From: Tessaracoccus sp. SD287
Lineage (GTDB): Bacteria > Actinomycetota > Actinomycetes > Propionibacteriales > Propionibacteriaceae
Length of the DNA: 53,166 bases
Assembly: GCF_017355265.1 (NCBI RefSeq)
Contig: NZ_JADIJQ010000018.1
Coordinates: 1 to 53,166, forward strand
Direction of reading: 5' to 3'
Numbering within the stretch: the first letter of the stretch is position 1; the number at the start of each line of letters is the position of its first letter. Made by a program: the position numbers and the translations under genes. Below the pieces are notes generated by a model. It worked only from the letters and a program-made list of their open reading frames with translations. It made no database searches and was not told the origin of the DNA. Positions 1 through 53,166 of this stretch are shown piece after piece.

Positions 1-243
1 AAGGTGGCCCGCTCGTCGGTCATTGCCCGCCCCAGCGAGCAGTTGGCGCAACTGGTCGAGAACTCACAGACCGTCGGGTGGACCGCACCTGAGCCGGCAC
101 CCGCGCCCGAGACCGAACCCGCGCCCCAGGAACCGGCGCCCCAGGAACCGGCGCCCCAGGAACCGGCACCCACACCCGAACCCCCCGAACCGGCCACGGA
201 CGTCGTCCGGGCTGAGGCAACACCTCAGGGAGAGGAGCAGTAG
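1..243 (+). CDS. C-terminal end of a BMC-domain shell protein with Pro-rich tail (partial)
   Basis: The frame is open from the first base to a TAG at 241-243, so this is the 3' end of a gene that starts outside the window. The first residues ([11 protein letters not shown]) match the last strand and helix of a BMC shell domain; compare [10 protein letters not shown] in the next gene. After about residue 25 it turns into a Pro/Glu/Ala-rich tail of about 55 residues containing a PAPQE unit encoded by a perfect 15-bp triplication. Position just before pduJ suggests a PduK- or PduJ/A-like hexamer subunit of the propanediol microcompartment. A disordered tail could face the lumen or cytosol and bind other components. 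The family call rests on only about 20 residues plus context, so the exact paralogue is unknown. Confidence 0.7.
121..165. repeat. Perfect 15-bp tandem triplication in shell-protein tail
   Basis: Three identical 15-base copies (gcgccccaggaaccg) at 121-135, 136-150 and 151-165, in frame, encoding the APQEP unit. A fourth degenerate copy follows. Such units readily change copy number and so change tail length. Confidence 0.9.
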
Positions 244-383
244 CCATCAGCAATACCGCCACCCGACGACCCCAGGCCGTCAGGAAACTGCCACAGACCC
301 CGGCACAGCCGGACCCGCAGCCACCGGCTGCACCCCTCGACGAGCAACCGGTCGTCGAGCCCGAACGAACGGAGAGAAAACGA

Positions 384-665
384 ATGAGCGAAGCACTGGG
401 TCTTGTCGAGACCAAGGGATACGTCGGCGCCGTCGAGGCCGCCGACGCCATGGTCAAGTCCGCCAACGTCACCCTGGTCGGCACCGAGAAGATTGGTGCG
501 GGCCTGGTCACCGTCATGGTGCGCGGTGACGTCGGGGCGGTCAAGGCTGCCGTCGATGCCGGCACCGTCGCCGCCCGCGCGGTCGGTGAGGTGGTCTCCA
601 CCCACGTCATCCCTCGTCCGCACGGCGACACCGAGAAGATGCTGCCCTCGGCGTCCAGGGAGTGA
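384..665 (+). CDS. pduJ: BMC hexameric shell protein PduJ/PduA
   Basis: A 93-residue single BMC-domain protein that forms hexameric tiles of the propanediol-utilisation microcompartment facet. Hallmarks are [20 protein letters not shown] at the N-terminus, the [10 protein letters not shown] segment, [17 protein letters not shown], and the C-terminal [14 protein letters not shown]. The length matches PduA/PduJ (about 91-94 aa); the two are hard to separate by eye. The ATG at 384 has an upstream GGAGAG Shine-Dalgarno. The same frame is open back to 216 with a second strong Shine-Dalgarno (GAGAGGAG, 230-237), but only an ATC codon at 246 sits at the right distance. A longer isoform is therefore possible (see findings). 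It is followed by pduL after 3 bases. Confidence 0.95.
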
Positions 666-668
666 CCC

Positions 669-1319
669 ATGACCGTGGACGACAAGCAACTCATCACGCA
701 CATCACCCGGCTGGTGGTGGCCGCACTGGTTCAGCACACCGACCCGCACCGCGTGGTGCTCGGTGTTTCGAACCGGCACGTCCACCTCAGTCCCGGTGAC
801 TACCGCACGCTCTTCGGCAGCGGCGAACCCACCGTCAAGGCCTGGGTGGTCCAGCACGGGGAGTTCGCCGCGGAGCAGACGGTCACCATTCAGGGTCCCC
901 GCGGGACCATGGAACGGGTGCGCGTGATGGGTCCTTGTCGGCCGCGGTCCCAGGTCGAGCTCAGCCAGTCCGACTGCCGGACGCTGGGCATCGACGCCCC
1001 GGTGCGCCAGTCAGGGCACCTGGACGACGCCGCGCCGATCACCATCATCGGGCCGGCCGGACGCGTTGACCTGCCGCACGCAGCCATCGTTGCTGCCCGC
1101 CACATCCACCTCGGCCCCGATGATGCCCGACGCCTCGGCGTCCAGGACCAGGACCTGGTCCGGGTGCGCATCGACGGGGACCGGGGTGGCACCCTGGACC
1201 ACGTCATCTGCCGGGTCAAGGACAGTTACACCGCCGAGGTCCACCTGGACACCGACGAGGCCAATGGGGTGGGCGGACGCACCGGCGACCGGGTGCTGAT
1301 CATCACGCCGGAGGCCTGA
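669..1319 (+). CDS. pduL: Phosphate propanoyltransferase PduL
   Basis: PduL converts propanoyl-CoA plus phosphate to propanoyl-phosphate inside or at the microcompartment, recycling CoA for PduP and allowing ATP formation by a kinase. The 216-residue protein has the family length and duplicated barrel. The zinc-binding motif NRHVHL is at residues 35-40, the RVMGPCRPRSQVELS block lies near 76-90, and the second metal-binding segment AARHIHL lies near 141-147. It lies between pduJ and the pduM-like gene, the usual pdu order (J-K-L-M-N-O-P). It is unrelated to the Pta family. The start ATG follows the pduJ stop by 3 bases, so translation is probably coupled. Confidence 0.95.
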   Translation: MTVDDKQLITHITRLVVAALVQHTDPHRVVLGVSNRHVHLSPGDYRTLFGSGEPTVKAWVVQHGEFAAEQTVTIQGPRGTMERVRVMGPCRPRSQVELSQSDCRTLGIDAPVRQSGHLDDAAPITIIGPAGRVDLPHAAIVAARHIHLGPDDARRLGVQDQDLVRVRIDGDRGGTLDHVICRVKDSYTAEVHLDTDEANGVGGRTGDRVLIITPEA

Positions 1320-1321
1320 TC

Positions 1322-2119
1322 ATGAGCACCCGTGACGCCGTCGTCGGCACCGCTGGGGGTCTGGATCTCGGGGCTCTCAAGGACCTGGTGCGCCGCACCA
1401 TCCTGGAGATCCTGGCCAAGGAACCCGGCATCGCCCTGGCTGACAAGCCGCCCGGACGCCGGGCGCTGGTCCTGTTCACCGGGGCATGGCTCGGCTTCGA
1501 CGAGTCGATCCGCCAACTCGAACGCCTGCGTGACGGCGGCCTGCACCTCGACATCGTCCAGACCGAGAGCTCCCGGCTGCACCTGGACCAGACCAAGATC
1601 CTGGGACTCGGCCCCGAGGTCACCAGCAACCTGGTCAGCACCCATCCGATGCTGATCGTGCCGACCCTGACGGTGAACTGCGCCGCGAAGGTCGCCCACG
1701 GCATGGCCGACAATCTGGCCACCAACGTCATCCACGAATTCATCCTGCTGAACCGGCCCATCGTCGCGGTGCGCACCGCTGCCTGCCCCGACGACCCGGA
1801 GAAGAAGGAGTGGTTCCCCGCCATTCCGCCCGCCTTCGCGCACGTCCTGCGCGAGAACCTGGTCGCACTGCAACAGTTCGGGGTGCGACTGACCAGCGTC
1901 GACGGCCTGGCCGACGGCGTGCTGGACGCCTGGCGGAGCCTCGAAGGACGCCCCCAGGACGTGCCCACCGAGACGCTGCCCGACCTGGTCAGCTTCGAAC
2001 TGCTGCGCACCGTGCCCGACGGCACCGTCCTGAGGGTCACGCCCAGGGCGCTGGTCACAGCGCTCGCCAAGGACGAGGCCGCCGCCCGCGGCATCCGCAT
2101 CCAACGACAGGAGAGTTGA
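1322..2119 (+). CDS. pduM: PduM-like microcompartment protein with enlarged flavoprotein-like core
   Basis: This gene occupies the pduM slot between pduL and pduN. The C-terminus (ALVTALAKDEAAARGIRI) closely resembles the end of enteric PduM, and the N-terminal helix (DLGALKDLVRRTILEIL) also fits PduM. The protein is 265 residues, against about 163 for Salmonella PduM as I recall it. The extra middle (about residues 45-185) resembles an HFCD/flavoprotein fold: LVLFTGAWLGF near the start, LTVNCAAKVAHGMADNLAT near 120-140, then RPIVAVRTAACPD. PduM is needed for normal compartment assembly in enteric bacteria; its biochemical role is unsettled. Flavin binding here is inference from motif likeness. 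ATG lies 2 bases after the pduL stop. Confidence 0.75.
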   Translation: MSTRDAVVGTAGGLDLGALKDLVRRTILEILAKEPGIALADKPPGRRALVLFTGAWLGFDESIRQLERLRDGGLHLDIVQTESSRLHLDQTKILGLGPEVTSNLVSTHPMLIVPTLTVNCAAKVAHGMADNLATNVIHEFILLNRPIVAVRTAACPDDPEKKEWFPAIPPAFAHVLRENLVALQQFGVRLTSVDGLADGVLDAWRSLEGRPQDVPTETLPDLVSFELLRTVPDGTVLRVTPRALVTALAKDEAAARGIRIQRQES

Positions 2120-2120
2120 G

Positions 2121-2396
2121 ATGTACCTCGCACACGTCATCGGCACCGTCGTCTCGACGAGCAAGGACCCCGGCCTGGTCGGCTACAAACTGCTCGTCGT
2201 CCAGCGCATTGACGCCGACAACCAGCCCGCGGGTGCCCCCGAGGTCGCCGTGGACACGGTTGGCGCCGGCAACGGCGAGACCGTCATCATTGCCAACGGC
2301 AGTTCGGCCCGGCAGGCCATTGGCGGCAAGGCCGCGCCGGTGGATGCCACCATCGTCGGCATCGTCGACACCGTCGAGATCGATCGGGGCCGATGA
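2121..2396 (+). CDS. pduN: BMC pentameric vertex protein PduN (EutN/CcmL family)
   Basis: A 91-residue EutN/CcmL-type protein that forms the pentamers capping the vertices of the microcompartment. Recognisable family features are the N-terminal AHVIGTVVSTSKDPGLVGYKL, the central VDTVGAGNGETVIIANGSSAR, and the C-terminal PVDATIVGIVDTVEI. Length is typical (about 85-100 aa). Its stop TGA overlaps the pduO ATG (ATGATG), which points to translational coupling. It starts 1 base after the pduM-like stop. Confidence 0.95.
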   Translation: MYLAHVIGTVVSTSKDPGLVGYKLLVVQRIDADNQPAGAPEVAVDTVGAGNGETVIIANGSSARQAIGGKAAPVDATIVGIVDTVEIDRGR

Positions 2397-3427
2397 TGGC
2401 GGCCGTCTACACCCGCACCGGCGACAAGGGTGACACCGGTCTGTTCGGTGGCTCCCGGGTGACCAAGCAGTCGGCCCGGGTCGAGGCCTACGGCACCGTC
2501 GACGAGGCCAACACCGTCCTGGGGCTGGCCAAGTCGCGCCTCGACGACGAGGCGCTGGTCGCCGAGATCCAGCACATCCAGCAGCGGATGTTCACCCTGG
2601 GTGCCGAACTTGCCAGCGACGAGGCCGGTGCCGCCCAACTGGGCAACCTGGTGGGGGCCGCCGACGTCGAGGCCCTCGAAGCATTGATCGACCGGTGCCT
2701 GGCCGAGACCGGACCGCCGCGGCACTTCGTCGTCCCGGGCCGCGACGAGGTCTCCGGCAGCTTCCACGTCGCCCGCACCGTGGTGCGGCGCGCCGAGCGG
2801 CGGGTGCTGACCGCCGCCGAGACCACCGCCATCCGCGGCGAGGTGGTGATGTTCCTGAATCGCCTGTCCGACGCCATCTATGCCATCTCGCGGGTCGTCG
2901 AGGAACGACACACCCGGGCCCAGGTCGAGGCCGTGGTGCGTCGGGTGGTGGCCGGGGTACTGGACGCCGACGGCGGCGGCCCGGCCGACGCAGCCCGGCG
3001 ACCGGATGGCCTGCCCCGGCTGGACCTGGCCATGGCCACCACCCTGGCCACGGCGGCCCAGGCGAAGGCCACCGACCTCGGGGTGCCGATCGTCGTCAGC
3101 GTCGTGGATGCTGCCGGCAACCCGATGCTGGTGCACCGCATGGACGGGTCGCTGCTGGCCAGCATCGCCCTGGCCGGTGACAAGGCCTGGTCCTCGGCCG
3201 CCTTCAGGGCACCCACCCACCAGTTGACCGATCGGGCCAAGCAGAGCGGCGACCTGTACGGGCTGCAGGGGTCGAGTTCGGGCCGCATCTGTGTCTTCGG
3301 AGGCGGCTACCCCGTCTTCGTGGACGGAACCATTGCCGGGGGCATCGGAGTCTCCGGCGGAACAGTCGAAGAGGACATGGTCATCGCCGACCACGCCCTG
3401 ACCATCGCCTCAAGGAGTGGACAATGA
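2393..3427 (+). CDS. pduO: Two-domain cob(I)alamin adenosyltransferase PduO
   Basis: PduO makes adenosylcobalamin from cob(I)alamin and ATP for the B12-dependent diol dehydratase. The N-terminal ~190 residues are the PduO-type adenosyltransferase domain: TRTGDKGDTGLFGGSRV near residues 7-23, VEAYGTVDEANTVLG near 30-44, and the VARTVVRRAERR and FLNRLSDAIY helices. The C-terminal ~140 residues (from about LDLAMATTLATAA) form a GlcG/HbpS domain, which binds heme and corrinoid in related proteins, with VVSVVDAAGNPM and GGIGVSGGTVEEDMVIA. At 344 residues it is the full-length two-domain form. The start overlaps the pduN stop; a second ATG at 2396 is equally possible. Confidence 0.95.
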   Translation: MMAAVYTRTGDKGDTGLFGGSRVTKQSARVEAYGTVDEANTVLGLAKSRLDDEALVAEIQHIQQRMFTLGAELASDEAGAAQLGNLVGAADVEALEALIDRCLAETGPPRHFVVPGRDEVSGSFHVARTVVRRAERRVLTAAETTAIRGEVVMFLNRLSDAIYAISRVVEERHTRAQVEAVVRRVVAGVLDADGGGPADAARRPDGLPRLDLAMATTLATAAQAKATDLGVPIVVSVVDAAGNPMLVHRMDGSLLASIALAGDKAWSSAAFRAPTHQLTDRAKQSGDLYGLQGSSSGRICVFGGGYPVFVDGTIAGGIGVSGGTVEEDMVIADHALTIASRSGQ

Positions 3428-4857
3428 ACGCAGTCGATAGCGCCAGCCGGGACATGATCGCCCGCGTCGTCGCCGAGGTGGTGCGCGAACTGTCGCAGCG
3501 CTCCCCGAGCGCCACCACCACCGGCACCACCAGTGGCGTCGGCCAGTGGGGGGTCTTTGAGACCATGGACGAGGCCGTCACCGCTGCCGCCCGCGGGCAG
3601 CGGGAGTACATGGAGCGTTCCATGGCCGACCGTCGCCGCTACATCGACGTGATCAAGGCCGTCGCCACCGTGCCCGAGAACCTCGAGTACATGGCGCGGG
3701 AGACCGTCGAGCAGACGGGCATGGGTCGGGTCGACGACAAGATCGCCAAGAACCGCATCGCCGCCCTCGGCACCCCCGGCGTCGAGGACCTGGTCACCAC
3801 CGCCTGGTCGGGGGACGACGGCCTGACCACCGTCGAGTACTCGCCCTTCGGGGTGATCGGCGCGATCACGCCGACCACCAACCCCACCGAGACGGTGATC
3901 TGCAACTCCATCGGCATGCTCGCCGCCGGCAACTCGGTGGTCTTCAGCCCGCACCCGCGGGCCACCAAGGTCACCCTGTGGCTGATCCAGGAACTCAACA
4001 AGGGTCTCGCCGAGGCCGGGGCCCCGGCCAACCTGATCGTGACCGTCCGGGAACCGTCGATCGAGAACACCAACGCGATGATGGCCCACAAGCAGGTCAG
4101 GATGTTGGTGGCCACCGGTGGTCCCGGAATCGTCAAGACTGTGCTGCAGTCAGGCAAGAAGGCCATTGGCGCCGGGGCCGGCAACCCGCCCGTGCTGGTC
4201 GACGCCACCGCGGACATCCCCAAGGCTGCCCGCGACATCGTCGCCGGCGCCAGCTTCGACAACAACCTGCCCTGCACCGCCGAGAAGGAGATCATCGCCG
4301 TCGACGCCATCGCCGACCTGTTGCGCTTCGAACTGGTCAAGGCCGGTGCCCATGAGATCACCGACCCCGGTGAACTGCAGCGGCTGGAGGAGCTGTTGAT
4401 GAGTGAGGGTCGTCCCCGCACCGAGTGGATCGGCAAGGACGCCACCCTCATCCTGGAGGCGATCGGCATCACCCCCCAGCCGGGGACCCGCCTGGTCGTC
4501 GCCGAGGTCGACCGCGACCATCCCTTCGTCCAGCACGAGTTGATGATGCCGGTGATCGGGCTGGTCCGGGTGCCCGACGTGGATGCCGGCATCGCGTTCG
4601 CGATCGAGATCGAGAAGGGCCTGCGGCACACGGCCATCATGCACTCGCGCGACGTGACGAAACTGACCACGATGGGCCGGTTGATCCAAACCACCCTGTT
4701 CGTGAAGAACGGCCCCTCCTACGCCGGACTGGGCATCGGCGGTGAGGGCTTCACGACCTTCACCATCGCCGGACCGACCGGTGAGGGGCTGACCTCGGCC
4801 CGCAGTTTTGCCCGCAGCCGCCGCTGCGTGATGGTGGGTGAGCTGAACGTGCGCTGA
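3424..4857 (+). CDS. pduP: CoA-acylating propionaldehyde dehydrogenase PduP
   Basis: PduP oxidises propionaldehyde to propanoyl-CoA with NAD+ and CoA inside the microcompartment. The 477-residue protein has an ALDH fold. The catalytic cysteine is C284 in FDNNLPCTAEKEI; the nucleotide-binding region includes SPFGVIGAITPTTNPTET (140-157) and VATGGPGIVKT (229-239). The first ~27 residues form a predicted amphipathic helix (SRDMIARVVAEVVRELSQ) separated by a Ser/Thr/Gly linker, the usual encapsulation peptide. ATGA overlap with pduO. It is the last pdu gene on this strand here: no pduQ, pduS or pduW follows before hrpB. Confidence 0.97.
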   Translation: MNAVDSASRDMIARVVAEVVRELSQRSPSATTTGTTSGVGQWGVFETMDEAVTAAARGQREYMERSMADRRRYIDVIKAVATVPENLEYMARETVEQTGMGRVDDKIAKNRIAALGTPGVEDLVTTAWSGDDGLTTVEYSPFGVIGAITPTTNPTETVICNSIGMLAAGNSVVFSPHPRATKVTLWLIQELNKGLAEAGAPANLIVTVREPSIENTNAMMAHKQVRMLVATGGPGIVKTVLQSGKKAIGAGAGNPPVLVDATADIPKAARDIVAGASFDNNLPCTAEKEIIAVDAIADLLRFELVKAGAHEITDPGELQRLEELLMSEGRPRTEWIGKDATLILEAIGITPQPGTRLVVAEVDRDHPFVQHELMMPVIGLVRVPDVDAGIAFAIEIEKGLRHTAIMHSRDVTKLTTMGRLIQTTLFVKNGPSYAGLGIGGEGFTTFTIAGPTGEGLTSARSFARSRRCVMVGELNVR

Positions 4858-4871
4858 GGCCAGCAGACTGC

Positions 4872-4995
4872 TCAGCCGGCGATGGCCCGTCGGATCAGGT
4901 CGCTGACCTGCTGTTCGACCGCGTCGTTCCAGGTGGTCAGGGCGTAGGCGCTGGGCCAGATGTCGCCGTCGTCGAGCTGGGCGGCCGGTTCAGCG
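4872..4995 (-). pseudogene. C-terminal remnant of a DUF1801-like protein
   Basis: On the minus strand a short frame ends at 4872 and encodes AAQLDDGDIWPSAYALTTW followed by an amphipathic Val/Leu/Arg helix. From memory this matches the last ~35 residues of actinobacterial DUF1801-type proteins (LDDG.MWPTAFAL...). The frame runs into a stop at 5031 and overlaps the end of hrpB, with no start codon or upstream domain. I read it as the stump of a deleted gene between pduP and hrpB. Family assignment is from recall and needs a search. Confidence 0.5.
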
Positions 4996-7446
4996 CCCCG
5001 ATCGGGTGGTGCCGCGACGCGGGGGAGCAGTCAGCGGGTCCTCGGGCCAGGGGTGACGGATGTAGCGGCCCCGATTCTCGGCGCGGACCCCCGGGTAGGC
5101 GTTGCGCCAGAACGAGGCCAGGTCGTCGGTGACCGCCAGGGGACGCTGCGCCGGTGACAGCAGGTGCATCAGCACGCTGACGCGGCCACCCACCAGCCGG
5201 GGGGTCTGCACCAGGCCGAAGCACTCCTGCAGCTTGACGGCCAGCACCACCCGACTCGAGGGGTCCTCGGGGTAGTCGAGACGGATCCTCGAGCCGGTGG
5301 GCACCTCGAGGCGTTCGGGGACCAGCTCGTCCAGTTCGGCGGCGGCGGGCCAGGGCAGCAGCCTCCGCAGGGCGCTGACCAGGTCGAGGTTGCTGGACGG
5401 GCGTCCGCGGGCGAGCTGGTCCAGTTCGGGGCCGAGCCATTCGTCGGCACGCCCGGCCAGGCTCTGCTCGTCCATGGCGGGCCACGGATCACCCAGCTCG
5501 TGGTGCAGCAGCGCGAGTCGCCGACGCAAGGACTCGGCCCGGTCGGACCAGCCCACCACTTCGGCCAGGCCGCGTTCACGCAGCGCCGCCCGGACGGCCT
5601 CGCGACCCTGGTCCTGGGTCGGCGCGACCGGGGTGGAGGACAGTTCGATGGCTCCCAGCCGGACGACCCGGCGGGCTGTGACCCGGCCCTTGGACCAGGT
5701 CGCCTCGGTGCGCTCCACCAGCAGCGACGCCGCCGCCGCGCGGGCGGCCTCGGCAGACAGCGGTGCCGCCGAACGCACCAGCGCCCGGTCACCGACCCGG
5801 CCCATCTCGGCGACCGCGAGCCACTCCTGCCCAGCCAGGCGCGAGTCGCGGGGCAGCTCAACGCCGGTGCCCCCGGTCAGCAGGTACTCACGTGAGCCGC
5901 GACGCCGGGCGATCCGGTCGGGGTAGGCGGTGGCCACGACCGCCGCCACCAGCGCGTCGTCGTCCAGACCGGCCGGACGGGCCGCCGCAGGGATCAGCCG
6001 GGTGAGCCGCTGGGCCTCCTGGCGCCAGCGACCACCCGGTGCCCGCCACAGCGCCACCAGGTCACCTTGCGGTGCCCGATCGTCGCCGGCCAGCATCGCC
6101 ACCACCTGCGCTGCCTCTCGGGACCCGAGCCGTGGGGCGCACTCCACCAGGGCACGTCCCAGGCGGGGCTCGGTCGGCATCCGCGCCAGTCGGCGGCCCA
6201 GCGGGGTCGGACGACCCGACCCGTCCAGCGCCCCCAGGCTGCGCAGGGTCCGGGTCGCTGCTGCCAGCGCGAGCGGCGCCGGGGCGTCGGGCAGGGCCAG
6301 CCCCGCACCGCCCGGAGCGCCCCAGACGGCCAGGTCCAGGGCGGTCTGGGTGAGGTCGGCGGTGAGGATCTCGGGCGTCTGGAACCCACGCATGCCGGGC
6401 CAGTCCGACTGCGGGAAGCAGCGCACCACCAGTCCGGGCCCGAGCCGCGCCGCGCGTCCGGCCCGCTGATCGGCCGAGGAGCGGGCCTCGCTGACGGTCA
6501 CCAGACCCGTCATTCCGCGACCGGAATCCAGCCGGGGTTCGCGGGAGAGTCCGGAGTCCACCACCGCCCGCACCCCGGCCACGGTCAGTGAGGACTCGGC
6601 GATCGAGGTGGCCACGATGATCCGGGGGCCGTCGTCGGAGCGCAGGACGCGGTCCTGGGCGCGGGGGTCCAGGGACCCGTGCAGCGCCTGGGCGTCGACC
6701 CCACCAGCCAGCAGCCGCGCGACGACCTGGTCGCACTCGCGGGCACCCGGAGCGAAGACCAGCACGTTCGAACGCTGCTCGGACAGGGCCGCCACCGCCT
6801 CAGCAGCCAGATGGTCCAGGAATGCCGGGGTCACCCCCCGGGCGTCCAGGCGCTGCGGGCCCGGTGACCAGCGGACGGTCATCGGGTACAGGTCGGCCTC
6901 GACGGCCACGACCCGGCACCCGCCCAACAGTCCGGCCCAGCGCTGCGCGTCGAGGGTGGCCGACATGACGACCAGCCTCAGCTCGGGGCGCAGCTCGCGC
7001 AGTTCGGCGACCATGGCGAAGGCCAGGTCGGTGTCGATGGCCCGCTCGTGCACCTCGTCGAGGACGACGGCGCCGATGCCGTCCAGGGCGGGGTCGCCGA
7101 GGAGGCGGCGCAGCAGCACCCCGGCCGTGCAGAACTCGACCCGGGTGAGCGATGAGGTCTGCTGGTCGCCGCGCACCACGTAGCCGACCTCGGTGCCCAG
7201 GCTCGTCCCCGACAGGCTGGCCAGCCGGTGTGCCGCCGCCCGGGCCGCGACCCGGCGGGGCTGGGTCACCACGACCCGGCCGGGGCCGCCGAGGTTGGCG
7301 ACCGCCGGTGGCACCAGGGTCGTCTTGCCCGTGCCGGGCGGCGCCTGCACCACGCACACCCCGTCGGCCTCGAGGGCTGCCGCCAGGTCGGCCAGGGCTG
7401 CCGCGACGGGCAGGCCGTCCCCGATCAGGTCCAGGTCGAAATGCAT
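4990..7446 (-). CDS. hrpB: ATP-dependent DEAH-box helicase HrpB
   Basis: A DEAH/RHA-type RNA helicase of about 818 residues, close to the usual HrpB length (about 810-825). Motif I is APPGTGKTTLVPP at about residues 35-47, the DEVH box is VVLDEVHERAIDTDLA, motif III is VMSATLDA, and motif VI is SADQRAGRAARLGPG. The C-terminal half carries the HrpB-specific domain, ending near RHPWPEDPL. In-frame codons extend upstream, but homology to HrpB starts at the ATG at 7446 (MHFDLDLIGDGLPV), so I chose that start. HrpB is not essential in characterised bacteria and its substrate RNA is not well defined. It is divergent from nadE with 63 bases between the starts. Confidence 0.93.
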   Translation of the reverse strand: MHFDLDLIGDGLPVAAALADLAAALEADGVCVVQAPPGTGKTTLVPPAVANLGGPGRVVVTQPRRVAARAAAHRLASLSGTSLGTEVGYVVRGDQQTSSLTRVEFCTAGVLLRRLLGDPALDGIGAVVLDEVHERAIDTDLAFAMVAELRELRPELRLVVMSATLDAQRWAGLLGGCRVVAVEADLYPMTVRWSPGPQRLDARGVTPAFLDHLAAEAVAALSEQRSNVLVFAPGARECDQVVARLLAGGVDAQALHGSLDPRAQDRVLRSDDGPRIIVATSIAESSLTVAGVRAVVDSGLSREPRLDSGRGMTGLVTVSEARSSADQRAGRAARLGPGLVVRCFPQSDWPGMRGFQTPEILTADLTQTALDLAVWGAPGGAGLALPDAPAPLALAAATRTLRSLGALDGSGRPTPLGRRLARMPTEPRLGRALVECAPRLGSREAAQVVAMLAGDDRAPQGDLVALWRAPGGRWRQEAQRLTRLIPAAARPAGLDDDALVAAVVATAYPDRIARRRGSREYLLTGGTGVELPRDSRLAGQEWLAVAEMGRVGDRALVRSAAPLSAEAARAAAASLLVERTEATWSKGRVTARRVVRLGAIELSSTPVAPTQDQGREAVRAALRERGLAEVVGWSDRAESLRRRLALLHHELGDPWPAMDEQSLAGRADEWLGPELDQLARGRPSSNLDLVSALRRLLPWPAAAELDELVPERLEVPTGSRIRLDYPEDPSSRVVLAVKLQECFGLVQTPRLVGGRVSVLMHLLSPAQRPLAVTDDLASFWRNAYPGVRAENRGRYIRHPWPEDPLTAPPRRGTTRSGR

Positions 7447-7496
7447 GCGCCCAGTCTGGCGCAGCCCGCCGACCGGCGGGCGCCATGCCCCGTCGC

Positions 7497-7502
7497 TAGG
7501 GT
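7497..7502 (+). promoter_or_regulatory. -10 box of leaderless nadE promoter
   Basis: TAGGGT lies 7 bases upstream of the nadE ATG (7510) and no Shine-Dalgarno is visible. This spacing would place transcription start at or next to the A of the start codon, the layout of actinobacterial leaderless mRNAs. Confidence 0.6.
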
Positions 7503-7509
7503 GGGGCGC

Positions 7510-8364
7510 ATGCGTGAACTGCAGCGAGTGATCATCGATGACCTGGGCGTGGCACCCGTGATCGACCCGGCCATTGAGGTGGAGCGGCGGGTCCAGTTCC
7601 TGGTCGACTACCTGCGCGCCAGCCACACCGCGGGGTACGTGCTGGGCATCTCCGGCGGCATCGACTCGACCCTGGCCGGACGCCTGGCCCAGCTGGCCGT
7701 CGACCGGCTCCGCGATCAGGGCGAGGACGTCAACTTCGTGGCCGTCCGGCTGCCCCACGGCGTCCAGGCCGACGAGGCCGACGCGGCAGCCGCCATGGAC
7801 TGGGTCGCTGCGCGCACCGAGGTCACCATGGACATCAAGCCCGCCACCGACGGTCTGGAGTCCGCCTTCGAGGACGGCACCAGAGCGCAGATCAGTGACT
7901 TCAACAGGGGCAACGTCAAGGCACGGATGCGGATGGTGGCCCAGTACGCGATCGCCGGCCAGGGCAACCTGCTGGTCATCGGTACCGACCACGGCGCCGA
8001 GTCGGTGACCGGGTTCTTCACCAAGTTCGGGGACGGGGGCGCTGACATCCTGCCGCTGTACGGGCTGAACAAGCGCCAGAACCGCCAGCTGCTGCAGCAC
8101 CTGGACGCCCCGCAGCGGCTGTGGTCCAAGGTGCCGACCGCCGACCTGCTGGACGGCATGCCGCTGCGCACCGACGAGGACGAACTGGGCATCAGCTATG
8201 ACCACATCGACGACTACCTCGAGGGACGCGCGGTGCCCGTCGCGGTCGCCGAGATCATTGAGCAGAAGTACCTGCGCAGCCGCCACAAGCGGACCACGCC
8301 GGTCGCGATCGACGACGACTGGTGGCGCAGCGACGCGGGCGAGGTCCTGCGTCGATTCGCCTGA
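7510..8364 (+). CDS. nadE: Ammonia-dependent NAD+ synthetase NadE
   Basis: NadE amidates deamido-NAD+ with ammonia and ATP in the last step of NAD synthesis. The 284-residue length and lack of a glutaminase domain place it in the short NH3-dependent class (E. coli NadE, 275 aa). The PP-loop SGGIDST is at residues 48-54, followed by LAGRLAQLAVDRLR; also diagnostic are VRLPHGVQADEADA, FNRGNVKARMRM, IGTDHGAES and GFFTKFGDGGADILPL. The start at 7510 matches the family N-terminus (ELQRVIIDDLGVAP). The stop codon lies in the first unit of a 19-bp tandem repeat. Confidence 0.97.
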   Translation: MRELQRVIIDDLGVAPVIDPAIEVERRVQFLVDYLRASHTAGYVLGISGGIDSTLAGRLAQLAVDRLRDQGEDVNFVAVRLPHGVQADEADAAAAMDWVAARTEVTMDIKPATDGLESAFEDGTRAQISDFNRGNVKARMRMVAQYAIAGQGNLLVIGTDHGAESVTGFFTKFGDGGADILPLYGLNKRQNRQLLQHLDAPQRLWSKVPTADLLDGMPLRTDEDELGISYDHIDDYLEGRAVPVAVAEIIEQKYLRSRHKRTTPVAIDDDWWRSDAGEVLRRFA

Positions 8365-8411
8365 CAGGACCCCATTCGCCTGACAGGACCCGATTCGCCT
8401 AACAGGACCCC
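8355..8411. repeat. Three tandem 19-bp repeats at the nadE stop
   Basis: Copies of attcgcctgacaggacccc at 8355-8373, 8374-8392 and 8393-8411. Copy 2 differs at its last base; copy 3 has TAA for TGA. The first copy contains the last nadE codons and its stop, so slippage has copied the stop region. It ends 23 bases before the next gene. Confidence 0.9.
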
Positions 8412-8434
8412 GGTGGGCGGGCAAGCTGTGTCTC

Positions 8435-9505
8435 GTGTCCCCTCGCACCCGCCTTTTCGGCCTGCTGGCTGCTGCCGCACTCCTGTTGACCACGACGCTG
8501 TTCGCAGCGCCTGCCCATGCCGCCCCACTGCGCTATGCCGCCCTGGGTGACTCCTATTCCGCCGGCGTCGGTGCCGGTGGCTCCATCAACGACTGCTACC
8601 AGTCGGCCAAGGGCTACCCCGCGCTGGTGGCCCAGTCGGCCGGCTGGACCCTGGACTACCGCGCCTGCTCCGGTGCCGTCATCGCCGACGTCCGCACCAC
8701 CCAGTTGGCCGGGGTCTGGTCGACGACCAACAAGGTCACCGTCTCGGCGGGCGGCAACGACATTGGTTTCGCCGACGCCCTGCTCGAATGCGCGAAGCCG
8801 GGTTGGATGAGCAACTGCAACGCCAAGCTCGACACCGCCGCCGCACTCATCAACGGCACCCTGCCGGGTCGGCTGGACGGCCTCTACGGCGCCATCCGGG
8901 CCGAGGCGCCGAACGCGCAGGTCGTCGCCGTGGGCTACCCGCGCCTGTTCAACGGCACCGACTGCAATGTCCTGACCTTCTTCAGTGGGGCCGAGATGGG
9001 CCGCGCCAACCAGTTGGCCGACCAGTTGAACACGGTCACCCGCACCCGGGCGTCGGCCAGGGGGGTCGGCTTCGCCGACCCGCGGGCCGCCTTCACCGGT
9101 CACGCCTGGTGCGATGCGCAGGCCTGGATCAACGGCCCCAGCTGGAACCTGACCGACTCCTACCACCCGAATGCGGCCGGTAACGCTGGCTACGCCACCG
9201 TGGTGGGCGCCACGCTGGGGGTGCGCACGGTGACCTCGACGGTGGTGACCACGACCTCGGTCACCACCGAGGTCAGCGCCGAGCAGGCCCGCCGGGTCGT
9301 GCCCGACCTGGCCTCGTCCGAGAACCTGGCCAAGGCGGTCAGGGCAGGCATCGACCCCGGACGGATCCGGGCACTGGATGCCGACCTGCGCTCGGGTGAC
9401 GCGGCGCGCGCCAATCGGGCACTAAAGCAACTGCACGCCCTGGACGCCCAGTTCCAGGCCCGGCAGTCCCTGACCAGCACCGGACCGGTCACCGTCGAGC
9501 GCTGA
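8435..9505 (+). CDS. Secreted SGNH/GDSL-family esterase
   Basis: An exported lipase/esterase-type hydrolase of 356 residues. It has a Sec signal peptide (basic SPRTR, hydrophobic LLAAAALLLTTTLF, then AHAAP cleavage near residue 32). SGNH blocks are present: GDSYSAG (catalytic Ser), SAGGNDIGF (Gly and Asn blocks) and DSYHPN (catalytic Asp/His). Several cysteines (DCYQ, RACSG, ECAK, SNCN, DCNV, WCDA) suggest disulfides, as in actinobacterial secreted esterases. After the catalytic domain (about residue 265) there is a Val/Thr-rich linker and an ~80-residue helical tail of unknown role. Start is GTG 8435; no clear Shine-Dalgarno. The substrate cannot be told from sequence. Confidence 0.88.
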   Translation: MSPRTRLFGLLAAAALLLTTTLFAAPAHAAPLRYAALGDSYSAGVGAGGSINDCYQSAKGYPALVAQSAGWTLDYRACSGAVIADVRTTQLAGVWSTTNKVTVSAGGNDIGFADALLECAKPGWMSNCNAKLDTAAALINGTLPGRLDGLYGAIRAEAPNAQVVAVGYPRLFNGTDCNVLTFFSGAEMGRANQLADQLNTVTRTRASARGVGFADPRAAFTGHAWCDAQAWINGPSWNLTDSYHPNAAGNAGYATVVGATLGVRTVTSTVVTTTSVTTEVSAEQARRVVPDLASSENLAKAVRAGIDPGRIRALDADLRSGDAARANRALKQLHALDAQFQARQSLTSTGPVTVER

Positions 9506-9549
9506 GCCCGTCGTCCCGCCCCCACGGCACAGATACCAAGCTTGCGCCG

Positions 9550-9633
9550 ATCTACCCAGCCTCCTCGCACCTACCCGGCTTCCGTGGATTTACCCGGGAT
9601 GCATTCCGGGTAAATCGGTGCACCCCGGGTATC
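9550..9633. repeat. Intergenic hairpin-repeat cluster, locus A
   Basis: Three ctACCCgg-type units (9550, 9570, 9589) face two CCGGGTA-type units (9606, 9624), spaced about 19 bases. The central pair forms an inverted repeat: GATTTACCCGG (9587-9597) and CCGGGTAAATC (9606-9616). The same family recurs near 35.5 and 37.1-37.4 kb. Confidence 0.75.
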
Positions 9634-9733
9634 TGGCGGGCCGCGCCCGACGGATCCGGTCTGGATCGTCAGTGGGCCCGGGGTGGCAGAGCCCAGCGAC
9701 CGGGGGACGATGTGCCGCCGCCCGCGTGGCCCC

Positions 9734-9739
9734 TAGCCT
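9734..9739 (+). promoter_or_regulatory. -10 box of leaderless promoter
   Basis: TAGCCT, 6 bases before the ATG at 9746, with no Shine-Dalgarno; leaderless layout. Confidence 0.5.
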
Positions 9740-9745
9740 CATGGC

Positions 9746-10393
9746 ATGGATCAGACCCCTCGACGCTGGTTGCAAGCCCTTGGCTGGGCCGTCGTCCTGG
9801 GGGTGGTCGCCCTGCTGACGAACCTGACGACGGTGGCCCAGCACTCGGGGGCGGACCCCACCCTGCTGGCCGTGCGGTTCAGCATCAGCCGGGTCGCCAA
9901 TGCCGGGGTGGTCTGGGCCGGTATCTCGGTGCTGGCGGGATGGATCGTGCGGCGTCCTTGGCAGGCCTGCCTGGCCGGTCTGGCCGCCGGTGAACTGGCG
10001 TTGGCCACTCACTACGGGCTCGGACGCCTGCTGGCGGCACCGACCTCGGTGGTGGAAGGCAACGAGATGTGGTTCCTGGCCGCGGCACTGTGCGGTGCCC
10101 CGCTCGGCCTGGTCGGCGCACTGGTGCGCCACCGCGGGCTGCTCGGGCGGCTGGCCGGCTGCGTCGTCCCGGTGGGTGCCATTGCCGAACCGTTCGTCCG
10201 TGGCTCGTTCACGATGCCCGCCATACTGCCCTGGCCCGACCGGGTCTCGTCGGTGGCGAGCGGCGTGGTGCTCCTGGTGGGTGGTCTGCTCATGCTCGTC
10301 CTGACCTGGCGCTGGCAGTCCGAGCACCGACGTGTGCGAGACGCTGCGCCGATCGGGAACAACCCTGAGAAAACCATGGTTGAGTCGATGTGA
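9746..10393 (+). CDS. Small multi-pass membrane protein (possibly DUF6518-like)
   Basis: A 215-residue hydrophobic protein with about six predicted membrane segments: LGWAVVLGVVALL, AGVVWAGISVLAGWIV, ACLAGLAAGELALA, MWFLAAALCGAPLGLVGAL, a short LAGCVVPVGA stretch, and VLLVGGLLMLVLTW. It ends in a polar cytosolic tail. The general layout resembles actinobacterial DUF6518 membrane proteins, but I am not sure. No catalytic motif is seen. Its stop codon lies inside the first HAIR operator of dnaK, so heat-shock repressor binding overlaps its 3' end. Confidence 0.7.
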   Translation: MDQTPRRWLQALGWAVVLGVVALLTNLTTVAQHSGADPTLLAVRFSISRVANAGVVWAGISVLAGWIVRRPWQACLAGLAAGELALATHYGLGRLLAAPTSVVEGNEMWFLAAALCGAPLGLVGALVRHRGLLGRLAGCVVPVGAIAEPFVRGSFTMPAILPWPDRVSSVASGVVLLVGGLLMLVLTWRWQSEHRRVRDAAPIGNNPEKTMVESM

Positions 10394-10399
10394 CTCAAC
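10379..10399. promoter_or_regulatory. HAIR element 1 (HspR operator)
   Basis: GTTGAGT-N7-ACTCAAC, a perfect inverted repeat matching the HAIR consensus CTTGAGT-N7-ACTCAAG bound by HspR. It overlaps the stop codon of the upstream membrane protein (10391-10393). Confidence 0.92.
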
Positions 10400-10404
10400 T
10401 CTGA

Positions 10405-10434
10405 CTTGAGCGAGATCGGCTCACGGTCTAAAGT
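10405..10434 (+). promoter_or_regulatory. dnaK promoter overlapped by HAIR element 2
   Basis: A second HAIR (CTTGAGC-N7-GCTCACG, 10405-10425) covers a -35 hexamer TTGAGC (10406-10411). A -10 TAAAGT (10429-10434) follows at 17-base spacing. A further half site GTTGAGT follows at 10433-10439. HspR bound here would block RNA polymerase at dnaK; hspR is the fourth gene of the operon, so the circuit is autoregulatory. Confidence 0.85.
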
Positions 10435-10506
10435 TGAGTCCGTCAGACGCAAGCAGGTGGGGTTCATGCCCTGCCGCGCTTCCCACCATCATTTGGAGGA
10501 AACACC

Positions 10507-12372
<1,866 letters not shown>

Positions 12373-12410
12373 TCTAGCCTCGGACCTGAGGGTCCATGGC
12401 ACCAGTTCAC

Positions 12411-12443
12411 GGGGGGTCGGCGTCCAGCCGACGCCGGCCCCCC
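12411..12443 (+). terminator. dnaK-grpE intercistronic hairpin
   Basis: GGGGGGTCGGCGTC (12411-12424), loop cagcc, GACGCCGGCCCCCC (12430-12443): a 14-bp stem with one G-U pair and no U tract. It lies between dnaK and grpE in one operon, so it more likely attenuates, or protects the dnaK message 3' end, than terminates fully. That would fit DnaK being needed in excess over GrpE/DnaJ. Confidence 0.7.
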
Positions 12444-12476
12444 ACGTCCCCGTCACCCCCTGAGCGAAGGAGCACC

Positions 12477-13067
12477 ATGAGCACCAACACTTTCCCCGAG
12501 GACCGTCCCGCCGACGTTCCCACCGAGGACCTGACTGCCGAGGCCGAGGTGTCCACCGAGGAGCCCATGGGCGGCCCCATCGTCGACGTCGAGCCGCCGG
12601 CGGCCGAGAACCAGCAGGACCCCCAGCAGCGCATCTCGGAGTTGGAGGAGAGGCTCGCCGAGCGCACCACCGACCTGCAGCGTCTGGGCGCGGAGTACGT
12701 CAACTACAAGAAGCGGGTCGACCGTGATCGGGCGCAGGCCCGGCAGGCCGGTGTCGAGGTCGTCGTCAATGACCTGCTGCCGGTGCTGGACAGCATCGAC
12801 CTGGCCCGTCAGCACGACGACGTCACCGAGGGCTTCCAGATGGTTGCCGACGAACTGACCCGCATCACCACCAAGCATGGACTCGTGTCCTTCGGTCAGG
12901 TGGGCGAGCCGTTCGACCCGAACTTCCACGAGGCCCTGATGCACGCGCCCCTGGAGGGTGAGGCCGAGGTCGAGGTGACCACCGTGTCGCAGGTCATCCA
13001 GACCGGCTACCGTCTGCACGACCGCGTTGTCCGTCCGGCCCGGGTCGCCGTGGCCGACCCCGCCTGA
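12477..13067 (+). CDS. grpE: Nucleotide exchange factor GrpE
   Basis: GrpE releases ADP from DnaK. The 196-residue protein has a disordered acidic N-terminus, a long coiled coil ([20 protein letters not shown] and on to [10 protein letters not shown]), and the C-terminal beta domain with [13 protein letters not shown] and [21 protein letters not shown]. The start at 12477 has AAGGAG six bases upstream; the frame is open further upstream, but that portion is intergenic hairpin sequence. Second gene of the dnaK-grpE-dnaJ-hspR operon. Confidence 0.97.
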
Positions 13068-13101
13068 ACCACGACCAGCACGTCCACCAGAGGAGGCGAC
13101 C

Positions 13102-14259
13102 ATGAGCACCAAGGATTGGCTTGAGAAGGACTACTACAAGGTGCTGGGCGTCTCCAAGGACGCGAAGCCCGACGAGATCAAGAAGGCCTTCCGCAAGCTC
13201 GCCCGCGCCAACCACCCCGACCAGAACCAGGGTGACAAGGCGGCCGAGAAGCGCTTCAAGGAGATCTCGGAGGCCAACTCCGTCCTGAGCGACGCGGCCA
13301 AGCGCAAGGAGTACGACCAGCAGCGCAGCCTGTTCGGTGGCGGCGGCTTCCGCTTCCCCACCGGCGGCGGGGCCGGTGGGGCGGGACCCACCAGCGTCAA
13401 CGACCTGTTCCGGCACGCCGCCTCGTCGGGTGACGCCAACTTCGGTGACATCTTCGGCAACCTGTTCAACACCGGGCCGGCGCCGCGTCGCAACGTGCGC
13501 AACCCGCGTCGCGGCAGCGACGTCGAGGGTGAGGTGACCATCGACTTCACCGAGGCCATCGAGGGCGTGACCGTCGGCGTGCAGATGGTCTCCGACCAGG
13601 CCTGTGCCGCCTGCCGGGGCACCGGCGCGAAGGCGGGCACCATGCCCAGGGTGTGCACCACCTGCCAGGGTTCGGGGATGCAGGCATCCCAGGCCGGGGG
13701 AGTCTTCTCCGTCACCGAGCCCTGCAGGGACTGCAAGGGCCGCGGCATGATCGTCGAGAACCCGTGCGAGGTCTGCCACGGCTCCGGACGGGGCCGCTCC
13801 TCGAAGACCATGCAGGTGCGGGTGCCGGCCGGTGTCACCGACGGCCAGCGCATCCGCGTCAAGGGCAAGGGCGGTCCCGGCGAGAACGGTGGCGCCGCCG
13901 GAGACCTGTACGTGCTGGTCCATGTCCGCCCGCACCGACTGTTCGGCCGCAAGGACGACAACCTGACCATTGACGTGCCCGTCACCTTCGCGGAGGCCTC
14001 CCTGGGTGCCACCATCGAGGTGCCCACCCTGAACGGGCCGTCGGTGAAGTTGAAGCTCGCCGCCGGCACCCCCAACGGACGCACCCTGAGGGTGCGCGGC
14101 AAGGGAGCGGTCAAGGCGAACGGCACCCGCGGCGACCTGCTGGTCACTGTCCAGGTGGAGGTTCCCGAACACCTGAGCGAGGCCGCGAAGAAGGCGCTGG
14201 ACGACTATTCCCGGGCGGTTGGCGAGACCAACCCGCGAGCTGACCTGTTCGGCGGTTGA
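13102..14259 (+). CDS. dnaJ: Chaperone DnaJ (type I Hsp40)
   Basis: Co-chaperone that stimulates the DnaK ATPase and delivers substrates. The 385-residue type I DnaJ has a J domain at about residues 10-75 ([15 protein letters not shown] motif in NHPDQ), a Gly/Phe-rich linker ([13 protein letters not shown]), and four zinc-binding CxxCxGxG repeats: [32 protein letters not shown]. The C-terminal substrate domains follow, with [19 protein letters not shown]. Start ATG 13102 has AGAGGAGG upstream; the frame extends upstream into grpE but without homology. This is the HspR-operon DnaJ1-type copy. Confidence 0.98.
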
Positions 14260-14260
14260 C

Positions 14261-14677
14261 ATGAGTTCCCAGGTGCAGATCATCGACCACGACGCGGCCA
14301 TCTTCACCATCTCGGTGGCGGCGAACCTGGCCGGCATGCACCCGCAGACGCTGCGCACCTATGACCGCCTCGGGCTGGTCGAGCCGCGCCGCGCCAAGGG
14401 TCGGGGCCGACGGTACTCACCCCGCGACGTGGCCAAGCTGCGGCTCATCCAGCACCTGAGCCAGAACGAGGGCATCAACCTCAACGGCATCCAGCGGATT
14501 CTGGAGATGGATGCCGAGAACGAGCGCCTGCGCGAGCAGTTGGCGCGGGTGGCCGAGCAACGTGACGACGCCCTGGCGCGGGTGAGCCATGCCCGGGTGT
14601 TCACCGCCGAGGCCTCCGGCGCGGTGCACCTCGGACGGGTGCGCCGCGGCCAGTTGGCGCTGCCCGGCCGTCGCTGA
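14261..14677 (+). CDS. hspR: Heat-shock repressor HspR (MerR family)
   Basis: Repressor of the dnaK operon that binds HAIR inverted repeats and, in Streptomyces, needs DnaK as co-repressor. The 138-residue protein has a MerR-type winged helix-turn-helix: FTISVAANLAGMHPQTLRTY, then DRLGLVEPRRAKGRGRRYS and DVAKLRLIQHLSQNEGINLN. A coiled-coil dimerisation helix follows (ENERLREQLARVAEQRDDALARV, about residues 87-109). It starts 1 base after the dnaJ stop with no Shine-Dalgarno of its own, so it is probably translationally coupled. Confidence 0.97.
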   Translation: MSSQVQIIDHDAAIFTISVAANLAGMHPQTLRTYDRLGLVEPRRAKGRGRRYSPRDVAKLRLIQHLSQNEGINLNGIQRILEMDAENERLREQLARVAEQRDDALARVSHARVFTAEASGAVHLGRVRRGQLALPGRR

Positions 14678-14790
14678 GGGCTGGCAGACCGTCTTTGCTG
14701 AGGAGCGCCGAAAGATATCAGGTGAAATGGCTGAGTATCGGTATTTGGGCTAGTCAGAGCGTCCGGCTTCTGGTATGTGCCGCCATGGCG

Positions 14791-14796
14791 TAGGGT
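14791..14796 (+). promoter_or_regulatory. Putative -10 box of VCBS-protein gene
   Basis: TAGGGT, 33 bases before the ATG at 14830, giving a short leader that includes the AAGGA ribosome-binding site at 14821. No convincing -35 seen. Confidence 0.4.
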
Positions 14797-14829
14797 GCTC
14801 GGTGTTCCCGATCCCCTCCGAAGGACACC

Positions 14830-15795
14830 ATGAAGAAGTTCCTGCGCACCCTGACCATCGCTGCCGTCGCTGCGGCCGCGTCCGTCGTCCCCGTCCTCAC
14901 CAGCGCGCCGGTCGCCAGCGCCGCCTATTCCGGTGCCCTGGGTGACCTGGACGGTGATGGCAAGGCTGATGTCGTCGCCGTCGTCTCACCCACCCGGTGG
15001 AGCAAGACCAACCCGCGCCGCGGCGCCACCGACTACTTCACGTCCAACTATGTCAACGGCCAGTACTGGTTCATGGACCTGCACAAGATCACCGATGACA
15101 ACAAGATGTTGATGTGGGCCACCGCGATGGTGCCCACGGTCGACTTCAACGGCGACCGCAAGGCCGACTTCCTGGTCCGGATGAACGGGCAGTTCCACCT
15201 GTACTGGAGCAAGGGCAACGGCCGCTTCACCAAGGGCCCCCAGGTGGGCCGCAACTGGGCCGGCATGGACCAGATCACCTTCGCCGGTGCGCTGAACGGT
15301 GATTCCACCCAGTTCGTGATTGCCCGTCAGACCAACACCGGCAACCTGTTCGCCTACCGCATGGCCGGCAACGGCGCACTGACCTACGCAGGCCAGATCG
15401 GACGAGGCTGGAGCCAGTTCTCGTTCATCATGTCCCCGGGACAGATGATGGGCGACTCCAAGCACGACCTGATGGCCATCGACAAGAAGGGCGGCCTGTG
15501 GTGCTTCCAGGCCCGCGGCGGCGGTCACATCACCAACATGGGCCAGTGCGGCCGCGGCTGGACGAACTTCTCGCACGTGTTCTTCCCCGGCGACATGGAC
15601 GGTGACGGCCGCTACGACCTGGTCGGTGTGAAGAAGCTGACCAAGCCCGACGCCTACGGCAACCCCACCGGCGGTGCCGGTGCGGCCAAGGAGGACAAGG
15701 CACCGCTGTACGTCTACAAGAACAATGGCGGCGGCACCTGGGGCCAGGCCAAGATGATCGGTTACGACTTCTACCAGTACGACATCATCGCCTGA
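14830..15795 (+). CDS. Secreted FG-GAP/VCBS-repeat protein
   Basis: A 321-residue exported protein. The signal peptide runs MKKFLRTLTIAAVAAAASVV to a likely cleavage after VASA (residue ~32). The mature part is built from FG-GAP/VCBS-type beta-propeller repeats with calcium-binding Asp loops: GDLDGDGKADVV, VDFNGDRKADFLV, GDMDGDGRYDLVGV, and weaker GDSKHDLMA. Aromatic-rich repeat segments (GRNWAGMDQITFAG, GRGWSQFSFIMSPGQ, GRGWTNFSHVFFPGD) recur about every 55-60 residues, suggesting four to five blades. No catalytic domain is attached. Role unknown, probably extracellular binding. Monocistronic, with a strong terminator after it. Confidence 0.85.
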   Translation: MKKFLRTLTIAAVAAAASVVPVLTSAPVASAAYSGALGDLDGDGKADVVAVVSPTRWSKTNPRRGATDYFTSNYVNGQYWFMDLHKITDDNKMLMWATAMVPTVDFNGDRKADFLVRMNGQFHLYWSKGNGRFTKGPQVGRNWAGMDQITFAGALNGDSTQFVIARQTNTGNLFAYRMAGNGALTYAGQIGRGWSQFSFIMSPGQMMGDSKHDLMAIDKKGGLWCFQARGGGHITNMGQCGRGWTNFSHVFFPGDMDGDGRYDLVGVKKLTKPDAYGNPTGGAGAAKEDKAPLYVYKNNGGGTWGQAKMIGYDFYQYDIIA

Positions 15796-15812
15796 GTCGC
15801 TTCACCACCCGG

Positions 15813-15858
15813 ACAGTGGCTGGTTTCCCCCTGACTACGGGGTGGAACCAGCCACTGT
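15813..15858. terminator. Bidirectional hairpin terminator
   Basis: Arms ACAGTGGCTGGTT and AACCAGCCACTGT are perfectly complementary, extended inward by CCCC/GGGG across a short loop. The hairpin sits between the convergent VCBS-protein gene and the PfkB kinase gene, so it can serve both. Confidence 0.85.
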
Positions 15859-15875
15859 TGGTCTCTTGTCGGCAC

Positions 15876-16811
15876 TCAGCGGCGGACGTCGACCCCCGCC
15901 GACGCCTCACGGGCCAGCAACTCCTCACGGAACGGCAGGCCCTCCCAGTCGCCGGAGTGGGTCACCGCTGCGGCCCCCATCAGGTTGGCCCGACGCAGTC
16001 GTGCCGCCGGCTCCAGGTCGTCCAGCATCCCGGACACGTAGCCTGCGGTGAACGCGTCGCCGGCACCGACGGGGTCGACCACGACCAGCGCCTCGGTCGG
16101 ACCGTTGAGGACGCCGTCGGGCAGATGCAGCCGGGCACCGGCGCCGCCCAGCTTCACCACGACCTCGCCCACGCCGTGGCTGAACAGGTCGGGCATGGCT
16201 GCACCCAGCAGTTTGAGTTCGTCGGGGGAGCCGATCAGCACGTCGACGCTGTCGAGCATGCCGCTGATCAACTGGCCGGCGGCGTCGGCCGACCACAGCA
16301 GCGAGCGGTGGTTGACGTCGAAGACGACGGTCGCCCCCAGTTCCCGAGCGCGGCGGGCGCAGGCCAGGGTGGCTCGCGCCGGTCCCTCACCCAGAGCCGG
16401 GGTGATGCCCGAGAGCACCACCACCTGCGGCGCGGTGGCCTCGAGCAGGGCCACCACCGATTCCTCCAGCAGTGACGCGGCCGACCCGGCCCGGTGGTAG
16501 TCGACCGCCGCCCCGTACGCCCGGGGCACCAGCAGCATGAAGCCGGTGGGATGGTCCGGGTCCACGCTCACCCCGGACACGTCCACGCCCTCACCGCGCA
16601 CCTGGCGCAGCACCAGACGTCCGTAGGAGTCGTCCCCGACCCGGCTGGCCCAGGCCACCGAATGTCCGAGCCGGGACAACCCGATGGCCACGTTGGATTC
16701 GGCGCCGGCGACGTGCGTGGTCCAGGTGGTGGTGCCGTTGAGGGGCGATGAGGCCCGCAGGCTCATCATTGACTCGCCCATGGTCCAGACCTGTGTGCCA
16801 GCAGTGCTCAT
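15876..16811 (-). CDS. PfkB-family 2-keto-3-deoxy-sugar-acid kinase
   Basis: Ribokinase/PfkB kinase of 311 residues, most likely phosphorylating 2-keto-3-deoxygalactonate (or -gluconate) made by DgoD, to feed the aldolase encoded just upstream. Family motifs: MGESMMSL near the N-terminus, GAESNVAIGLSRLG (36-49), VVFDVNHRSLLW (162-173), and the anion-hole/catalytic DPVGAGDAFTAGY with D252 as base. This is the KdgK type, not the DgoK type of enterobacteria. I chose ATG 16811, whose ATGA overlaps the aldolase stop; an in-frame ATG at 16820 is possible. Last gene of the galactonate operon. Confidence 0.87.
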   Translation of the reverse strand: MSTAGTQVWTMGESMMSLRASSPLNGTTTWTTHVAGAESNVAIGLSRLGHSVAWASRVGDDSYGRLVLRQVRGEGVDVSGVSVDPDHPTGFMLLVPRAYGAAVDYHRAGSAASLLEESVVALLEATAPQVVVLSGITPALGEGPARATLACARRARELGATVVFDVNHRSLLWSADAAGQLISGMLDSVDVLIGSPDELKLLGAAMPDLFSHGVGEVVVKLGGAGARLHLPDGVLNGPTEALVVVDPVGAGDAFTAGYVSGMLDDLEPAARLRRANLMGAAAVTHSGDWEGLPFREELLAREASAGVDVRR

Positions 16812-17464
16812 GCTCGGCATGCTTGCACGAACTCCCTCGCCCGGGTGGCCAGGTCGTCCAATGAGCCGCCGCGGGCAGCGTCACCCATCAGTGGCCCGCC
16901 GATGCCGAAGCCGATGGCACCCACCTGGCGGTACTGCGGGATCTCGGCCAGTCCGACCCCGCCCACTGCCACCAGGGGGATGTGGGGCAGCGGGTCACGC
17001 AGGGCCTTGAAGTGGCTCGGCCCCCCGGAACTGGCGGGGAAGATCTTGACGGCGCTCGCCCCGGCAGCGTCGGCGGCGATGACCTCGGACGCGGTCCAGG
17101 CGCCACCCAGGCTCGGCAGGTGCACACTTGTCGCGGCGGCGATGGCCGGGCAGAGGCCCGGGGTCACGACGAAGGTGGCGCCCGCCTCACTCGCCCGGAC
17201 GACGTCGGCGGCGGTGATGACGGTGCCTGCTCCCACCCACACGCCGTCGGGTGCCTCCGCCGACAGGGTCGCGATCGCGTCGGTGGCGTCCGGGGTGGTC
17301 AGGGTGACCTCGAGCAGTCGCACGCCATGGGCGATCAGGGTGCGGCCGATGGGCAGGGCGAACCCGGCGTCGGCGCAGCGGATGATGGCCACCAGGCCGG
17401 CGTCGCCCAGCACCTGGCGGAAGGTGTCGGGGTCGGGTGGGGGGAGTGGCTGAGGGGTTTCCAT
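16808..17464 (-). CDS. 2-dehydro-3-deoxy-phosphogalactonate/gluconate aldolase
   Basis: Class I KDPG/KDPGal aldolase, which cleaves the 6-phospho-2-keto-3-deoxy acid to pyruvate and glyceraldehyde-3-phosphate. About 218 residues, near the DgoA/Eda length. The Schiff-base lysine is K140 in ASAVKIFPA, the catalytic glutamate E52 lies in RLLEVTLTTPDA, and GAGTVITAADV and VVTPGLCPAI are also family-typical. Operon partners (galactonate dehydratase, PfkB kinase) point to the galactonate route. The start METPQP at 17464 is 2 bases after the dgoD stop; MVIM at 17473 would overlap it. Neither has a clear Shine-Dalgarno, so coupling is likely. Confidence 0.9.
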   Translation of the reverse strand: METPQPLPPPDPDTFRQVLGDAGLVAIIRCADAGFALPIGRTLIAHGVRLLEVTLTTPDATDAIATLSAEAPDGVWVGAGTVITAADVVRASEAGATFVVTPGLCPAIAAATSVHLPSLGGAWTASEVIAADAAGASAVKIFPASSGGPSHFKALRDPLPHIPLVAVGGVGLAEIPQYRQVGAIGFGIGGPLMGDAARGGSLDDLATRAREFVQACRA

Positions 17465-17466
17465 GA

Positions 17467-18618
17467 TCACCATTCTGCGAAGGAACCGTCGGGGTGCAAC
17501 CAGATCGGCCCCCGCCACTGGTGCGGCGTCTCGTCGGCCTTGCGGATCGCCGCCTCGTCCAGGTCGATGCCCAGCCCGGGGGCGTTCCAGCGTTCAATGT
17601 GGCCGTCGGTGCTGGTCAGCACCGACTGGTCGACGACCAGGTCGAGCAGGTCGGCGTCCCGGTTGTAGTGGATGCCCAGGCTCTGCTCCTGGATGACGTG
17701 GTTGCTGGTGGCGAAGCCGACCTGCAGGCAGGCCGCCAGGGCGATCGGGCCGAGCGGGCAGTGCGGTGCCAGCAGGGCGCCGTGGGCGTCGGCCAGTGAG
17801 GCGATCTTGCGGGTCTCGGTGATGCCACCGGCGTGGGAGAGGTCGGGTTGCACGATGGTCACCCCGGCCGCCAGCACCGGCAGGAACTCCTGACGGCTGT
17901 AGAGCCGCTCACCGGTGGCGATGGGCAGGTGCGTGTGCGCCACCAGGTCGGCGTACAGGTGGGAGTTCTCGGGCACGACGGGTTCTTCGATGAACATCGG
18001 CGAGACGTCCTCGAGGCGCTTGATCAGCTGCCTGGCCGCCGGGAAGGACACCCGTCCGTGGAAGTCGATGGCGACGTCTCCGTCGGCGCCCATCACCTCG
18101 CGGGCCGCCTCGGCGCGGGCCACGGCAGCGTCCAGTTCGGCGCGGGTGGCGAGCTTGCCGAGTGCCGGGGTCGCGTTCATCTTGACCGCAGTCAGCCCCG
18201 AGTCGCGGGCCGCGCGGGCAGCATCGGCCACTCCGTCGGGCTGGTCACCGCCGATCCAGCCGTAGACGCGGATGCGGTCGCGCACCGCCCCGCCCAGCAA
18301 CTGGTGCACCGGGGCGCCCAGGCGTTTGCCGAGGATGTCCCACAGCGCCTGGTCGATGCCGGACACGGCGCTGGCCAGGATGGGCCCGCCGCGGTAGAAC
18401 GAGGCATTGGTCATCAACTGCCACAGGTGCTCAATGCGTCCGGGATCCTGGCCGATGGCGGTCTCGGCCAGCTGGTGCACCGCGGTGCGGACCGTCTCGG
18501 AGCGGCCCTCGCAGGTGGCCTCGCCCCAGCCGACCACCCCGTCGGTGGTCTCGACGCGGACGAAGAGCCAGCGCGGGGCGACCAGGAAGGTCTCAATGCG
18601 TGCGATCGTGTCGGTCAA
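17467..18618 (-). CDS. dgoD: D-galactonate dehydratase DgoD
   Basis: Enolase-superfamily enzyme that dehydrates D-galactonate to 2-keto-3-deoxygalactonate, the first step of the De Ley-Doudoroff pathway. The 383-residue protein tracks E. coli DgoD (382 aa) along its whole length. Metal ligands are D185 (in IDFHGRV), E211 (FIEEPV) and E237 (ATGERL). H187 and H286 (LAPHCPLGPIALAA) fit the acid/base pair, and SLGIHYN and the final SFAEW are conserved. The start codon is TTG at 18618, three bases after the upstream permease stop. Confidence 0.95.
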   Translation of the reverse strand: MTDTIARIETFLVAPRWLFVRVETTDGVVGWGEATCEGRSETVRTAVHQLAETAIGQDPGRIEHLWQLMTNASFYRGGPILASAVSGIDQALWDILGKRLGAPVHQLLGGAVRDRIRVYGWIGGDQPDGVADAARAARDSGLTAVKMNATPALGKLATRAELDAAVARAEAAREVMGADGDVAIDFHGRVSFPAARQLIKRLEDVSPMFIEEPVVPENSHLYADLVAHTHLPIATGERLYSRQEFLPVLAAGVTIVQPDLSHAGGITETRKIASLADAHGALLAPHCPLGPIALAACLQVGFATSNHVIQEQSLGIHYNRDADLLDLVVDQSVLTSTDGHIERWNAPGLGIDLDEAAIRKADETPHQWRGPIWLHPDGSFAEW

Positions 18619-18621
18619 CGC

Positions 18622-19434
18622 TCAGCCCTTCGTGGCGCCCGCGGTGAGACCGCTGACGATGTACTTCTGGACGAACAACGAGCCGATCATGATCGGCAGG
18701 GTGACCACCGTGGTGGCCGCCATCAGGCCGCCCCAGTCAATGCTGGCGTAGCCAATGAAGTCGAAGATGGCCACCGGCAAGGTCTTGGTGTCGGTGTCGG
18801 AGAGCACCAGGGCGAACATGAAGTTGTTCCAGCTGAAGATGAACGCCAGGATGCCGGCGGTCGCGATGCCGGGGCTCGACAGCGGCAGGGTCAGGTGCCA
18901 GAAGGCGCCGATCGGGGTCAGCCCGTCGACCTCACCGGACTCCTCGACCTCGAGCGGGAGCCCGTCGAAGAAGCCCATCATGATGTAGACGATCAACGGC
19001 AGCGAGACGAACATGTGCGACAGGATCAGCACCGTGTAGCCGCCCACCAGTCCCATCAGGCTGAACACGTAGTACCAGGGCACCAGCAGCGAGACGCCGG
19101 GAATGATGCGGGCCATCAGCACCACGACCGAGGACTTGTTCATGGCAAAGCGGCTCATCGAGTAGGCCGCGGGCACACCGATCACGATCGACAGCACCGT
19201 GGAGACCAGCGCGATGATGAAGCTGTTCCAGATGAACTCGCCGTAGTTGGCCTGCTCGAAGACGCGGACGTAGTTCTCGATGGTGGGGCTGAAGCTGAAG
19301 ATGTTCTCGGTGTCGAAGATCTGCACGGTGGTCTTGAACGACGCGATCACCATCCAGACCAGCGGGGCCAGCAGGAACACGATGATCAGGGCCAGCGCGA
19401 TGACGCGGAAAACCTTGTAGCCGGTGGAGGTCAT
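18622..19434 (-). CDS. ABC sugar(-acid) transporter permease, MalG type
   Basis: Inner-membrane permease of a CUT1-type carbohydrate ABC importer, 270 residues with six predicted membrane segments. The EAA loop that contacts the ATPase is EESGEVDGLTPIGAFWHLTL, and the C-terminus GLTAGATKG is typical of MalG-like proteins. It pairs with the MalF-like gene upstream (stop and start almost abut) and is followed by dgoD after 3 bases. The context therefore argues for galactonate or a galactonate-yielding substrate. No ATPase gene is in the operon, so a shared MsmK/MsiK-type ATPase elsewhere is expected. Confidence 0.92.
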   Translation of the reverse strand: MTSTGYKVFRVIALALIIVFLLAPLVWMVIASFKTTVQIFDTENIFSFSPTIENYVRVFEQANYGEFIWNSFIIALVSTVLSIVIGVPAAYSMSRFAMNKSSVVVLMARIIPGVSLLVPWYYVFSLMGLVGGYTVLILSHMFVSLPLIVYIMMGFFDGLPLEVEESGEVDGLTPIGAFWHLTLPLSSPGIATAGILAFIFSWNNFMFALVLSDTDTKTLPVAIFDFIGYASIDWGGLMAATTVVTLPIMIGSLFVQKYIVSGLTAGATKG

Positions 19435-19435
19435 G

Positions 19436-20371
19436 TCACTTGCCCTTCTTGTTGCCGCGGGTCAGTGCGAACATCAGGATCACGATCAGCAGGAAGAAGA
19501 AGATCAGCACCGCCGAGGCCAGCCCGTACTCGTTGTAGTCGAAGCTCAGGCCGTAGGCGTACACGTTGAGGGTCTCGACCTCGTTGAAGGAGCCACCGCC
19601 GCGGCCCTTGGTGGCGTAGAGGATGTCGAAGGTCTTCAGGGCGTCGATGCCGCGCAGCAGGATCGCCACCAGCACGGTCGACTTCATCAGCGGCAGGGTG
19701 ATGAACCAGAACCGCTTCCAGGCGTTGGCGCCATCGATCTGGGCGGCTTCGTCCGGTTCGTCCGACAGCGACGAGAGGCCGGCCAGCAGGATCAGCGCCA
19801 CCATGGGCGTCCACTGCCAGATGTCGATGAACATCGTGGTCCACAGCGCCGTCGACTCGCCGGCCAGCCACGGCTGGGGTGGGATGCCGACCCAGCCGAG
19901 CATGGTGTTGACCACGCCGATGTTCGGGTCGAAGATCAGGCGCCACATCATGCCAACGGCGACGGGAGTGGCCACCAGCGGCAGCAGCACGGCCACCCGC
20001 ACCCAGCGCTCGCCGCGGAACGGGCGGCGCAGCAGCAGCGCGATGATCATGCCGAGGATGACCTCGACGACCAGCACGACGGTGGTGAACAGCACGGTGC
20101 GTCCCACGGCCGGCCAGAAGCGGTCGGTGTCGGTGAGCATGTCGGTGTAGTTCTCAAGACCGATCAGGTCGCGTTCAGCCTGCACCGAGCCCTGGGCATC
20201 GGTGAAGCTGAGGTAGCCGGTCCAGACCAGCGGGAAGATGATCATCAGGGCGACGAACAGCATCGCGGGGGCAGCGAAGACCCACTTGCGATGGTCGTTG
20301 GCCCACTGTGCCCATTTCGGCGTCGTGCGCATCGTGTACGCGCGATCGCGGGTGGCCAGGTCATTCGACAT
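19436..20371 (-). CDS. ABC sugar(-acid) transporter permease, MalF type
   Basis: The 311-residue partner permease of the CUT1-type importer. It has a cytosolic N-terminus, then about six membrane segments starting with WVFAAPAMLFVALMIIFPLVW. The EAA loop is DEAAQIDGANAWKRFWFITL. It ends in a Lys-rich tail (TRGNKKGK). The gene is separated from the binding-protein gene upstream by 138 bases with a strong perfect hairpin, which could keep binding-protein mRNA more abundant than permease mRNA. Confidence 0.92.
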   Translation of the reverse strand: MSNDLATRDRAYTMRTTPKWAQWANDHRKWVFAAPAMLFVALMIIFPLVWTGYLSFTDAQGSVQAERDLIGLENYTDMLTDTDRFWPAVGRTVLFTTVVLVVEVILGMIIALLLRRPFRGERWVRVAVLLPLVATPVAVGMMWRLIFDPNIGVVNTMLGWVGIPPQPWLAGESTALWTTMFIDIWQWTPMVALILLAGLSSLSDEPDEAAQIDGANAWKRFWFITLPLMKSTVLVAILLRGIDALKTFDILYATKGRGGGSFNEVETLNVYAYGLSFDYNEYGLASAVLIFFFLLIVILMFALTRGNKKGK

Positions 20372-20464
20372 GGGAGTCCCTCGGCAGATGGTGGGGGCGG
20401 TCAGCGCCAGGGCGCTCCGCCAGGGGGGTGGCGCGGGCAGAGGTGAGCCGCGAGGGGCGAACGG

Positions 20465-20497
20465 CCCGGGGGGACGCGCAGCGCGCGTCCCCCCGGG
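20465..20497 (-). terminator. Perfect 15-bp intercistronic hairpin
   Basis: CCCGGGGGGACGCGC (20465-20479), loop agc, GCGCGTCCCCCCGGG (20483-20497). It lies 13 bases after the binding-protein stop and before the permease genes of the same operon. There is no U tract, so partial termination or 3'-end protection is more likely than full termination. Confidence 0.75.
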
Positions 20498-20509
20498 AAC
20501 CGCTCGGGG

Positions 20510-21796
20510 TTACTTGTTCTCGTCGTCGAGGAAGGCCTGCAGGTCGGTCTGCGCCTTCTCGATGGAGGCGGCGATGTCCTTGCCGGTGATGCCGTCGACG
20601 ATAGGCTGGCCGACCATCTCGCGGGCCTTGGCGACCTGGATGACCAGGGGACGGTCGTGACCGACACCTTCCTTGGCGTTCTCGCTGATCGCCTTGGCCA
20701 GGTCCTGGGGGAAGCCGGAGGTGCCGGCGGCGTCGTCCCAGGCCGAGTTGCGGGCCGACATCAGACCGGCCTTCTGGTTCTCCAGCGTCTTGGCCTTCGA
20801 GGTGGCCCACTCGATGAACTTCCAGGCGTTGTCCTGGTTCTTGGACTTGTTGTTGATGGCCAGGCCCCACGACGGGATGTTGAACGGGCGACGCCCGGCG
20901 GGCCCCTTCGGGAAGGGCGCGAAGCCGACGTTCTCGGCGACCTTGGACTTGGTCTTGTCGGTGGCGTTGGTGTAGAGCACGTCGGCCTCGGTGTAGAAGG
21001 CGGCGTTGCCCTGGGTGAAGATCGCCATTGCCTCGGGCCAGCTCATGTCGGTCGAGACGTTCTGCGGACCGGTCTCACGGATGAGCTTGGCGTACATCTC
21101 GTAGGCCTGCTTGGCCTCGGGGGTGTTCACGGTGGCGGTCTTGCCGTCCTCGCTGTGGAAGTCGCCGCCGTAGCTGTACAGGTAGCTCGAGAACTGGGTG
21201 ACCGCCGCGCTGCGTCCGGTGCGGGCCACGAATCCGGCCTGACCGGTCTGGGCCTTGGCCTTGGTGGCCATCTCGAACAGTTCCTCCATGGTGTCCGGCG
21301 GTGCCGAGGCGCCGATCTTGGTGAGGATGTCCTTGCGGTAGTAGAGGCACTCCCGCTCGGTGGTCAACGGGACGCCGACGACCTTGCCCTCGTAGGTGCT
21401 GGCCTCGACCGGACCGGGCTGGTAGTCCTTCCAGTCGTAGTCGGCGTTCGCGGTGACCTTGCTGGTCAGGTCGAGCAGCCAGCCGTTCTTGGCGAACAGC
21501 TTGCCCTCCTGCAGCGGGCGGTACATCAGCACGTCCAGGTCGTCGGTGCCGGAGTTGAGCTTGACGTTGTACTGGTCGGACAGCTGGTCCTCGCCGAGCT
21601 GGGTGAGCTTGACCTTGAGGCCGCTCTCCGACTCGAACTCGGGGATCAGCTTCTTGATGGCCTCGGTCCAGGGGTGGTTCGACAGCGTCACCTGCAGTTC
21701 GGTCGAGGTGGCCCCCGAGTCGTCGCTGCCACAGGCAGCCAGACCGGCCACGGCGGCAGCGCCGGCCGGGATCGTCAGAACGGTTCTACGCTTCAC
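20510..21796 (-). CDS. ABC transporter substrate-binding lipoprotein (CUT1, galactonate operon)
   Basis: Extracellular solute-binding protein of family 1, 428 residues. The lipoprotein signal starts KRRTVLTIPAGAAAVAGLAAC, with the lipid-modified cysteine at C22. Mature features include ELQVTLSNHPWTEAIKKLIP, LDVLMYRP, VGVPLTTERECLYYRKDIL and the C-terminal GKDIAASIEKAQTDLQAFL. The twin-basic KRRT start might allow Tat export, but this is not certain. I chose GTG 21796 because a GGAGGAAA Shine-Dalgarno lies at the right distance; the frame runs further upstream without support. First gene of the operon under the GntR operator. Confidence 0.92.
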   Translation of the reverse strand: MKRRTVLTIPAGAAAVAGLAACGSDDSGATSTELQVTLSNHPWTEAIKKLIPEFESESGLKVKLTQLGEDQLSDQYNVKLNSGTDDLDVLMYRPLQEGKLFAKNGWLLDLTSKVTANADYDWKDYQPGPVEASTYEGKVVGVPLTTERECLYYRKDILTKIGASAPPDTMEELFEMATKAKAQTGQAGFVARTGRSAAVTQFSSYLYSYGGDFHSEDGKTATVNTPEAKQAYEMYAKLIRETGPQNVSTDMSWPEAMAIFTQGNAAFYTEADVLYTNATDKTKSKVAENVGFAPFPKGPAGRRPFNIPSWGLAINNKSKNQDNAWKFIEWATSKAKTLENQKAGLMSARNSAWDDAAGTSGFPQDLAKAISENAKEGVGHDRPLVIQVAKAREMVGQPIVDGITGKDIAASIEKAQTDLQAFLDDENK

Positions 21797-21863
21797 AGAT
21801 ATTTCCTCCGCGTTTCCCTGCGCCGCGCAGGGGTTCGGCATCGTTGCCTAGCCCTAGACTGGT

Positions 21864-21882
21864 GAATAAGTCAGACTTATTC
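21864..21882. promoter_or_regulatory. Palindromic GntR/FadR-type operator
   Basis: GAATAAGTC-A-GACTTATTC, a perfect 9-1-9 palindrome in an AT-rich patch between the divergent GntR regulator gene (ATG 21903) and the binding-protein gene. A TAGACT -10-like box at 21855-21860 lies next to it, so binding would cover the regulator's transcription start and probably the divergent promoter. Confidence 0.8.
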
Positions 21883-21902
21883 AAGTCCTGAGGGGGTGAA
21901 AG

Positions 21903-22733
21903 ATGCAGATTCGCAACATTTACGATGCCGAGCCCAATGCATCGCCCGACCATGCGCCCCGCCGGTTCATCCCCGAACCCGAACCCACCAGCAGCCGTCG
22001 CCACGACATCCTGGAGTCCCTGGGCCAGGCCATCTGCGGCGGCGGGCTGCACGAGGGCGACGTGCTCAACATGGACGAACTCGCCACCCGCTTCAAGGTC
22101 TCCCGGCCAGTGGTGCGGGAGGCCTGCGGTGTGCTGAGCTCCCTGGGGCTGGTCGTCTCGCGTCGTCGCGCCGGCACCGTCGTCCAGGCGCCCGACCAGT
22201 GGGAACTGTTCAGCAGCGACGTCATTCGCTGGCGCCTCAACTCGACCAGCCGGGCCAGCCAGATCATGGAACTGTCCGAGCTGCGGTCCTCCATCGAACC
22301 GGCCGCCGCAGAACTGGCCGCCAGACGTGCCACCGCGGCCGAACGGGAACGGCTGGTCGACTGCCTGCAGGTGCTGCTGGCTGCCGGCGAGGCCGGCGAC
22401 ATTCCCGGTTTCCACCGCGCTGACAAGCAGTTCCACACCCTGATCATGGTTTCTGGGCACAACTCGATGTTCGCCCAGCTGCACCGCTTCGTCGAGGGCA
22501 TGCTCGAGAGCCGCTACCGGCAGGGCCTGATGCCCGACGAGATCGACCCCTGGGCGCTGGCCTGGCACTCGTCGCTGGGCCGCGCCGTGATCGACGGCGA
22601 CCCTGCGGCCGCCCACGCGGCTGCGCGCAAGATCGTGGCCCGCTCGGCCGACGAGATGATCGAACTCTCCGAGCTGCCCGCGCCAACGCCCACCAGCGGG
22701 GTGCAAGCCGAGGGCTGGTTGGCACGCGGCTAG
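21903..22733 (+). CDS. FadR-subfamily GntR regulator of the galactonate operon
   Basis: A 276-residue regulator with an unconserved ~30-residue N-terminus and a GntR winged helix at about 33-95 (LNMDELATRFKVSRPVVREA, then LSSLGLVVSRRRAGTVV). An FCD ligand domain at about 115-250 has SELRSSIEPAAAELAARRAT, the RADKQFHTLIM metal/ligand segment and a later HSSLGRAVIDGD. By position it is the analogue of DgoR, a galactonate-responsive repressor, and the palindrome at 21864-21882 is its likely site. The effector is inferred from context. A GAGGGGG Shine-Dalgarno precedes ATG 21903. Confidence 0.88.
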   Translation: MQIRNIYDAEPNASPDHAPRRFIPEPEPTSSRRHDILESLGQAICGGGLHEGDVLNMDELATRFKVSRPVVREACGVLSSLGLVVSRRRAGTVVQAPDQWELFSSDVIRWRLNSTSRASQIMELSELRSSIEPAAAELAARRATAAERERLVDCLQVLLAAGEAGDIPGFHRADKQFHTLIMVSGHNSMFAQLHRFVEGMLESRYRQGLMPDEIDPWALAWHSSLGRAVIDGDPAAAHAAARKIVARSADEMIELSELPAPTPTSGVQAEGWLARG

Positions 22734-22736
22734 GGT
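22731..22736 (+). promoter_or_regulatory. -10 box of leaderless MATE promoter
   Basis: TAGGGT, 6 bases before GTG 22743; its first three bases are the stop codon of the GntR gene. Confidence 0.5.
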
Positions 22737-22742
22737 GACCCG

Positions 22743-24074
22743 GTGAGCGTTGCCCAGCGGTCGGTGAGTCGCGAGATCCTCGCCCTGGCCGTCCCCGCGT
22801 TCGCCACCCTGGTCAGCGAGCCGCTGCTGTTGCTGGCCGACTCGGCCATCATCGGCCACCTCGCCACCACCAGCCTGGCTGGTCTCGGCCTGGCCGGGAA
22901 CGTGATTGGCGTGGTGGTGGGGCTGTGCATCTTCCTGGCCTACGGCACCACCTCGTCGGTGGCCCGGCTGCTCGGCGCCGGTCGTCGCCGTGATGCGCTC
23001 ACCGAGGGCTTCGACGGGATGGTGCTCGGCGCCGGGCTGGGTCTGGTGCTGGCCCTGCTGATGCAGCTTCTCTGCCCGGCCATCATCGGGCTCTACCACC
23101 CGTCGCCCCAGGTGGCCGGCGAGGCACTCACCTACCTGCGGGTCACCTCCCTGGGGTTCCCGGCGCTGCTGGTGATGCTGTCCTCGACCGGCGTGCTCCG
23201 CGGGCTTCAGGACACCCGCACCCCGCTCTACGTCGCCGTCGGGGTCAACCTGTGCAACATTGGGCTCAACCTGCTGTTCGTCTACGGCCTCGGCCTGGGC
23301 ATCCTGGGTGCTGCCATTGGCACCGTGCTCAGCCAGAGCGCCGCGGCCGTGCTGCTGGCGGTCGTCGTCCTGCGCGGTGCCCGGCGCGAGCAGGCGCCGC
23401 TGGTGTTCCGTCCGGGCGGCATCCTGAAGGCTGCCCGCAGCGGGGTGTGGCTGGTGCTGCGCACCGCCAGCCTGCAGACCTCCATCACCGCCACCACCAT
23501 CGTGGCCACCCACCTGGGCGTGATCGGGTTGGCGGCCCACCAGGTCGCGAACTCGTGGTGGTCGTTCCTCGCCTTCGCCCTGGATGCCCTGGCCATTGCC
23601 TGCCAGGCCATCATCGGACGACACCTGGGCGCCGGCGACGTGGCCACGGCGCGCCACGTCATGCGCACCGCCCTGCTGTGGGGAGTCGGCGGCGGCGCCG
23701 TCCTGGGGGCCGTGATCATCGCCGTCCGTCCGCTGCTGATGCCGATCTTCACCCCGGACGCCGCCGTCGCGGCGCAGTTGTCCGGCGCGTTGCTGGTGAT
23801 CGGCCTGCTGCAGCCCCTGGCCGGTGTCGTGTTCGTGCTGGACGGGGTGTTGATCGGCGCCGGGGACGCCCGCTACCTGGCCCTGGCCGGACTGCTCGCC
23901 ACCGCCCTGCACCTGCCGTTCGTGTGGCTGCTGGACGTCAACGGGCCGAGCCTGTGGGCGTTGTGGGTCGTCTACGGGGTGTTCATGCTGGGACGCGGGT
24001 TGACCCTGGCCTGGCGGGTGCACGGCGCCGCCTGGATGCGCCTGGGTGCCGACAGTACAGGTGCTGCTGGCTAG
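22743..24074 (+). CDS. MATE-family efflux transporter (DinF-like)
   Basis: A 443-residue polytopic protein with about 12 membrane segments in two MATE repeats: LALAVPAFATLVSEPLLLLADSA at the N-terminus and a second half from about residue 235. DinF-subfamily features include DSAIIGHLATTSLAGL, GVLRGLQDTRTPLYVAV, the second-half ATHLGVIGLAAHQVANS, and DGVLIGAGDARYLALAG. MATE proteins export drugs or metabolites by Na+ or H+ antiport; the substrate is unknown. GTG start with leaderless layout. Confidence 0.92.
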   Translation: MSVAQRSVSREILALAVPAFATLVSEPLLLLADSAIIGHLATTSLAGLGLAGNVIGVVVGLCIFLAYGTTSSVARLLGAGRRRDALTEGFDGMVLGAGLGLVLALLMQLLCPAIIGLYHPSPQVAGEALTYLRVTSLGFPALLVMLSSTGVLRGLQDTRTPLYVAVGVNLCNIGLNLLFVYGLGLGILGAAIGTVLSQSAAAVLLAVVVLRGARREQAPLVFRPGGILKAARSGVWLVLRTASLQTSITATTIVATHLGVIGLAAHQVANSWWSFLAFALDALAIACQAIIGRHLGAGDVATARHVMRTALLWGVGGGAVLGAVIIAVRPLLMPIFTPDAAVAAQLSGALLVIGLLQPLAGVVFVLDGVLIGAGDARYLALAGLLATALHLPFVWLLDVNGPSLWALWVVYGVFMLGRGLTLAWRVHGAAWMRLGADSTGAAG

Positions 24075-24077
24075 AGT
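24072..24077 (+). promoter_or_regulatory. -10 box of leaderless PfkB-kinase promoter
   Basis: TAGAGT, 7 bases before ATG 24085; it begins with the stop codon of the MATE gene. Confidence 0.5.
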
Positions 24078-24084
24078 CGCAGGT

Positions 24085-25005
24085 ATGAACACAGTGCTGT
24101 GTGTGGGTGAGGCCCTGATCGACGTGGTGCATGGCGTGGACGGGCGGGTGAGCGAACACGTGGGCGGCAGCCCGCTCAATGTCGCCGGCGGCCTGGCCCA
24201 GCTCGGGCACCCGACCACCCTGGCCTGCTGGATCGCGCCGGACGACCACGGTGACCTGATTCGTGAGTGGCTGGCCGACCACGTGGTGGCGTTGGCCCCC
24301 GGCTCGGAGGGTGCCCCGCGCACCGCCACCGCCAGGGCGGTGCTGGACCTGGCCGGGCAGGCGTCCTACGAATTCGACCTGGAATGGGACCTGCCGCCGG
24401 TCGACGTGCAGGGAGTCACCCACGTGCACACCGGCAGCATCGCCGCGGTCCTGGCACCCGGCGCCGACAAGGTCCTCGACGTGCTGAGACGGGCCGCCGA
24501 GGCCGGGGCGACGATCAGCTACGACCCGAACATGCGGCCCGCCCTGATGGGATCACCCGAAGCCGTGCGTGGCCGCGTCGAGCAGATCGTGGCCCTCAGC
24601 GACGTGGTCAAGGCCTCCGACGAGGACATCGCGTGGCTCTACCCCGACGAGCCGCTGGGCCAGGTGTTGCTGCGCTGGGCCGGGATGGGCGCCGGTCTGG
24701 TCGTGATGACCCGGGGCGTCGAGGGGGCGGTGTTCGTCCACGGCGACGACATCGTGCCGGTGCCGCCGCGCACCGTCGAGGTGGGTGACACCGTCGGAGC
24801 CGGTGACTCGTTCATGGCCGGGCTGGTCTCGGGGCTGTTCGACGCCGGGTTGCTCGGCGCCGGCCGCGGGCATCTGGCGGCCGCCGGCGACCACGCCGGC
24901 ATTCGGGCGGCGCTGGCCCGAGCAGTCCAGGCCTCGTCGTTGACCGTGACCCGCCGCGGCGCCTATGCCCCCACCCGCCGCGACCTGGGGGTGCCGGTCA
25001 GCTGA
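24085..25005 (+). CDS. PfkB-family carbohydrate kinase (fructokinase-like)
   Basis: Ribokinase-superfamily kinase of 306 residues. N-terminal motif CVGEALIDVVHG (6-17), substrate-site GGSPLNVAGGLAQLG (27-41), SYDPNMRP (145-152), KASDEDIAWLYPDE (176-189), and C-terminal DTVGAGDSFMAGL with catalytic D241. The pattern resembles fructokinases (ScrK/Frk-like), but the sugar cannot be assigned with confidence. It is not adjacent to a sugar operon; neighbours are the MATE exporter and a convergent S4-domain gene. Leaderless layout. Confidence 0.9.
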   Translation: MNTVLCVGEALIDVVHGVDGRVSEHVGGSPLNVAGGLAQLGHPTTLACWIAPDDHGDLIREWLADHVVALAPGSEGAPRTATARAVLDLAGQASYEFDLEWDLPPVDVQGVTHVHTGSIAAVLAPGADKVLDVLRRAAEAGATISYDPNMRPALMGSPEAVRGRVEQIVALSDVVKASDEDIAWLYPDEPLGQVLLRWAGMGAGLVVMTRGVEGAVFVHGDDIVPVPPRTVEVGDTVGAGDSFMAGLVSGLFDAGLLGAGRGHLAAAGDHAGIRAALARAVQASSLTVTRRGAYAPTRRDLGVPVS

Positions 25006-25010
25006 GCCGG

Positions 25011-25238
25011 TCAGCCGAAGGGGTCGAACTCGGCCCCGACGGTGGCCACCCGCGGCAACTCGTGGGGCAGCCGCACCTCGACCCGCATCCCGTCGGCCAG
25101 CTGGCGTCCCCGGCGGGTCTCGAGTTGCCCGTCGACGAAGACGAAGCCGGCCTGGATCCACTGGCGGGCCTGGCCACCGGTGTCGGCCAGGCCGGTGAAC
25201 TTCAGGAACTGGCCGAGGCGGATCGGGTCTTCACTCAT
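25011..25238 (-). CDS. S4-domain RNA-binding protein (YbcJ/YaaA-like)
   Basis: A 75-residue single S4 domain: IRLGQFLKFTGLADTGGQAR, then WIQAGFVFVDGQLETRRGRQL, then GMRVEV. Such small proteins bind structured RNA, often rRNA or tRNA-like; the exact target is unknown. Complete at this length. Convergent with the PfkB kinase gene, 5 bases apart. The start has a TACCAT box 7 bases upstream (leaderless layout). Confidence 0.88.
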   Translation of the reverse strand: MSEDPIRLGQFLKFTGLADTGGQARQWIQAGFVFVDGQLETRRGRQLADGMRVEVRLPHELPRVATVGAEFDPFG

Positions 25239-25245
25239 GGGGGCG

Positions 25246-25251
25246 ATGGTA
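25246..25251 (-). promoter_or_regulatory. -10 box of leaderless S4-protein promoter
   Basis: TACCAT on the minus strand, 7 bases before ATG 25238, with no Shine-Dalgarno. Confidence 0.5.
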
Positions 25252-25301
25252 CCGCCGGTGGGCAGTCGGTGGCGCGAGCGCTCAGTGGGGCGCTCGAGCA
25301 G

Positions 25302-27431
25302 TCAGTGGGTCAGCGAGAACCGTCGGGCGACCCAGCGAAGCCCCGGCGGTGACCACCAGTTCCACTTCCCGAGCAGGCGCATCGTGGCCGGCACCAGCAG
25401 GCCCCGCACGACGGTGGCGTCCAACACGATCGCGACCAGCATGCCGACCCCGATCATCTTCATGAAGAACAGCGGGCTGACGGCGAAGCCCATCACGACC
25501 ACGCACAACAGCAGTGCGGCGCCGGTGATCAGACGCCCGGTGTTCTCCATGCCGACCGCGACCGCGCGGGTGTTGTCGCCGTGCTTGTCGTACTCCTCCT
25601 TGACCCGGCTGAGCAGGAAGACCTCGTAGTCCATGGACAGGCCGAACAGCACCGCCAGCATCAGCAGCGGTTCTGTCGGGTCGAGGTAGCCCGGTGAGCT
25701 GAAGCGCAGCAGACCTTCCCAATGGCCATCGGCGAAGATCCAGGTGGTGATGCCGAACGCCGCCCCCAGGCTCAGGACGTTCATCAGCAACGCCTTGATC
25801 GGCAGCACGACTGACCCGAAGGCCAGGAACAACAGCACGAACATGGCCGCCGCGATCAACCCGAACATCAACGGCAGGCGTTCACCGACAGAGTCCAACA
25901 GGTCGACGGTGGTGGCGGTGGCGCCGCCGACCAATGCGGTGGCGGGCGCGTCGACGGCCCGCAACTCTCGCAGCAGGTTCTGGGAGTTCTCCGACTGGGG
26001 CAGGCCGTCCCAGCTGACCTGCAACAGTGTCGCGGGGGCCGTGCCGGGTTCGGTCTGGTCGACCACCGCGACGTCCCTGACCCCCGCCACGGCCGCCAGG
26101 TCGGCGAGGTAGCCCGAGATGGCGGCCGGGTCCTGGGCCTTCTCGCCGGTCACCAGCACGTCGGCCGAGGCGCCACGGGTGCCGAACCACTGCTGCTGCT
26201 TCTCGATGGCGATCACGGCGGCCGACGAGCGGGGCAGCATGGCCTCGTCGATCGAACCCCACTTCACGCCGAAGAAGGGCACCGTCATCACCACCAGCGC
26301 GATCACGATCGGCACCAGGAAGGCGAAGGGGCGCTTCATCACCGCGGTGGCCAACCGGTGCCAACCGCCCTGTCCGGCCTTCGGCCGGGGACGGTTCAGG
26401 AACGGGATCCGGCCGCTGGTGATCCGCCCGCCGAGCAGCACCAGCACCGCCGGCAGCAGGGTCAAGGTCGAGACCATCGCCACCAGCACCGCGGCCATGC
26501 CGCCGACGCCCATGGACTTGAGGAACTCCTGGGGGAAGACGAGCAGGGAGGCGAGTGAGACCGCCACCGTCAGGCCCGAGAAGAGCACGGTGCGTCCGGC
26601 CGTCTGGATGGCGACCACCGCCGCCCTGGCGGAATTCTCGCGCCCGGTGTCGGGCATCGCGGCCAGTTCCTCGCGGAAACGGGTGACCACGAACAGGGCG
26701 TAGTCGATGGCCAGCCCCATGCCCAGGATGGTGACCACGTTGACGGCAAAGACATTGATGTCCAGCACGTAGCCCATGGTCCGCAGCAGGGCGAACGAGC
26801 CGATGATGGCGGCCCCGCCGATCATGGTCGGCATCAGGGCCGCGACCACGGACCCGAAGATCAGGATCGACAGGACGAAGACGATGGGCAGGGCGACCAT
26901 CTCGGTCTGCACGATCGAACTCGTGGCCAGGTCATTGATGTCGTCGTACATCGGGTACACGCCGGCGACGTGTGACTCCAGCCCCTCAATGGCGACATGG
27001 GTGCGGATCTTGGCGAAGCTGGCGAGCCGCTCGTCCTCGTCGGCACCCTGCAGGTAGACCAGCACCATGCCGGCCTGCTGGTCGTCGGAGACCAGTGTCC
27101 CGGTCGGGTCGGCGAACCAGGGGATCGTCTGGGCGGCGCCATGGTCGGCCAGTGAGGTGAGTTTCGCGGTGGCCTTCGCGACGATCGCGGGGTCGGTGAT
27201 GGCAGCGTCGGGGGAGTGGTACAGCAGGACCAGGTCGGCGCCGGTGTTGCCGAAGTAGGTCTGGCGCTCGGCCAGGATCTTCGCCGAGTCCGACGTTGGG
27301 TCCTCGAAACCACCGTTGGTGAGTCGGTCGAACAGGCCCAGCCCCCATGCTGCGGAGGCCGCCAGGACGACCAGGCAGGTGATGAGCACCGTGAGCGGGT
27401 TGCGGGTGAGGAGGCGAGCCCAGAGCGACAC
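25302..27431 (-). CDS. MmpL/RND-superfamily membrane transporter (YdfJ-like)
   Basis: A ~709-residue MMPL transporter with two similar halves. Each half has one membrane helix, an extracytoplasmic domain of about 130-160 residues, and a block of five helices. First-half signature: VVTILGMGLAIDYALFVVTRFREEL, followed by TAGRTVLFSGLTVAVSLASL. Second-half signature: LAVLFGLSMDYEVFLLSRVKEEY followed by NTGRLITGAALLLCVVVMGF. The Asp residues in GLAIDY and GLSMDY are the expected proton-relay residues. Such proteins export lipids, siderophores or drugs; the cargo is unknown. GTG 27431 was chosen by its GGAAGG Shine-Dalgarno and the first membrane-entry segment SLWARLLTRNPLTVL. Confidence 0.9.
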   Translation of the reverse strand: MSLWARLLTRNPLTVLITCLVVLAASAAWGLGLFDRLTNGGFEDPTSDSAKILAERQTYFGNTGADLVLLYHSPDAAITDPAIVAKATAKLTSLADHGAAQTIPWFADPTGTLVSDDQQAGMVLVYLQGADEDERLASFAKIRTHVAIEGLESHVAGVYPMYDDINDLATSSIVQTEMVALPIVFVLSILIFGSVVAALMPTMIGGAAIIGSFALLRTMGYVLDINVFAVNVVTILGMGLAIDYALFVVTRFREELAAMPDTGRENSARAAVVAIQTAGRTVLFSGLTVAVSLASLLVFPQEFLKSMGVGGMAAVLVAMVSTLTLLPAVLVLLGGRITSGRIPFLNRPRPKAGQGGWHRLATAVMKRPFAFLVPIVIALVVMTVPFFGVKWGSIDEAMLPRSSAAVIAIEKQQQWFGTRGASADVLVTGEKAQDPAAISGYLADLAAVAGVRDVAVVDQTEPGTAPATLLQVSWDGLPQSENSQNLLRELRAVDAPATALVGGATATTVDLLDSVGERLPLMFGLIAAAMFVLLFLAFGSVVLPIKALLMNVLSLGAAFGITTWIFADGHWEGLLRFSSPGYLDPTEPLLMLAVLFGLSMDYEVFLLSRVKEEYDKHGDNTRAVAVGMENTGRLITGAALLLCVVVMGFAVSPLFFMKMIGVGMLVAIVLDATVVRGLLVPATMRLLGKWNWWSPPGLRWVARRFSLTH

Positions 27432-27582
27432 CGTGGTGGACCTTCCGAGGCGAGGTGCCGCGGGAGGCGGCGCATGCCCGGCAAGTTTATGGGCGACCCG
27501 CGCAGGGGTGCGACCCGACCCGGGCGGTGGACTGACTGTTGGTGACCCCTGTCCTGGCCGCCCGATCGGGCCACGGTGCCCC

Positions 27583-27651
27583 AGCAACGTGCACCCAGTG
27601 GGTGTTATCGGTCCAGAACGGCCAGATCAGGCCCACTGGATGCACGTTGCT
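27583..27651. repeat. Long inverted repeat (20-bp arms, 29-base loop)
   Basis: AGCAACGTGCACCCAGTGGG (27583-27602) and CCCACTGGATGCACGTTGCT (27632-27651) pair with one mismatch; imperfect pairing extends outward (tgcccc / gtgggca). It lies in the gap between the lipid-kinase stop and the MmpL start, both minus strand. No U tract and no open frame. Confidence 0.8.
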
Positions 27652-27678
27652 GTGGGCACAGGACCCTGCAACGGCGAA

Positions 27679-28587
27679 TCAGTCGTGGGTCACCCGGACG
27701 ACCAGGGCACCGGCGTCGATGGCGCTCCGCATCCGGCGCACCTGACCGACCGCGTCCCCGTCGATCTGGCCCGTGGGGGTCTTGTCGAAGATGGCTTCGG
27801 CCTCATGGCTGGTCCAGTGGCGCATCCGCTTGTGCCCCCTGCGGTGCCGGGTGGCGACGTCAGTCATCACGGCGGCCCACCCCAGCGGTCCCCGGGGGGA
27901 CAGCACCAGGGTGTCGAGGTGTCCGTCGTCCGGTTCGGCCTCGGGAACCAGCACCACCCCGCCGGTGAGGATCCCGCAGTTGCACACCATGTAGGAACGG
28001 GCCCGGTGGGAGCGACCGTCGGGGCCGGGCTCGTCATTGGTGACCCTGACCCGGAAGCCCTCGGCCAGCAGTGCCTTGGTGCCCGAGGCGACATAGGCGA
28101 ACCAGCCCACCAGCTTCTTCAGGTTCTCGTTGGTGTTGGCCATGGTGTCCCCGTCGACACCGACGCCGGCGACGACCAGGAACACCTCTTCGTCGTGGTC
28201 GTCGAACTGGACCAGTCCGACGTCGATCGGTCGGTCCTCGCCGCCGAGTGCCACCCGCAGCGCCGCCGCGAACCCGCCCAGCGGCAGGTTGAGGTTGCGG
28301 GCGAGCAGGTTGCCGGTGCCCTCGGGGATGATGCCCATCGGGATGCCGGTGCCCCGCAGTGCCGCGGCCACGAACCGGACGGTGCCGTCGCCGCCCATGG
28401 CGCAGACCAGGTCGGCCCCATCGTCGACCGCCTGACGGCCCATCGCGAAGCCGGGGTCGTCCGCCTCGGTCTCGAGCCAGCGGGGCTCCTCATAGCCGTA
28501 CTCGGCGCACAGCTCCGCGGCGAGCGACCTGCGCTCGTCCAGGTCGGTGATCTTGGTCGGGTTGTAGACGATCGTCACGGTCTTCAC
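27679..28587 (-). CDS. Diacylglycerol kinase-like lipid kinase
   Basis: A 302-residue protein with the DAGK/YegS catalytic fold: N-terminal TIVYNPTK (5-12), nucleotide motif MGGDGTVRFVA (64-74), IIPEGTGNLLARNLNLP (86-102), and GVGVDGDTMANT in the second domain. It probably phosphorylates diacylglycerol or a related lipid alcohol at the inner face of the membrane. The start is GTG 28587 with a TAGAGT box 7 bases upstream (leaderless layout). It is 49 bases from the carbamate kinase stop and is not obviously part of that operon. Confidence 0.9.
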   Translation of the reverse strand: MKTVTIVYNPTKITDLDERRSLAAELCAEYGYEEPRWLETEADDPGFAMGRQAVDDGADLVCAMGGDGTVRFVAAALRGTGIPMGIIPEGTGNLLARNLNLPLGGFAAALRVALGGEDRPIDVGLVQFDDHDEEVFLVVAGVGVDGDTMANTNENLKKLVGWFAYVASGTKALLAEGFRVRVTNDEPGPDGRSHRARSYMVCNCGILTGGVVLVPEAEPDDGHLDTLVLSPRGPLGWAAVMTDVATRHRRGHKRMRHWTSHEAEAIFDKTPTGQIDGDAVGQVRRMRSAIDAGALVVRVTHD

Positions 28588-28594
28588 GTTGTGG

Positions 28595-28600
28595 ACTCTA
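28595..28600 (-). promoter_or_regulatory. -10 box of leaderless lipid-kinase promoter
   Basis: TAGAGT on the minus strand, 7 bases before GTG 28587; no Shine-Dalgarno. Confidence 0.5.
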
Positions 28601-28636
28601 ACGGCTGGGGCACCGGTCGGGAGGGTGCTGCGGGTC

Positions 28637-29572
28637 TCAGTTGGGCAGGATCACCGTTCCGGCGTTCGCGGTGACAGCCTGGGTGATGTTGTCCAGTGCC
28701 GTGATCACCGACTTCGGCCCCCCGTTGCGGACGAAGCGCAGGGCGGCCTCGACCTTGGGACCCATCGAACCGCTCGCGAAATGGCCCTCGGCGGCGATCT
28801 GCTCCATCTCGGCCAACCGGACGGTGCCGACCTCACGCGCCTCGGGGGTTCCCCACCCGATGATGGCGTTCGGCACGTCGGTGGCGATCACCAGGACGTC
28901 GGCGCGCACCTGCTGGGCCAGCAGGGCGGCGGTCAGGTCCTTGTCGATGACTGCCTCGACGCCCTGCACCGTCCCGTCGTCCTTGCGGATGACCGGAATG
29001 CCGCCGCCACCGGAGGCGACCACCACGAAGTTGTTGGCCAGCAGCGACAGCATCGCCGGGGCATCCAGCACCTCCTGCGGGCTGGGGGAGGCCACCACGC
29101 GACGCCAGCCCTTCTCGCCGCGGTCCTCCCACTGCTGGCCGAAGCCGATCATGGCCTGGGCCTCGGCCTGGGGCAGGTAGCGTCCGACGGGCTTGGTGGG
29201 GGTGGTGAAGGCGGGGTCGAGGCGGTCGACCAGGGTGCGTGAGACCAGCGCGGCGACGTGGCGGCTGATGCCGCGGCGGGCCAGCGACGCCTCCAGGGCG
29301 TTGATGATGGTGAAGCCGATGGTGCCCTGGGTCTGCGCGCCGCACCAGTCCAGCGGCACCGGCGGCACCACCTTGGCGGCCAGTTCGTTCTTGACCAGCA
29401 GGTTGCCCACCTGGGGACCGTTGCCGTGGGTGATGACCACCTCGTGCTTGGCCTCGATCAAACCGGCAACCGATTCCATGGCGGCCTCGATGGCGCGGCG
29501 CTGGTCGTCGGGACGGGCGGCGCCGTCGGGTGCGGTCATGGCGTTGCCGCCCAGTGCCAGCAGAACTCTCAT
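28637..29572 (-). CDS. Carbamate kinase
   Basis: Catalyses carbamoyl phosphate + ADP to carbamate + ATP in the catabolic direction; carbamate decays to CO2 and ammonia. The 311-residue protein has LLALGGNAM (4-12), ITHGNGPQVGNLL (47-59), ASGGGGIPVI, the VIDKDL lysine motif, TDVPNAIIGWGTP, and FASGSMGPKVEAA. No arginine deiminase or ornithine carbamoyltransferase gene is nearby, so the carbamoyl phosphate source is not the arginine pathway here. An AllH-like carbamoyltransferase component at 52.4 kb is the obvious candidate partner. ATG 29572 has AGGAA upstream; the longer open frame is a shadow of the next gene. Confidence 0.96.
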   Translation of the reverse strand: MRVLLALGGNAMTAPDGAARPDDQRRAIEAAMESVAGLIEAKHEVVITHGNGPQVGNLLVKNELAAKVVPPVPLDWCGAQTQGTIGFTIINALEASLARRGISRHVAALVSRTLVDRLDPAFTTPTKPVGRYLPQAEAQAMIGFGQQWEDRGEKGWRRVVASPSPQEVLDAPAMLSLLANNFVVVASGGGGIPVIRKDDGTVQGVEAVIDKDLTAALLAQQVRADVLVIATDVPNAIIGWGTPEAREVGTVRLAEMEQIAAEGHFASGSMGPKVEAALRFVRNGGPKSVITALDNITQAVTANAGTVILPN

Positions 29573-29600
29573 GTCAGTTCCTTTCAGGACCTGTCGCGAA

Positions 29601-30479
29601 TCAGGTGGGTCGACGCCCGCGGATGGGGCGTTCGGGGGTGGCCGTGGCGGCCAGGTACTGCTGCCACGAGGTGGGACGGCGTCCCAGCAGCATGGCCAGC
29701 ACGTGCGCAGAGCCCACGAAACCGTGGGCGTCGTAGTAGGCGAACATCGCCAGCAGTTCCGAGGTGGCGGCCAGGTCGTCGGTGATGGCCGCAGCGGTGC
29801 GGGTGGCGGTGACCGGGAAGCCGAGCACCTCGCCGGCCTGGCCGGCCATGGTGTGGGCGTCGAGTTCCTCGGGGCCGGCCAGTTCGTAGGTGGCGTGCAC
29901 GTGGTCGCGGTCCAGCAGCACCGTGGCGCTGGCCTCGGCCACGTCGCGCAGGTCGACGTTGCTGAACGTGCGATCCAGCGAGTAGGGGACGGTGAGGTGC
30001 CCGTCGAGCACCGGCCCCAGCAGGTTCTGGAAGTAGGCGGCCGGCTGCAGGATCGTCCAGGCCAGACCACTGGTGCGCAGCAGGTGCTCGGCCTGGGCCT
30101 TGCGCAGGTGGTGCGGCATGGACGGGACGTAGGGGTGCATCACCGAGTGGAGGACGACCCGGTCCACCCCCGCCCGACGGGCCGCGGCGATGGTGCGGGC
30201 CAGCATTGGCACCTCGTCGACGCTGAGGTTCGGGGCGCTGTGGTGGATGGCGCGGACCCCGGCGCATGCCTCGTCCAGCCCGGCACCGGTGGCCGGGTCG
30301 ACCTGGACGAGTTCGACCCCGGCCGGTGCCCGTCCCCGGTGGCGTCCCCCGGCGGGGCGCCGGGTGGTGCCCCGCACCGGGACCCCCCGGGCCAGCAGGG
30401 CATGCGCCACCGCGGCGCCGGTCTTGCCGGTCACGCCCAGCACGAGTACTGGTGCGCCGGACGGTGCGGTGGTGGTCAC
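29601..30479 (-). CDS. NAD(P)-binding NmrA/atypical-SDR protein
   Basis: A ~292-residue Rossmann-fold protein of the NmrA/NAD(P)H-binding family. The N-terminal dinucleotide motif is VLVLGVTGKTGAAVAHALLA (about 12-31), followed by VRGTTRRP. Later pieces are VDRVVLHSVMHPYVPSM, AEHLLRTSGLAWTILQPAAY and VDLRDVAEASATVLL. No classical YxxxK catalytic pair is seen, so it may act as a redox sensor or isomerase rather than a dehydrogenase. GTG 30479 is chosen because CAGGAGGA lies just upstream. It sits between hyuB and the carbamate kinase gene on the same strand, with 35- and 28-base gaps. Function in the pathway is unknown. Confidence 0.85.
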   Translation of the reverse strand: MTTTAPSGAPVLVLGVTGKTGAAVAHALLARGVPVRGTTRRPAGGRHRGRAPAGVELVQVDPATGAGLDEACAGVRAIHHSAPNLSVDEVPMLARTIAAARRAGVDRVVLHSVMHPYVPSMPHHLRKAQAEHLLRTSGLAWTILQPAAYFQNLLGPVLDGHLTVPYSLDRTFSNVDLRDVAEASATVLLDRDHVHATYELAGPEELDAHTMAGQAGEVLGFPVTATRTAAAITDDLAATSELLAMFAYYDAHGFVGSAHVLAMLLGRRPTSWQQYLAATATPERPIRGRRPT

Positions 30480-30514
30480 ATGTCCTCCTGGCCCTGACGG
30501 GTGGTCCCGGTGGT

Positions 30515-32545
30515 TCACAGCCAGTCGACGACCGGCGCCTGACGGCCCTCGGGGTCAAGAGCAGCGAAGCCGGGGCCACGGTCGAAGAAGGGCTCCTCGC
30601 CGGTGCGGGCGTCGCGCAGTTCGCGTCGCAGCTGCTCGGTGGCAGCCTCGTCGACCTGCGGGTCGTCCTTGTCGCCGGAGGCAACCACGCCGTAGTCGGC
30701 GCGGGCACCCTCGAAGGAGACCTTGCCCCAGAGCAGGTCACGACGCACCTCGTCGATCGGACGATCCAGCGGGTCGCCCCAGCCGCCGCCACCGGTGGTG
30801 CGGATGCGGATGACCTCGCCGGCCTTGACCGGTTCGGTGTCGACCAGCGCCTCCAGTTCGCGCTCGTTGGGGCCGCCCGGGTCGATGGTCACCTCGAAGG
30901 GACGTCCCGCCTTGCCGCCCTTGACGCCCCAGCAGGCCAGGATCGAGCGGTCGGCGATGGACATGAAGTGGGCGTCCTTGAGCATGCGGATGTGCTTCTC
31001 GTAGCCCAGACCGCCGCGGTAGCGACCGGCGCCGCCGGAGTCGACGGCCAGACCCAGCCGCTCGACCAGGAACGGGAAGCGGCTCTCGGTGAACTCGGTG
31101 GGCAGGTTGCGGGAGTCGGGCACCACGTGGATGGTGTCCTCGCCATCGGAGTAGTAGCGACCACCCGAACCGCCGCCGAGGACCTCACGCATCAGGTAGT
31201 CGTTGCCGTCGCGGTCCTTGCCGTAGACACCGGTGTAGCGGATGGTCTCCTGGTCGGCGGGCATCTGCCCGTCCACGGCCTTGGCCACGACGCCGGCCAG
31301 CACGCCGAGCAGGCGCAGGATGACGAAGGTGCGGGCGTTGGTCGGGCCTGGGTAGATCGGGGTGAGCAGGGTGCCCTTCTCGGGGAAGCGCATCTCGATG
31401 AGCGGCACGATGCCCTCGTTGACGTCGAGCTCGCCCATCCGCTCGGGGGTGTCGGCCAGGTTGCGCAGGATCGGTGCCAGCCACTTCTTGAGGAAGTTGC
31501 CGCCGACGTAGTCACCGCAGTGGTTGATGGGGCCGGCGGCCTGGGCGGCGGTGCCGGTGAAGTCGATGATCAGGCGCGGGCCGTCGCCGGGGCCACCGGT
31601 GGCGGTCTTGGTGAGCGTGATCCGCTGGGTGTGCAGGGTGGGCTCGGCCACGCCGTCGTGTTCGGCGTAGTCCTCCCAGACGTACTGGCCGTCGGGGATC
31701 TTGGAGAGGATCTCGCGGCGGTAGATCTCGGTGGTGTTGTCCAGGATGGTGTCGAAGGCCGTCTCGACGGTCTCGCGGCCGTAGCGGGCGAACAGGTCGC
31801 TGAGCCGGCTGGCACCCATCAGGCAGGCCGAGCACTCGGCGTCCAGGTCGGCTGCCAACGAGTCGGGCATCCGCGAGTTGCGGGTCATGATGCGCAGCGC
31901 CGACTTGTTCGGCACCCCCGCGTCCCACAGCTTGATGGGCGGCACCGACAGGCCCTCCTCGTGGACGCTGGTCGCTCCCGAGGGCATCGACCCGGGACGG
32001 GCACCGCCAATGTCGTCGTGGTGGCCAAATGCCTGGACGAAGCAGACGACCTTGCCCTCGTGGAAGACGGGCACGGTGACGCACAGGTCGGGCAGGTGGC
32101 CGATACCGCCCTCGGACTCGTAGACGTCGTTGTGGAAGAAGACGTCGCCCTCGCGCATGGTCTCCAGCGGGAAGTCACGCACGATCGGGTGGACCAGGGC
32201 GGAGTAGGAGCGTCCGGTCAGCTTGCGCAGCTGGCGGTCGTGGATACCGGCCCGGAAGTCGTGGGCGTCGCGGATCATGGGAGAGCGCGAGGTGCGGGCG
32301 ATGGCGGTCTCGACCTCCATCTCGACGCTGGCCAGGGTGCCCTGGACGATCTCGACGACGATCGGGTCGACGGGGGTGCCCTCAGGCTGCAGGCGGTTGC
32401 CGTGCTCGTAGCTGGTGGGCAGGCCGGCCGGGTTGATGGGTTCGGCGGCGATGTAGGCCTCCAGGGCCTCGCCGGTGAGCGGCGCCAGGCCCAGCATGGA
32501 GCCGGAGTCGGTGGGGCGGGTGGTGCTCGCGGTGTCGGTGGTCAC
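30515..32545 (-). CDS. hyuB: Hydantoinase B/oxoprolinase-family subunit HyuB
   Basis: The 676-residue beta subunit of an ATP-dependent amidohydrolase/carboxylase of the 5-oxoprolinase, N-methylhydantoinase and acetone-carboxylase superfamily. Recognisable parts: DPIVVEIVQGTLASVEMEVE, TSRSPMIRDAHDFRAGI, GDVFFHNDVYESEGGIGHL, CFVQAFGHHDDIGGARPGSM, and the Gly-rich C-terminal TTGGGGWGDPLDRP. The GTG start overlaps the hyuA stop by four bases (GTGA), as expected for an alpha/beta complex made in equal amounts. Substrate is not readable; cyclic ureides or lactams are the family's usual targets. Confidence 0.9.
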   Translation of the reverse strand: MTTDTASTTRPTDSGSMLGLAPLTGEALEAYIAAEPINPAGLPTSYEHGNRLQPEGTPVDPIVVEIVQGTLASVEMEVETAIARTSRSPMIRDAHDFRAGIHDRQLRKLTGRSYSALVHPIVRDFPLETMREGDVFFHNDVYESEGGIGHLPDLCVTVPVFHEGKVVCFVQAFGHHDDIGGARPGSMPSGATSVHEEGLSVPPIKLWDAGVPNKSALRIMTRNSRMPDSLAADLDAECSACLMGASRLSDLFARYGRETVETAFDTILDNTTEIYRREILSKIPDGQYVWEDYAEHDGVAEPTLHTQRITLTKTATGGPGDGPRLIIDFTGTAAQAAGPINHCGDYVGGNFLKKWLAPILRNLADTPERMGELDVNEGIVPLIEMRFPEKGTLLTPIYPGPTNARTFVILRLLGVLAGVVAKAVDGQMPADQETIRYTGVYGKDRDGNDYLMREVLGGGSGGRYYSDGEDTIHVVPDSRNLPTEFTESRFPFLVERLGLAVDSGGAGRYRGGLGYEKHIRMLKDAHFMSIADRSILACWGVKGGKAGRPFEVTIDPGGPNERELEALVDTEPVKAGEVIRIRTTGGGGWGDPLDRPIDEVRRDLLWGKVSFEGARADYGVVASGDKDDPQVDEAATEQLRRELRDARTGEEPFFDRGPGFAALDPEGRQAPVVDWL

Positions 32546-34653
32546 TGTGCGGCCTCCTTGGTGATGATGAGGTTGGCGTGCTCGTCGACGCGGACGGTGA
32601 AGCCGGGGTGGACGGGGATCGTGGAGCCGAACTCCTCGATGATGGCCGGGCCGGTGAGGGTGTCACCGGCGAGCAGGTCCTCGCGCCAGTAGACACCGGC
32701 GGTGACCCGACCCTGGTCGGCGTCGAAGCAGACCTCGCGGCTGCTCTTGCGGGCGCGGGTCTCGACGTCGGCGGCACCGGCGCCGGACTCGATGGTGACG
32801 ACCTCGGGGCGCTTGATCGGGCCGATGCCCGAGACCCGCAGGTTGACCCATTCGACCTGCTGACTGTCGTCGCCGCGGAAGTCGTAGTTGTACAGCGCGC
32901 GGTGGGCGTCGTGGAAGGCGTCGGTGACCTGGTCGGCCCACTCGCGGGTGACCTCGCCGGCCGGGGCGTTGACCCGCACCTCAAAGGCCTGCCCGAAGTA
33001 GCGCAGGTCGACGCTGCGGGTGAAGACGTGGTCCGCTTCGGCGAAGCCTTCGTTGGTGAGCGCCTCGGTGGCGCGTTCGTGCAGATCAGCCAGCGTCTTC
33101 TCGACGGCGTCGAGGTCGAGGGTGAGGTCCTTGGCGACCTGGGTCTGCACGTAGTCGTTCTTGACGTCGACGGTGAGCAGGCCGAAGGCCGAGACGTTGC
33201 CGGGGTTCTGCGGGACGACCACCCCGGCCAGGTCGAGGATGTCGACCAGGCTGCAGGCCAGCAGTGAGCCGGAGCCGCCGAAGGTGGCCAGCATGAAGTC
33301 GCGGACGTCCAGGCCACGCTTGACCGAGATCTGGCGCAGGGCGTTGGCCTGGTTCCAGGCCGAGATCTCGAGGATGCCGGTGGCGGCCTTCTCGGGGCTC
33401 AGGCCCAGACGTTCGGCCAGCTCGGTGATGCCGCGTTCGGCGGCGTCGGTGTACAGCGGGATCTCGCCGCCCAGCAGGTGCGGTGGGATGCGGCCCAGGA
33501 AGACGTGGGCGTCGGTGATGGTCGGCTCGGTGCCGCCCTTGCCGTAGCACAGCGGGCCCGGGTCGGCGCCGGCCGAGTGGGGACCGACCTTGAGCTGACC
33601 CTCGGGGGTGGTCCAGGCGATGGAACCGCCGCCGGCACCCACGGTGACCACGTCGATCATCGGGATCTTGGACGGGTAGGCACCCACCGAACCCTCGGTG
33701 GTCAGCGCCGGTTCGCCGTCGATGACGACGGTCACGTCGGTGGAGGTGCCGCCGCCGTCGCAGGTGAGCACCTTGTCGAAGCCGGCGCGTCGGGCGATCA
33801 GGCCGGCGCCCAGGGCGCCCGCGGCCGGGCCGGACAGCACGGTGGTGATGGGCTGGTTGACGACCTCGTTGGCCGACAGCACGCCGCCGTTGGACTTCAT
33901 GATGTAGAAGGGGATGTGGCCGCCACCGGTGGCGCCGGTGAAGTCGTCCAGCCGGTCGTGGATGTTGGTGACGTAGCGCGAGACCTTGGGCTTGACGGCG
34001 GCGTCGACCAGGGTGGTCATCGAGCGCTCGTACTCGCGGTACTCGCGCAGCACCTCGCTGCTGATGGAGACGACCGCGTCGGGGTGCTCCTCGGTGAGGA
34101 TCTCGCGCATCCGCAGCTCGTGGGCCGGGTTGGCGTAGGCGTGCAGGAAGTTCACGCCCAGGGTGTTGATGCCCTTGTCACGGAACCAGCGGGCGGTGGC
34201 GCGGGCGCCGTCCTCGTCGAAGGGGCGCACCTCGTTGCCCTCGAAGTCCATCCGGCCCTCGACGGTCTTGACCAGGTCGGCCGGCACGATGCGCTCGGGC
34301 TTGACCCAGAAGTAGGAGTTGCCGTACCCGTCGGGAACGGCCTGGCGGGCGATCTCGAGGACGAACTCGTAGCCGGTGGTGGTGATGAAGCCGAGGACGT
34401 CGAGCTTGCCCTCGAGCAGCTGGTTGGTGGCCACGGTGGTGCCGTGGGAGACGGCGGTGATGTCGCTGCCGGTCGCTCCGAGGATGTCGAGCACCTTCTG
34501 CACCCCGTTGATGAACCCGTCGGCCGGGTTCGAGGGGGTCGAGGGAGTCTTGGTGGTGGTCAGGGTGCCGGCATCCTCGTCGAAGGCCACCACGTCGGTG
34601 AAGGTGCCTCCGGTGTCGATGCCGATGCGAATGCGTCGCGCTTCCTGCGTCAT
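32542..34653 (-). CDS. hyuA: Hydantoinase A/oxoprolinase-family subunit HyuA
   Basis: The 703-residue ATP-binding subunit paired with HyuB. The N-terminal Hydant_A_N fold begins IRIGIDTGGTFTDVVAFD (residues 8-25), with ITAVSHGTTVATNQLLEGK near 65-83. The ASKHA core has VLTCDGGGTSTDVTVVIDG, MIDVVTVGAGGGSIAW and ATFGGSGSLLA. The C-terminal domain carries TGPAIIEEFGSTIPV. The enzyme would couple ATP hydrolysis to opening or carboxylating a ring amide. A GGAAGGA Shine-Dalgarno precedes ATG 34653. Upstream are repeated GCCAAAGGGTGGG-like boxes that could be operators. Confidence 0.92.
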   Translation of the reverse strand: MTQEARRIRIGIDTGGTFTDVVAFDEDAGTLTTTKTPSTPSNPADGFINGVQKVLDILGATGSDITAVSHGTTVATNQLLEGKLDVLGFITTTGYEFVLEIARQAVPDGYGNSYFWVKPERIVPADLVKTVEGRMDFEGNEVRPFDEDGARATARWFRDKGINTLGVNFLHAYANPAHELRMREILTEEHPDAVVSISSEVLREYREYERSMTTLVDAAVKPKVSRYVTNIHDRLDDFTGATGGGHIPFYIMKSNGGVLSANEVVNQPITTVLSGPAAGALGAGLIARRAGFDKVLTCDGGGTSTDVTVVIDGEPALTTEGSVGAYPSKIPMIDVVTVGAGGGSIAWTTPEGQLKVGPHSAGADPGPLCYGKGGTEPTITDAHVFLGRIPPHLLGGEIPLYTDAAERGITELAERLGLSPEKAATGILEISAWNQANALRQISVKRGLDVRDFMLATFGGSGSLLACSLVDILDLAGVVVPQNPGNVSAFGLLTVDVKNDYVQTQVAKDLTLDLDAVEKTLADLHERATEALTNEGFAEADHVFTRSVDLRYFGQAFEVRVNAPAGEVTREWADQVTDAFHDAHRALYNYDFRGDDSQQVEWVNLRVSGIGPIKRPEVVTIESGAGAADVETRARKSSREVCFDADQGRVTAGVYWREDLLAGDTLTGPAIIEEFGSTIPVHPGFTVRVDEHANLIITKEAAQ

Positions 34654-34696
34654 GTGCGTCCTTCCATCAGCTGTGCTTTCAGAAGATTCAACTGGC

Positions 34697-34803
34697 TTGG
34701 CAGGGGTGATTCGCCGTCAACATCTGCCAAAGCAGGGGTGCGCCGCTGGGCAGTTTGGTGCGAATGCTGCCAAAGGGTGGGCATGAACCGCCAAAGGGTG
34801 GGG
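34697..34803. promoter_or_regulatory. Repeated CTGCCAAA boxes upstream of hyuA
   Basis: TTGGCAGGGGTG (34698-34709), CTGCCAAAGCAG (a palindrome-like box, 34724-34735), TGCCAAAGGGTGGG (from 34768) and GCCAAAGGGTGGGG (34790-34803) recur in the gap between the divergent hyuA and PH-like genes. The last two are direct repeats about 21 bases apart. The number and spacing suggest operators for an activator or repressor, but no regulator can be assigned. Confidence 0.4.
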
Positions 34804-34899
34804 ACCGTGCTGAGGTGGGTCGCGTCGGTACGGGGGTGGCCCTGGGCAGGGCCCTATCGTGATGATCAAGCCTGTGCTGAAGAGGCCGAAGATCAAGGA

Positions 34900-35433
34900 A
34901 TGAGGGACATGCGAATTCGCGTCCGCCGGGGACGGATAGTGGTCCGCGGGTCGTTGACTGGCTGGTGTTTTGACGCGTTGCCCATCGTGCTGTTCGCTGC
35001 CGCGTGGTGGTTCTGGGTCCCCGGTGGCACCCTCATGCCGCTGAAGGCCCTCGGGCCCGTGGCGGGCGTCGCCTTTGGTCTGTGGTGGTTGGTGGGGGCC
35101 CGATTAGTCGTTGATCCGCAAGCCGACCGCGTGACCTACGTGGGGCTGCTGAGTCGATCCGTCAGCCTGGGTGAGGTGGTGGGCGTGAATGTTGCGGGCC
35201 GTCTGCAGATGCGCCAGAACGTTCCTTGCCTGTTGCTGCGGACGACTGGGCGTTCGATCAAGTGTCGCGCAGTGAGTGCGCTGTTGACGTCACGGGTGCA
35301 CCAGACGGCGCGGGTGCTGCAGCGGGCCTTGGCGTCCGTGACCCCTGGTCGCCCGATCGCCCAAGACGAGGTCAAGAGGTGGAAGTTCGCGGTGCGTCCT
35401 GATCGGCCGGCGCAGAGAGGGCTACCAGACTGA
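34900..35433 (+). CDS. Small membrane protein with bacterial PH-like domain
   Basis: A 177-residue protein resembling actinobacterial bPH_6-type proteins. A basic N-terminus (RIRVRRGRIVVRG) is followed by two membrane helices (DALPIVLFAAAWWFWV and VAGVAFGLWWLVGA). The remaining domain begins ARLVVDPQADRVTYVGLLSR and has VPCLLLRTTGRSIKC. Role unknown. Starts at 34900 and 34909 are both ATG; AAGGA sits too close to the first and about 10 bases from the second. It is on the opposite strand to the catabolic genes and forms one edge of an accessory-looking patch. Confidence 0.65.
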   Translation: MRDMRIRVRRGRIVVRGSLTGWCFDALPIVLFAAAWWFWVPGGTLMPLKALGPVAGVAFGLWWLVGARLVVDPQADRVTYVGLLSRSVSLGEVVGVNVAGRLQMRQNVPCLLLRTTGRSIKCRAVSALLTSRVHQTARVLQRALASVTPGRPIAQDEVKRWKFAVRPDRPAQRGLPD

Positions 35434-35769
35434 GTCGTTCATGAGCCGACTTGTCTCGTAGGTGCATGTGCAGGTGCAGCGCGCCACTGCTCGTGCTCAC
35501 ATCCGATCTGCGGTATCACCCGGCCTCCCGGCATTTACCCGGCTGCGGCGGATTTACCCGGGTTCCAATGCGGGTAAATCCACCCGACCCGGGTGAATCG
35601 AGCCAGCCCGGGTAGATCGACTCCACCCGGATAGGCAGAGCCAGTTCTGGTGACGGTGTCACCTCACCGAGGTCGATGATGACGACTACGACCGGTACAC
35701 GCTCACCGGCGTGGATGGCCGCCCGAAAGCGACACCCCTGCCGGCCGGATCACCGGTGACCGAACTGGG
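35434..35769. other. Gene-free gap: repeats and a possible coding remnant
   Basis: The first part holds the locus B hairpin repeats (35533-35637). At about 35660-35780 (+) a stop-free stretch reads TEVDDDDYDRYTLTGVDG, then RPKATPLPAGSPVTELGY. It looks like natural protein but has a stop directly upstream, no start codon, and runs into the antisense of the fic gene. It may be a remnant of a displaced gene. No promoter recognised. Confidence 0.4.
35533..35637. repeat. Intergenic hairpin-repeat cluster, locus B
   Basis: Two TTTACCCGG units (35533, 35552) face GCGGGTAAATCC (35570), CCGGGTGAATCG (35589), CCGGGTAGATCG (35609) and a degenerate CCCGGATAG (35627). Spacing is close to 19 bases, and the central pair forms GATTTACCCG...CGGGTAAATC. 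Same family as loci A and C. Confidence 0.8.
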
Positions 35770-36969
35770 TTACCTGCGACGCAGGGCGCGTTCAGCGAAC
35801 TGGTCGAGCGCGCTGGTCACGTCCTCGGCCACCCAGACGACGTAGCGCCGTCCTCCGGTGACCTTGGTGAGGATGCCAGCCTCCCGCAGTTGGCGGATGA
35901 CGTTGTCGGCTGCGGGTTGTGAGAGACCCGTCGATCGCTGGATCAGGGTGGAGGTGACGGCAGGTTGGCTGATGAGCAGCGGCAGCACCTGCCAGACTGC
36001 GGCGGTGCGACGGGTGGTGAGCGCTTGGGACCAACGCTCGTGTGCCGCGACCAGCTCGCTGGCGAGTCGTCGTCCGTTGGCGATGGCGGCGAAGGTCGCC
36101 GTCGTGAAGGACTCCACGATGGGGGTGAGGTCTCCGGCGCGGTAGGCCGTCAGGGCCTCGAAGTACGTGCCCGTGTCCGCCAGCAGACCAGCGGAGATCG
36201 GGACCGTCGTCCGGGTGGTGGCGCCGCCGCCCTGGAGCATGGCATGGACGAGCGCACGCCCGGTGCGTCCGTTGCCGTCATTGAACGGATGGATCGTCTC
36301 GAACTGTGCGTGTGCGATGGCGGTCTGGGCAAGTAGCGGGATGTCGGTGCGTTCGGCGAACTGGCAGAGGTCGTTGACCGCTGTCACGACGCGGGAATGG
36401 TGCGGGGGGACGAAGGCTGCTCCGTGTGGCGAGACGCTCGATCCTGCGATCCACACCTGTTCAGTGCGGAAGCTTCCCGGATTGGCATGCGTCTGCCCGT
36501 GCATCAGCGTCTCGTGGACGGCCAGGATGTTTGCCGGTGTCACGGCATCGCCCAAGGCGACAGCCCTTGTCATCGCGTCGACGTTGGCCGAGACCAGTTC
36601 GGCGTTGCTGCCGAACTTCGCCAGCCCAAGACTCGCCATCGCCAGTGCCTTGGCGCCTGCCGTGATCTGCTCGATCTGCGACGAGGACGCAGATTCAGTG
36701 CGCAGCAGCACGGCAGACAGCGGGGCGAGTTCCGAGCCGGGAAGCAGGGCTGACAACTCGGCATCGAATCGAGAGATCTCTGCCCGGGCATCGTCGGACG
36801 CGGCCAGTGCGGCGGGGTCGAGTGCCGCGTCGAGGCCGGCGATCTGTGCCGGGATTGAGGCTTGGTAGTGAGGCCTGATGGCAGCGCGCTGGCGACGGGA
36901 CATACCGAGGGCCGTGACCTCCCAGGGCCAGGTCTCAGTGCCCACTGCCCATGGCGATTCGGCAGCCAC
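35770..36969 (-). CDS. Fic-family protein with N-terminal inhibitory-type helix and C-terminal winged helix
   Basis: A 399-residue Fic enzyme, a family that usually transfers AMP from ATP to target proteins. The catalytic motif HPFNDGNGRTGR begins at H227 and is complete. The N-terminal domain has TESASSSQIEQI (91-102), which resembles the [S/T]xxxE[G/N] inhibitory helix, although the residue after E100 is Q. The C-terminal ~90 residues look like a winged helix (QPAVTSTLIQRSTGLSQPAA, then DNVIRQLREAGILTKVTGGR, then RYVVWVA). Self-regulation of its own promoter is therefore possible. GTG start 36969 with AAGGGGG upstream. AT-rich promoter and flanking repeats suggest an acquired gene. Target unknown. 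Confidence 0.9.
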   Translation of the reverse strand: MAAESPWAVGTETWPWEVTALGMSRRQRAAIRPHYQASIPAQIAGLDAALDPAALAASDDARAEISRFDAELSALLPGSELAPLSAVLLRTESASSSQIEQITAGAKALAMASLGLAKFGSNAELVSANVDAMTRAVALGDAVTPANILAVHETLMHGQTHANPGSFRTEQVWIAGSSVSPHGAAFVPPHHSRVVTAVNDLCQFAERTDIPLLAQTAIAHAQFETIHPFNDGNGRTGRALVHAMLQGGGATTRTTVPISAGLLADTGTYFEALTAYRAGDLTPIVESFTTATFAAIANGRRLASELVAAHERWSQALTTRRTAAVWQVLPLLISQPAVTSTLIQRSTGLSQPAADNVIRQLREAGILTKVTGGRRYVVWVAEDVTSALDQFAERALRRR

Positions 36970-36994
36970 GACGCCCCCTTGTGTTGGTTGACTC

Positions 36995-37026
36995 TAACAT
37001 AAGTGAAATGTTGTTGACTTATGTTA
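36995..37026. promoter_or_regulatory. Inverted repeat at the fic promoter
   Basis: TAACATAAGT (36995-37004), 12-base spacer, ACTTATGTTA (37017-37026): perfect 10-bp arms. It lies 26-57 bases upstream of the fic start in an AT-rich patch containing -10-like TATGTT on the minus strand. It may be an operator bound by the Fic protein's winged helix. Confidence 0.6.
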
Positions 37027-37103
37027 AGCGTGAGAAGTCGTAATGACGAACCCGTCATCGGAAGTACGGCGTCGTCGTGCTGCACCACAGAGACCAGACG
37101 GCC

Positions 37104-37173
37104 GACGGGTAGATGGAGCCAGCCCGGGTGGATCAGGCCAGCCCGGGTAGCTGGCGCCAGCCTGGGTACATCC
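37104..37173. repeat. 19-bp-period repeat array, locus C first part
   Basis: Degenerate units acGGGTAGATGG, ccGGGTGGATC, ccGGGTAGCTGG and ctGGGTACATCC occur at 19-base intervals (about 37105, 37124, 37143, 37162). Confidence 0.65.
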
Positions 37174-37239
37174 AGACCGCCGGTGGACGCGACAACGCCG
37201 CCGACCCCAAGTGGGGCCGACGGCGTCGTCCGATCTGTG

Positions 37240-37360
37240 ATTACCCGGCTGCGGCGGATCTACCCGGGCTGCAACCCGGGTAGATCAACCCAACCCGGGT
37301 AGATCAATCCAGGCCGGGTAGATCAATCCAGGCCGGGTAGATCCACCGACCCGGGAGAAC
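37240..37360. repeat. 19-bp-period hairpin repeat array, locus C second part
   Basis: ATTACCCGG (37240) then GATCTACCCGGG (37257-37268), loop ctgcaa, CCCGGGTAGATC (37275-37286): a perfect 12-bp hairpin. CCGGGTAGATC units then repeat with an exact 19-base period starting at 37275, 37294, 37313 and 37332, with a degenerate one at 37351. It lies immediately downstream of the ring-opening amidohydrolase gene stop. Confidence 0.85.
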
Positions 37361-37389
37361 CCGAAGCTCACCCGGGGCCGGTGCAGGGC

Positions 37390-38523
37390 TCAGCCCTGGT
37401 ACTGGTAGCCGGTCGGCTCCTCACCGAGGTCGATGATGGCGGCCACGGGGCCACCACCCTCGGGGCCCTGGTGGGCCGCGGAGACGGACACGAAGACGGC
37501 CGGGTCGCCCGTCACGGCAGCGGTCACGCCGCCGACGGCCGACTTGATCTGGCGGTGCCAGTGCACGTCGGAGTCGTCGAGCATGGCGTTGCGGCGCCCG
37601 TTGACCATGCCGTCCTGGCTGGCCTCGCACTTGAGGAACACGTTGACCAGGCGTCCCTTGAGGTCGCTGGTGTGGGGACGCTCGGGCAGGTCGAGTCCGG
37701 CGTCCTTGATGGCGTTCCAGATGCCGTCGGCGTCCAGGGCGTTGTTCATCACCGAGTGGCCGATCCGGTAGCGGCCGCCGACCCCGCGGGCGTTGCCGAC
37801 CACGACGACCTGGGCCTGGTCGAGTTCGACACCTGACGAGCAGGACGCCACCGACGAGAACTTCTCGCGGGAGTGCATCACGTCGGCGTCGGTGATGTCG
37901 GTGACCTCACCCAGGGCCTTGGCGATGCCCAGGGCGGTGCAGCCGTTGGACAGGTCCATCGACTCGTGGGTGTGCTCGGTCCAGACCTTCTTGCCGCGGG
38001 CCTTGGCGTCGCGGATGGTGTGGATGGTCAGCAGCGGGGTCTTGGTCTGGACGTAGTGCACGTCAGCCGGGTCGGTGATGCCGGCCCGCTCCATGGCGAC
38101 GGTCACCGCATCAGCCACCTTGTCGACCATGCCGACGTAGCCGATCTCCTCAGGGGCGATGGGCTCGCTCATGGCGAAGCCGACGGTCAGGCGCGGCTCG
38201 TCGGTCTGCTCGACCTTGGCCGGGTCGACCGAGGCGAAGATGGTGGCGTGGGGGCTGATCACGCCGTCGGTGCCGCCCGACCAGACGATCGGGACCTGCT
38301 TGACCTTGTCGGGGTCGGCACCCTTCTCGACCAGGATCTCGCGGAAGGCGCGGTCGGCGATGATGCGGGTGTAGTCGTTCACACCGCCATTGCCCTCGGT
38401 CTTGCCGATGACGGCGATGACGCGGTCGGCCTCGAAGACCCCCTCGTCGATCAGCTTGCCGAGCTCGGAGGCGTCCGAGACGGAGTGCAGCGGGACCTTG
38501 CGTACTTCAATCGCGTCAGGCAT
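37390..38523 (-). CDS. Ring-opening amidohydrolase (barbiturase/cyanuric acid hydrolase family)
   Basis: A 377-residue member of the AtzD/barbiturase family, which opens barbiturate or cyanuric acid rings by hydrolysis and has a three-fold repeated fold with Lys-Ser pairs. Visible pairs: K41 ([16 protein letters not shown]) with S82 ([12 protein letters not shown]), K161 (QTKTPLL) with S229/S230 ([12 protein letters not shown]), and K298 ([13 protein letters not shown]) with the [19 protein letters not shown] block. Family motifs do not by themselves separate barbiturase from cyanurate hydrolase. A uracil-type permease and a molybdenum hydroxylase in the same cluster favour barbiturate, giving 3-oxo-3-ureidopropanoate. 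Start ATG 38523 with AAGGA upstream. Confidence 0.9.
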
Positions 38524-38631
38524 GGATGGGTGTCCTTTCGTGGGTGTACTTCGGGGTTGTGGGGTCGGAGTCAGGTTTCAGGGGGGCCGCGCCCGCGAGG
38601 GGGACGCGGCGGTGGTCACCGCGCCGGATGC

Positions 38632-39555
38632 TCAGTGACGGGCCTCCCGGTCATGGTTCTTGCCGAGGAAGGCGGGCTCGCGCACCCAGCGCAGGGCGAA
38701 GACCATCACCAACAGTGTGGCGACGAACGGCAGCATCGAGATGAACTGGTGCGGAATGCCCAGGCCGCCGACCTGTGCCCGCAGTGCCAGCACCTCCAGA
38801 CCGGCGAAGAAGGCCGCGCCCCCCATGATGAGGGTCGGACGCCACCCGCCGAAGAAGGCCAGGGCGATGACGAGCCAGCCGCGTCCACCGACGATTCCCT
38901 CGGTGTAGGTGCCGGTGAAGGCCATCGGCAGGTAGGCACCGGCCATGCAGATCAGCGCCGAGCCGAGGGCCGTGGTCACCAGACGCACCCGGGTGACGTT
39001 GACGCCCAGGGAATCGGACGCCTTCGGGTTCTCCCCGACCGAGCGCACCTTCAGGCCCAGGTTGGTGCGGTAGAGCACCCACCAGATGACCAGCGAGATG
39101 AACAGGGCGAACCAGACCATGGCGTCCTGGGTGAGGATCGGGCCGAGGTAGGGGATGTCGGACAGCAGCGGGATCTCGATGCGTTCCAGGGTGTTGATCA
39201 GCGGCGGGGTCAGGGTGACGCCCACCGAGACCTTGTAGATCAGGGTGGCCAGACCCATGGCCAGGAACAGCAGGGCCAGGCCGACGACGAACTGGTCGAG
39301 CTTGTACGTGGTGGTCATCACCGCCATCACCAGGCCGAGCACCACCCCGGCCAGCCCGGCGACCAGGATGCCGACAAAGTTCGAGCCGGTGGCCCAGCCA
39401 ACCACGAAGCCCAGCGAGGCCCCCAGGGTCATGTAGCCCTCCTGGGAGACGATGAACACGCCGGCGCGCCCGGCCAGGGCGGTGCCCTGTGCGGCCAGCA
39501 CGAACACGGCCATGGAGGTGAGCATCAGTTGCACAAAGGACACGACTTCAGACAT
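38632..39555 (-). CDS. BMP-type ABC transporter permease 2
   Basis: A 307-residue inner-membrane permease of the branched-chain/BPD_transp_2 fold used by nucleoside-type ABC importers (NupQ/YufQ-like). It has about 8-9 hydrophobic helices, with AGRAGVFIVSQEGYMTLGAS near the start, VGENPKASDSLGVNVTRVRL in the coupling loop, and GRGWLVIALAFFGGWRP. The start overlaps the stop of permease 1 by 8 bases. Last transporter gene in the operon, 108 bases before the ring-opening amidohydrolase gene. Confidence 0.92.
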   Translation of the reverse strand: MSEVVSFVQLMLTSMAVFVLAAQGTALAGRAGVFIVSQEGYMTLGASLGFVVGWATGSNFVGILVAGLAGVVLGLVMAVMTTTYKLDQFVVGLALLFLAMGLATLIYKVSVGVTLTPPLINTLERIEIPLLSDIPYLGPILTQDAMVWFALFISLVIWWVLYRTNLGLKVRSVGENPKASDSLGVNVTRVRLVTTALGSALICMAGAYLPMAFTGTYTEGIVGGRGWLVIALAFFGGWRPTLIMGGAAFFAGLEVLALRAQVGGLGIPHQFISMLPFVATLLVMVFALRWVREPAFLGKNHDREARH

Positions 39556-40600
39556 GGTTTCGACCCTTCAGTCGTACGGCCACGATGTCGGAGAACAGCA
39601 GGAACAACAGGATGAGTGCCTCGACGATCAGCACCATTTCCTGCGGGACGCCGGCGGTGCGCTGCATGGCGCTGGCCCCGACCTCCAGGACGGCGATGCC
39701 GAGCGCGACGAAGGGCACGACGGCCACCTTGCCGCGGGCGATCAGGCCGATGATGATGCCGAGCAACAGGTAGTTGGCCTGCATGCCCTCGATCAGCTTG
39801 CCGTGGACACCGGCCACCTCGATGGCACCGGCGAGCCCGCCGATGGCGCCACCGACGATCAGGGCGCCCATGGCCACCCGGGAGTTGCGCACCCCGTGCA
39901 CCTGCGCGGCCCGCGGGTTGGCCCCGACGGCGCGCAGCTCGTAGCCCGGCAGGGAGCGCAGCACCCCGTGGACGCAGAAGAACAGCACCACCACGGCCAG
40001 CAGGACACCGCTGTGCAGGCCGCCGAGGGACGGCAGCAGCCCGCCCGCCCCGATCGGGCGGGTGGTGGGGTGGCCCGCGGCGGGGTCGCTGTAGACCTCA
40101 CCGGCGATGTAGTCGACGATGAAGAACGACACGAAGTTGAGCAGCACGGTCGAGAGGATCTCGTTGACGCCGAAGCGTTCCCGCAGCCAGGCCGCGATCG
40201 AGACGTAGAGGGCGCCGGCCACCACACCGGCGACCAGCACCAGCGGCAGCAGCACCACGGTGGGCGCCGACTTCAGCCAGATGCCGACCACCGCGCTGGC
40301 GGTGGCACCGATGAGCAGTTGGCCCTCACCGCCCATGTTGTTGCGGCCGGCGGCCAGGGGGATGGTGAAGCCCATGGCGATCAGCACCAGGGGCACCCAC
40401 TTGTGCAGGGTCTCGACCAGGCCGTACTTGGACTGGAACGAGGTGGTGAGCACCGACTCAAAGGCCAGGAAGGGGTTGTACCCCATGATGGCGATGATGA
40501 TGCCGGCCACCAGGAAGGCACCCAGGATCGAGAGGATGTAGGGCACCGCGCGGGCGGCGAGGCCCGTGCCGCGGGGAGCGGCGAGTGCGACGGCTGTCAT
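39548..40600 (-). CDS. BMP-type ABC transporter permease 1
   Basis: A 350-residue permease (NupP/YufP-like) with about nine membrane helices. Family motifs: NMGGEGQLLIGATASAVVG (about residues 87-105), FGVNEILSTVLLNFVSFFIV, and the coupling-loop ELRAVGANPRAAQVHGV. Start ATG 40600 overlaps the ATPase stop (ATGA); the longer open frame upstream is antisense shadow. With permease 2 it forms the heterodimeric channel of the importer. Confidence 0.93.
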   Translation of the reverse strand: MTAVALAAPRGTGLAARAVPYILSILGAFLVAGIIIAIMGYNPFLAFESVLTTSFQSKYGLVETLHKWVPLVLIAMGFTIPLAAGRNNMGGEGQLLIGATASAVVGIWLKSAPTVVLLPLVLVAGVVAGALYVSIAAWLRERFGVNEILSTVLLNFVSFFIVDYIAGEVYSDPAAGHPTTRPIGAGGLLPSLGGLHSGVLLAVVVLFFCVHGVLRSLPGYELRAVGANPRAAQVHGVRNSRVAMGALIVGGAIGGLAGAIEVAGVHGKLIEGMQANYLLLGIIIGLIARGKVAVVPFVALGIAVLEVGASAMQRTAGVPQEMVLIVEALILLFLLFSDIVAVRLKGRNHV

Positions 40601-42213
40601 GCTGACACCTCCAGGCCAGCCATCAGGCGGCCAAGTTCGTACAGGTCGTAGTTTCCGCGGGAGCGTTCGCCGGCCAGTCGTCCGCTGTAGAGGACGTTGA
40701 TGCGGTCGGCGAGCACGGTCAGTTCGTCCAGGTCCTCGGAGATCAGCAGGACCGACGTGCCGGCGGCCGTGGCGGCCCGCACCTGGTCGTAGACGAACTG
40801 GGTGGAGGCGATGTCCAGGCCCCGGGTCGGGTTGTGCAGGATCAGCAGCCGCGGGTCGTGGCCGAAGGCGCGGGCCAGGATGACCCGCTGGATGTTGCCG
40901 CCCGACAGGGTGGCAGCCCGGGCGCCGGGTCCCGACGCCTTGACCTTGTACTTCTCGATGATCGAGGCGGTCTCGGCCTCGGCAGCAGGCCAGTTGATCA
41001 GCCCGAACTTGCGGAACTTGGCGCGGTGCTGGTGGCCCAGCAGGACGTTCTCGACCAGCGTGTTGCTGGGCAGGATGGCGTCCTTGTGCCGGTCCTCGGG
41101 AACGTAGGCGACACCGTCGGACAGCCACTGGCGGGTGGGACGCCCGCCCAGGTTGTCACCGTCGATGGTCACCGCACCGCCGGTCAGGCCACGGACCCCG
41201 GCGATCGCCTCGGCCAGTTCCACCTGACCGTTGCCGGCGACCCCGGCGATGCCGACGACCTCACCCTTGCCGATCGACAGGGTGATGTCGCTGATGGCCT
41301 CCACCCCGGCCTCGTTGGTGGCTCCGACCCCGCGGATCTCGACCCGGGGCTCGAACTCCTTGATGGCGAACTCGCTGAGCGCGAACTCGCGGGTGACCAT
41401 GCCCTCCTGGACGACGGCAGCGACGCGGGACGACTCGTCCTGGTTGCCGACCATCATGGCGGCCAGTTCCTTGGCGTCGGTGTCGGCGCGGTTGAGGGTG
41501 CCGATGCGGCGACCCTCGCGCATCACCGTCAGCCGGTCACAGACCGCCATCGTCTCCTTGATCTTGTGGGTGATGAAGACCACCGACATGTCCTCGTCGA
41601 CGATCCTGCGCAGCGAGGCGAACAGGTCGTCGACCTCCTGGGGGGTCAGGTTCGTGGTGGGCTCGTCGAGGGCCAGGATCTTGGCGCCGCGGTACAGCGC
41701 CTTGAGGATCTCGACGCGCTGGCGGATGCCGACCGGAAGGTCGCCGACGATGGCGCGGGGCTTGACGGCCAGGCCGAACTGTTCGGACAGGCGGGACACC
41801 TCCTTCTCGGCCTCGCGCAGGTCGAGCCGCGGCCAGGTCGGCTGGGGGGTGCCGAGCACGATGTTCTCGACCACCGTGTAGGTGTCGACCTGCAGGAAGT
41901 TCTGGTGCACCATGCCAATGCCGTGCTGGATGGCGTCCTTGGGGCCGGTCAGGGTGATCCGTTCGCCATCGACGGTGACGGTGCCCTCGTCGGGCTTGTA
42001 CAGGCCGTAGAGGATGTTCATCAGGGTCGTCTTGCCGGCACCGTTGCCACCGAGCAGCCCGTGCACCTCACGGGCGTGCAGGGTCAGGTCGATGTCGTCC
42101 AGGGCGGTGACGTTGCCGAAGCGCTTGGTGATTTCGGACATCACCAGGCGAGCAGGTGGGGTGTTCTCATCCGGCCCGGGATCACCCGGGCGCGGGGACT
42201 GGTGCTGGGTCAT
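40597..42213 (-). CDS. BMP-type ABC transporter ATPase (two nucleotide-binding domains)
   Basis: A 538-residue fused ATPase powering uptake of nucleoside- or base-like solutes (NupO/YufO-like). First domain: Walker A LGGNGAGKTTLMN, a family-typical degenerate signature (VGIRQRVEILKAL), and Walker B ILALDEPTTNLTP. Second domain: degenerate P-loop AGVAGNGQVELAEA, signature LSGGNIQRVILAR, and altered Walker B LLILHNPTRGLD without the catalytic Glu, all normal for this family. The ~20-residue Pro-rich N-terminal extension is not conserved. It follows the binding-lipoprotein gene by 13 bases. Confidence 0.94.
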   Translation of the reverse strand: MTQHQSPRPGDPGPDENTPPARLVMSEITKRFGNVTALDDIDLTLHAREVHGLLGGNGAGKTTLMNILYGLYKPDEGTVTVDGERITLTGPKDAIQHGIGMVHQNFLQVDTYTVVENIVLGTPQPTWPRLDLREAEKEVSRLSEQFGLAVKPRAIVGDLPVGIRQRVEILKALYRGAKILALDEPTTNLTPQEVDDLFASLRRIVDEDMSVVFITHKIKETMAVCDRLTVMREGRRIGTLNRADTDAKELAAMMVGNQDESSRVAAVVQEGMVTREFALSEFAIKEFEPRVEIRGVGATNEAGVEAISDITLSIGKGEVVGIAGVAGNGQVELAEAIAGVRGLTGGAVTIDGDNLGGRPTRQWLSDGVAYVPEDRHKDAILPSNTLVENVLLGHQHRAKFRKFGLINWPAAEAETASIIEKYKVKASGPGARAATLSGGNIQRVILARAFGHDPRLLILHNPTRGLDIASTQFVYDQVRAATAAGTSVLLISEDLDELTVLADRINVLYSGRLAGERSRGNYDLYELGRLMAGLEVSA

Positions 42214-42226
42214 GGTCGTGGTTCCC

Positions 42227-43240
42227 TCACTTGACGGGGGTGGTGTCCTTGACCACCGTGATCTTGCCCGAGACGATGTCGGCGACTGCCTGGTCGACCT
42301 TCGCTCGGACGTCGGCGGGCACCCGGTCGGGCATGACGATCTGCACGCCGGTGGCGAAGCCCAGCGGCAGGTAGCCGGTGCGCTTGCCGGCCAGGATGTC
42401 GTCGACGATGTCGAGCAGCGGCCCGACGAAGTCGTAGACCACCGAGGCGCCGGCGTCCTCGGGTGAGAACTGGGACTTGTCGGTGTACTTGCCGACGATC
42501 CACTGCTGCCGGTCGTCGGTCTTGGCGGCCTGGAAGACGCCGACCATGCCCATGTTCATCGAGCCGATGATCACGTCATTGCCCTGGTCGGACATCTGCT
42601 TGGTGATCTGCTGGGCCTTGGTGGGGTCGTTGAAGTTGCCGGTCCACACCGAGTTCAGCTGGGCGGTTGACCCGGTGTCCTTGAGCGCCTGGCGAATGGC
42701 GTGCACCTCGGAGTAGGAGAACGGCAACGACAGGCCGCCCACGTAGCCGATCCTGCCCTGCTTGGTGAGCGCCCCGGCGAGCACGCCCACCGGGTAGAAG
42801 GCGTTGTGGAAGTTGCGGTCAATCACCCACAGGTTGTCGGGCTGTTCCTTGGGCTGGGCATCGAACTCGCCGATGAACGAGACGTCGGGGAACTCCAGGG
42901 CCAGCTTCAGGGTCTGCTGGTAGAACTGGCTGCCGTGGGACCAGACGACGGTGTAGCCGTCGGCGACGTACTCGCGCATGACCCGCTCGACGTCGGGAAC
43001 CTCCACGTTCTCGCTGAACGAGGTGTGGGCGTCGTACTTCTTGGCTGCCTCGTCGAGGGCGACCCAGCCCAGGGCGTTGTAGTCGGCATCGGTGACGGCG
43101 CCGGAGAAGACACCGGCGATCCGGATCGGGGAATCGGGGTTGCCGGACGGTGCGGTGGCTGAGCAGGCCTGCACCACCAGCAGGGTGAGAACAACGGCGA
43201 ACACCCGTAGGCGCACACCGACACGTCGCGCAATCTTCAT
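42227..43240 (-). CDS. BMP-family substrate-binding lipoprotein
   Basis: A 337-residue lipoprotein of the basic membrane protein (BMP/PnrA) family, which binds nucleosides or purine-like ligands outside the cell. The signal is KIARRVGVRLRVFAVVLTLL, with lipid-attachment cysteine C26 (VVQACS). Mature family features: IRIAGVFSGAVTDADYNALG, VVWSHGSQFYQQTLKLALEFP, VGVLAGALTKQGRIGYVGGL, and NDVIIGSMNMGMVGVFQAA. Start 43240 (MKIARR) is preceded by AGG; an in-frame ATG at 43252 is possible. Heads the four-gene ABC operon; ligand is probably a pyrimidine, nucleoside or ureide, by context. Confidence 0.92.
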   Translation of the reverse strand: MKIARRVGVRLRVFAVVLTLLVVQACSATAPSGNPDSPIRIAGVFSGAVTDADYNALGWVALDEAAKKYDAHTSFSENVEVPDVERVMREYVADGYTVVWSHGSQFYQQTLKLALEFPDVSFIGEFDAQPKEQPDNLWVIDRNFHNAFYPVGVLAGALTKQGRIGYVGGLSLPFSYSEVHAIRQALKDTGSTAQLNSVWTGNFNDPTKAQQITKQMSDQGNDVIIGSMNMGMVGVFQAAKTDDRQQWIVGKYTDKSQFSPEDAGASVVYDFVGPLLDIVDDILAGKRTGYLPLGFATGVQIVMPDRVPADVRAKVDQAVADIVSGKITVVKDTTPVK

Positions 43241-43331
43241 CGCTGACCTCATTTTGGGTGTGGTGGGACACGGGGACGTCCCGGTGGACGTCCTCGGTGG
43301 ATGGGTGGGCGGGGCGTGGTGGCCCCGCGGC

Positions 43332-44252
43332 TCAGCAGCTGGGCGTGGCGTCCTTGCCGTGCGGGAACGCGGTCTCGGCCCGGCCCTCGAGTTCGGCGCG
43401 GTGGGCGCGGATCAGGTCCAGGTTGCGGTCGCGCAGGTGGTCGAAGCCCTGACCGATGTTGCTGCCCTGGGTCAGGCTGCCCAGCGCCTGGTCGGGGTCC
43501 AGGCGGGCCGCGACCCAGCCCTCGTGGGAGGCGGCGCGGGCAATGATGTTGGCCGTGGGGGTGACGATGTGGGAGTTGCCGAAGTAGATCACCCCGGCCG
43601 GGTCGATGCCGGTGGCATTGGAGCCCACGATGAACACGTGGTTGTCGTAGGCCCGCGCCCGCGAGGTGAGTTCCCACAGGTCGGCGCTGCGCAGCAGGGC
43701 CGACGGACGCAGGATCACTTCGGCGCCCTGGACGGCCTGGATGCGTGACAGCTCGGGGTAGTCACCGTCGAAGCAGATGATCATGCCGATCTTGCCCAGT
43801 TCGGTGTCGACTACCACGACGTCCTGGCCGGGGGTCACCCAGCCGCCGGTGGTGGCGGCCTCGGAGAAGAACGGGTGGGTCTTGTCGTAGACGCCCAGGA
43901 CCGACCCGTCGGGGCCGATCAGGGCGGCGCTGTTGTAGACGACACCACGCTCGGGGCCGCGTCGGTAGGTGCCGACGCACAGGTGGATGCCGAGCTCGGC
44001 GGCGACGTCCTGGTAGGGCTGCAGGATCGGTCCGGGCACGTCGGTGACCAGGTCCCACAGCTCCTCGACGCTGACGCCGGTGGTGAAGCCGGTGGTCACC
44101 GACTCGGGCAGGACGACGAGTTCGGCGCGGGTGGCGGCCACGCAGTCACGGATCACCTGGACCGCGTGGGTGGCGTTGGTCTGGATCGACTCGGCGGTGA
44201 GCGGTCCCTGGGCGGGGTTCAGCTGGATGGCAGCTGCAGTGAAAGCACGCAT
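43332..44252 (-). CDS. Nitrilase-superfamily carbon-nitrogen hydrolase
   Basis: A 306-residue amidase/N-carbamoyl-hydrolase-type enzyme with the full catalytic triad: E50 (LVVLPES), K124 (VYDKTHPFF) and C160 (MIICFDGDYPE). Other family marks are AAIQLNPAQGPL at the N-terminus and GSNATGIDPAGVIYFGNS after the active site. The family includes beta-ureidopropionase, aliphatic amidases and omega-amidase; the substrate is not readable. By context it could hydrolyse malonamate or 3-oxo-3-ureidopropanoate. ATG 44252 with AGGAA upstream is chosen; GTG 44258 overlaps the coxG stop. The final residues (HGKDATPSC) are unusual for the family. Confidence 0.9.
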   Translation of the reverse strand: MRAFTAAAIQLNPAQGPLTAESIQTNATHAVQVIRDCVAATRAELVVLPESVTTGFTTGVSVEELWDLVTDVPGPILQPYQDVAAELGIHLCVGTYRRGPERGVVYNSAALIGPDGSVLGVYDKTHPFFSEAATTGGWVTPGQDVVVVDTELGKIGMIICFDGDYPELSRIQAVQGAEVILRPSALLRSADLWELTSRARAYDNHVFIVGSNATGIDPAGVIYFGNSHIVTPTANIIARAASHEGWVAARLDPDQALGSLTQGSNIGQGFDHLRDRNLDLIRAHRAELEGRAETAFPHGKDATPSC

Positions 44253-44254
44253 GG

Positions 44255-44962
44255 TCACTTCCTGTTGGCCAGCACGCCGACGAGAACGCCGACGAGCGCG
44301 ATCAGTGCACCGACGACGGCAGCCGTCAGCACATTGACCGGGGGAGCGGCCGGAGCGGGGGCACCGGCGCGATGGAGGGGCTGCGTGGTGGCAGCGGAGG
44401 GGGTGGCAGCAGAGGGACTGGAAGCAGAGGGACTGGAAGCAGAGCCGGATGTCGGGCCCAGCGGCGTCACGCCCTGGTCGTCGACCTCAGCGGCGCTGGT
44501 GACGTCGGCCGAGGCCGCGCCACCGTTGGCGATGTCGGCGTCGATGGCGGCGAAGAACTGGGTGGCCATCTTGCGGGCCACGCCCTGCAGCATCCGCTGC
44601 CCGACGCCACCGATGGCGCCGCCCACCGAGGCGTCGGCGGCCCAGGCGATGTCGGTGCCGCCGTCGGCAGCCGGTGCCAGCCGCACCCGGATGTCGGCCG
44701 AGATGGTGCCCGGCCCGCCCTGTCCGCTGGCCTTGAGCAGGAACGACTCGTGCTCGACGTGCTCGGTGAGGGCGACGGTGCCGGCGTAGGTGCCCTTGAT
44801 GGAGGCCACCCCAGCCTTGACGGTCGCCTTGTAGGCGTCCTTGCCGGTGGGCTCCAGGCTCTGCAACCCGGGAATGGTGCGGGTCAGCACACCCGGGTCG
44901 TGGAACGCATCCCAGGCAACGGGGATGGCCGCAATCATGTGGGCGGTACCGATGATCTGCAT
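44255..44962 (-). CDS. coxG: CoxG-like SRPBCC protein with C-terminal membrane anchor
   Basis: A 235-residue protein. Residues ~1-150 form a CoxG/SRPBCC lipid-pocket domain: IIGTAHMIAAIPVAWDAFHD, PGVLTRTIPGLQSLEP, YKATVKAGVASIKGTYAG, and AADASVGGAIGGVGQRMLQG. A low-complexity Ser/Pro/Ala linker follows (SASSPSASSPSAATPSAATT), then one membrane helix (LTAAVVGALIALVGVLVGVL) ending NRK. CoxG proteins accompany molybdenum hydroxylases of the CO dehydrogenase type; as I recall, recent work has them handing quinone to the enzyme at the membrane. Here it sits next to the molybdoenzyme genes and would tether the complex. ATG 44962 chosen by homology; a TTG at 44974 is possible. Confidence 0.88.
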   Translation of the reverse strand: MQIIGTAHMIAAIPVAWDAFHDPGVLTRTIPGLQSLEPTGKDAYKATVKAGVASIKGTYAGTVALTEHVEHESFLLKASGQGGPGTISADIRVRLAPAADGGTDIAWAADASVGGAIGGVGQRMLQGVARKMATQFFAAIDADIANGGAASADVTSAAEVDDQGVTPLGPTSGSASSPSASSPSAATPSAATTQPLHRAGAPAPAAPPVNVLTAAVVGALIALVGVLVGVLANRK

Positions 44963-45023
44963 GGCGGGTCTCAACCTTCTTCAGTGGGTCGCGATGGTGG
45001 TCGTGCAGCGTGAGCTGATCGGG

Positions 45024-47438
45024 TCAGGGTTGCGGGTGGGGATGCCGCAGGGACGGCCACTGGCCGGCCTCGTGCTTGCGGCGCAACTCCCACAGGTCGG
45101 CCGGTGAGATCGGCATCTTGGTGATCGGGAACCCCTCGGCGTCCTCGATGGCGCTGGCGATGACGGCCGACGCGGGAATCGTCCCCGCCTCACCGGCCCC
45201 CTTGATGCCCAGCGGGTTCAGCGTGGTCGGGGTCTCCAGGTGGTCGGTCTCGATGTGGGGCACCTCGGTGGCGAACGGCATCAGGAAGTCCATGAACGAG
45301 GCGTTCAGCAACTGGCCGGAGTCGTCGTAGGCCATCTTCTCGTAGAGCGCCCCGCCGATGCCCTGGGCGACGCCGCCATGCACCTGGCCCTCGACGATCA
45401 TCGGGTTGATCATCTTGCCGCAGTCATGGATGACGCAGTAGCGCAGCACCGTGATGTCGGCGGTCTCGGGGTCGGTCTCGACGATGGCGGCATGCATGCC
45501 GTTGGCGAAGGTCGCGCCCTTGGGGGAGTAGAAGTCCTTGCCCTCCAGCCCGGGTTCCTCGCCGGGCTGGATCGGCGGCTTGGACAGGTCGACCGAGGTC
45601 GAGAACTGGGTGGCGGCCTTGGCGGTCTCGTCAAAGGCGTAGCGCAGCGGGTTCGACAGCACCGAGACCATGCCCAGCGACATCTTGTTCTCGGGGTCGC
45701 CCTTGATCCGGATGAACCCGTCGACGATCTCCAGGTCCTCGGGGTCGGCCTCCAGCGCGTTGCCGGCGATCTTGAGCGCCTTCTGCTTGACCTGGGTGGC
45801 GGCCAGGTGCACCGCCGAGCCGCTGGTCACCGCGGCGCGGGACGCGAAGGTGCCCACCGAGTATCCGAAGCGGCGGGTGTCGCCGGTGGTGATGAAGACG
45901 TCCTCCAACGGCACCCCGAGTTCGTCGGCGACGATCTGCGCGAACGAGGTGGCGTGGCCCTGGCCCTGGGTGGTGACGCCGGTGGCCACGTTGACCCGGC
46001 CATTGGTCTCGACCTGGATGTGTCCGCCCTCGTAGGGCCCGATGCCGGTGCCCTCGACGTAGCAGCCGATGCCCAGCCCAACCTTGCGTCCCTCGGCGGC
46101 CGCCTGCTGGCGGTAGGCCTCGAAGTCGTCCCAGCCGACCAGTTCCTTCAGCTTGCGCAGCGACGCGGGGAAGTCGCCGGAGTCGTAGACCGTGGGGCGG
46201 CCGTCCTGGAACATCAGGCCGACCTCCCAGGGCATCTGCTCGGGCTGGATGAAGTTGCGCGAGCGCACCTCGGCGCGGTCCAGTCCGAGGTAGTCGGCGA
46301 TGGCGTCCATGGTGCGTTCCATGATGAACACGCCCTGGGGACGTCCGGCGCCGCGGTAGGGGGTGACGATGACGGTGTTGGTGTACAGCGAGTAGTACTC
46401 GACGCGGTAGTTCGGCAGCCGGTAGGGGCCGACCAACTGCACCGAGGTGTTCAGCGGCACGATCACGCCGTAGGGCATGTAGGCGCCGTGGTCGTGCCAG
46501 AAGGTGACGTCGAGCCCGCGAATGACGCCGTCGTCGTCGAAACCGACGCGGGCGCGCTGCAGCTGGCCGCGTTCGTGGGCCGAGGAGATGAAGTGCTCGC
46601 GGCGGTCCTCGGTCCACTTGACCTGGGCCTGCAGGCGCTTGGCGGCTGCGGCGACGCAGACTTCCTCGGGCCAGGGGTGGTTGATCTTGACGCCGAAGCC
46701 GCCGCCGACGTCGGGGACCACGACGTGCAGCTTGGCCAGCGGCATCTCGAGTTTGGCTGCCAGGGCGGCCCGCAGGCCGGTCGAGGTCTGGGTGGAGGAG
46801 GCGACGCTCAGTTCACCGCTGGCCGCGTGCCAGGTCGCCTGGACCGCCTTGCCCTCCATCGGCATGCAGGCGCTGCGTTCGAAGTCGAAGTCGAGTTCCA
46901 GCATGTGCGGGGCATCCTCGATGGCCGCCGGCGCGTCACCCACGTTCTGCACGTAGTGGGCGCCGACGTTGCCGGGCGCCTCCTCGTGGACCAGGAGCTC
47001 CGCCTCGCGAGCGTTGGCGATGCCGACGACGGGGGGCTGCACGTCGTAGCTGACCGACACCTTCTGGGCCGCGTCCTCGGCAATGTAGCGGTTGGTGGCC
47101 ACCACCATCACGATGGCCTCGCCGACGTGGTTGACCTGGTCCTTGGCCAGGGCGTGGGCGGTGACCGGGTGCTGGATGCTGGGGTGGGGCAGCAGCATCG
47201 GCAGCGGTTCGCCGGCGGCCCCCTCCAGGTCCTCCCAGGTCCACACGGCGATGACCCCGTCGACCTCGACGGCGGCGTCCACGTCGATGTCCAGGATGCG
47301 GGCGTGGGCGTGGGGGGAGCGGACGAAGGCCGCCTCCAGGGCGGTGTGGCTGAGGTCATCGGTGTACTTGCCGTCGCCGCTGACCAGGCGGGGGTCCTCG
47401 CGGCGCTGAACAGCGGCGCCCATCATCTTGCCGCTCAT
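45024..47438 (-). CDS. Molybdenum hydroxylase large subunit (xanthine oxidase family)
   Basis: The 804-residue molybdopterin-cytosine-dinucleotide subunit of a three-subunit hydroxylase that inserts an oxygen from water into a heterocycle. Motifs: VVPDVGGGFGVKINHPW (240-256), the active-site loop TPYRGAGRP (359-367), TTQGQGHATSFAQ, and the catalytic glutamate at about E750 in GIKGAGEAGTIPASAV. The loop is RGAGR and lacks the AYxCSFR of true CO dehydrogenase (form I), so CO is not the substrate. Family alternatives are uracil/thymine, nicotinate or xanthine-type substrates; the cluster favours uracil. ATG 47438 overlaps the iron-sulfur gene stop (ATGA); an earlier open frame is shadow. Confidence 0.93.
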   Translation of the reverse strand: MSGKMMGAAVQRREDPRLVSGDGKYTDDLSHTALEAAFVRSPHAHARILDIDVDAAVEVDGVIAVWTWEDLEGAAGEPLPMLLPHPSIQHPVTAHALAKDQVNHVGEAIVMVVATNRYIAEDAAQKVSVSYDVQPPVVGIANAREAELLVHEEAPGNVGAHYVQNVGDAPAAIEDAPHMLELDFDFERSACMPMEGKAVQATWHAASGELSVASSTQTSTGLRAALAAKLEMPLAKLHVVVPDVGGGFGVKINHPWPEEVCVAAAAKRLQAQVKWTEDRREHFISSAHERGQLQRARVGFDDDGVIRGLDVTFWHDHGAYMPYGVIVPLNTSVQLVGPYRLPNYRVEYYSLYTNTVIVTPYRGAGRPQGVFIMERTMDAIADYLGLDRAEVRSRNFIQPEQMPWEVGLMFQDGRPTVYDSGDFPASLRKLKELVGWDDFEAYRQQAAAEGRKVGLGIGCYVEGTGIGPYEGGHIQVETNGRVNVATGVTTQGQGHATSFAQIVADELGVPLEDVFITTGDTRRFGYSVGTFASRAAVTSGSAVHLAATQVKQKALKIAGNALEADPEDLEIVDGFIRIKGDPENKMSLGMVSVLSNPLRYAFDETAKAATQFSTSVDLSKPPIQPGEEPGLEGKDFYSPKGATFANGMHAAIVETDPETADITVLRYCVIHDCGKMINPMIVEGQVHGGVAQGIGGALYEKMAYDDSGQLLNASFMDFLMPFATEVPHIETDHLETPTTLNPLGIKGAGEAGTIPASAVIASAIEDAEGFPITKMPISPADLWELRRKHEAGQWPSLRHPHPQP

Positions 47439-48010
47439 GCCTGCACCTGCCCGGGGGTCGTGGCCTGGGCGCGTTCCTGCTTGATCTCGGCGGCGCGGCA
47501 GACGCTCTTGACGATGTTCTGGTAGCCGGTGCAGCGGCACAGGTTGCCGGAGATGGCCTCGCGGGCCTCCTCGGGGGTGGGATCGGGGTTCTCGTCCAGG
47601 AAGGCGGTGATGGTGGTGATGAAACCGGGGGTGCAGAAGCCGCACTGCAGGCCGTGGCACTCGACGAACGCCTGCTGCACGGGGCCCAGGTCGTCGGGGC
47701 CATTGCCGCAGCCCTCGACGGTGGTCAGGTCCATGCCCTCGGCGCTGGCCGCGAAGATCAGGCAGGAACGAATGGGCTGGCCATCGGCGAGCACGGTGCA
47801 GGCGCCGCAGACGCCGTGCTCGCAGCCGACGTGGGTGCCGGTCAGGCCGACGTCATGGCGCAGGGCGTCCGACAGCAGTCGGCGGGCAGGCACCGTGATG
47901 ACGTGACGGTCGCCATTGACGGTCAGGGTGACCTGCTGCAGGCTCTCGGCCTCGGTGGCCTCGAAGGGAGCATTCTGGGTCGGGCTGTGACTGATCCGGC
48001 TCTGGGTCAT
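47435..48010 (-). CDS. Molybdenum hydroxylase [2Fe-2S] small subunit
   Basis: The 191-residue electron-transfer subunit. The N-terminal plant-type cluster uses C63, C68, C71 and C83 (VGCEHGVCGACTVL ... RSCLIF). The C-terminal four-helix domain cluster uses C123, C126, C158 and C160 (LQCGFCTPGF ... NLCRCTGYQNIV). All eight ligands are present. Residues 1-25 are an unusual non-conserved extension before the first strand (QQVTLTVNGD). ATG 48010 overlaps the FAD-subunit stop (ATGA), so the three subunits are translationally coupled in the order FAD, Fe-S, Mo. Confidence 0.95.
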   Translation of the reverse strand: MTQSRISHSPTQNAPFEATEAESLQQVTLTVNGDRHVITVPARRLLSDALRHDVGLTGTHVGCEHGVCGACTVLADGQPIRSCLIFAASAEGMDLTTVEGCGNGPDDLGPVQQAFVECHGLQCGFCTPGFITTITAFLDENPDPTPEEAREAISGNLCRCTGYQNIVKSVCRAAEIKQERAQATTPGQVQA

Positions 48011-48909
48011 CGCTGGGCCTCCTCGTTCTGGTGCTGGTTCTGGTCGGCGAGTTGGGTCACCAGACCGCTGAACACCCGACGGCACAGGATGCCGCTGAGG
48101 TGCCGGCGGTAGTCGGCGCTGGCGTGGATGTCGTCGACGGGCTCGACGTGGTCACGGGCGGCCTGCGCGACGGCGGCCAGGTCCTGGCTGGTGATCTCGC
48201 CGGGCCGACGGCCGGCGACCACGTCGGTCAGGTCGAGCACGTCGGGCACGTCGGTGACCGAGACGAAGGATGCCCTGGCGGCGACGATGCCGCCGGCCTC
48301 CTGGGTCACGGCGAGGGCGACCCCGGCCAGGGCGTAGTCGCCGCTGCGCCGGGCAAGTTCGTGGTAGCCGGTCAGGGTGCCGGCAGGGAAGCGGCGGAAG
48401 TCGACGCCCAGCACCAGTTCGTCGGCTCGCAGCACCGACTCCATGGGCCCGACGAAGAAGTCCTCGGCGGCAATCGTGCGGGCACCGCTGGCCGACAGGG
48501 TGCGCACCGAGCCGCCGGTCAGGGCCAGCACGGCCGGCATCTCACCGGAGGGGTCGGCGTGGGCGATGGAACCGACGGTGGTGCCGCGGTTCCGAATGGC
48601 GGGGTGGGCCACCCAGGCCAGGGCCTGCCGCAGCAGCGGCAGGGCCTGGTGGGCGGCGTCGTGGTGTTCGAGCTCCGAGTGGCGCACGATGGCGCCGACC
48701 CGCACCCGGTCGTCCAGCACCTCGATGGTGGCCAGGTCCTGGATGCGGTTGATGTCGACCAGGTGGGCTGGGGTGGCCAGCCGCATGTTGAGCACGGGGA
48801 CCAGGCTCTGGCCGCCGGCCAGGACCTTGACGTCCTCGAACTCGGCGAGCAGTGCGACGGCCTCGTCGATGGTGGTGGGGAGGTGCAGGGTGAACGGAGC
48901 TGGTTTCAC
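48007..48909 (-). CDS. Molybdenum hydroxylase FAD-binding medium subunit
   Basis: The 300-residue FAD subunit (CoxM/XdhB-like), which passes electrons to the external acceptor. FAD-binding signatures VLAGGQSLVPVLNMRLA (about 29-45) and NRGTTVGSIAHADPSGEMPA (about 107-126) are clear. The C-terminal CO_deh_flav_C-like domain follows (DYALAGVALAVT, and YRRHLSGILCRRVF near the end). GTG start 48909 without a strong Shine-Dalgarno. It begins the molybdoenzyme gene set, 57 bases after the permease gene stop. No MoCo-insertion chaperone (XdhC/CoxF/CoxDE type) is seen in the window. Confidence 0.94.
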   Translation of the reverse strand: MKPAPFTLHLPTTIDEAVALLAEFEDVKVLAGGQSLVPVLNMRLATPAHLVDINRIQDLATIEVLDDRVRVGAIVRHSELEHHDAAHQALPLLRQALAWVAHPAIRNRGTTVGSIAHADPSGEMPAVLALTGGSVRTLSASGARTIAAEDFFVGPMESVLRADELVLGVDFRRFPAGTLTGYHELARRSGDYALAGVALAVTQEAGGIVAARASFVSVTDVPDVLDLTDVVAGRRPGEITSQDLAAVAQAARDHVEPVDDIHASADYRRHLSGILCRRVFSGLVTQLADQNQHQNEEAQR

Positions 48910-48966
48910 AGTTTTCTGCCTTGGTCGGGCCGGCCGGGGCGGTGCCCCAGCCGGCTTGGGGCGGAG

Positions 48967-50457
48967 TTACTTGACGTGGTCGTCCTGCTCGGTGTGTCGG
49001 CGGGAGGCGACCCCGTGGTCGTCCTCGAGCCCGAGGTGTTCGAGGGACTGGTTGCCGGTGGGGTCGGCGATGATGGTGGCGCCGGCGTTCACCTCGCCGT
49101 CGGCACGATCACGCAGGTGCTGGGGTGCCACGAGTCGGGCCAGGTGGTACATGCCGACCGCGACGATGGTGCCCAGCGAGATGCCCGACAGGCTGAAGTC
49201 TTCGGTGAACGTCAGCGACACGTTGCCGATGGCGATGATGATGCCGGCGGCGACAGGAACCAGGTTGAGCGGGTTGGCGAAGTCGACCTTGTTCTCCTTC
49301 CAGATCTTGGCGCCGAGCAGGCCGATCATGCCGTACAGGACGACCGTGATGCCGCCCAGCACGCCACCGGGGGTCGCCGAGATGACGGCGCCGAACTTGG
49401 GCGAGAAGCCGAACAGGATGGCCACCAGGGCTGCCACCGTGTACGCCGCGGTGGAGTAGACCCGGGTGGAGGCCATCACGCCGATGTTCTCGGCGTAGGT
49501 GGTGGTCGGCGAGCCGCCGACGAGGGTGGCCACGGCCGAACCGACACCGTCGGCGGCGACCGCGGCGCCCATCTTGTCGTCCAGGTTGACGCCGGTCATC
49601 TCGGCCACGGCCTTGACGTGGCCGACGTTCTCGGCGACCAGCGCGATCACGGCCGGCAGCACCAGCAGGGTGAAGTTGAACGAGAACTCGGGCAGGTGCC
49701 AGCCGACGATGCCGGCGGCATTGTCGGTGGCCGGCGGCAGGCCGAACCAGTCGGCGGCCATGACACCGCTCCAGTCGACGCGCCAGTGCGTGTCGACCAC
49801 GCCGGTGCCGGCGTTGTAGGAGGTGATCTGGCCGGTGGTCAGGTCGAGCACCCACGACAGCAGGTAGCCGAACAGCAGGCCGATGAAGATCGAGATGCGG
49901 CCCAGGAAGCCGCGCAGGCCGACGCTGAGCATGATCACGACGAACATGACCACGAAGCCGACCCACTGGTCCTGCGGCCAGTACACCGAGGCGACCACGG
50001 GGGCCAAGTTGAAGCCGATCAGCATGACCACGGCGCCGGTGACCACGGGCGGCAGCACCCTGGTCAGCACGGCGGCACCCACGAAGTGGATGAAGACGCC
50101 GACCAGGATCAGGACGATCGCGGAGACGAAGATGGAGCCGGTGACCTGCTGCGGGGTGCCGCCGGCGGCATAGATGCCGACCACACCACCGACGAAGGCG
50201 GCCGAGGTGCCGAGGTAGGAGGGCACCTTCCCCTTGACGATGAGCAGGAACAGGATGGTGGCGACACCGCTCATCATGATGGCGAGCTGCGGGTTCAGCC
50301 CCATGATGATCGGGAAGACGAAGGTGGCCCCGAACATGGCCACGACGTGCTGTGCGCCCAGCCCGATCGTGCGGCCCCAGGTCAAGCGCTCGTGGGGGGC
50401 GACGACGTCGTCCGGCCCCAGCGTCTTGCCATCCCCGTGCAGCTTCCAAATTGCCAT
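48967..50457 (-). CDS. Uracil-type NCS2 permease (UraA/RutG-like)
   Basis: A 496-residue nucleobase/H+ symporter with about 14 membrane segments. The substrate-site residues match the uracil clade: ENVGH at 276-280 (cf. E241 and H245 of E. coli UraA) and TTTYAENIGVMASTRVYST at 318-336 (cf. E290). Xanthine/urate carriers of the same family carry a Q-N-x-G type motif instead. This is the best single clue to the pathway substrate. The C-terminal ~60 residues are a hydrophilic extension. AAGGAGA Shine-Dalgarno before ATG 50457, and a good promoter upstream. Confidence 0.92.
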   Translation of the reverse strand: MAIWKLHGDGKTLGPDDVVAPHERLTWGRTIGLGAQHVVAMFGATFVFPIIMGLNPQLAIMMSGVATILFLLIVKGKVPSYLGTSAAFVGGVVGIYAAGGTPQQVTGSIFVSAIVLILVGVFIHFVGAAVLTRVLPPVVTGAVVMLIGFNLAPVVASVYWPQDQWVGFVVMFVVIMLSVGLRGFLGRISIFIGLLFGYLLSWVLDLTTGQITSYNAGTGVVDTHWRVDWSGVMAADWFGLPPATDNAAGIVGWHLPEFSFNFTLLVLPAVIALVAENVGHVKAVAEMTGVNLDDKMGAAVAADGVGSAVATLVGGSPTTTYAENIGVMASTRVYSTAAYTVAALVAILFGFSPKFGAVISATPGGVLGGITVVLYGMIGLLGAKIWKENKVDFANPLNLVPVAAGIIIAIGNVSLTFTEDFSLSGISLGTIVAVGMYHLARLVAPQHLRDRADGEVNAGATIIADPTGNQSLEHLGLEDDHGVASRRHTEQDDHVK

Positions 50458-50571
50458 GAAGTCTCCTTCGACCTCGTCGCGTCAGACGCGCATGGATGAT
50501 TTTTGTGAACCCTAGATGCTGCGCTGGCCCCCGTGTACCGGCAAGTATGGCCGACACCAGTGGGCTGCAGC

Positions 50572-50600
50572 TGTCTACATGTGACAAATGCCACTTTCAA
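50572..50600 (-). promoter_or_regulatory. Promoter of the permease-molybdoenzyme operon
   Basis: On the minus strand: TTGAAA (50600-50595), a 17-base spacer, TAGACA (50577-50572). The leader to ATG 50457 is about 105 bases. The region between and around these boxes contains an imperfect palindrome, TGTCTACATGTGACA (50572-50586), which could be the PucR site. Confidence 0.65.
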
Positions 50601-50670
50601 CTCGCTGTGACTACGTCAAACACTGCCCGACCTTGGGCTGACTACGGTGTTTCAGTCATGTGACAGGTTG

Positions 50671-52362
50671 TTACAGTCCGCGCATCTGGATGACGTGCAG
50701 GGCCAGGGCCAGACTGAACCGTCGGTGGGAGTCGGTGGTGAAAGGGCCCAGGATCTGCTCGAGCTTGGTGATGCGGTAGCGCAGGGTGTTGTAGTGGAAG
50801 TGCAGCGCACGGGAGGTCTCGGCCACGTTCATGTTGTGTTCCAGCAGCACCGACAGGGTCTGGCGCAAATCCTCGGCGTCGGGCAGGTCGGTGCTCGCCA
50901 GCGGCCCGAGCGTCTCCAGGGCGAAGTTGCGCAGTTCGTCCGGGTCGACCTGGGAGAGCAGTCGGAAGACGCCGAGCGACCCGAACGGGGTGACCGAACC
51001 GTTGCCGTGCAGCCGCCGCCCGACGACCACCGACTCGGTGGCCTCGGCGTAGGCCCGGGGCAGGTCCCCGATGGTGGTGATCGGACGGCTGATGCCGGTG
51101 GTGAAGGACCGTCGACCGCCGCCGCCGTCGCCGCGCACGCTGCGGGCGAAGCGGCCCACCGTGCGCTCCAGGGACTCGGTGGGGGTGTCGGCGGCGATGC
51201 CGATCACCGCCACCACCTCCTGGGCATAGCCGGCGACCGGCGCCTCCGGGTCGGCCTCGTGCACCGCCTGCGACCAGGCCCGCGAGAAACGTTCCTGCAG
51301 GGAGCGTTCCTCCATGGCGTCCAGTGGGGTGGCGGACTGGTCCACGGTGGCGACCACCACGACGACCGGCCGATCCAGGTGCCAGCCCAGGGAATGGGCG
51401 TGACCCACCACCCGTTCCGGGGGGCCGGCGCGACCCACCAGGGCATCGCGCAGGAAGTCGGCGCGGTACTTGTTCTCCACGGCGGCCACCGCCTGCTGCT
51501 TGGTCAGCACCAGCGCTGCCGCGGCGGCGGCCCACTCCACCATCGGCACGTGGGTGGGCAGCAGGGTGTCATGGACCACCAGCAGCCGGCCCTCGTGGCG
51601 TCCCCGCACCAGCACCGGCACCAGCAGTCGCTGGAAACTGGGCTGGTCGTTGACGATGATGCCCGTCGGCTCGTCCTCGACCCGCAGCCGTCCGGTGCGG
51701 TCAAAGGCGGGCAGGCCGAGCACCGTGTCCAGGTCGACGCCGTCGGCGACCGCCGAGGCCAGCACCCGGCCGTCCATGGTGGTGACCACGGCTGCCGAGG
51801 CCAGGGCGGTGACCAGACCCGCGCACACCGTCGACAGGTCCCCGCCGCTGATGACGATGTCGACCAGGTCACCGACGACCTGCTCGTTGCGGGCCAGGTC
51901 GCCGGCGCGACGGTTCAGCACCCGCGACAGCACCTGGTTGAGGATCTCGTCGAACCCGATGCCGTCCGGCAGCCCGATCAGGGGGAAGTCGAGTTCGTCG
52001 GCGCGGCGCAGCGCCTCGGCGGGCAGTTCGTCCAGGTAGCGGTTGAGCTTGATGCCGAGTGCCGCCAGGCCGCGGGCATGCAGGTCGGCGACGAAGCTGC
52101 CCAGGTCGCCGGTCTGGCGCAGCGGGTAGCCGGTGGTCAGCAGCAACTGGTCGGGATTGGTCCACGGCAGGACGTCGGGGACCTCCATCACGTTGACCCG
52201 GCTCACCAGTCGGGCGAGCCCGTCGGCACCGGCCAGCACCGTCGCCCCGGCCAGGGCGGGCAGCTCGAGCACCTCGCTGACGCTGAGCCCGCGGGCCTCG
52301 GTGGGGGAGAGCTTTGGCATCACTTGACGGACATCGACGGTGGTGTTGTCATGATTGACCAT
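50671..52362 (-). CDS. PucR-family transcriptional regulator
   Basis: A 563-residue regulator with the PucR architecture. The N-terminal purine-catabolism regulatory domain spans about residues 25-150 (LSVSEVLELPALAGATVLAG, NVMEVPDVLPWTNPDQLLLT, ELDFPLIGLP). A GGDEF-like/CdaR middle domain follows. The C-terminal HTH_30 helix-turn-helix sits at about 515-550 (LLEHNMNVAETSRALHFHYN, then TLRYRITKLEQILG). PucR-type proteins activate purine or pyrimidine catabolism genes in response to a pathway intermediate. The position between the permease operon and the AllH-like gene makes it the likely regulator of both. Start ATG 52362 has a TACCCT box 6 bases upstream; GTG/ATG alternatives are downstream. 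Confidence 0.93.
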   Translation of the reverse strand: MVNHDNTTVDVRQVMPKLSPTEARGLSVSEVLELPALAGATVLAGADGLARLVSRVNVMEVPDVLPWTNPDQLLLTTGYPLRQTGDLGSFVADLHARGLAALGIKLNRYLDELPAEALRRADELDFPLIGLPDGIGFDEILNQVLSRVLNRRAGDLARNEQVVGDLVDIVISGGDLSTVCAGLVTALASAAVVTTMDGRVLASAVADGVDLDTVLGLPAFDRTGRLRVEDEPTGIIVNDQPSFQRLLVPVLVRGRHEGRLLVVHDTLLPTHVPMVEWAAAAAALVLTKQQAVAAVENKYRADFLRDALVGRAGPPERVVGHAHSLGWHLDRPVVVVVATVDQSATPLDAMEERSLQERFSRAWSQAVHEADPEAPVAGYAQEVVAVIGIAADTPTESLERTVGRFARSVRGDGGGGRRSFTTGISRPITTIGDLPRAYAEATESVVVGRRLHGNGSVTPFGSLGVFRLLSQVDPDELRNFALETLGPLASTDLPDAEDLRQTLSVLLEHNMNVAETSRALHFHYNTLRYRITKLEQILGPFTTDSHRRFSLALALHVIQMRGL

Positions 52363-52368
52363 GAACGC

Positions 52369-52391
52369 AGGGTAGCCCGAGCACCTAGCCT
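52369..52391. promoter_or_regulatory. Divergent leaderless promoters of pucR and allH-like gene
   Basis: Minus strand: TACCCT (52374-52369) then 6 bases to ATG 52362. Plus strand: TAGCCT (52386-52391) then 6 bases to ATG 52398. The two -10 boxes are 11 bases apart, so the promoters overlap and should compete or be co-regulated. Confidence 0.55.
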
Positions 52392-52397
52392 ACGGAA

Positions 52398-53166
52398 ATG
52401 ACCTCCGCCGCTCCCACCGTCCTGCGCCTGCAGGGCTCCGTGGCCACCGAGAGCGCCGCCGACGTGGCCCGTGGTGGGGCCTGCCGGGTGCTGGCGGTCT
52501 TCGAGAACGCGGCCTACCTGCTGCTGCCCCACAGCCATGAGGCGGTGGTGGCGGTGTTGCGGCGCGAGGCCCTGCAACTGCCGAACGCGATCCGGTTGCT
52601 GGGAACCACCGGCGACCTGCGCGGCCTGCTGCAGGTGGGCGACCAGGGCCGGGTCTCGACCGATGAGTTCGGCGTCACCCAGTTGCGCGTCGGCGAGGCC
52701 CGGATCGCCCTGATCGGTCACCACAAGCCCACGCAGGTGCGGCTGCAGGCTGCCTGGTCGCTCGCCACCGCCGACCTGGACGCCCTGGGCGCGGCCCCGT
52801 CGCTGCGCTCCCGGGCGCACGGTCTGGCCGCCGGGCTGGACGTCGGGGACCCCAGCCCGCTCCAGGGGCTGATCGGGTGGGGGCAGGGACTCACCCCCAC
52901 CGGTGATGACCTGGCCTGCGGGGTGCTGCTCGCCATGGTCGCCACCGAACGCCTCGAACCCGGCCACGCCGTCGACCTGCTCGGCAGCCACGGTCTGCGC
53001 ACCACCAGTTTGTCGGCCCGGCTGCTGCGCTGCGCCGCCCACGGCATGGGCGTCCCCGAGGTGATTGCCCTGGTCGATGCCCTGCTGGCACCCGGACGAC
53101 GGCCCAGCGCCGCCCAGATCCAGGCGGTCCACGCCATCGGGCACAGCTCCGGACGAGACCTCTGCG
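52398..53166 (+). CDS. allH: DUF2877/AllH-like protein, carbamoyltransferase component (partial)
   Basis: The frame is open from ATG 52398 to the window edge (256 codons) without a stop, so the 3' end is missing. The DUF2877 signatures are clear: LIGWGQGLTPTGDDLACGV (about residues 156-174), TTSLSARLLRCAAHG, and the C-terminal AVHAIGHSSGRDL. DUF2877 is the family of AllH (YlbF), one of three proteins (AllF/FdrA, AllG/DUF1116, AllH) of anaerobic oxamate carbamoyltransferase, which works with carbamate kinase. A carbamate kinase gene lies at 28.6 kb. AllF- and AllG-like genes would be expected immediately downstream. The symbol is given by family, not proven function. Confidence 0.88.
   Translation, partial: MTSAAPTVLRLQGSVATESAADVARGGACRVLAVFENAAYLLLPHSHEAVVAVLRREALQLPNAIRLLGTTGDLRGLLQVGDQGRVSTDEFGVTQLRVGEARIALIGHHKPTQVRLQAAWSLATADLDALGAAPSLRSRAHGLAAGLDVGDPSPLQGLIGWGQGLTPTGDDLACGVLLAMVATERLEPGHAVDLLGSHGLRTTSLSARLLRCAAHGMGVPEVIALVDALLAPGRRPSAAQIQAVHAIGHSSGRDLC

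What the first reader, a model, noticed from the sequence alone, without database searches (positions are those of the whole stretch)
28637..53166. Candidate energy-conserving oxidative uracil pathway: molybdoenzyme + barbiturase + AllFGH-type carbamoyltransferase + carbamate kinase
The cluster combines a uracil-clade NCS2 permease, a three-subunit Mo hydroxylase, a barbiturase/cyanurate-hydrolase enzyme, a nitrilase-type amidase, carbamate kinase, a PucR regulator and an AllH-like carbamoyltransferase component. Known oxidative pyrimidine degradation goes uracil to barbiturate to 3-oxo-3-ureidopropanoate to malonate plus urea. That acyclic ureide is the one-carbon homologue of oxalurate, the AllFGH product/substrate. 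Phosphorolysis would give carbamoyl phosphate plus malonamate, and carbamate kinase would then make one ATP. This would be a route I do not know to be described: oxidative pyrimidine breakdown that conserves the carbamoyl bond energy instead of releasing urea. The gene families are seen; the joined pathway is inference.
Basis: partly seen in the sequence, partly recalled or inferred. Interest (0 to 1): 0.9.

Follow-up and report, generated by a model that had tools for sequence, protein, structure and literature searches.

The report
ATP-saving uracil breakdown cluster
Many soil actinobacteria carry linked genes for a predicted uracil-breakdown route in which a fragment of the ring would be captured as carbamoyl phosphate and likely used to make ATP, instead of being released as urea as in the known pathway.

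Summary
The window is a whole contig ending inside allH; the genome's only allG, with fdrA (allF) beside it, lies at the end of another contig, next to coxD, coxE and xdhC. In 7 of 7 relatives mapped over 20-55 kb, fdrA, allG, the Mo hydroxylase, carbamate kinase and barbiturase form one cluster. The ring-opening enzyme matches solved barbiturase at 658 bits (cyanuric acid hydrolase 301) with the full barbiturase residue signature. Carbamate kinase lies directly upstream of barbiturase in 73 of 80 related loci (in the window it is 7.8 kb away). AllG is in 46 of 49 barbiturase isolates; the three misses are rhodococci, which also lack carbamate kinase and carry urease. Barbiturase-linked AllG forms a supported clade. 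The host has no urease or AllD match, and no allantoinase over the cut-off. Best reading: an energy-conserving variant in which AllFGH phosphorolyses ureidomalonate to malonamate and carbamoyl phosphate, carbamate kinase makes ATP, and malonate goes to acetyl-CoA. Gene content, linkage and co-loss are shown; the reactions are inferred. Held papers do not describe it, but the 2012 family survey could not be read. New variant of a known pathway.

The parts
28637..29572 (-). carbamate kinase (311 aa)
   Evidence: Pfam AA_kinase; NF009007 carbamate kinase 312.7 bits over cut-off 266, TIGR00746 344.9 just under cut-off 358.25; only full-length match in the genome
30515..32545 (-). HyuB, hydantoinase B/oxoprolinase family; step unknown
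   Evidence: PF02538 451.5 bits; in 55 of 80 related loci
32542..34653 (-). HyuA, hydantoinase A/oxoprolinase family; step unknown
   Evidence: PF01968 298.4 bits; in 47 of 80 related loci
35770..36969 (-). Fic/DOC family protein between barbiturase and hyuA; probably not part of the pathway
   Evidence: PF02661; no Fic match in the 80 related loci
37390..38523 (-). barbiturase
   Evidence: PF09663 465.2 bits; 658 bits to solved barbiturase 5hwe, 301 to the next, a cyanuric acid hydrolase; N193 H323 K327 V347 S348
38632..39555 (-). ABC importer permease
   Evidence: PF02653
39548..40600 (-). ABC importer permease
   Evidence: PF02653; start
40597..42213 (-). ABC importer ATPase with two ABC domains
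   Evidence: PF00005, two stretches
42227..43252 (-). BMP/PnrA-like substrate-binding protein, likely nucleoside or nucleobase uptake
   Evidence: PF02608
43332..44258 (-). nitrilase-type amidase, likely malonamate amidase
   Evidence: PF00795 152.8 bits; nearest solved protein nitrilase homolog 2, 2w1v, 93.8 bits
44255..44974 (-). CoxG
   Evidence: PF06240
45024..47438 (-). Mo hydroxylase large subunit (804 aa), likely uracil dehydrogenase
   Evidence: MoCoBD_1, MoCoBD_2, Ald_Xan_dh_C; loop PYRGAGRPQG, no CSFR; start
47435..48010 (-). Mo hydroxylase 2Fe-2S subunit
   Evidence: Fer2, Fer2_2; start
48007..48909 (-). Mo hydroxylase FAD subunit
   Evidence: FAD_binding_5, CO_deh_flav_C
48967..50457 (-). 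NCS2 permease, likely uracil
   Evidence: PF00860 240.2 bits; best NCBIfam model RutG, under its cut-off
50671..52362 (-). PucR-type regulator
   Evidence: PucR, GGDEF_2, HTH_30
52398..53166 (+). allH, cut off by the contig end; fdrA and allG lie at the end of contig C65, outside the window
   Evidence: PF11392 69.6 bits over cut-off 25, profile 1-101 of 109; only AllH in the genome

Best explanation
The cluster encodes a Mo hydroxylase, a close homologue of barbiturase, AllFGH-type carbamoyltransferase subunits and carbamate kinase, and likely degrades uracil by oxidation to barbiturate and ureidomalonate, which AllFGH would cleave with phosphate into malonamate and carbamoyl phosphate so that carbamate kinase would make one ATP. 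Steps: (1) uptake by the NCS2 permease and perhaps the BMP/ABC importer (inferred). (2) Uracil to barbiturate by the Mo hydroxylase, probably helped by CoxD, CoxE, CoxG and XdhC (inferred from linkage to barbiturase, also in Rhodococcus). (3) Barbiturate to 3-oxo-3-ureidopropanoate by barbiturase (strong by homology and signature residues, not assayed). (4) Phosphorolysis by AllFGH to malonamate and carbamoyl phosphate (inferred: the oxalurate reaction with one more carbon). (5) Carbamoyl phosphate and ADP to ATP, NH3 and CO2 by carbamate kinase (family function; role inferred). (6) Malonamate to malonate and NH3 by the nitrilase, or by an amidase in relatives (inferred). (7) Malonate to malonyl-CoA and acetyl-CoA by a family III CoA-transferase and a carboxyltransferase, on contig C34 here and beside barbiturase in some relatives (inferred). 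HyuAB has no assigned step; HyuA also lies near barbiturase in R. erythropolis, which lacks AllG, so HyuAB is unlikely to be the carbamoyl-cleaving step.
For: allF, allG and allH are all in the genome, once each for allG and allH. One cluster holds AllG, FdrA, Mo large subunit, carbamate kinase and barbiturase in 7 of 7 relatives; AllH just upstream of fdrA in 10 of 10 scanned. Carbamate kinase directly upstream of barbiturase, same strand, 14-147 nt, in 73 of 80 loci. Phylum survey: 22 of 27 barbiturase-family genomes have AllG against 27 of 369 without barbiturase (Fisher 4e-18); the 22 carry barbiturases at least 61% identical to the window's, the 5 misses 35-41%. AllG in 46 of 49 isolates; full-length carbamate kinase in those 46 and the host, in none of the 3 rhodococci. 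Urease in 3 of 3 rhodococci, 8 of the other 47. AllD over cut-off in 0 of 50. Barbiturase-linked AllG rows (52) form one clade, support 97/90. Barbiturase 658 versus 301 bits and signature residues.
Against: No assay exists. In the window carbamate kinase is not next to barbiturase but 7.8 kb away, behind a Fic gene and hyuAB. The C10-C65 join is not shown and no overlap was found. Carbamate kinase passes the TIGR00746 cut-off in only 11 of 50 genomes, the host not among them, though NF009007 is passed in the host. 8 AllG carriers also have urease; 23 of 50 genomes have an allantoinase over cut-off, so oxalurate cannot be excluded there. In two isolates AllG lies about 2.1 Mb from barbiturase. 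HyuAB is unexplained, and AllFGH with HyuAB and a Mo hydroxylase also occurs without barbiturase. Rhodococci are three related genomes, not three independent losses.
Confidence: 0.75

Rival explanations
1. The known urea-releasing pathway: ureidomalonate is hydrolysed to malonate and urea by the nitrilase or an amidase, and AllFGH with carbamate kinase serves another substrate.
For: An amidase lies within 10 kb of barbiturase in 20 of 80 loci, 17 of them outside Rhodococcus. 8 of 47 AllG carriers have urease.
Against: AllG and carbamate kinase are kept together in 47 of 47 and lost together in 3 of 3 (host included). 39 of 47 AllG carriers, host included, show no urease alpha match. Outside Rhodococcus the amidase mostly sits between coxG and hyuA and is 30-43% identical to the Rhodococcus one, which directly follows barbiturase.
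Confidence: 0.1
2. AllFGH and carbamate kinase act on oxalurate from purine or allantoin breakdown, as in E. coli, and are only neighbours of a pyrimidine cluster.
For: E. coli has allF-allG-allH with the carbamate kinase gene ybcF, beside allC and allD. 23 of 50 genomes have an allantoinase over cut-off. 117 AllG positions conserved in the barbiturase-linked rows are identical in E. coli.
Against: AllD over cut-off in 0 of 50, no match at all in the host. Host allantoinase match 210.6 bits, under the cut-off of 357.85. AllG sits in the barbiturase cluster and forms its own clade there. A different oxalurate source was not excluded.
Confidence: 0.08
3. The ring-opening enzyme acts on cyanuric acid or another cyclic imide, not barbiturate, and the cluster degrades that compound.
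For: NCBIfam's cyanuric acid amidohydrolase model passes its cut-off on this protein (460.3 versus 360). HyuAB suggests a second cyclic substrate.
Against: Solved barbiturase outscores solved cyanuric acid hydrolases 658 to 301. The five specificity residues are the barbiturase set here and in 79 of 80 related loci (rule from PMC3758960).
Confidence: 0.04
4. The nitrilase removes the carbamoyl group of ureidomalonate by hydrolysis (malonamate, CO2 and NH3), so no ATP is made.
For: N-carbamoyl hydrolases are among the solved relatives of the nitrilase.
Against: It is found in only 6 of 80 loci while carbamate kinase is in 73; nearest solved relative is nitrilase homolog 2. It leaves AllFGH and carbamate kinase without a role.
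Confidence: 0.03

Closest known systems
Oxidative pyrimidine degradation with barbiturase and ureidomalonase (R. erythropolis)
   Same: Barbiturase of the same group with the same signature; Mo hydroxylase (61% identical large subunit), NCS2 permease, PucR, XdhC, CoxG, HyuA, CoA-transferase and carboxyltransferase near barbiturase in R. erythropolis NBRC 15567.
   Different: R. erythropolis lacks AllG and a full-length carbamate kinase, has urease, and has an amidase directly after barbiturase; the known route yields malonic acid and urea (PMC3758960, passage).
E. coli oxamate branch of allantoin degradation: AllFGH oxamic transcarbamylase and catabolic carbamate kinase (AllK/YbcF)
   Same: Same three subunits and carbamate kinase; own AllG 189 of 414 aligned residues identical to E. 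coli; phosphorolysis of an acyclic ureide to carbamoyl phosphate (PMC11326118, passages).
   Different: No AllD; linked to barbiturase and a Mo hydroxylase; barbiturase-linked AllG is a separate clade. The inferred substrate is one carbon longer.
allFGHK of ammonia oxidisers (PMC12625717, passages)
   Same: AllFGH and carbamate kinase beside a nucleoside ABC importer without upstream allantoin genes.
   Different: That paper assigns them to oxalurate and its text holds no word starting with 'barbitur'; the neighbours there are biuret and triuret genes.
Aerobic CO dehydrogenase (NCBIfam NF040766, group 5)
   Same: Large subunit scores 1446 bits on that model, cut-off 950.
   Different: Loop reads PYRGAGRPQG and no CSFR occurs in the protein; its neighbours are pyrimidine genes.

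Membership tests
AtzD/barbiturase family, Group VI (barbiturase) | Asn, His, Lys, Val, Ser/Ala at AtzD positions 195, 321, 325, 345, 346 | tested here: met
   N193, H323, K327, V347, S348; rule read in PMC3758960 section 12
AtzD/barbiturase family, Group VI (barbiturase) | Hydrolyses barbiturate, not cyanurate | not testable with these tools
   needs an assay
AllFGH oxamic transcarbamylase | Three subunits F, G and H | tested here: met
   AllH cut by the contig end, AllG, FdrA; NCBIfam FdrA model 398.8 under cut-off 433 and no NCBIfam family for AllG
AllFGH oxamic transcarbamylase | Carbamoyl transfer between oxamate and carbamoyl phosphate | not testable with these tools
   needs an assay
E. 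coli oxamate branch (allantoin) | Ureidoglycolate dehydrogenase AllD, which makes oxalurate | tested here: not met
   TIGR03175: no match in the host, 0 of 50 genomes over cut-off; E. coli control over cut-off
E. coli oxamate branch (allantoin) | Allantoinase | tested here: not met
   Host best 210.6 bits, cut-off 357.85; 23 of 50 genomes pass
Rhodococcus-type oxidative pyrimidine pathway | Uracil/thymine dehydrogenase | tested here: inconclusive
   Mo hydroxylase beside barbiturase in both; activity not testable
Rhodococcus-type oxidative pyrimidine pathway | Ureidomalonase releasing urea | tested here: inconclusive
   No amidase among the window proteins scanned; whole genome not searched for amidases; the enzyme's gene is not known to me
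Carbamate kinase | Curated family model over cut-off | tested here: met
   NF009007 312.7 over 266; TIGR00746 344.9 under 358.25
Form I aerobic CO dehydrogenase | Active-site loop AYxCSFR (motif recalled, from no call) | tested here: not met
   PYRGAGRPQG, no CSFR in the protein

The most novel reading that the evidence does not exclude
A widespread, undescribed pyrimidine pathway of Actinomycetota that phosphorolyses the pyrimidine-derived ureide: a dedicated AllFGH clade is a ureidomalonate carbamoyltransferase (malonamate plus carbamoyl phosphate), carbamate kinase recovers ATP, and the C3 remainder goes to acetyl-CoA, so uracil serves as nitrogen, carbon and energy source without urea or urease. 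Rhodococcus is the exception that uses an amidase instead.
Probability: 0.7. Interest if true: 0.87.

Novelty: new variant of a known kind. Interest (0 to 1): 0.8.

Why it matters
If true, the described oxidative route (uracil to malonate plus urea) is the exception among the barbiturase isolates examined here (3 of 49), and the others would recover ATP from the ring. It would give AllFGH a second substrate, explain why carbamate kinase adjoins barbiturase, and offer candidate genes for uracil/thymine dehydrogenase (the Mo hydroxylase) and ureidomalonase (the Rhodococcus amidase); I saw no paper naming those genes in the listings, but most subscription papers are not held. It also warns that the large subunit, which NCBIfam files as aerobic CO dehydrogenase group 5, lacks the form I loop, so such genomes should not be counted as CO oxidisers on that label alone.

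Tried and rejected
Cyanuric acid route: rejected on solved-structure scores and the five residues. Allantoin/oxalurate route: disfavoured for the host on AllD and allantoinase; in relatives with allantoinase it stays a weak rival. Joining C10 to C65 by sequence: no exact overlap of 11-200 bases; the inverted repeat at the C65 end has no match in the window. HyuAB as the carbamoyl-cleaving step: disfavoured, since HyuA also lies near barbiturase in R. erythropolis, which lacks AllG. Nitrilase and amidase as exclusive alternatives: never both in 80 loci, but not significant (6, 20, 0 both; p 0.33). Structure prediction was not used, as a fold would not settle the substrate.

Limits of the counts: tblastn hits under 35% identity or 80 bits were dropped (FAD and AllH excepted from the identity rule), and loci reach at most 10 kb each way, many less. 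One search kept the best 80 of 555 confirmed places, ranked by likeness to the window's barbiturase, so the sample leans to close relatives. The AllG tree holds the 30 best AllG loci of each of two searches; 22 lower-scoring places (one of them a second copy in barbiturase carrier G386) and 22 (second copies in G410, G411, G425 and G429 among them) are not in it.

Literature: nine searches of held open-licence papers. 'barbiturase' with 'carbamate kinase' gave 0 papers. Seen as passages: PMC12625717, PMC11326118, PMC3758960 (section 12 in full), PMC3961730, PMC7662398 (one passage). All others only as search listings. The 2012 AtzD/barbiturase survey (PMC3415516) is not held. The Soong papers were not read; that ureidomalonase was found in R. 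erythropolis is recalled and fits the passages.
Full report
What is there. The window is the whole of contig C10 of a 3.02 Mb genome (66 contigs, 90.67% complete). Its barbiturase is closest to Dermatophilaceae/Intrasporangiaceae records among the named genomes (89% to a Dermatophilaceae metagenome record, 85-86% to Knoellia aerolata, Janibacter and Terrabacter). On the minus strand the genes run pucR, NCS2 permease, FAD, Fe-S and Mo subunits of a molybdenum hydroxylase, coxG, nitrilase, a four-gene BMP/ABC importer, barbiturase, a Fic gene, hyuA, hyuB and carbamate kinase. allH points the other way and runs off the contig end.

The missing allF and allG. The genome has one AllG match and one AllH match. 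AllG and FdrA lie at the end of contig C65; reading inward from that end the order is fdrA, allG, a MoxR/CoxD-type ATPase, CoxE and XdhC. The best solved relative of this FdrA is E. coli FdrA (3dmy). CoxD, CoxE and XdhC are maturation partners of such molybdoenzymes (recalled), so this contig end fits the window. In relatives the frame just upstream of fdrA is AllH in 10 of 10 scanned, and in Terrabacter, Janibacter, Aeromicrobium, Brevibacterium, G062 and G085 it lies next to a divergent pucR as in the window. So C10 and C65 most likely adjoin; no exact overlap was found and they were not joined.

Is it more than chance? In 7 of 7 relatives mapped over 20-55 kb, AllG, FdrA, the Mo large subunit, carbamate kinase and barbiturase lie in one stretch. 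Of ten more distant clusters in the phylum, nine have AllG; all nine have FdrA beside it, eight show a Mo large subunit in the stretch taken (one, G304, at only 27% identity) and seven show carbamate kinase. The tenth, G181 without AllG, has barbiturase beside an amidase and a Mo hydroxylase. Around barbiturase in 80 named loci, carbamate kinase is found in 73, always directly upstream on the same strand, 14-147 nt away (gaps between tblastn ends); HyuB in 55, a family III CoA-transferase in 51, HyuA in 47, a short-chain dehydrogenase-like protein in 30, a carboxyltransferase in 23, an amidase in 20, CoxG in 18, the Mo large subunit in 16, the nitrilase in 6. The window itself differs: carbamate kinase is 7.8 kb from barbiturase. 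In 396 genomes of the phylum, 27 have a barbiturase-family gene, 49 have AllG, 22 both (Fisher 4e-18, or 2.7e-17 without the host; relatedness not corrected). In 16 of the 22 both are on one contig, 3.7 to 44 kb apart. The five carriers without AllG have enzymes 35-41% identical to the window's; the 22 with AllG at least 61%.

The natural control. Of 50 isolate genomes asked, 49 were held; AllG is in 46. The three without it are Rhodococcus sp. IEGM 1409, R. erythropolis NBRC 15567 and Rhodococcoides fascians NBRC 12155. A full-length carbamate kinase match (E 1e-93 or better) is in all 46 and in the host; the three rhodococci have only short matches near 1e-9. Only 11 of the 50 pass the TIGR00746 cut-off. 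Urease alpha is in 3 of 3 rhodococci and 8 of the other 47, not in the host (p 0.008, but the three rhodococci are related). PMC3758960 (passages) says the known pathway yields malonic acid and urea through barbiturase and ureidomalonase, and places R. erythropolis JCM3132 in the group of the characterised enzyme. PMC11326118 (passages) makes a parallel point: urease-negative enterobacteria have AllFGH and AllK while urease-positive Klebsiella has none. Of the 30 isolates whose AllG contig length was returned, 26 share the barbiturase contig (judged by equal contig length), 24 of them 9-41 kb apart and two about 2.1 Mb apart; 4 are on other contigs.

The enzymes. Barbiturase: 658 bits to solved barbiturase 5hwe against 301 or less for solved cyanuric acid hydrolases, and N, H, K, V, S at the five specificity positions, as in 79 of 80 related loci. 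NCBIfam's cyanuric acid model also passes its cut-off, so a database label alone would mislead. AllG: 189 of 414 aligned residues identical to E. coli AllG; 117 positions conserved in at least 96% of barbiturase-linked rows are the same in E. coli, and five are conserved there but differ in E. coli and from the commonest residue of the barbiturase-negative rows. In a 61-row tree the 52 barbiturase-linked rows form one clade (97/90); the eight rows from barbiturase-negative genomes and E. coli lie outside. E. coli is a long branch, and lower-scoring AllG copies were not included. Carbamate kinase: over the NF009007 cut-off, just under that of TIGR00746. Mo large subunit: PYRGAGRPQG loop, no CSFR, 61% identical to the one near barbiturase in R. 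erythropolis. Nitrilase: nearest solved protein is nitrilase homolog 2 at a modest 93.8 bits; its substrate is inferred from position. CoA-transferase and carboxyltransferase: a pair at the start of contig C34 of the host, 60% and 54% identical to the pair near barbiturase in Aeromicrobium.

How it would work. Uracil to barbiturate; barbiturate to 3-oxo-3-ureidopropanoate; AllFGH phosphorolysis to malonamate and carbamoyl phosphate; carbamate kinase to ATP; amidase to malonate; CoA transfer and decarboxylation to acetyl-CoA. Gene content, linkage and co-loss are shown; each reaction is inferred from family and position.

What stays open. HyuA lies near barbiturase with and without AllG, so HyuAB probably serves another step or ring (5-methylbarbiturate from thymine is my guess). 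Three barbiturase-negative genomes (G032, G135, G157) carry FdrA and AllG, HyuAB (HyuB 69-73% identical) and a Mo hydroxylase 50-51% identical, which suggests a sister pathway with HyuAB as ring opener; no carbamate kinase was seen in those stretches. Eight urease-positive AllG carriers, 23 genomes with allantoinase and two with AllG far from barbiturase show that the association is strong but not absolute.

Novelty. None of the nine literature searches gave a paper that joins barbiturase with AllFGH or carbamate kinase (listings and the passages named). PMC12625717 reports allFGHK in nitrifiers and assigns them to oxalurate. The 2012 family survey was not held, so a remark there cannot be excluded.

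Noticed in passing
L119:11248-12723, also L113 and L131: An amidase-signature protein (PF01425) directly follows barbiturase in three rhodococci that lack AllG and carbamate kinase: a candidate for the ureidomalonase gene. Amidases also lie beside the divergent barbiturase-family genes of G181, G192 and G297, which lack AllG.
   Followed up: partly
L204, L205, L208 (G157, G032, G135): FdrA-AllG with HyuAB and a Mo hydroxylase but no barbiturase in the genome: possibly a sister route in which HyuAB opens the ring.
   Followed up: partly
window 45024-47438: The large subunit scores 1446 bits on NCBIfam 'CODH_aero_grp5' but has a PYRGAGRPQG loop and no CSFR; the CO dehydrogenase name is probably misleading.
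   Followed up: partly
L215:415-3107 (G000:C34): Family III CoA-transferase and fused carboxyltransferase at the start of a contig, matching the pair near barbiturase in relatives; likely malonate to acetyl-CoA.
   Followed up: yes
L003:19961-20000 (end of G000:C65): The last 40 bases of contig C65 are a perfect inverted repeat just upstream of fdrA; no match in the window.
   Followed up: partly
window 35770-36969: A Fic/DOC protein sits between barbiturase and hyuA; it has no match in the 80 related loci.
   Followed up: no
window 669-4857: Phosphate propanoyltransferase, flavoprotein, cobalamin adenosyltransferase/HbpS-like and aldehyde dehydrogenase genes in a row, like a microcompartment-type operon cut by the contig start (the microcompartment reading is recalled).
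   Followed up: no
L062, L063 (G361, G038): Barbiturase-negative genomes with carbamate kinase directly beside allG, as in E. coli; their substrate was not looked into.
   Followed up: no
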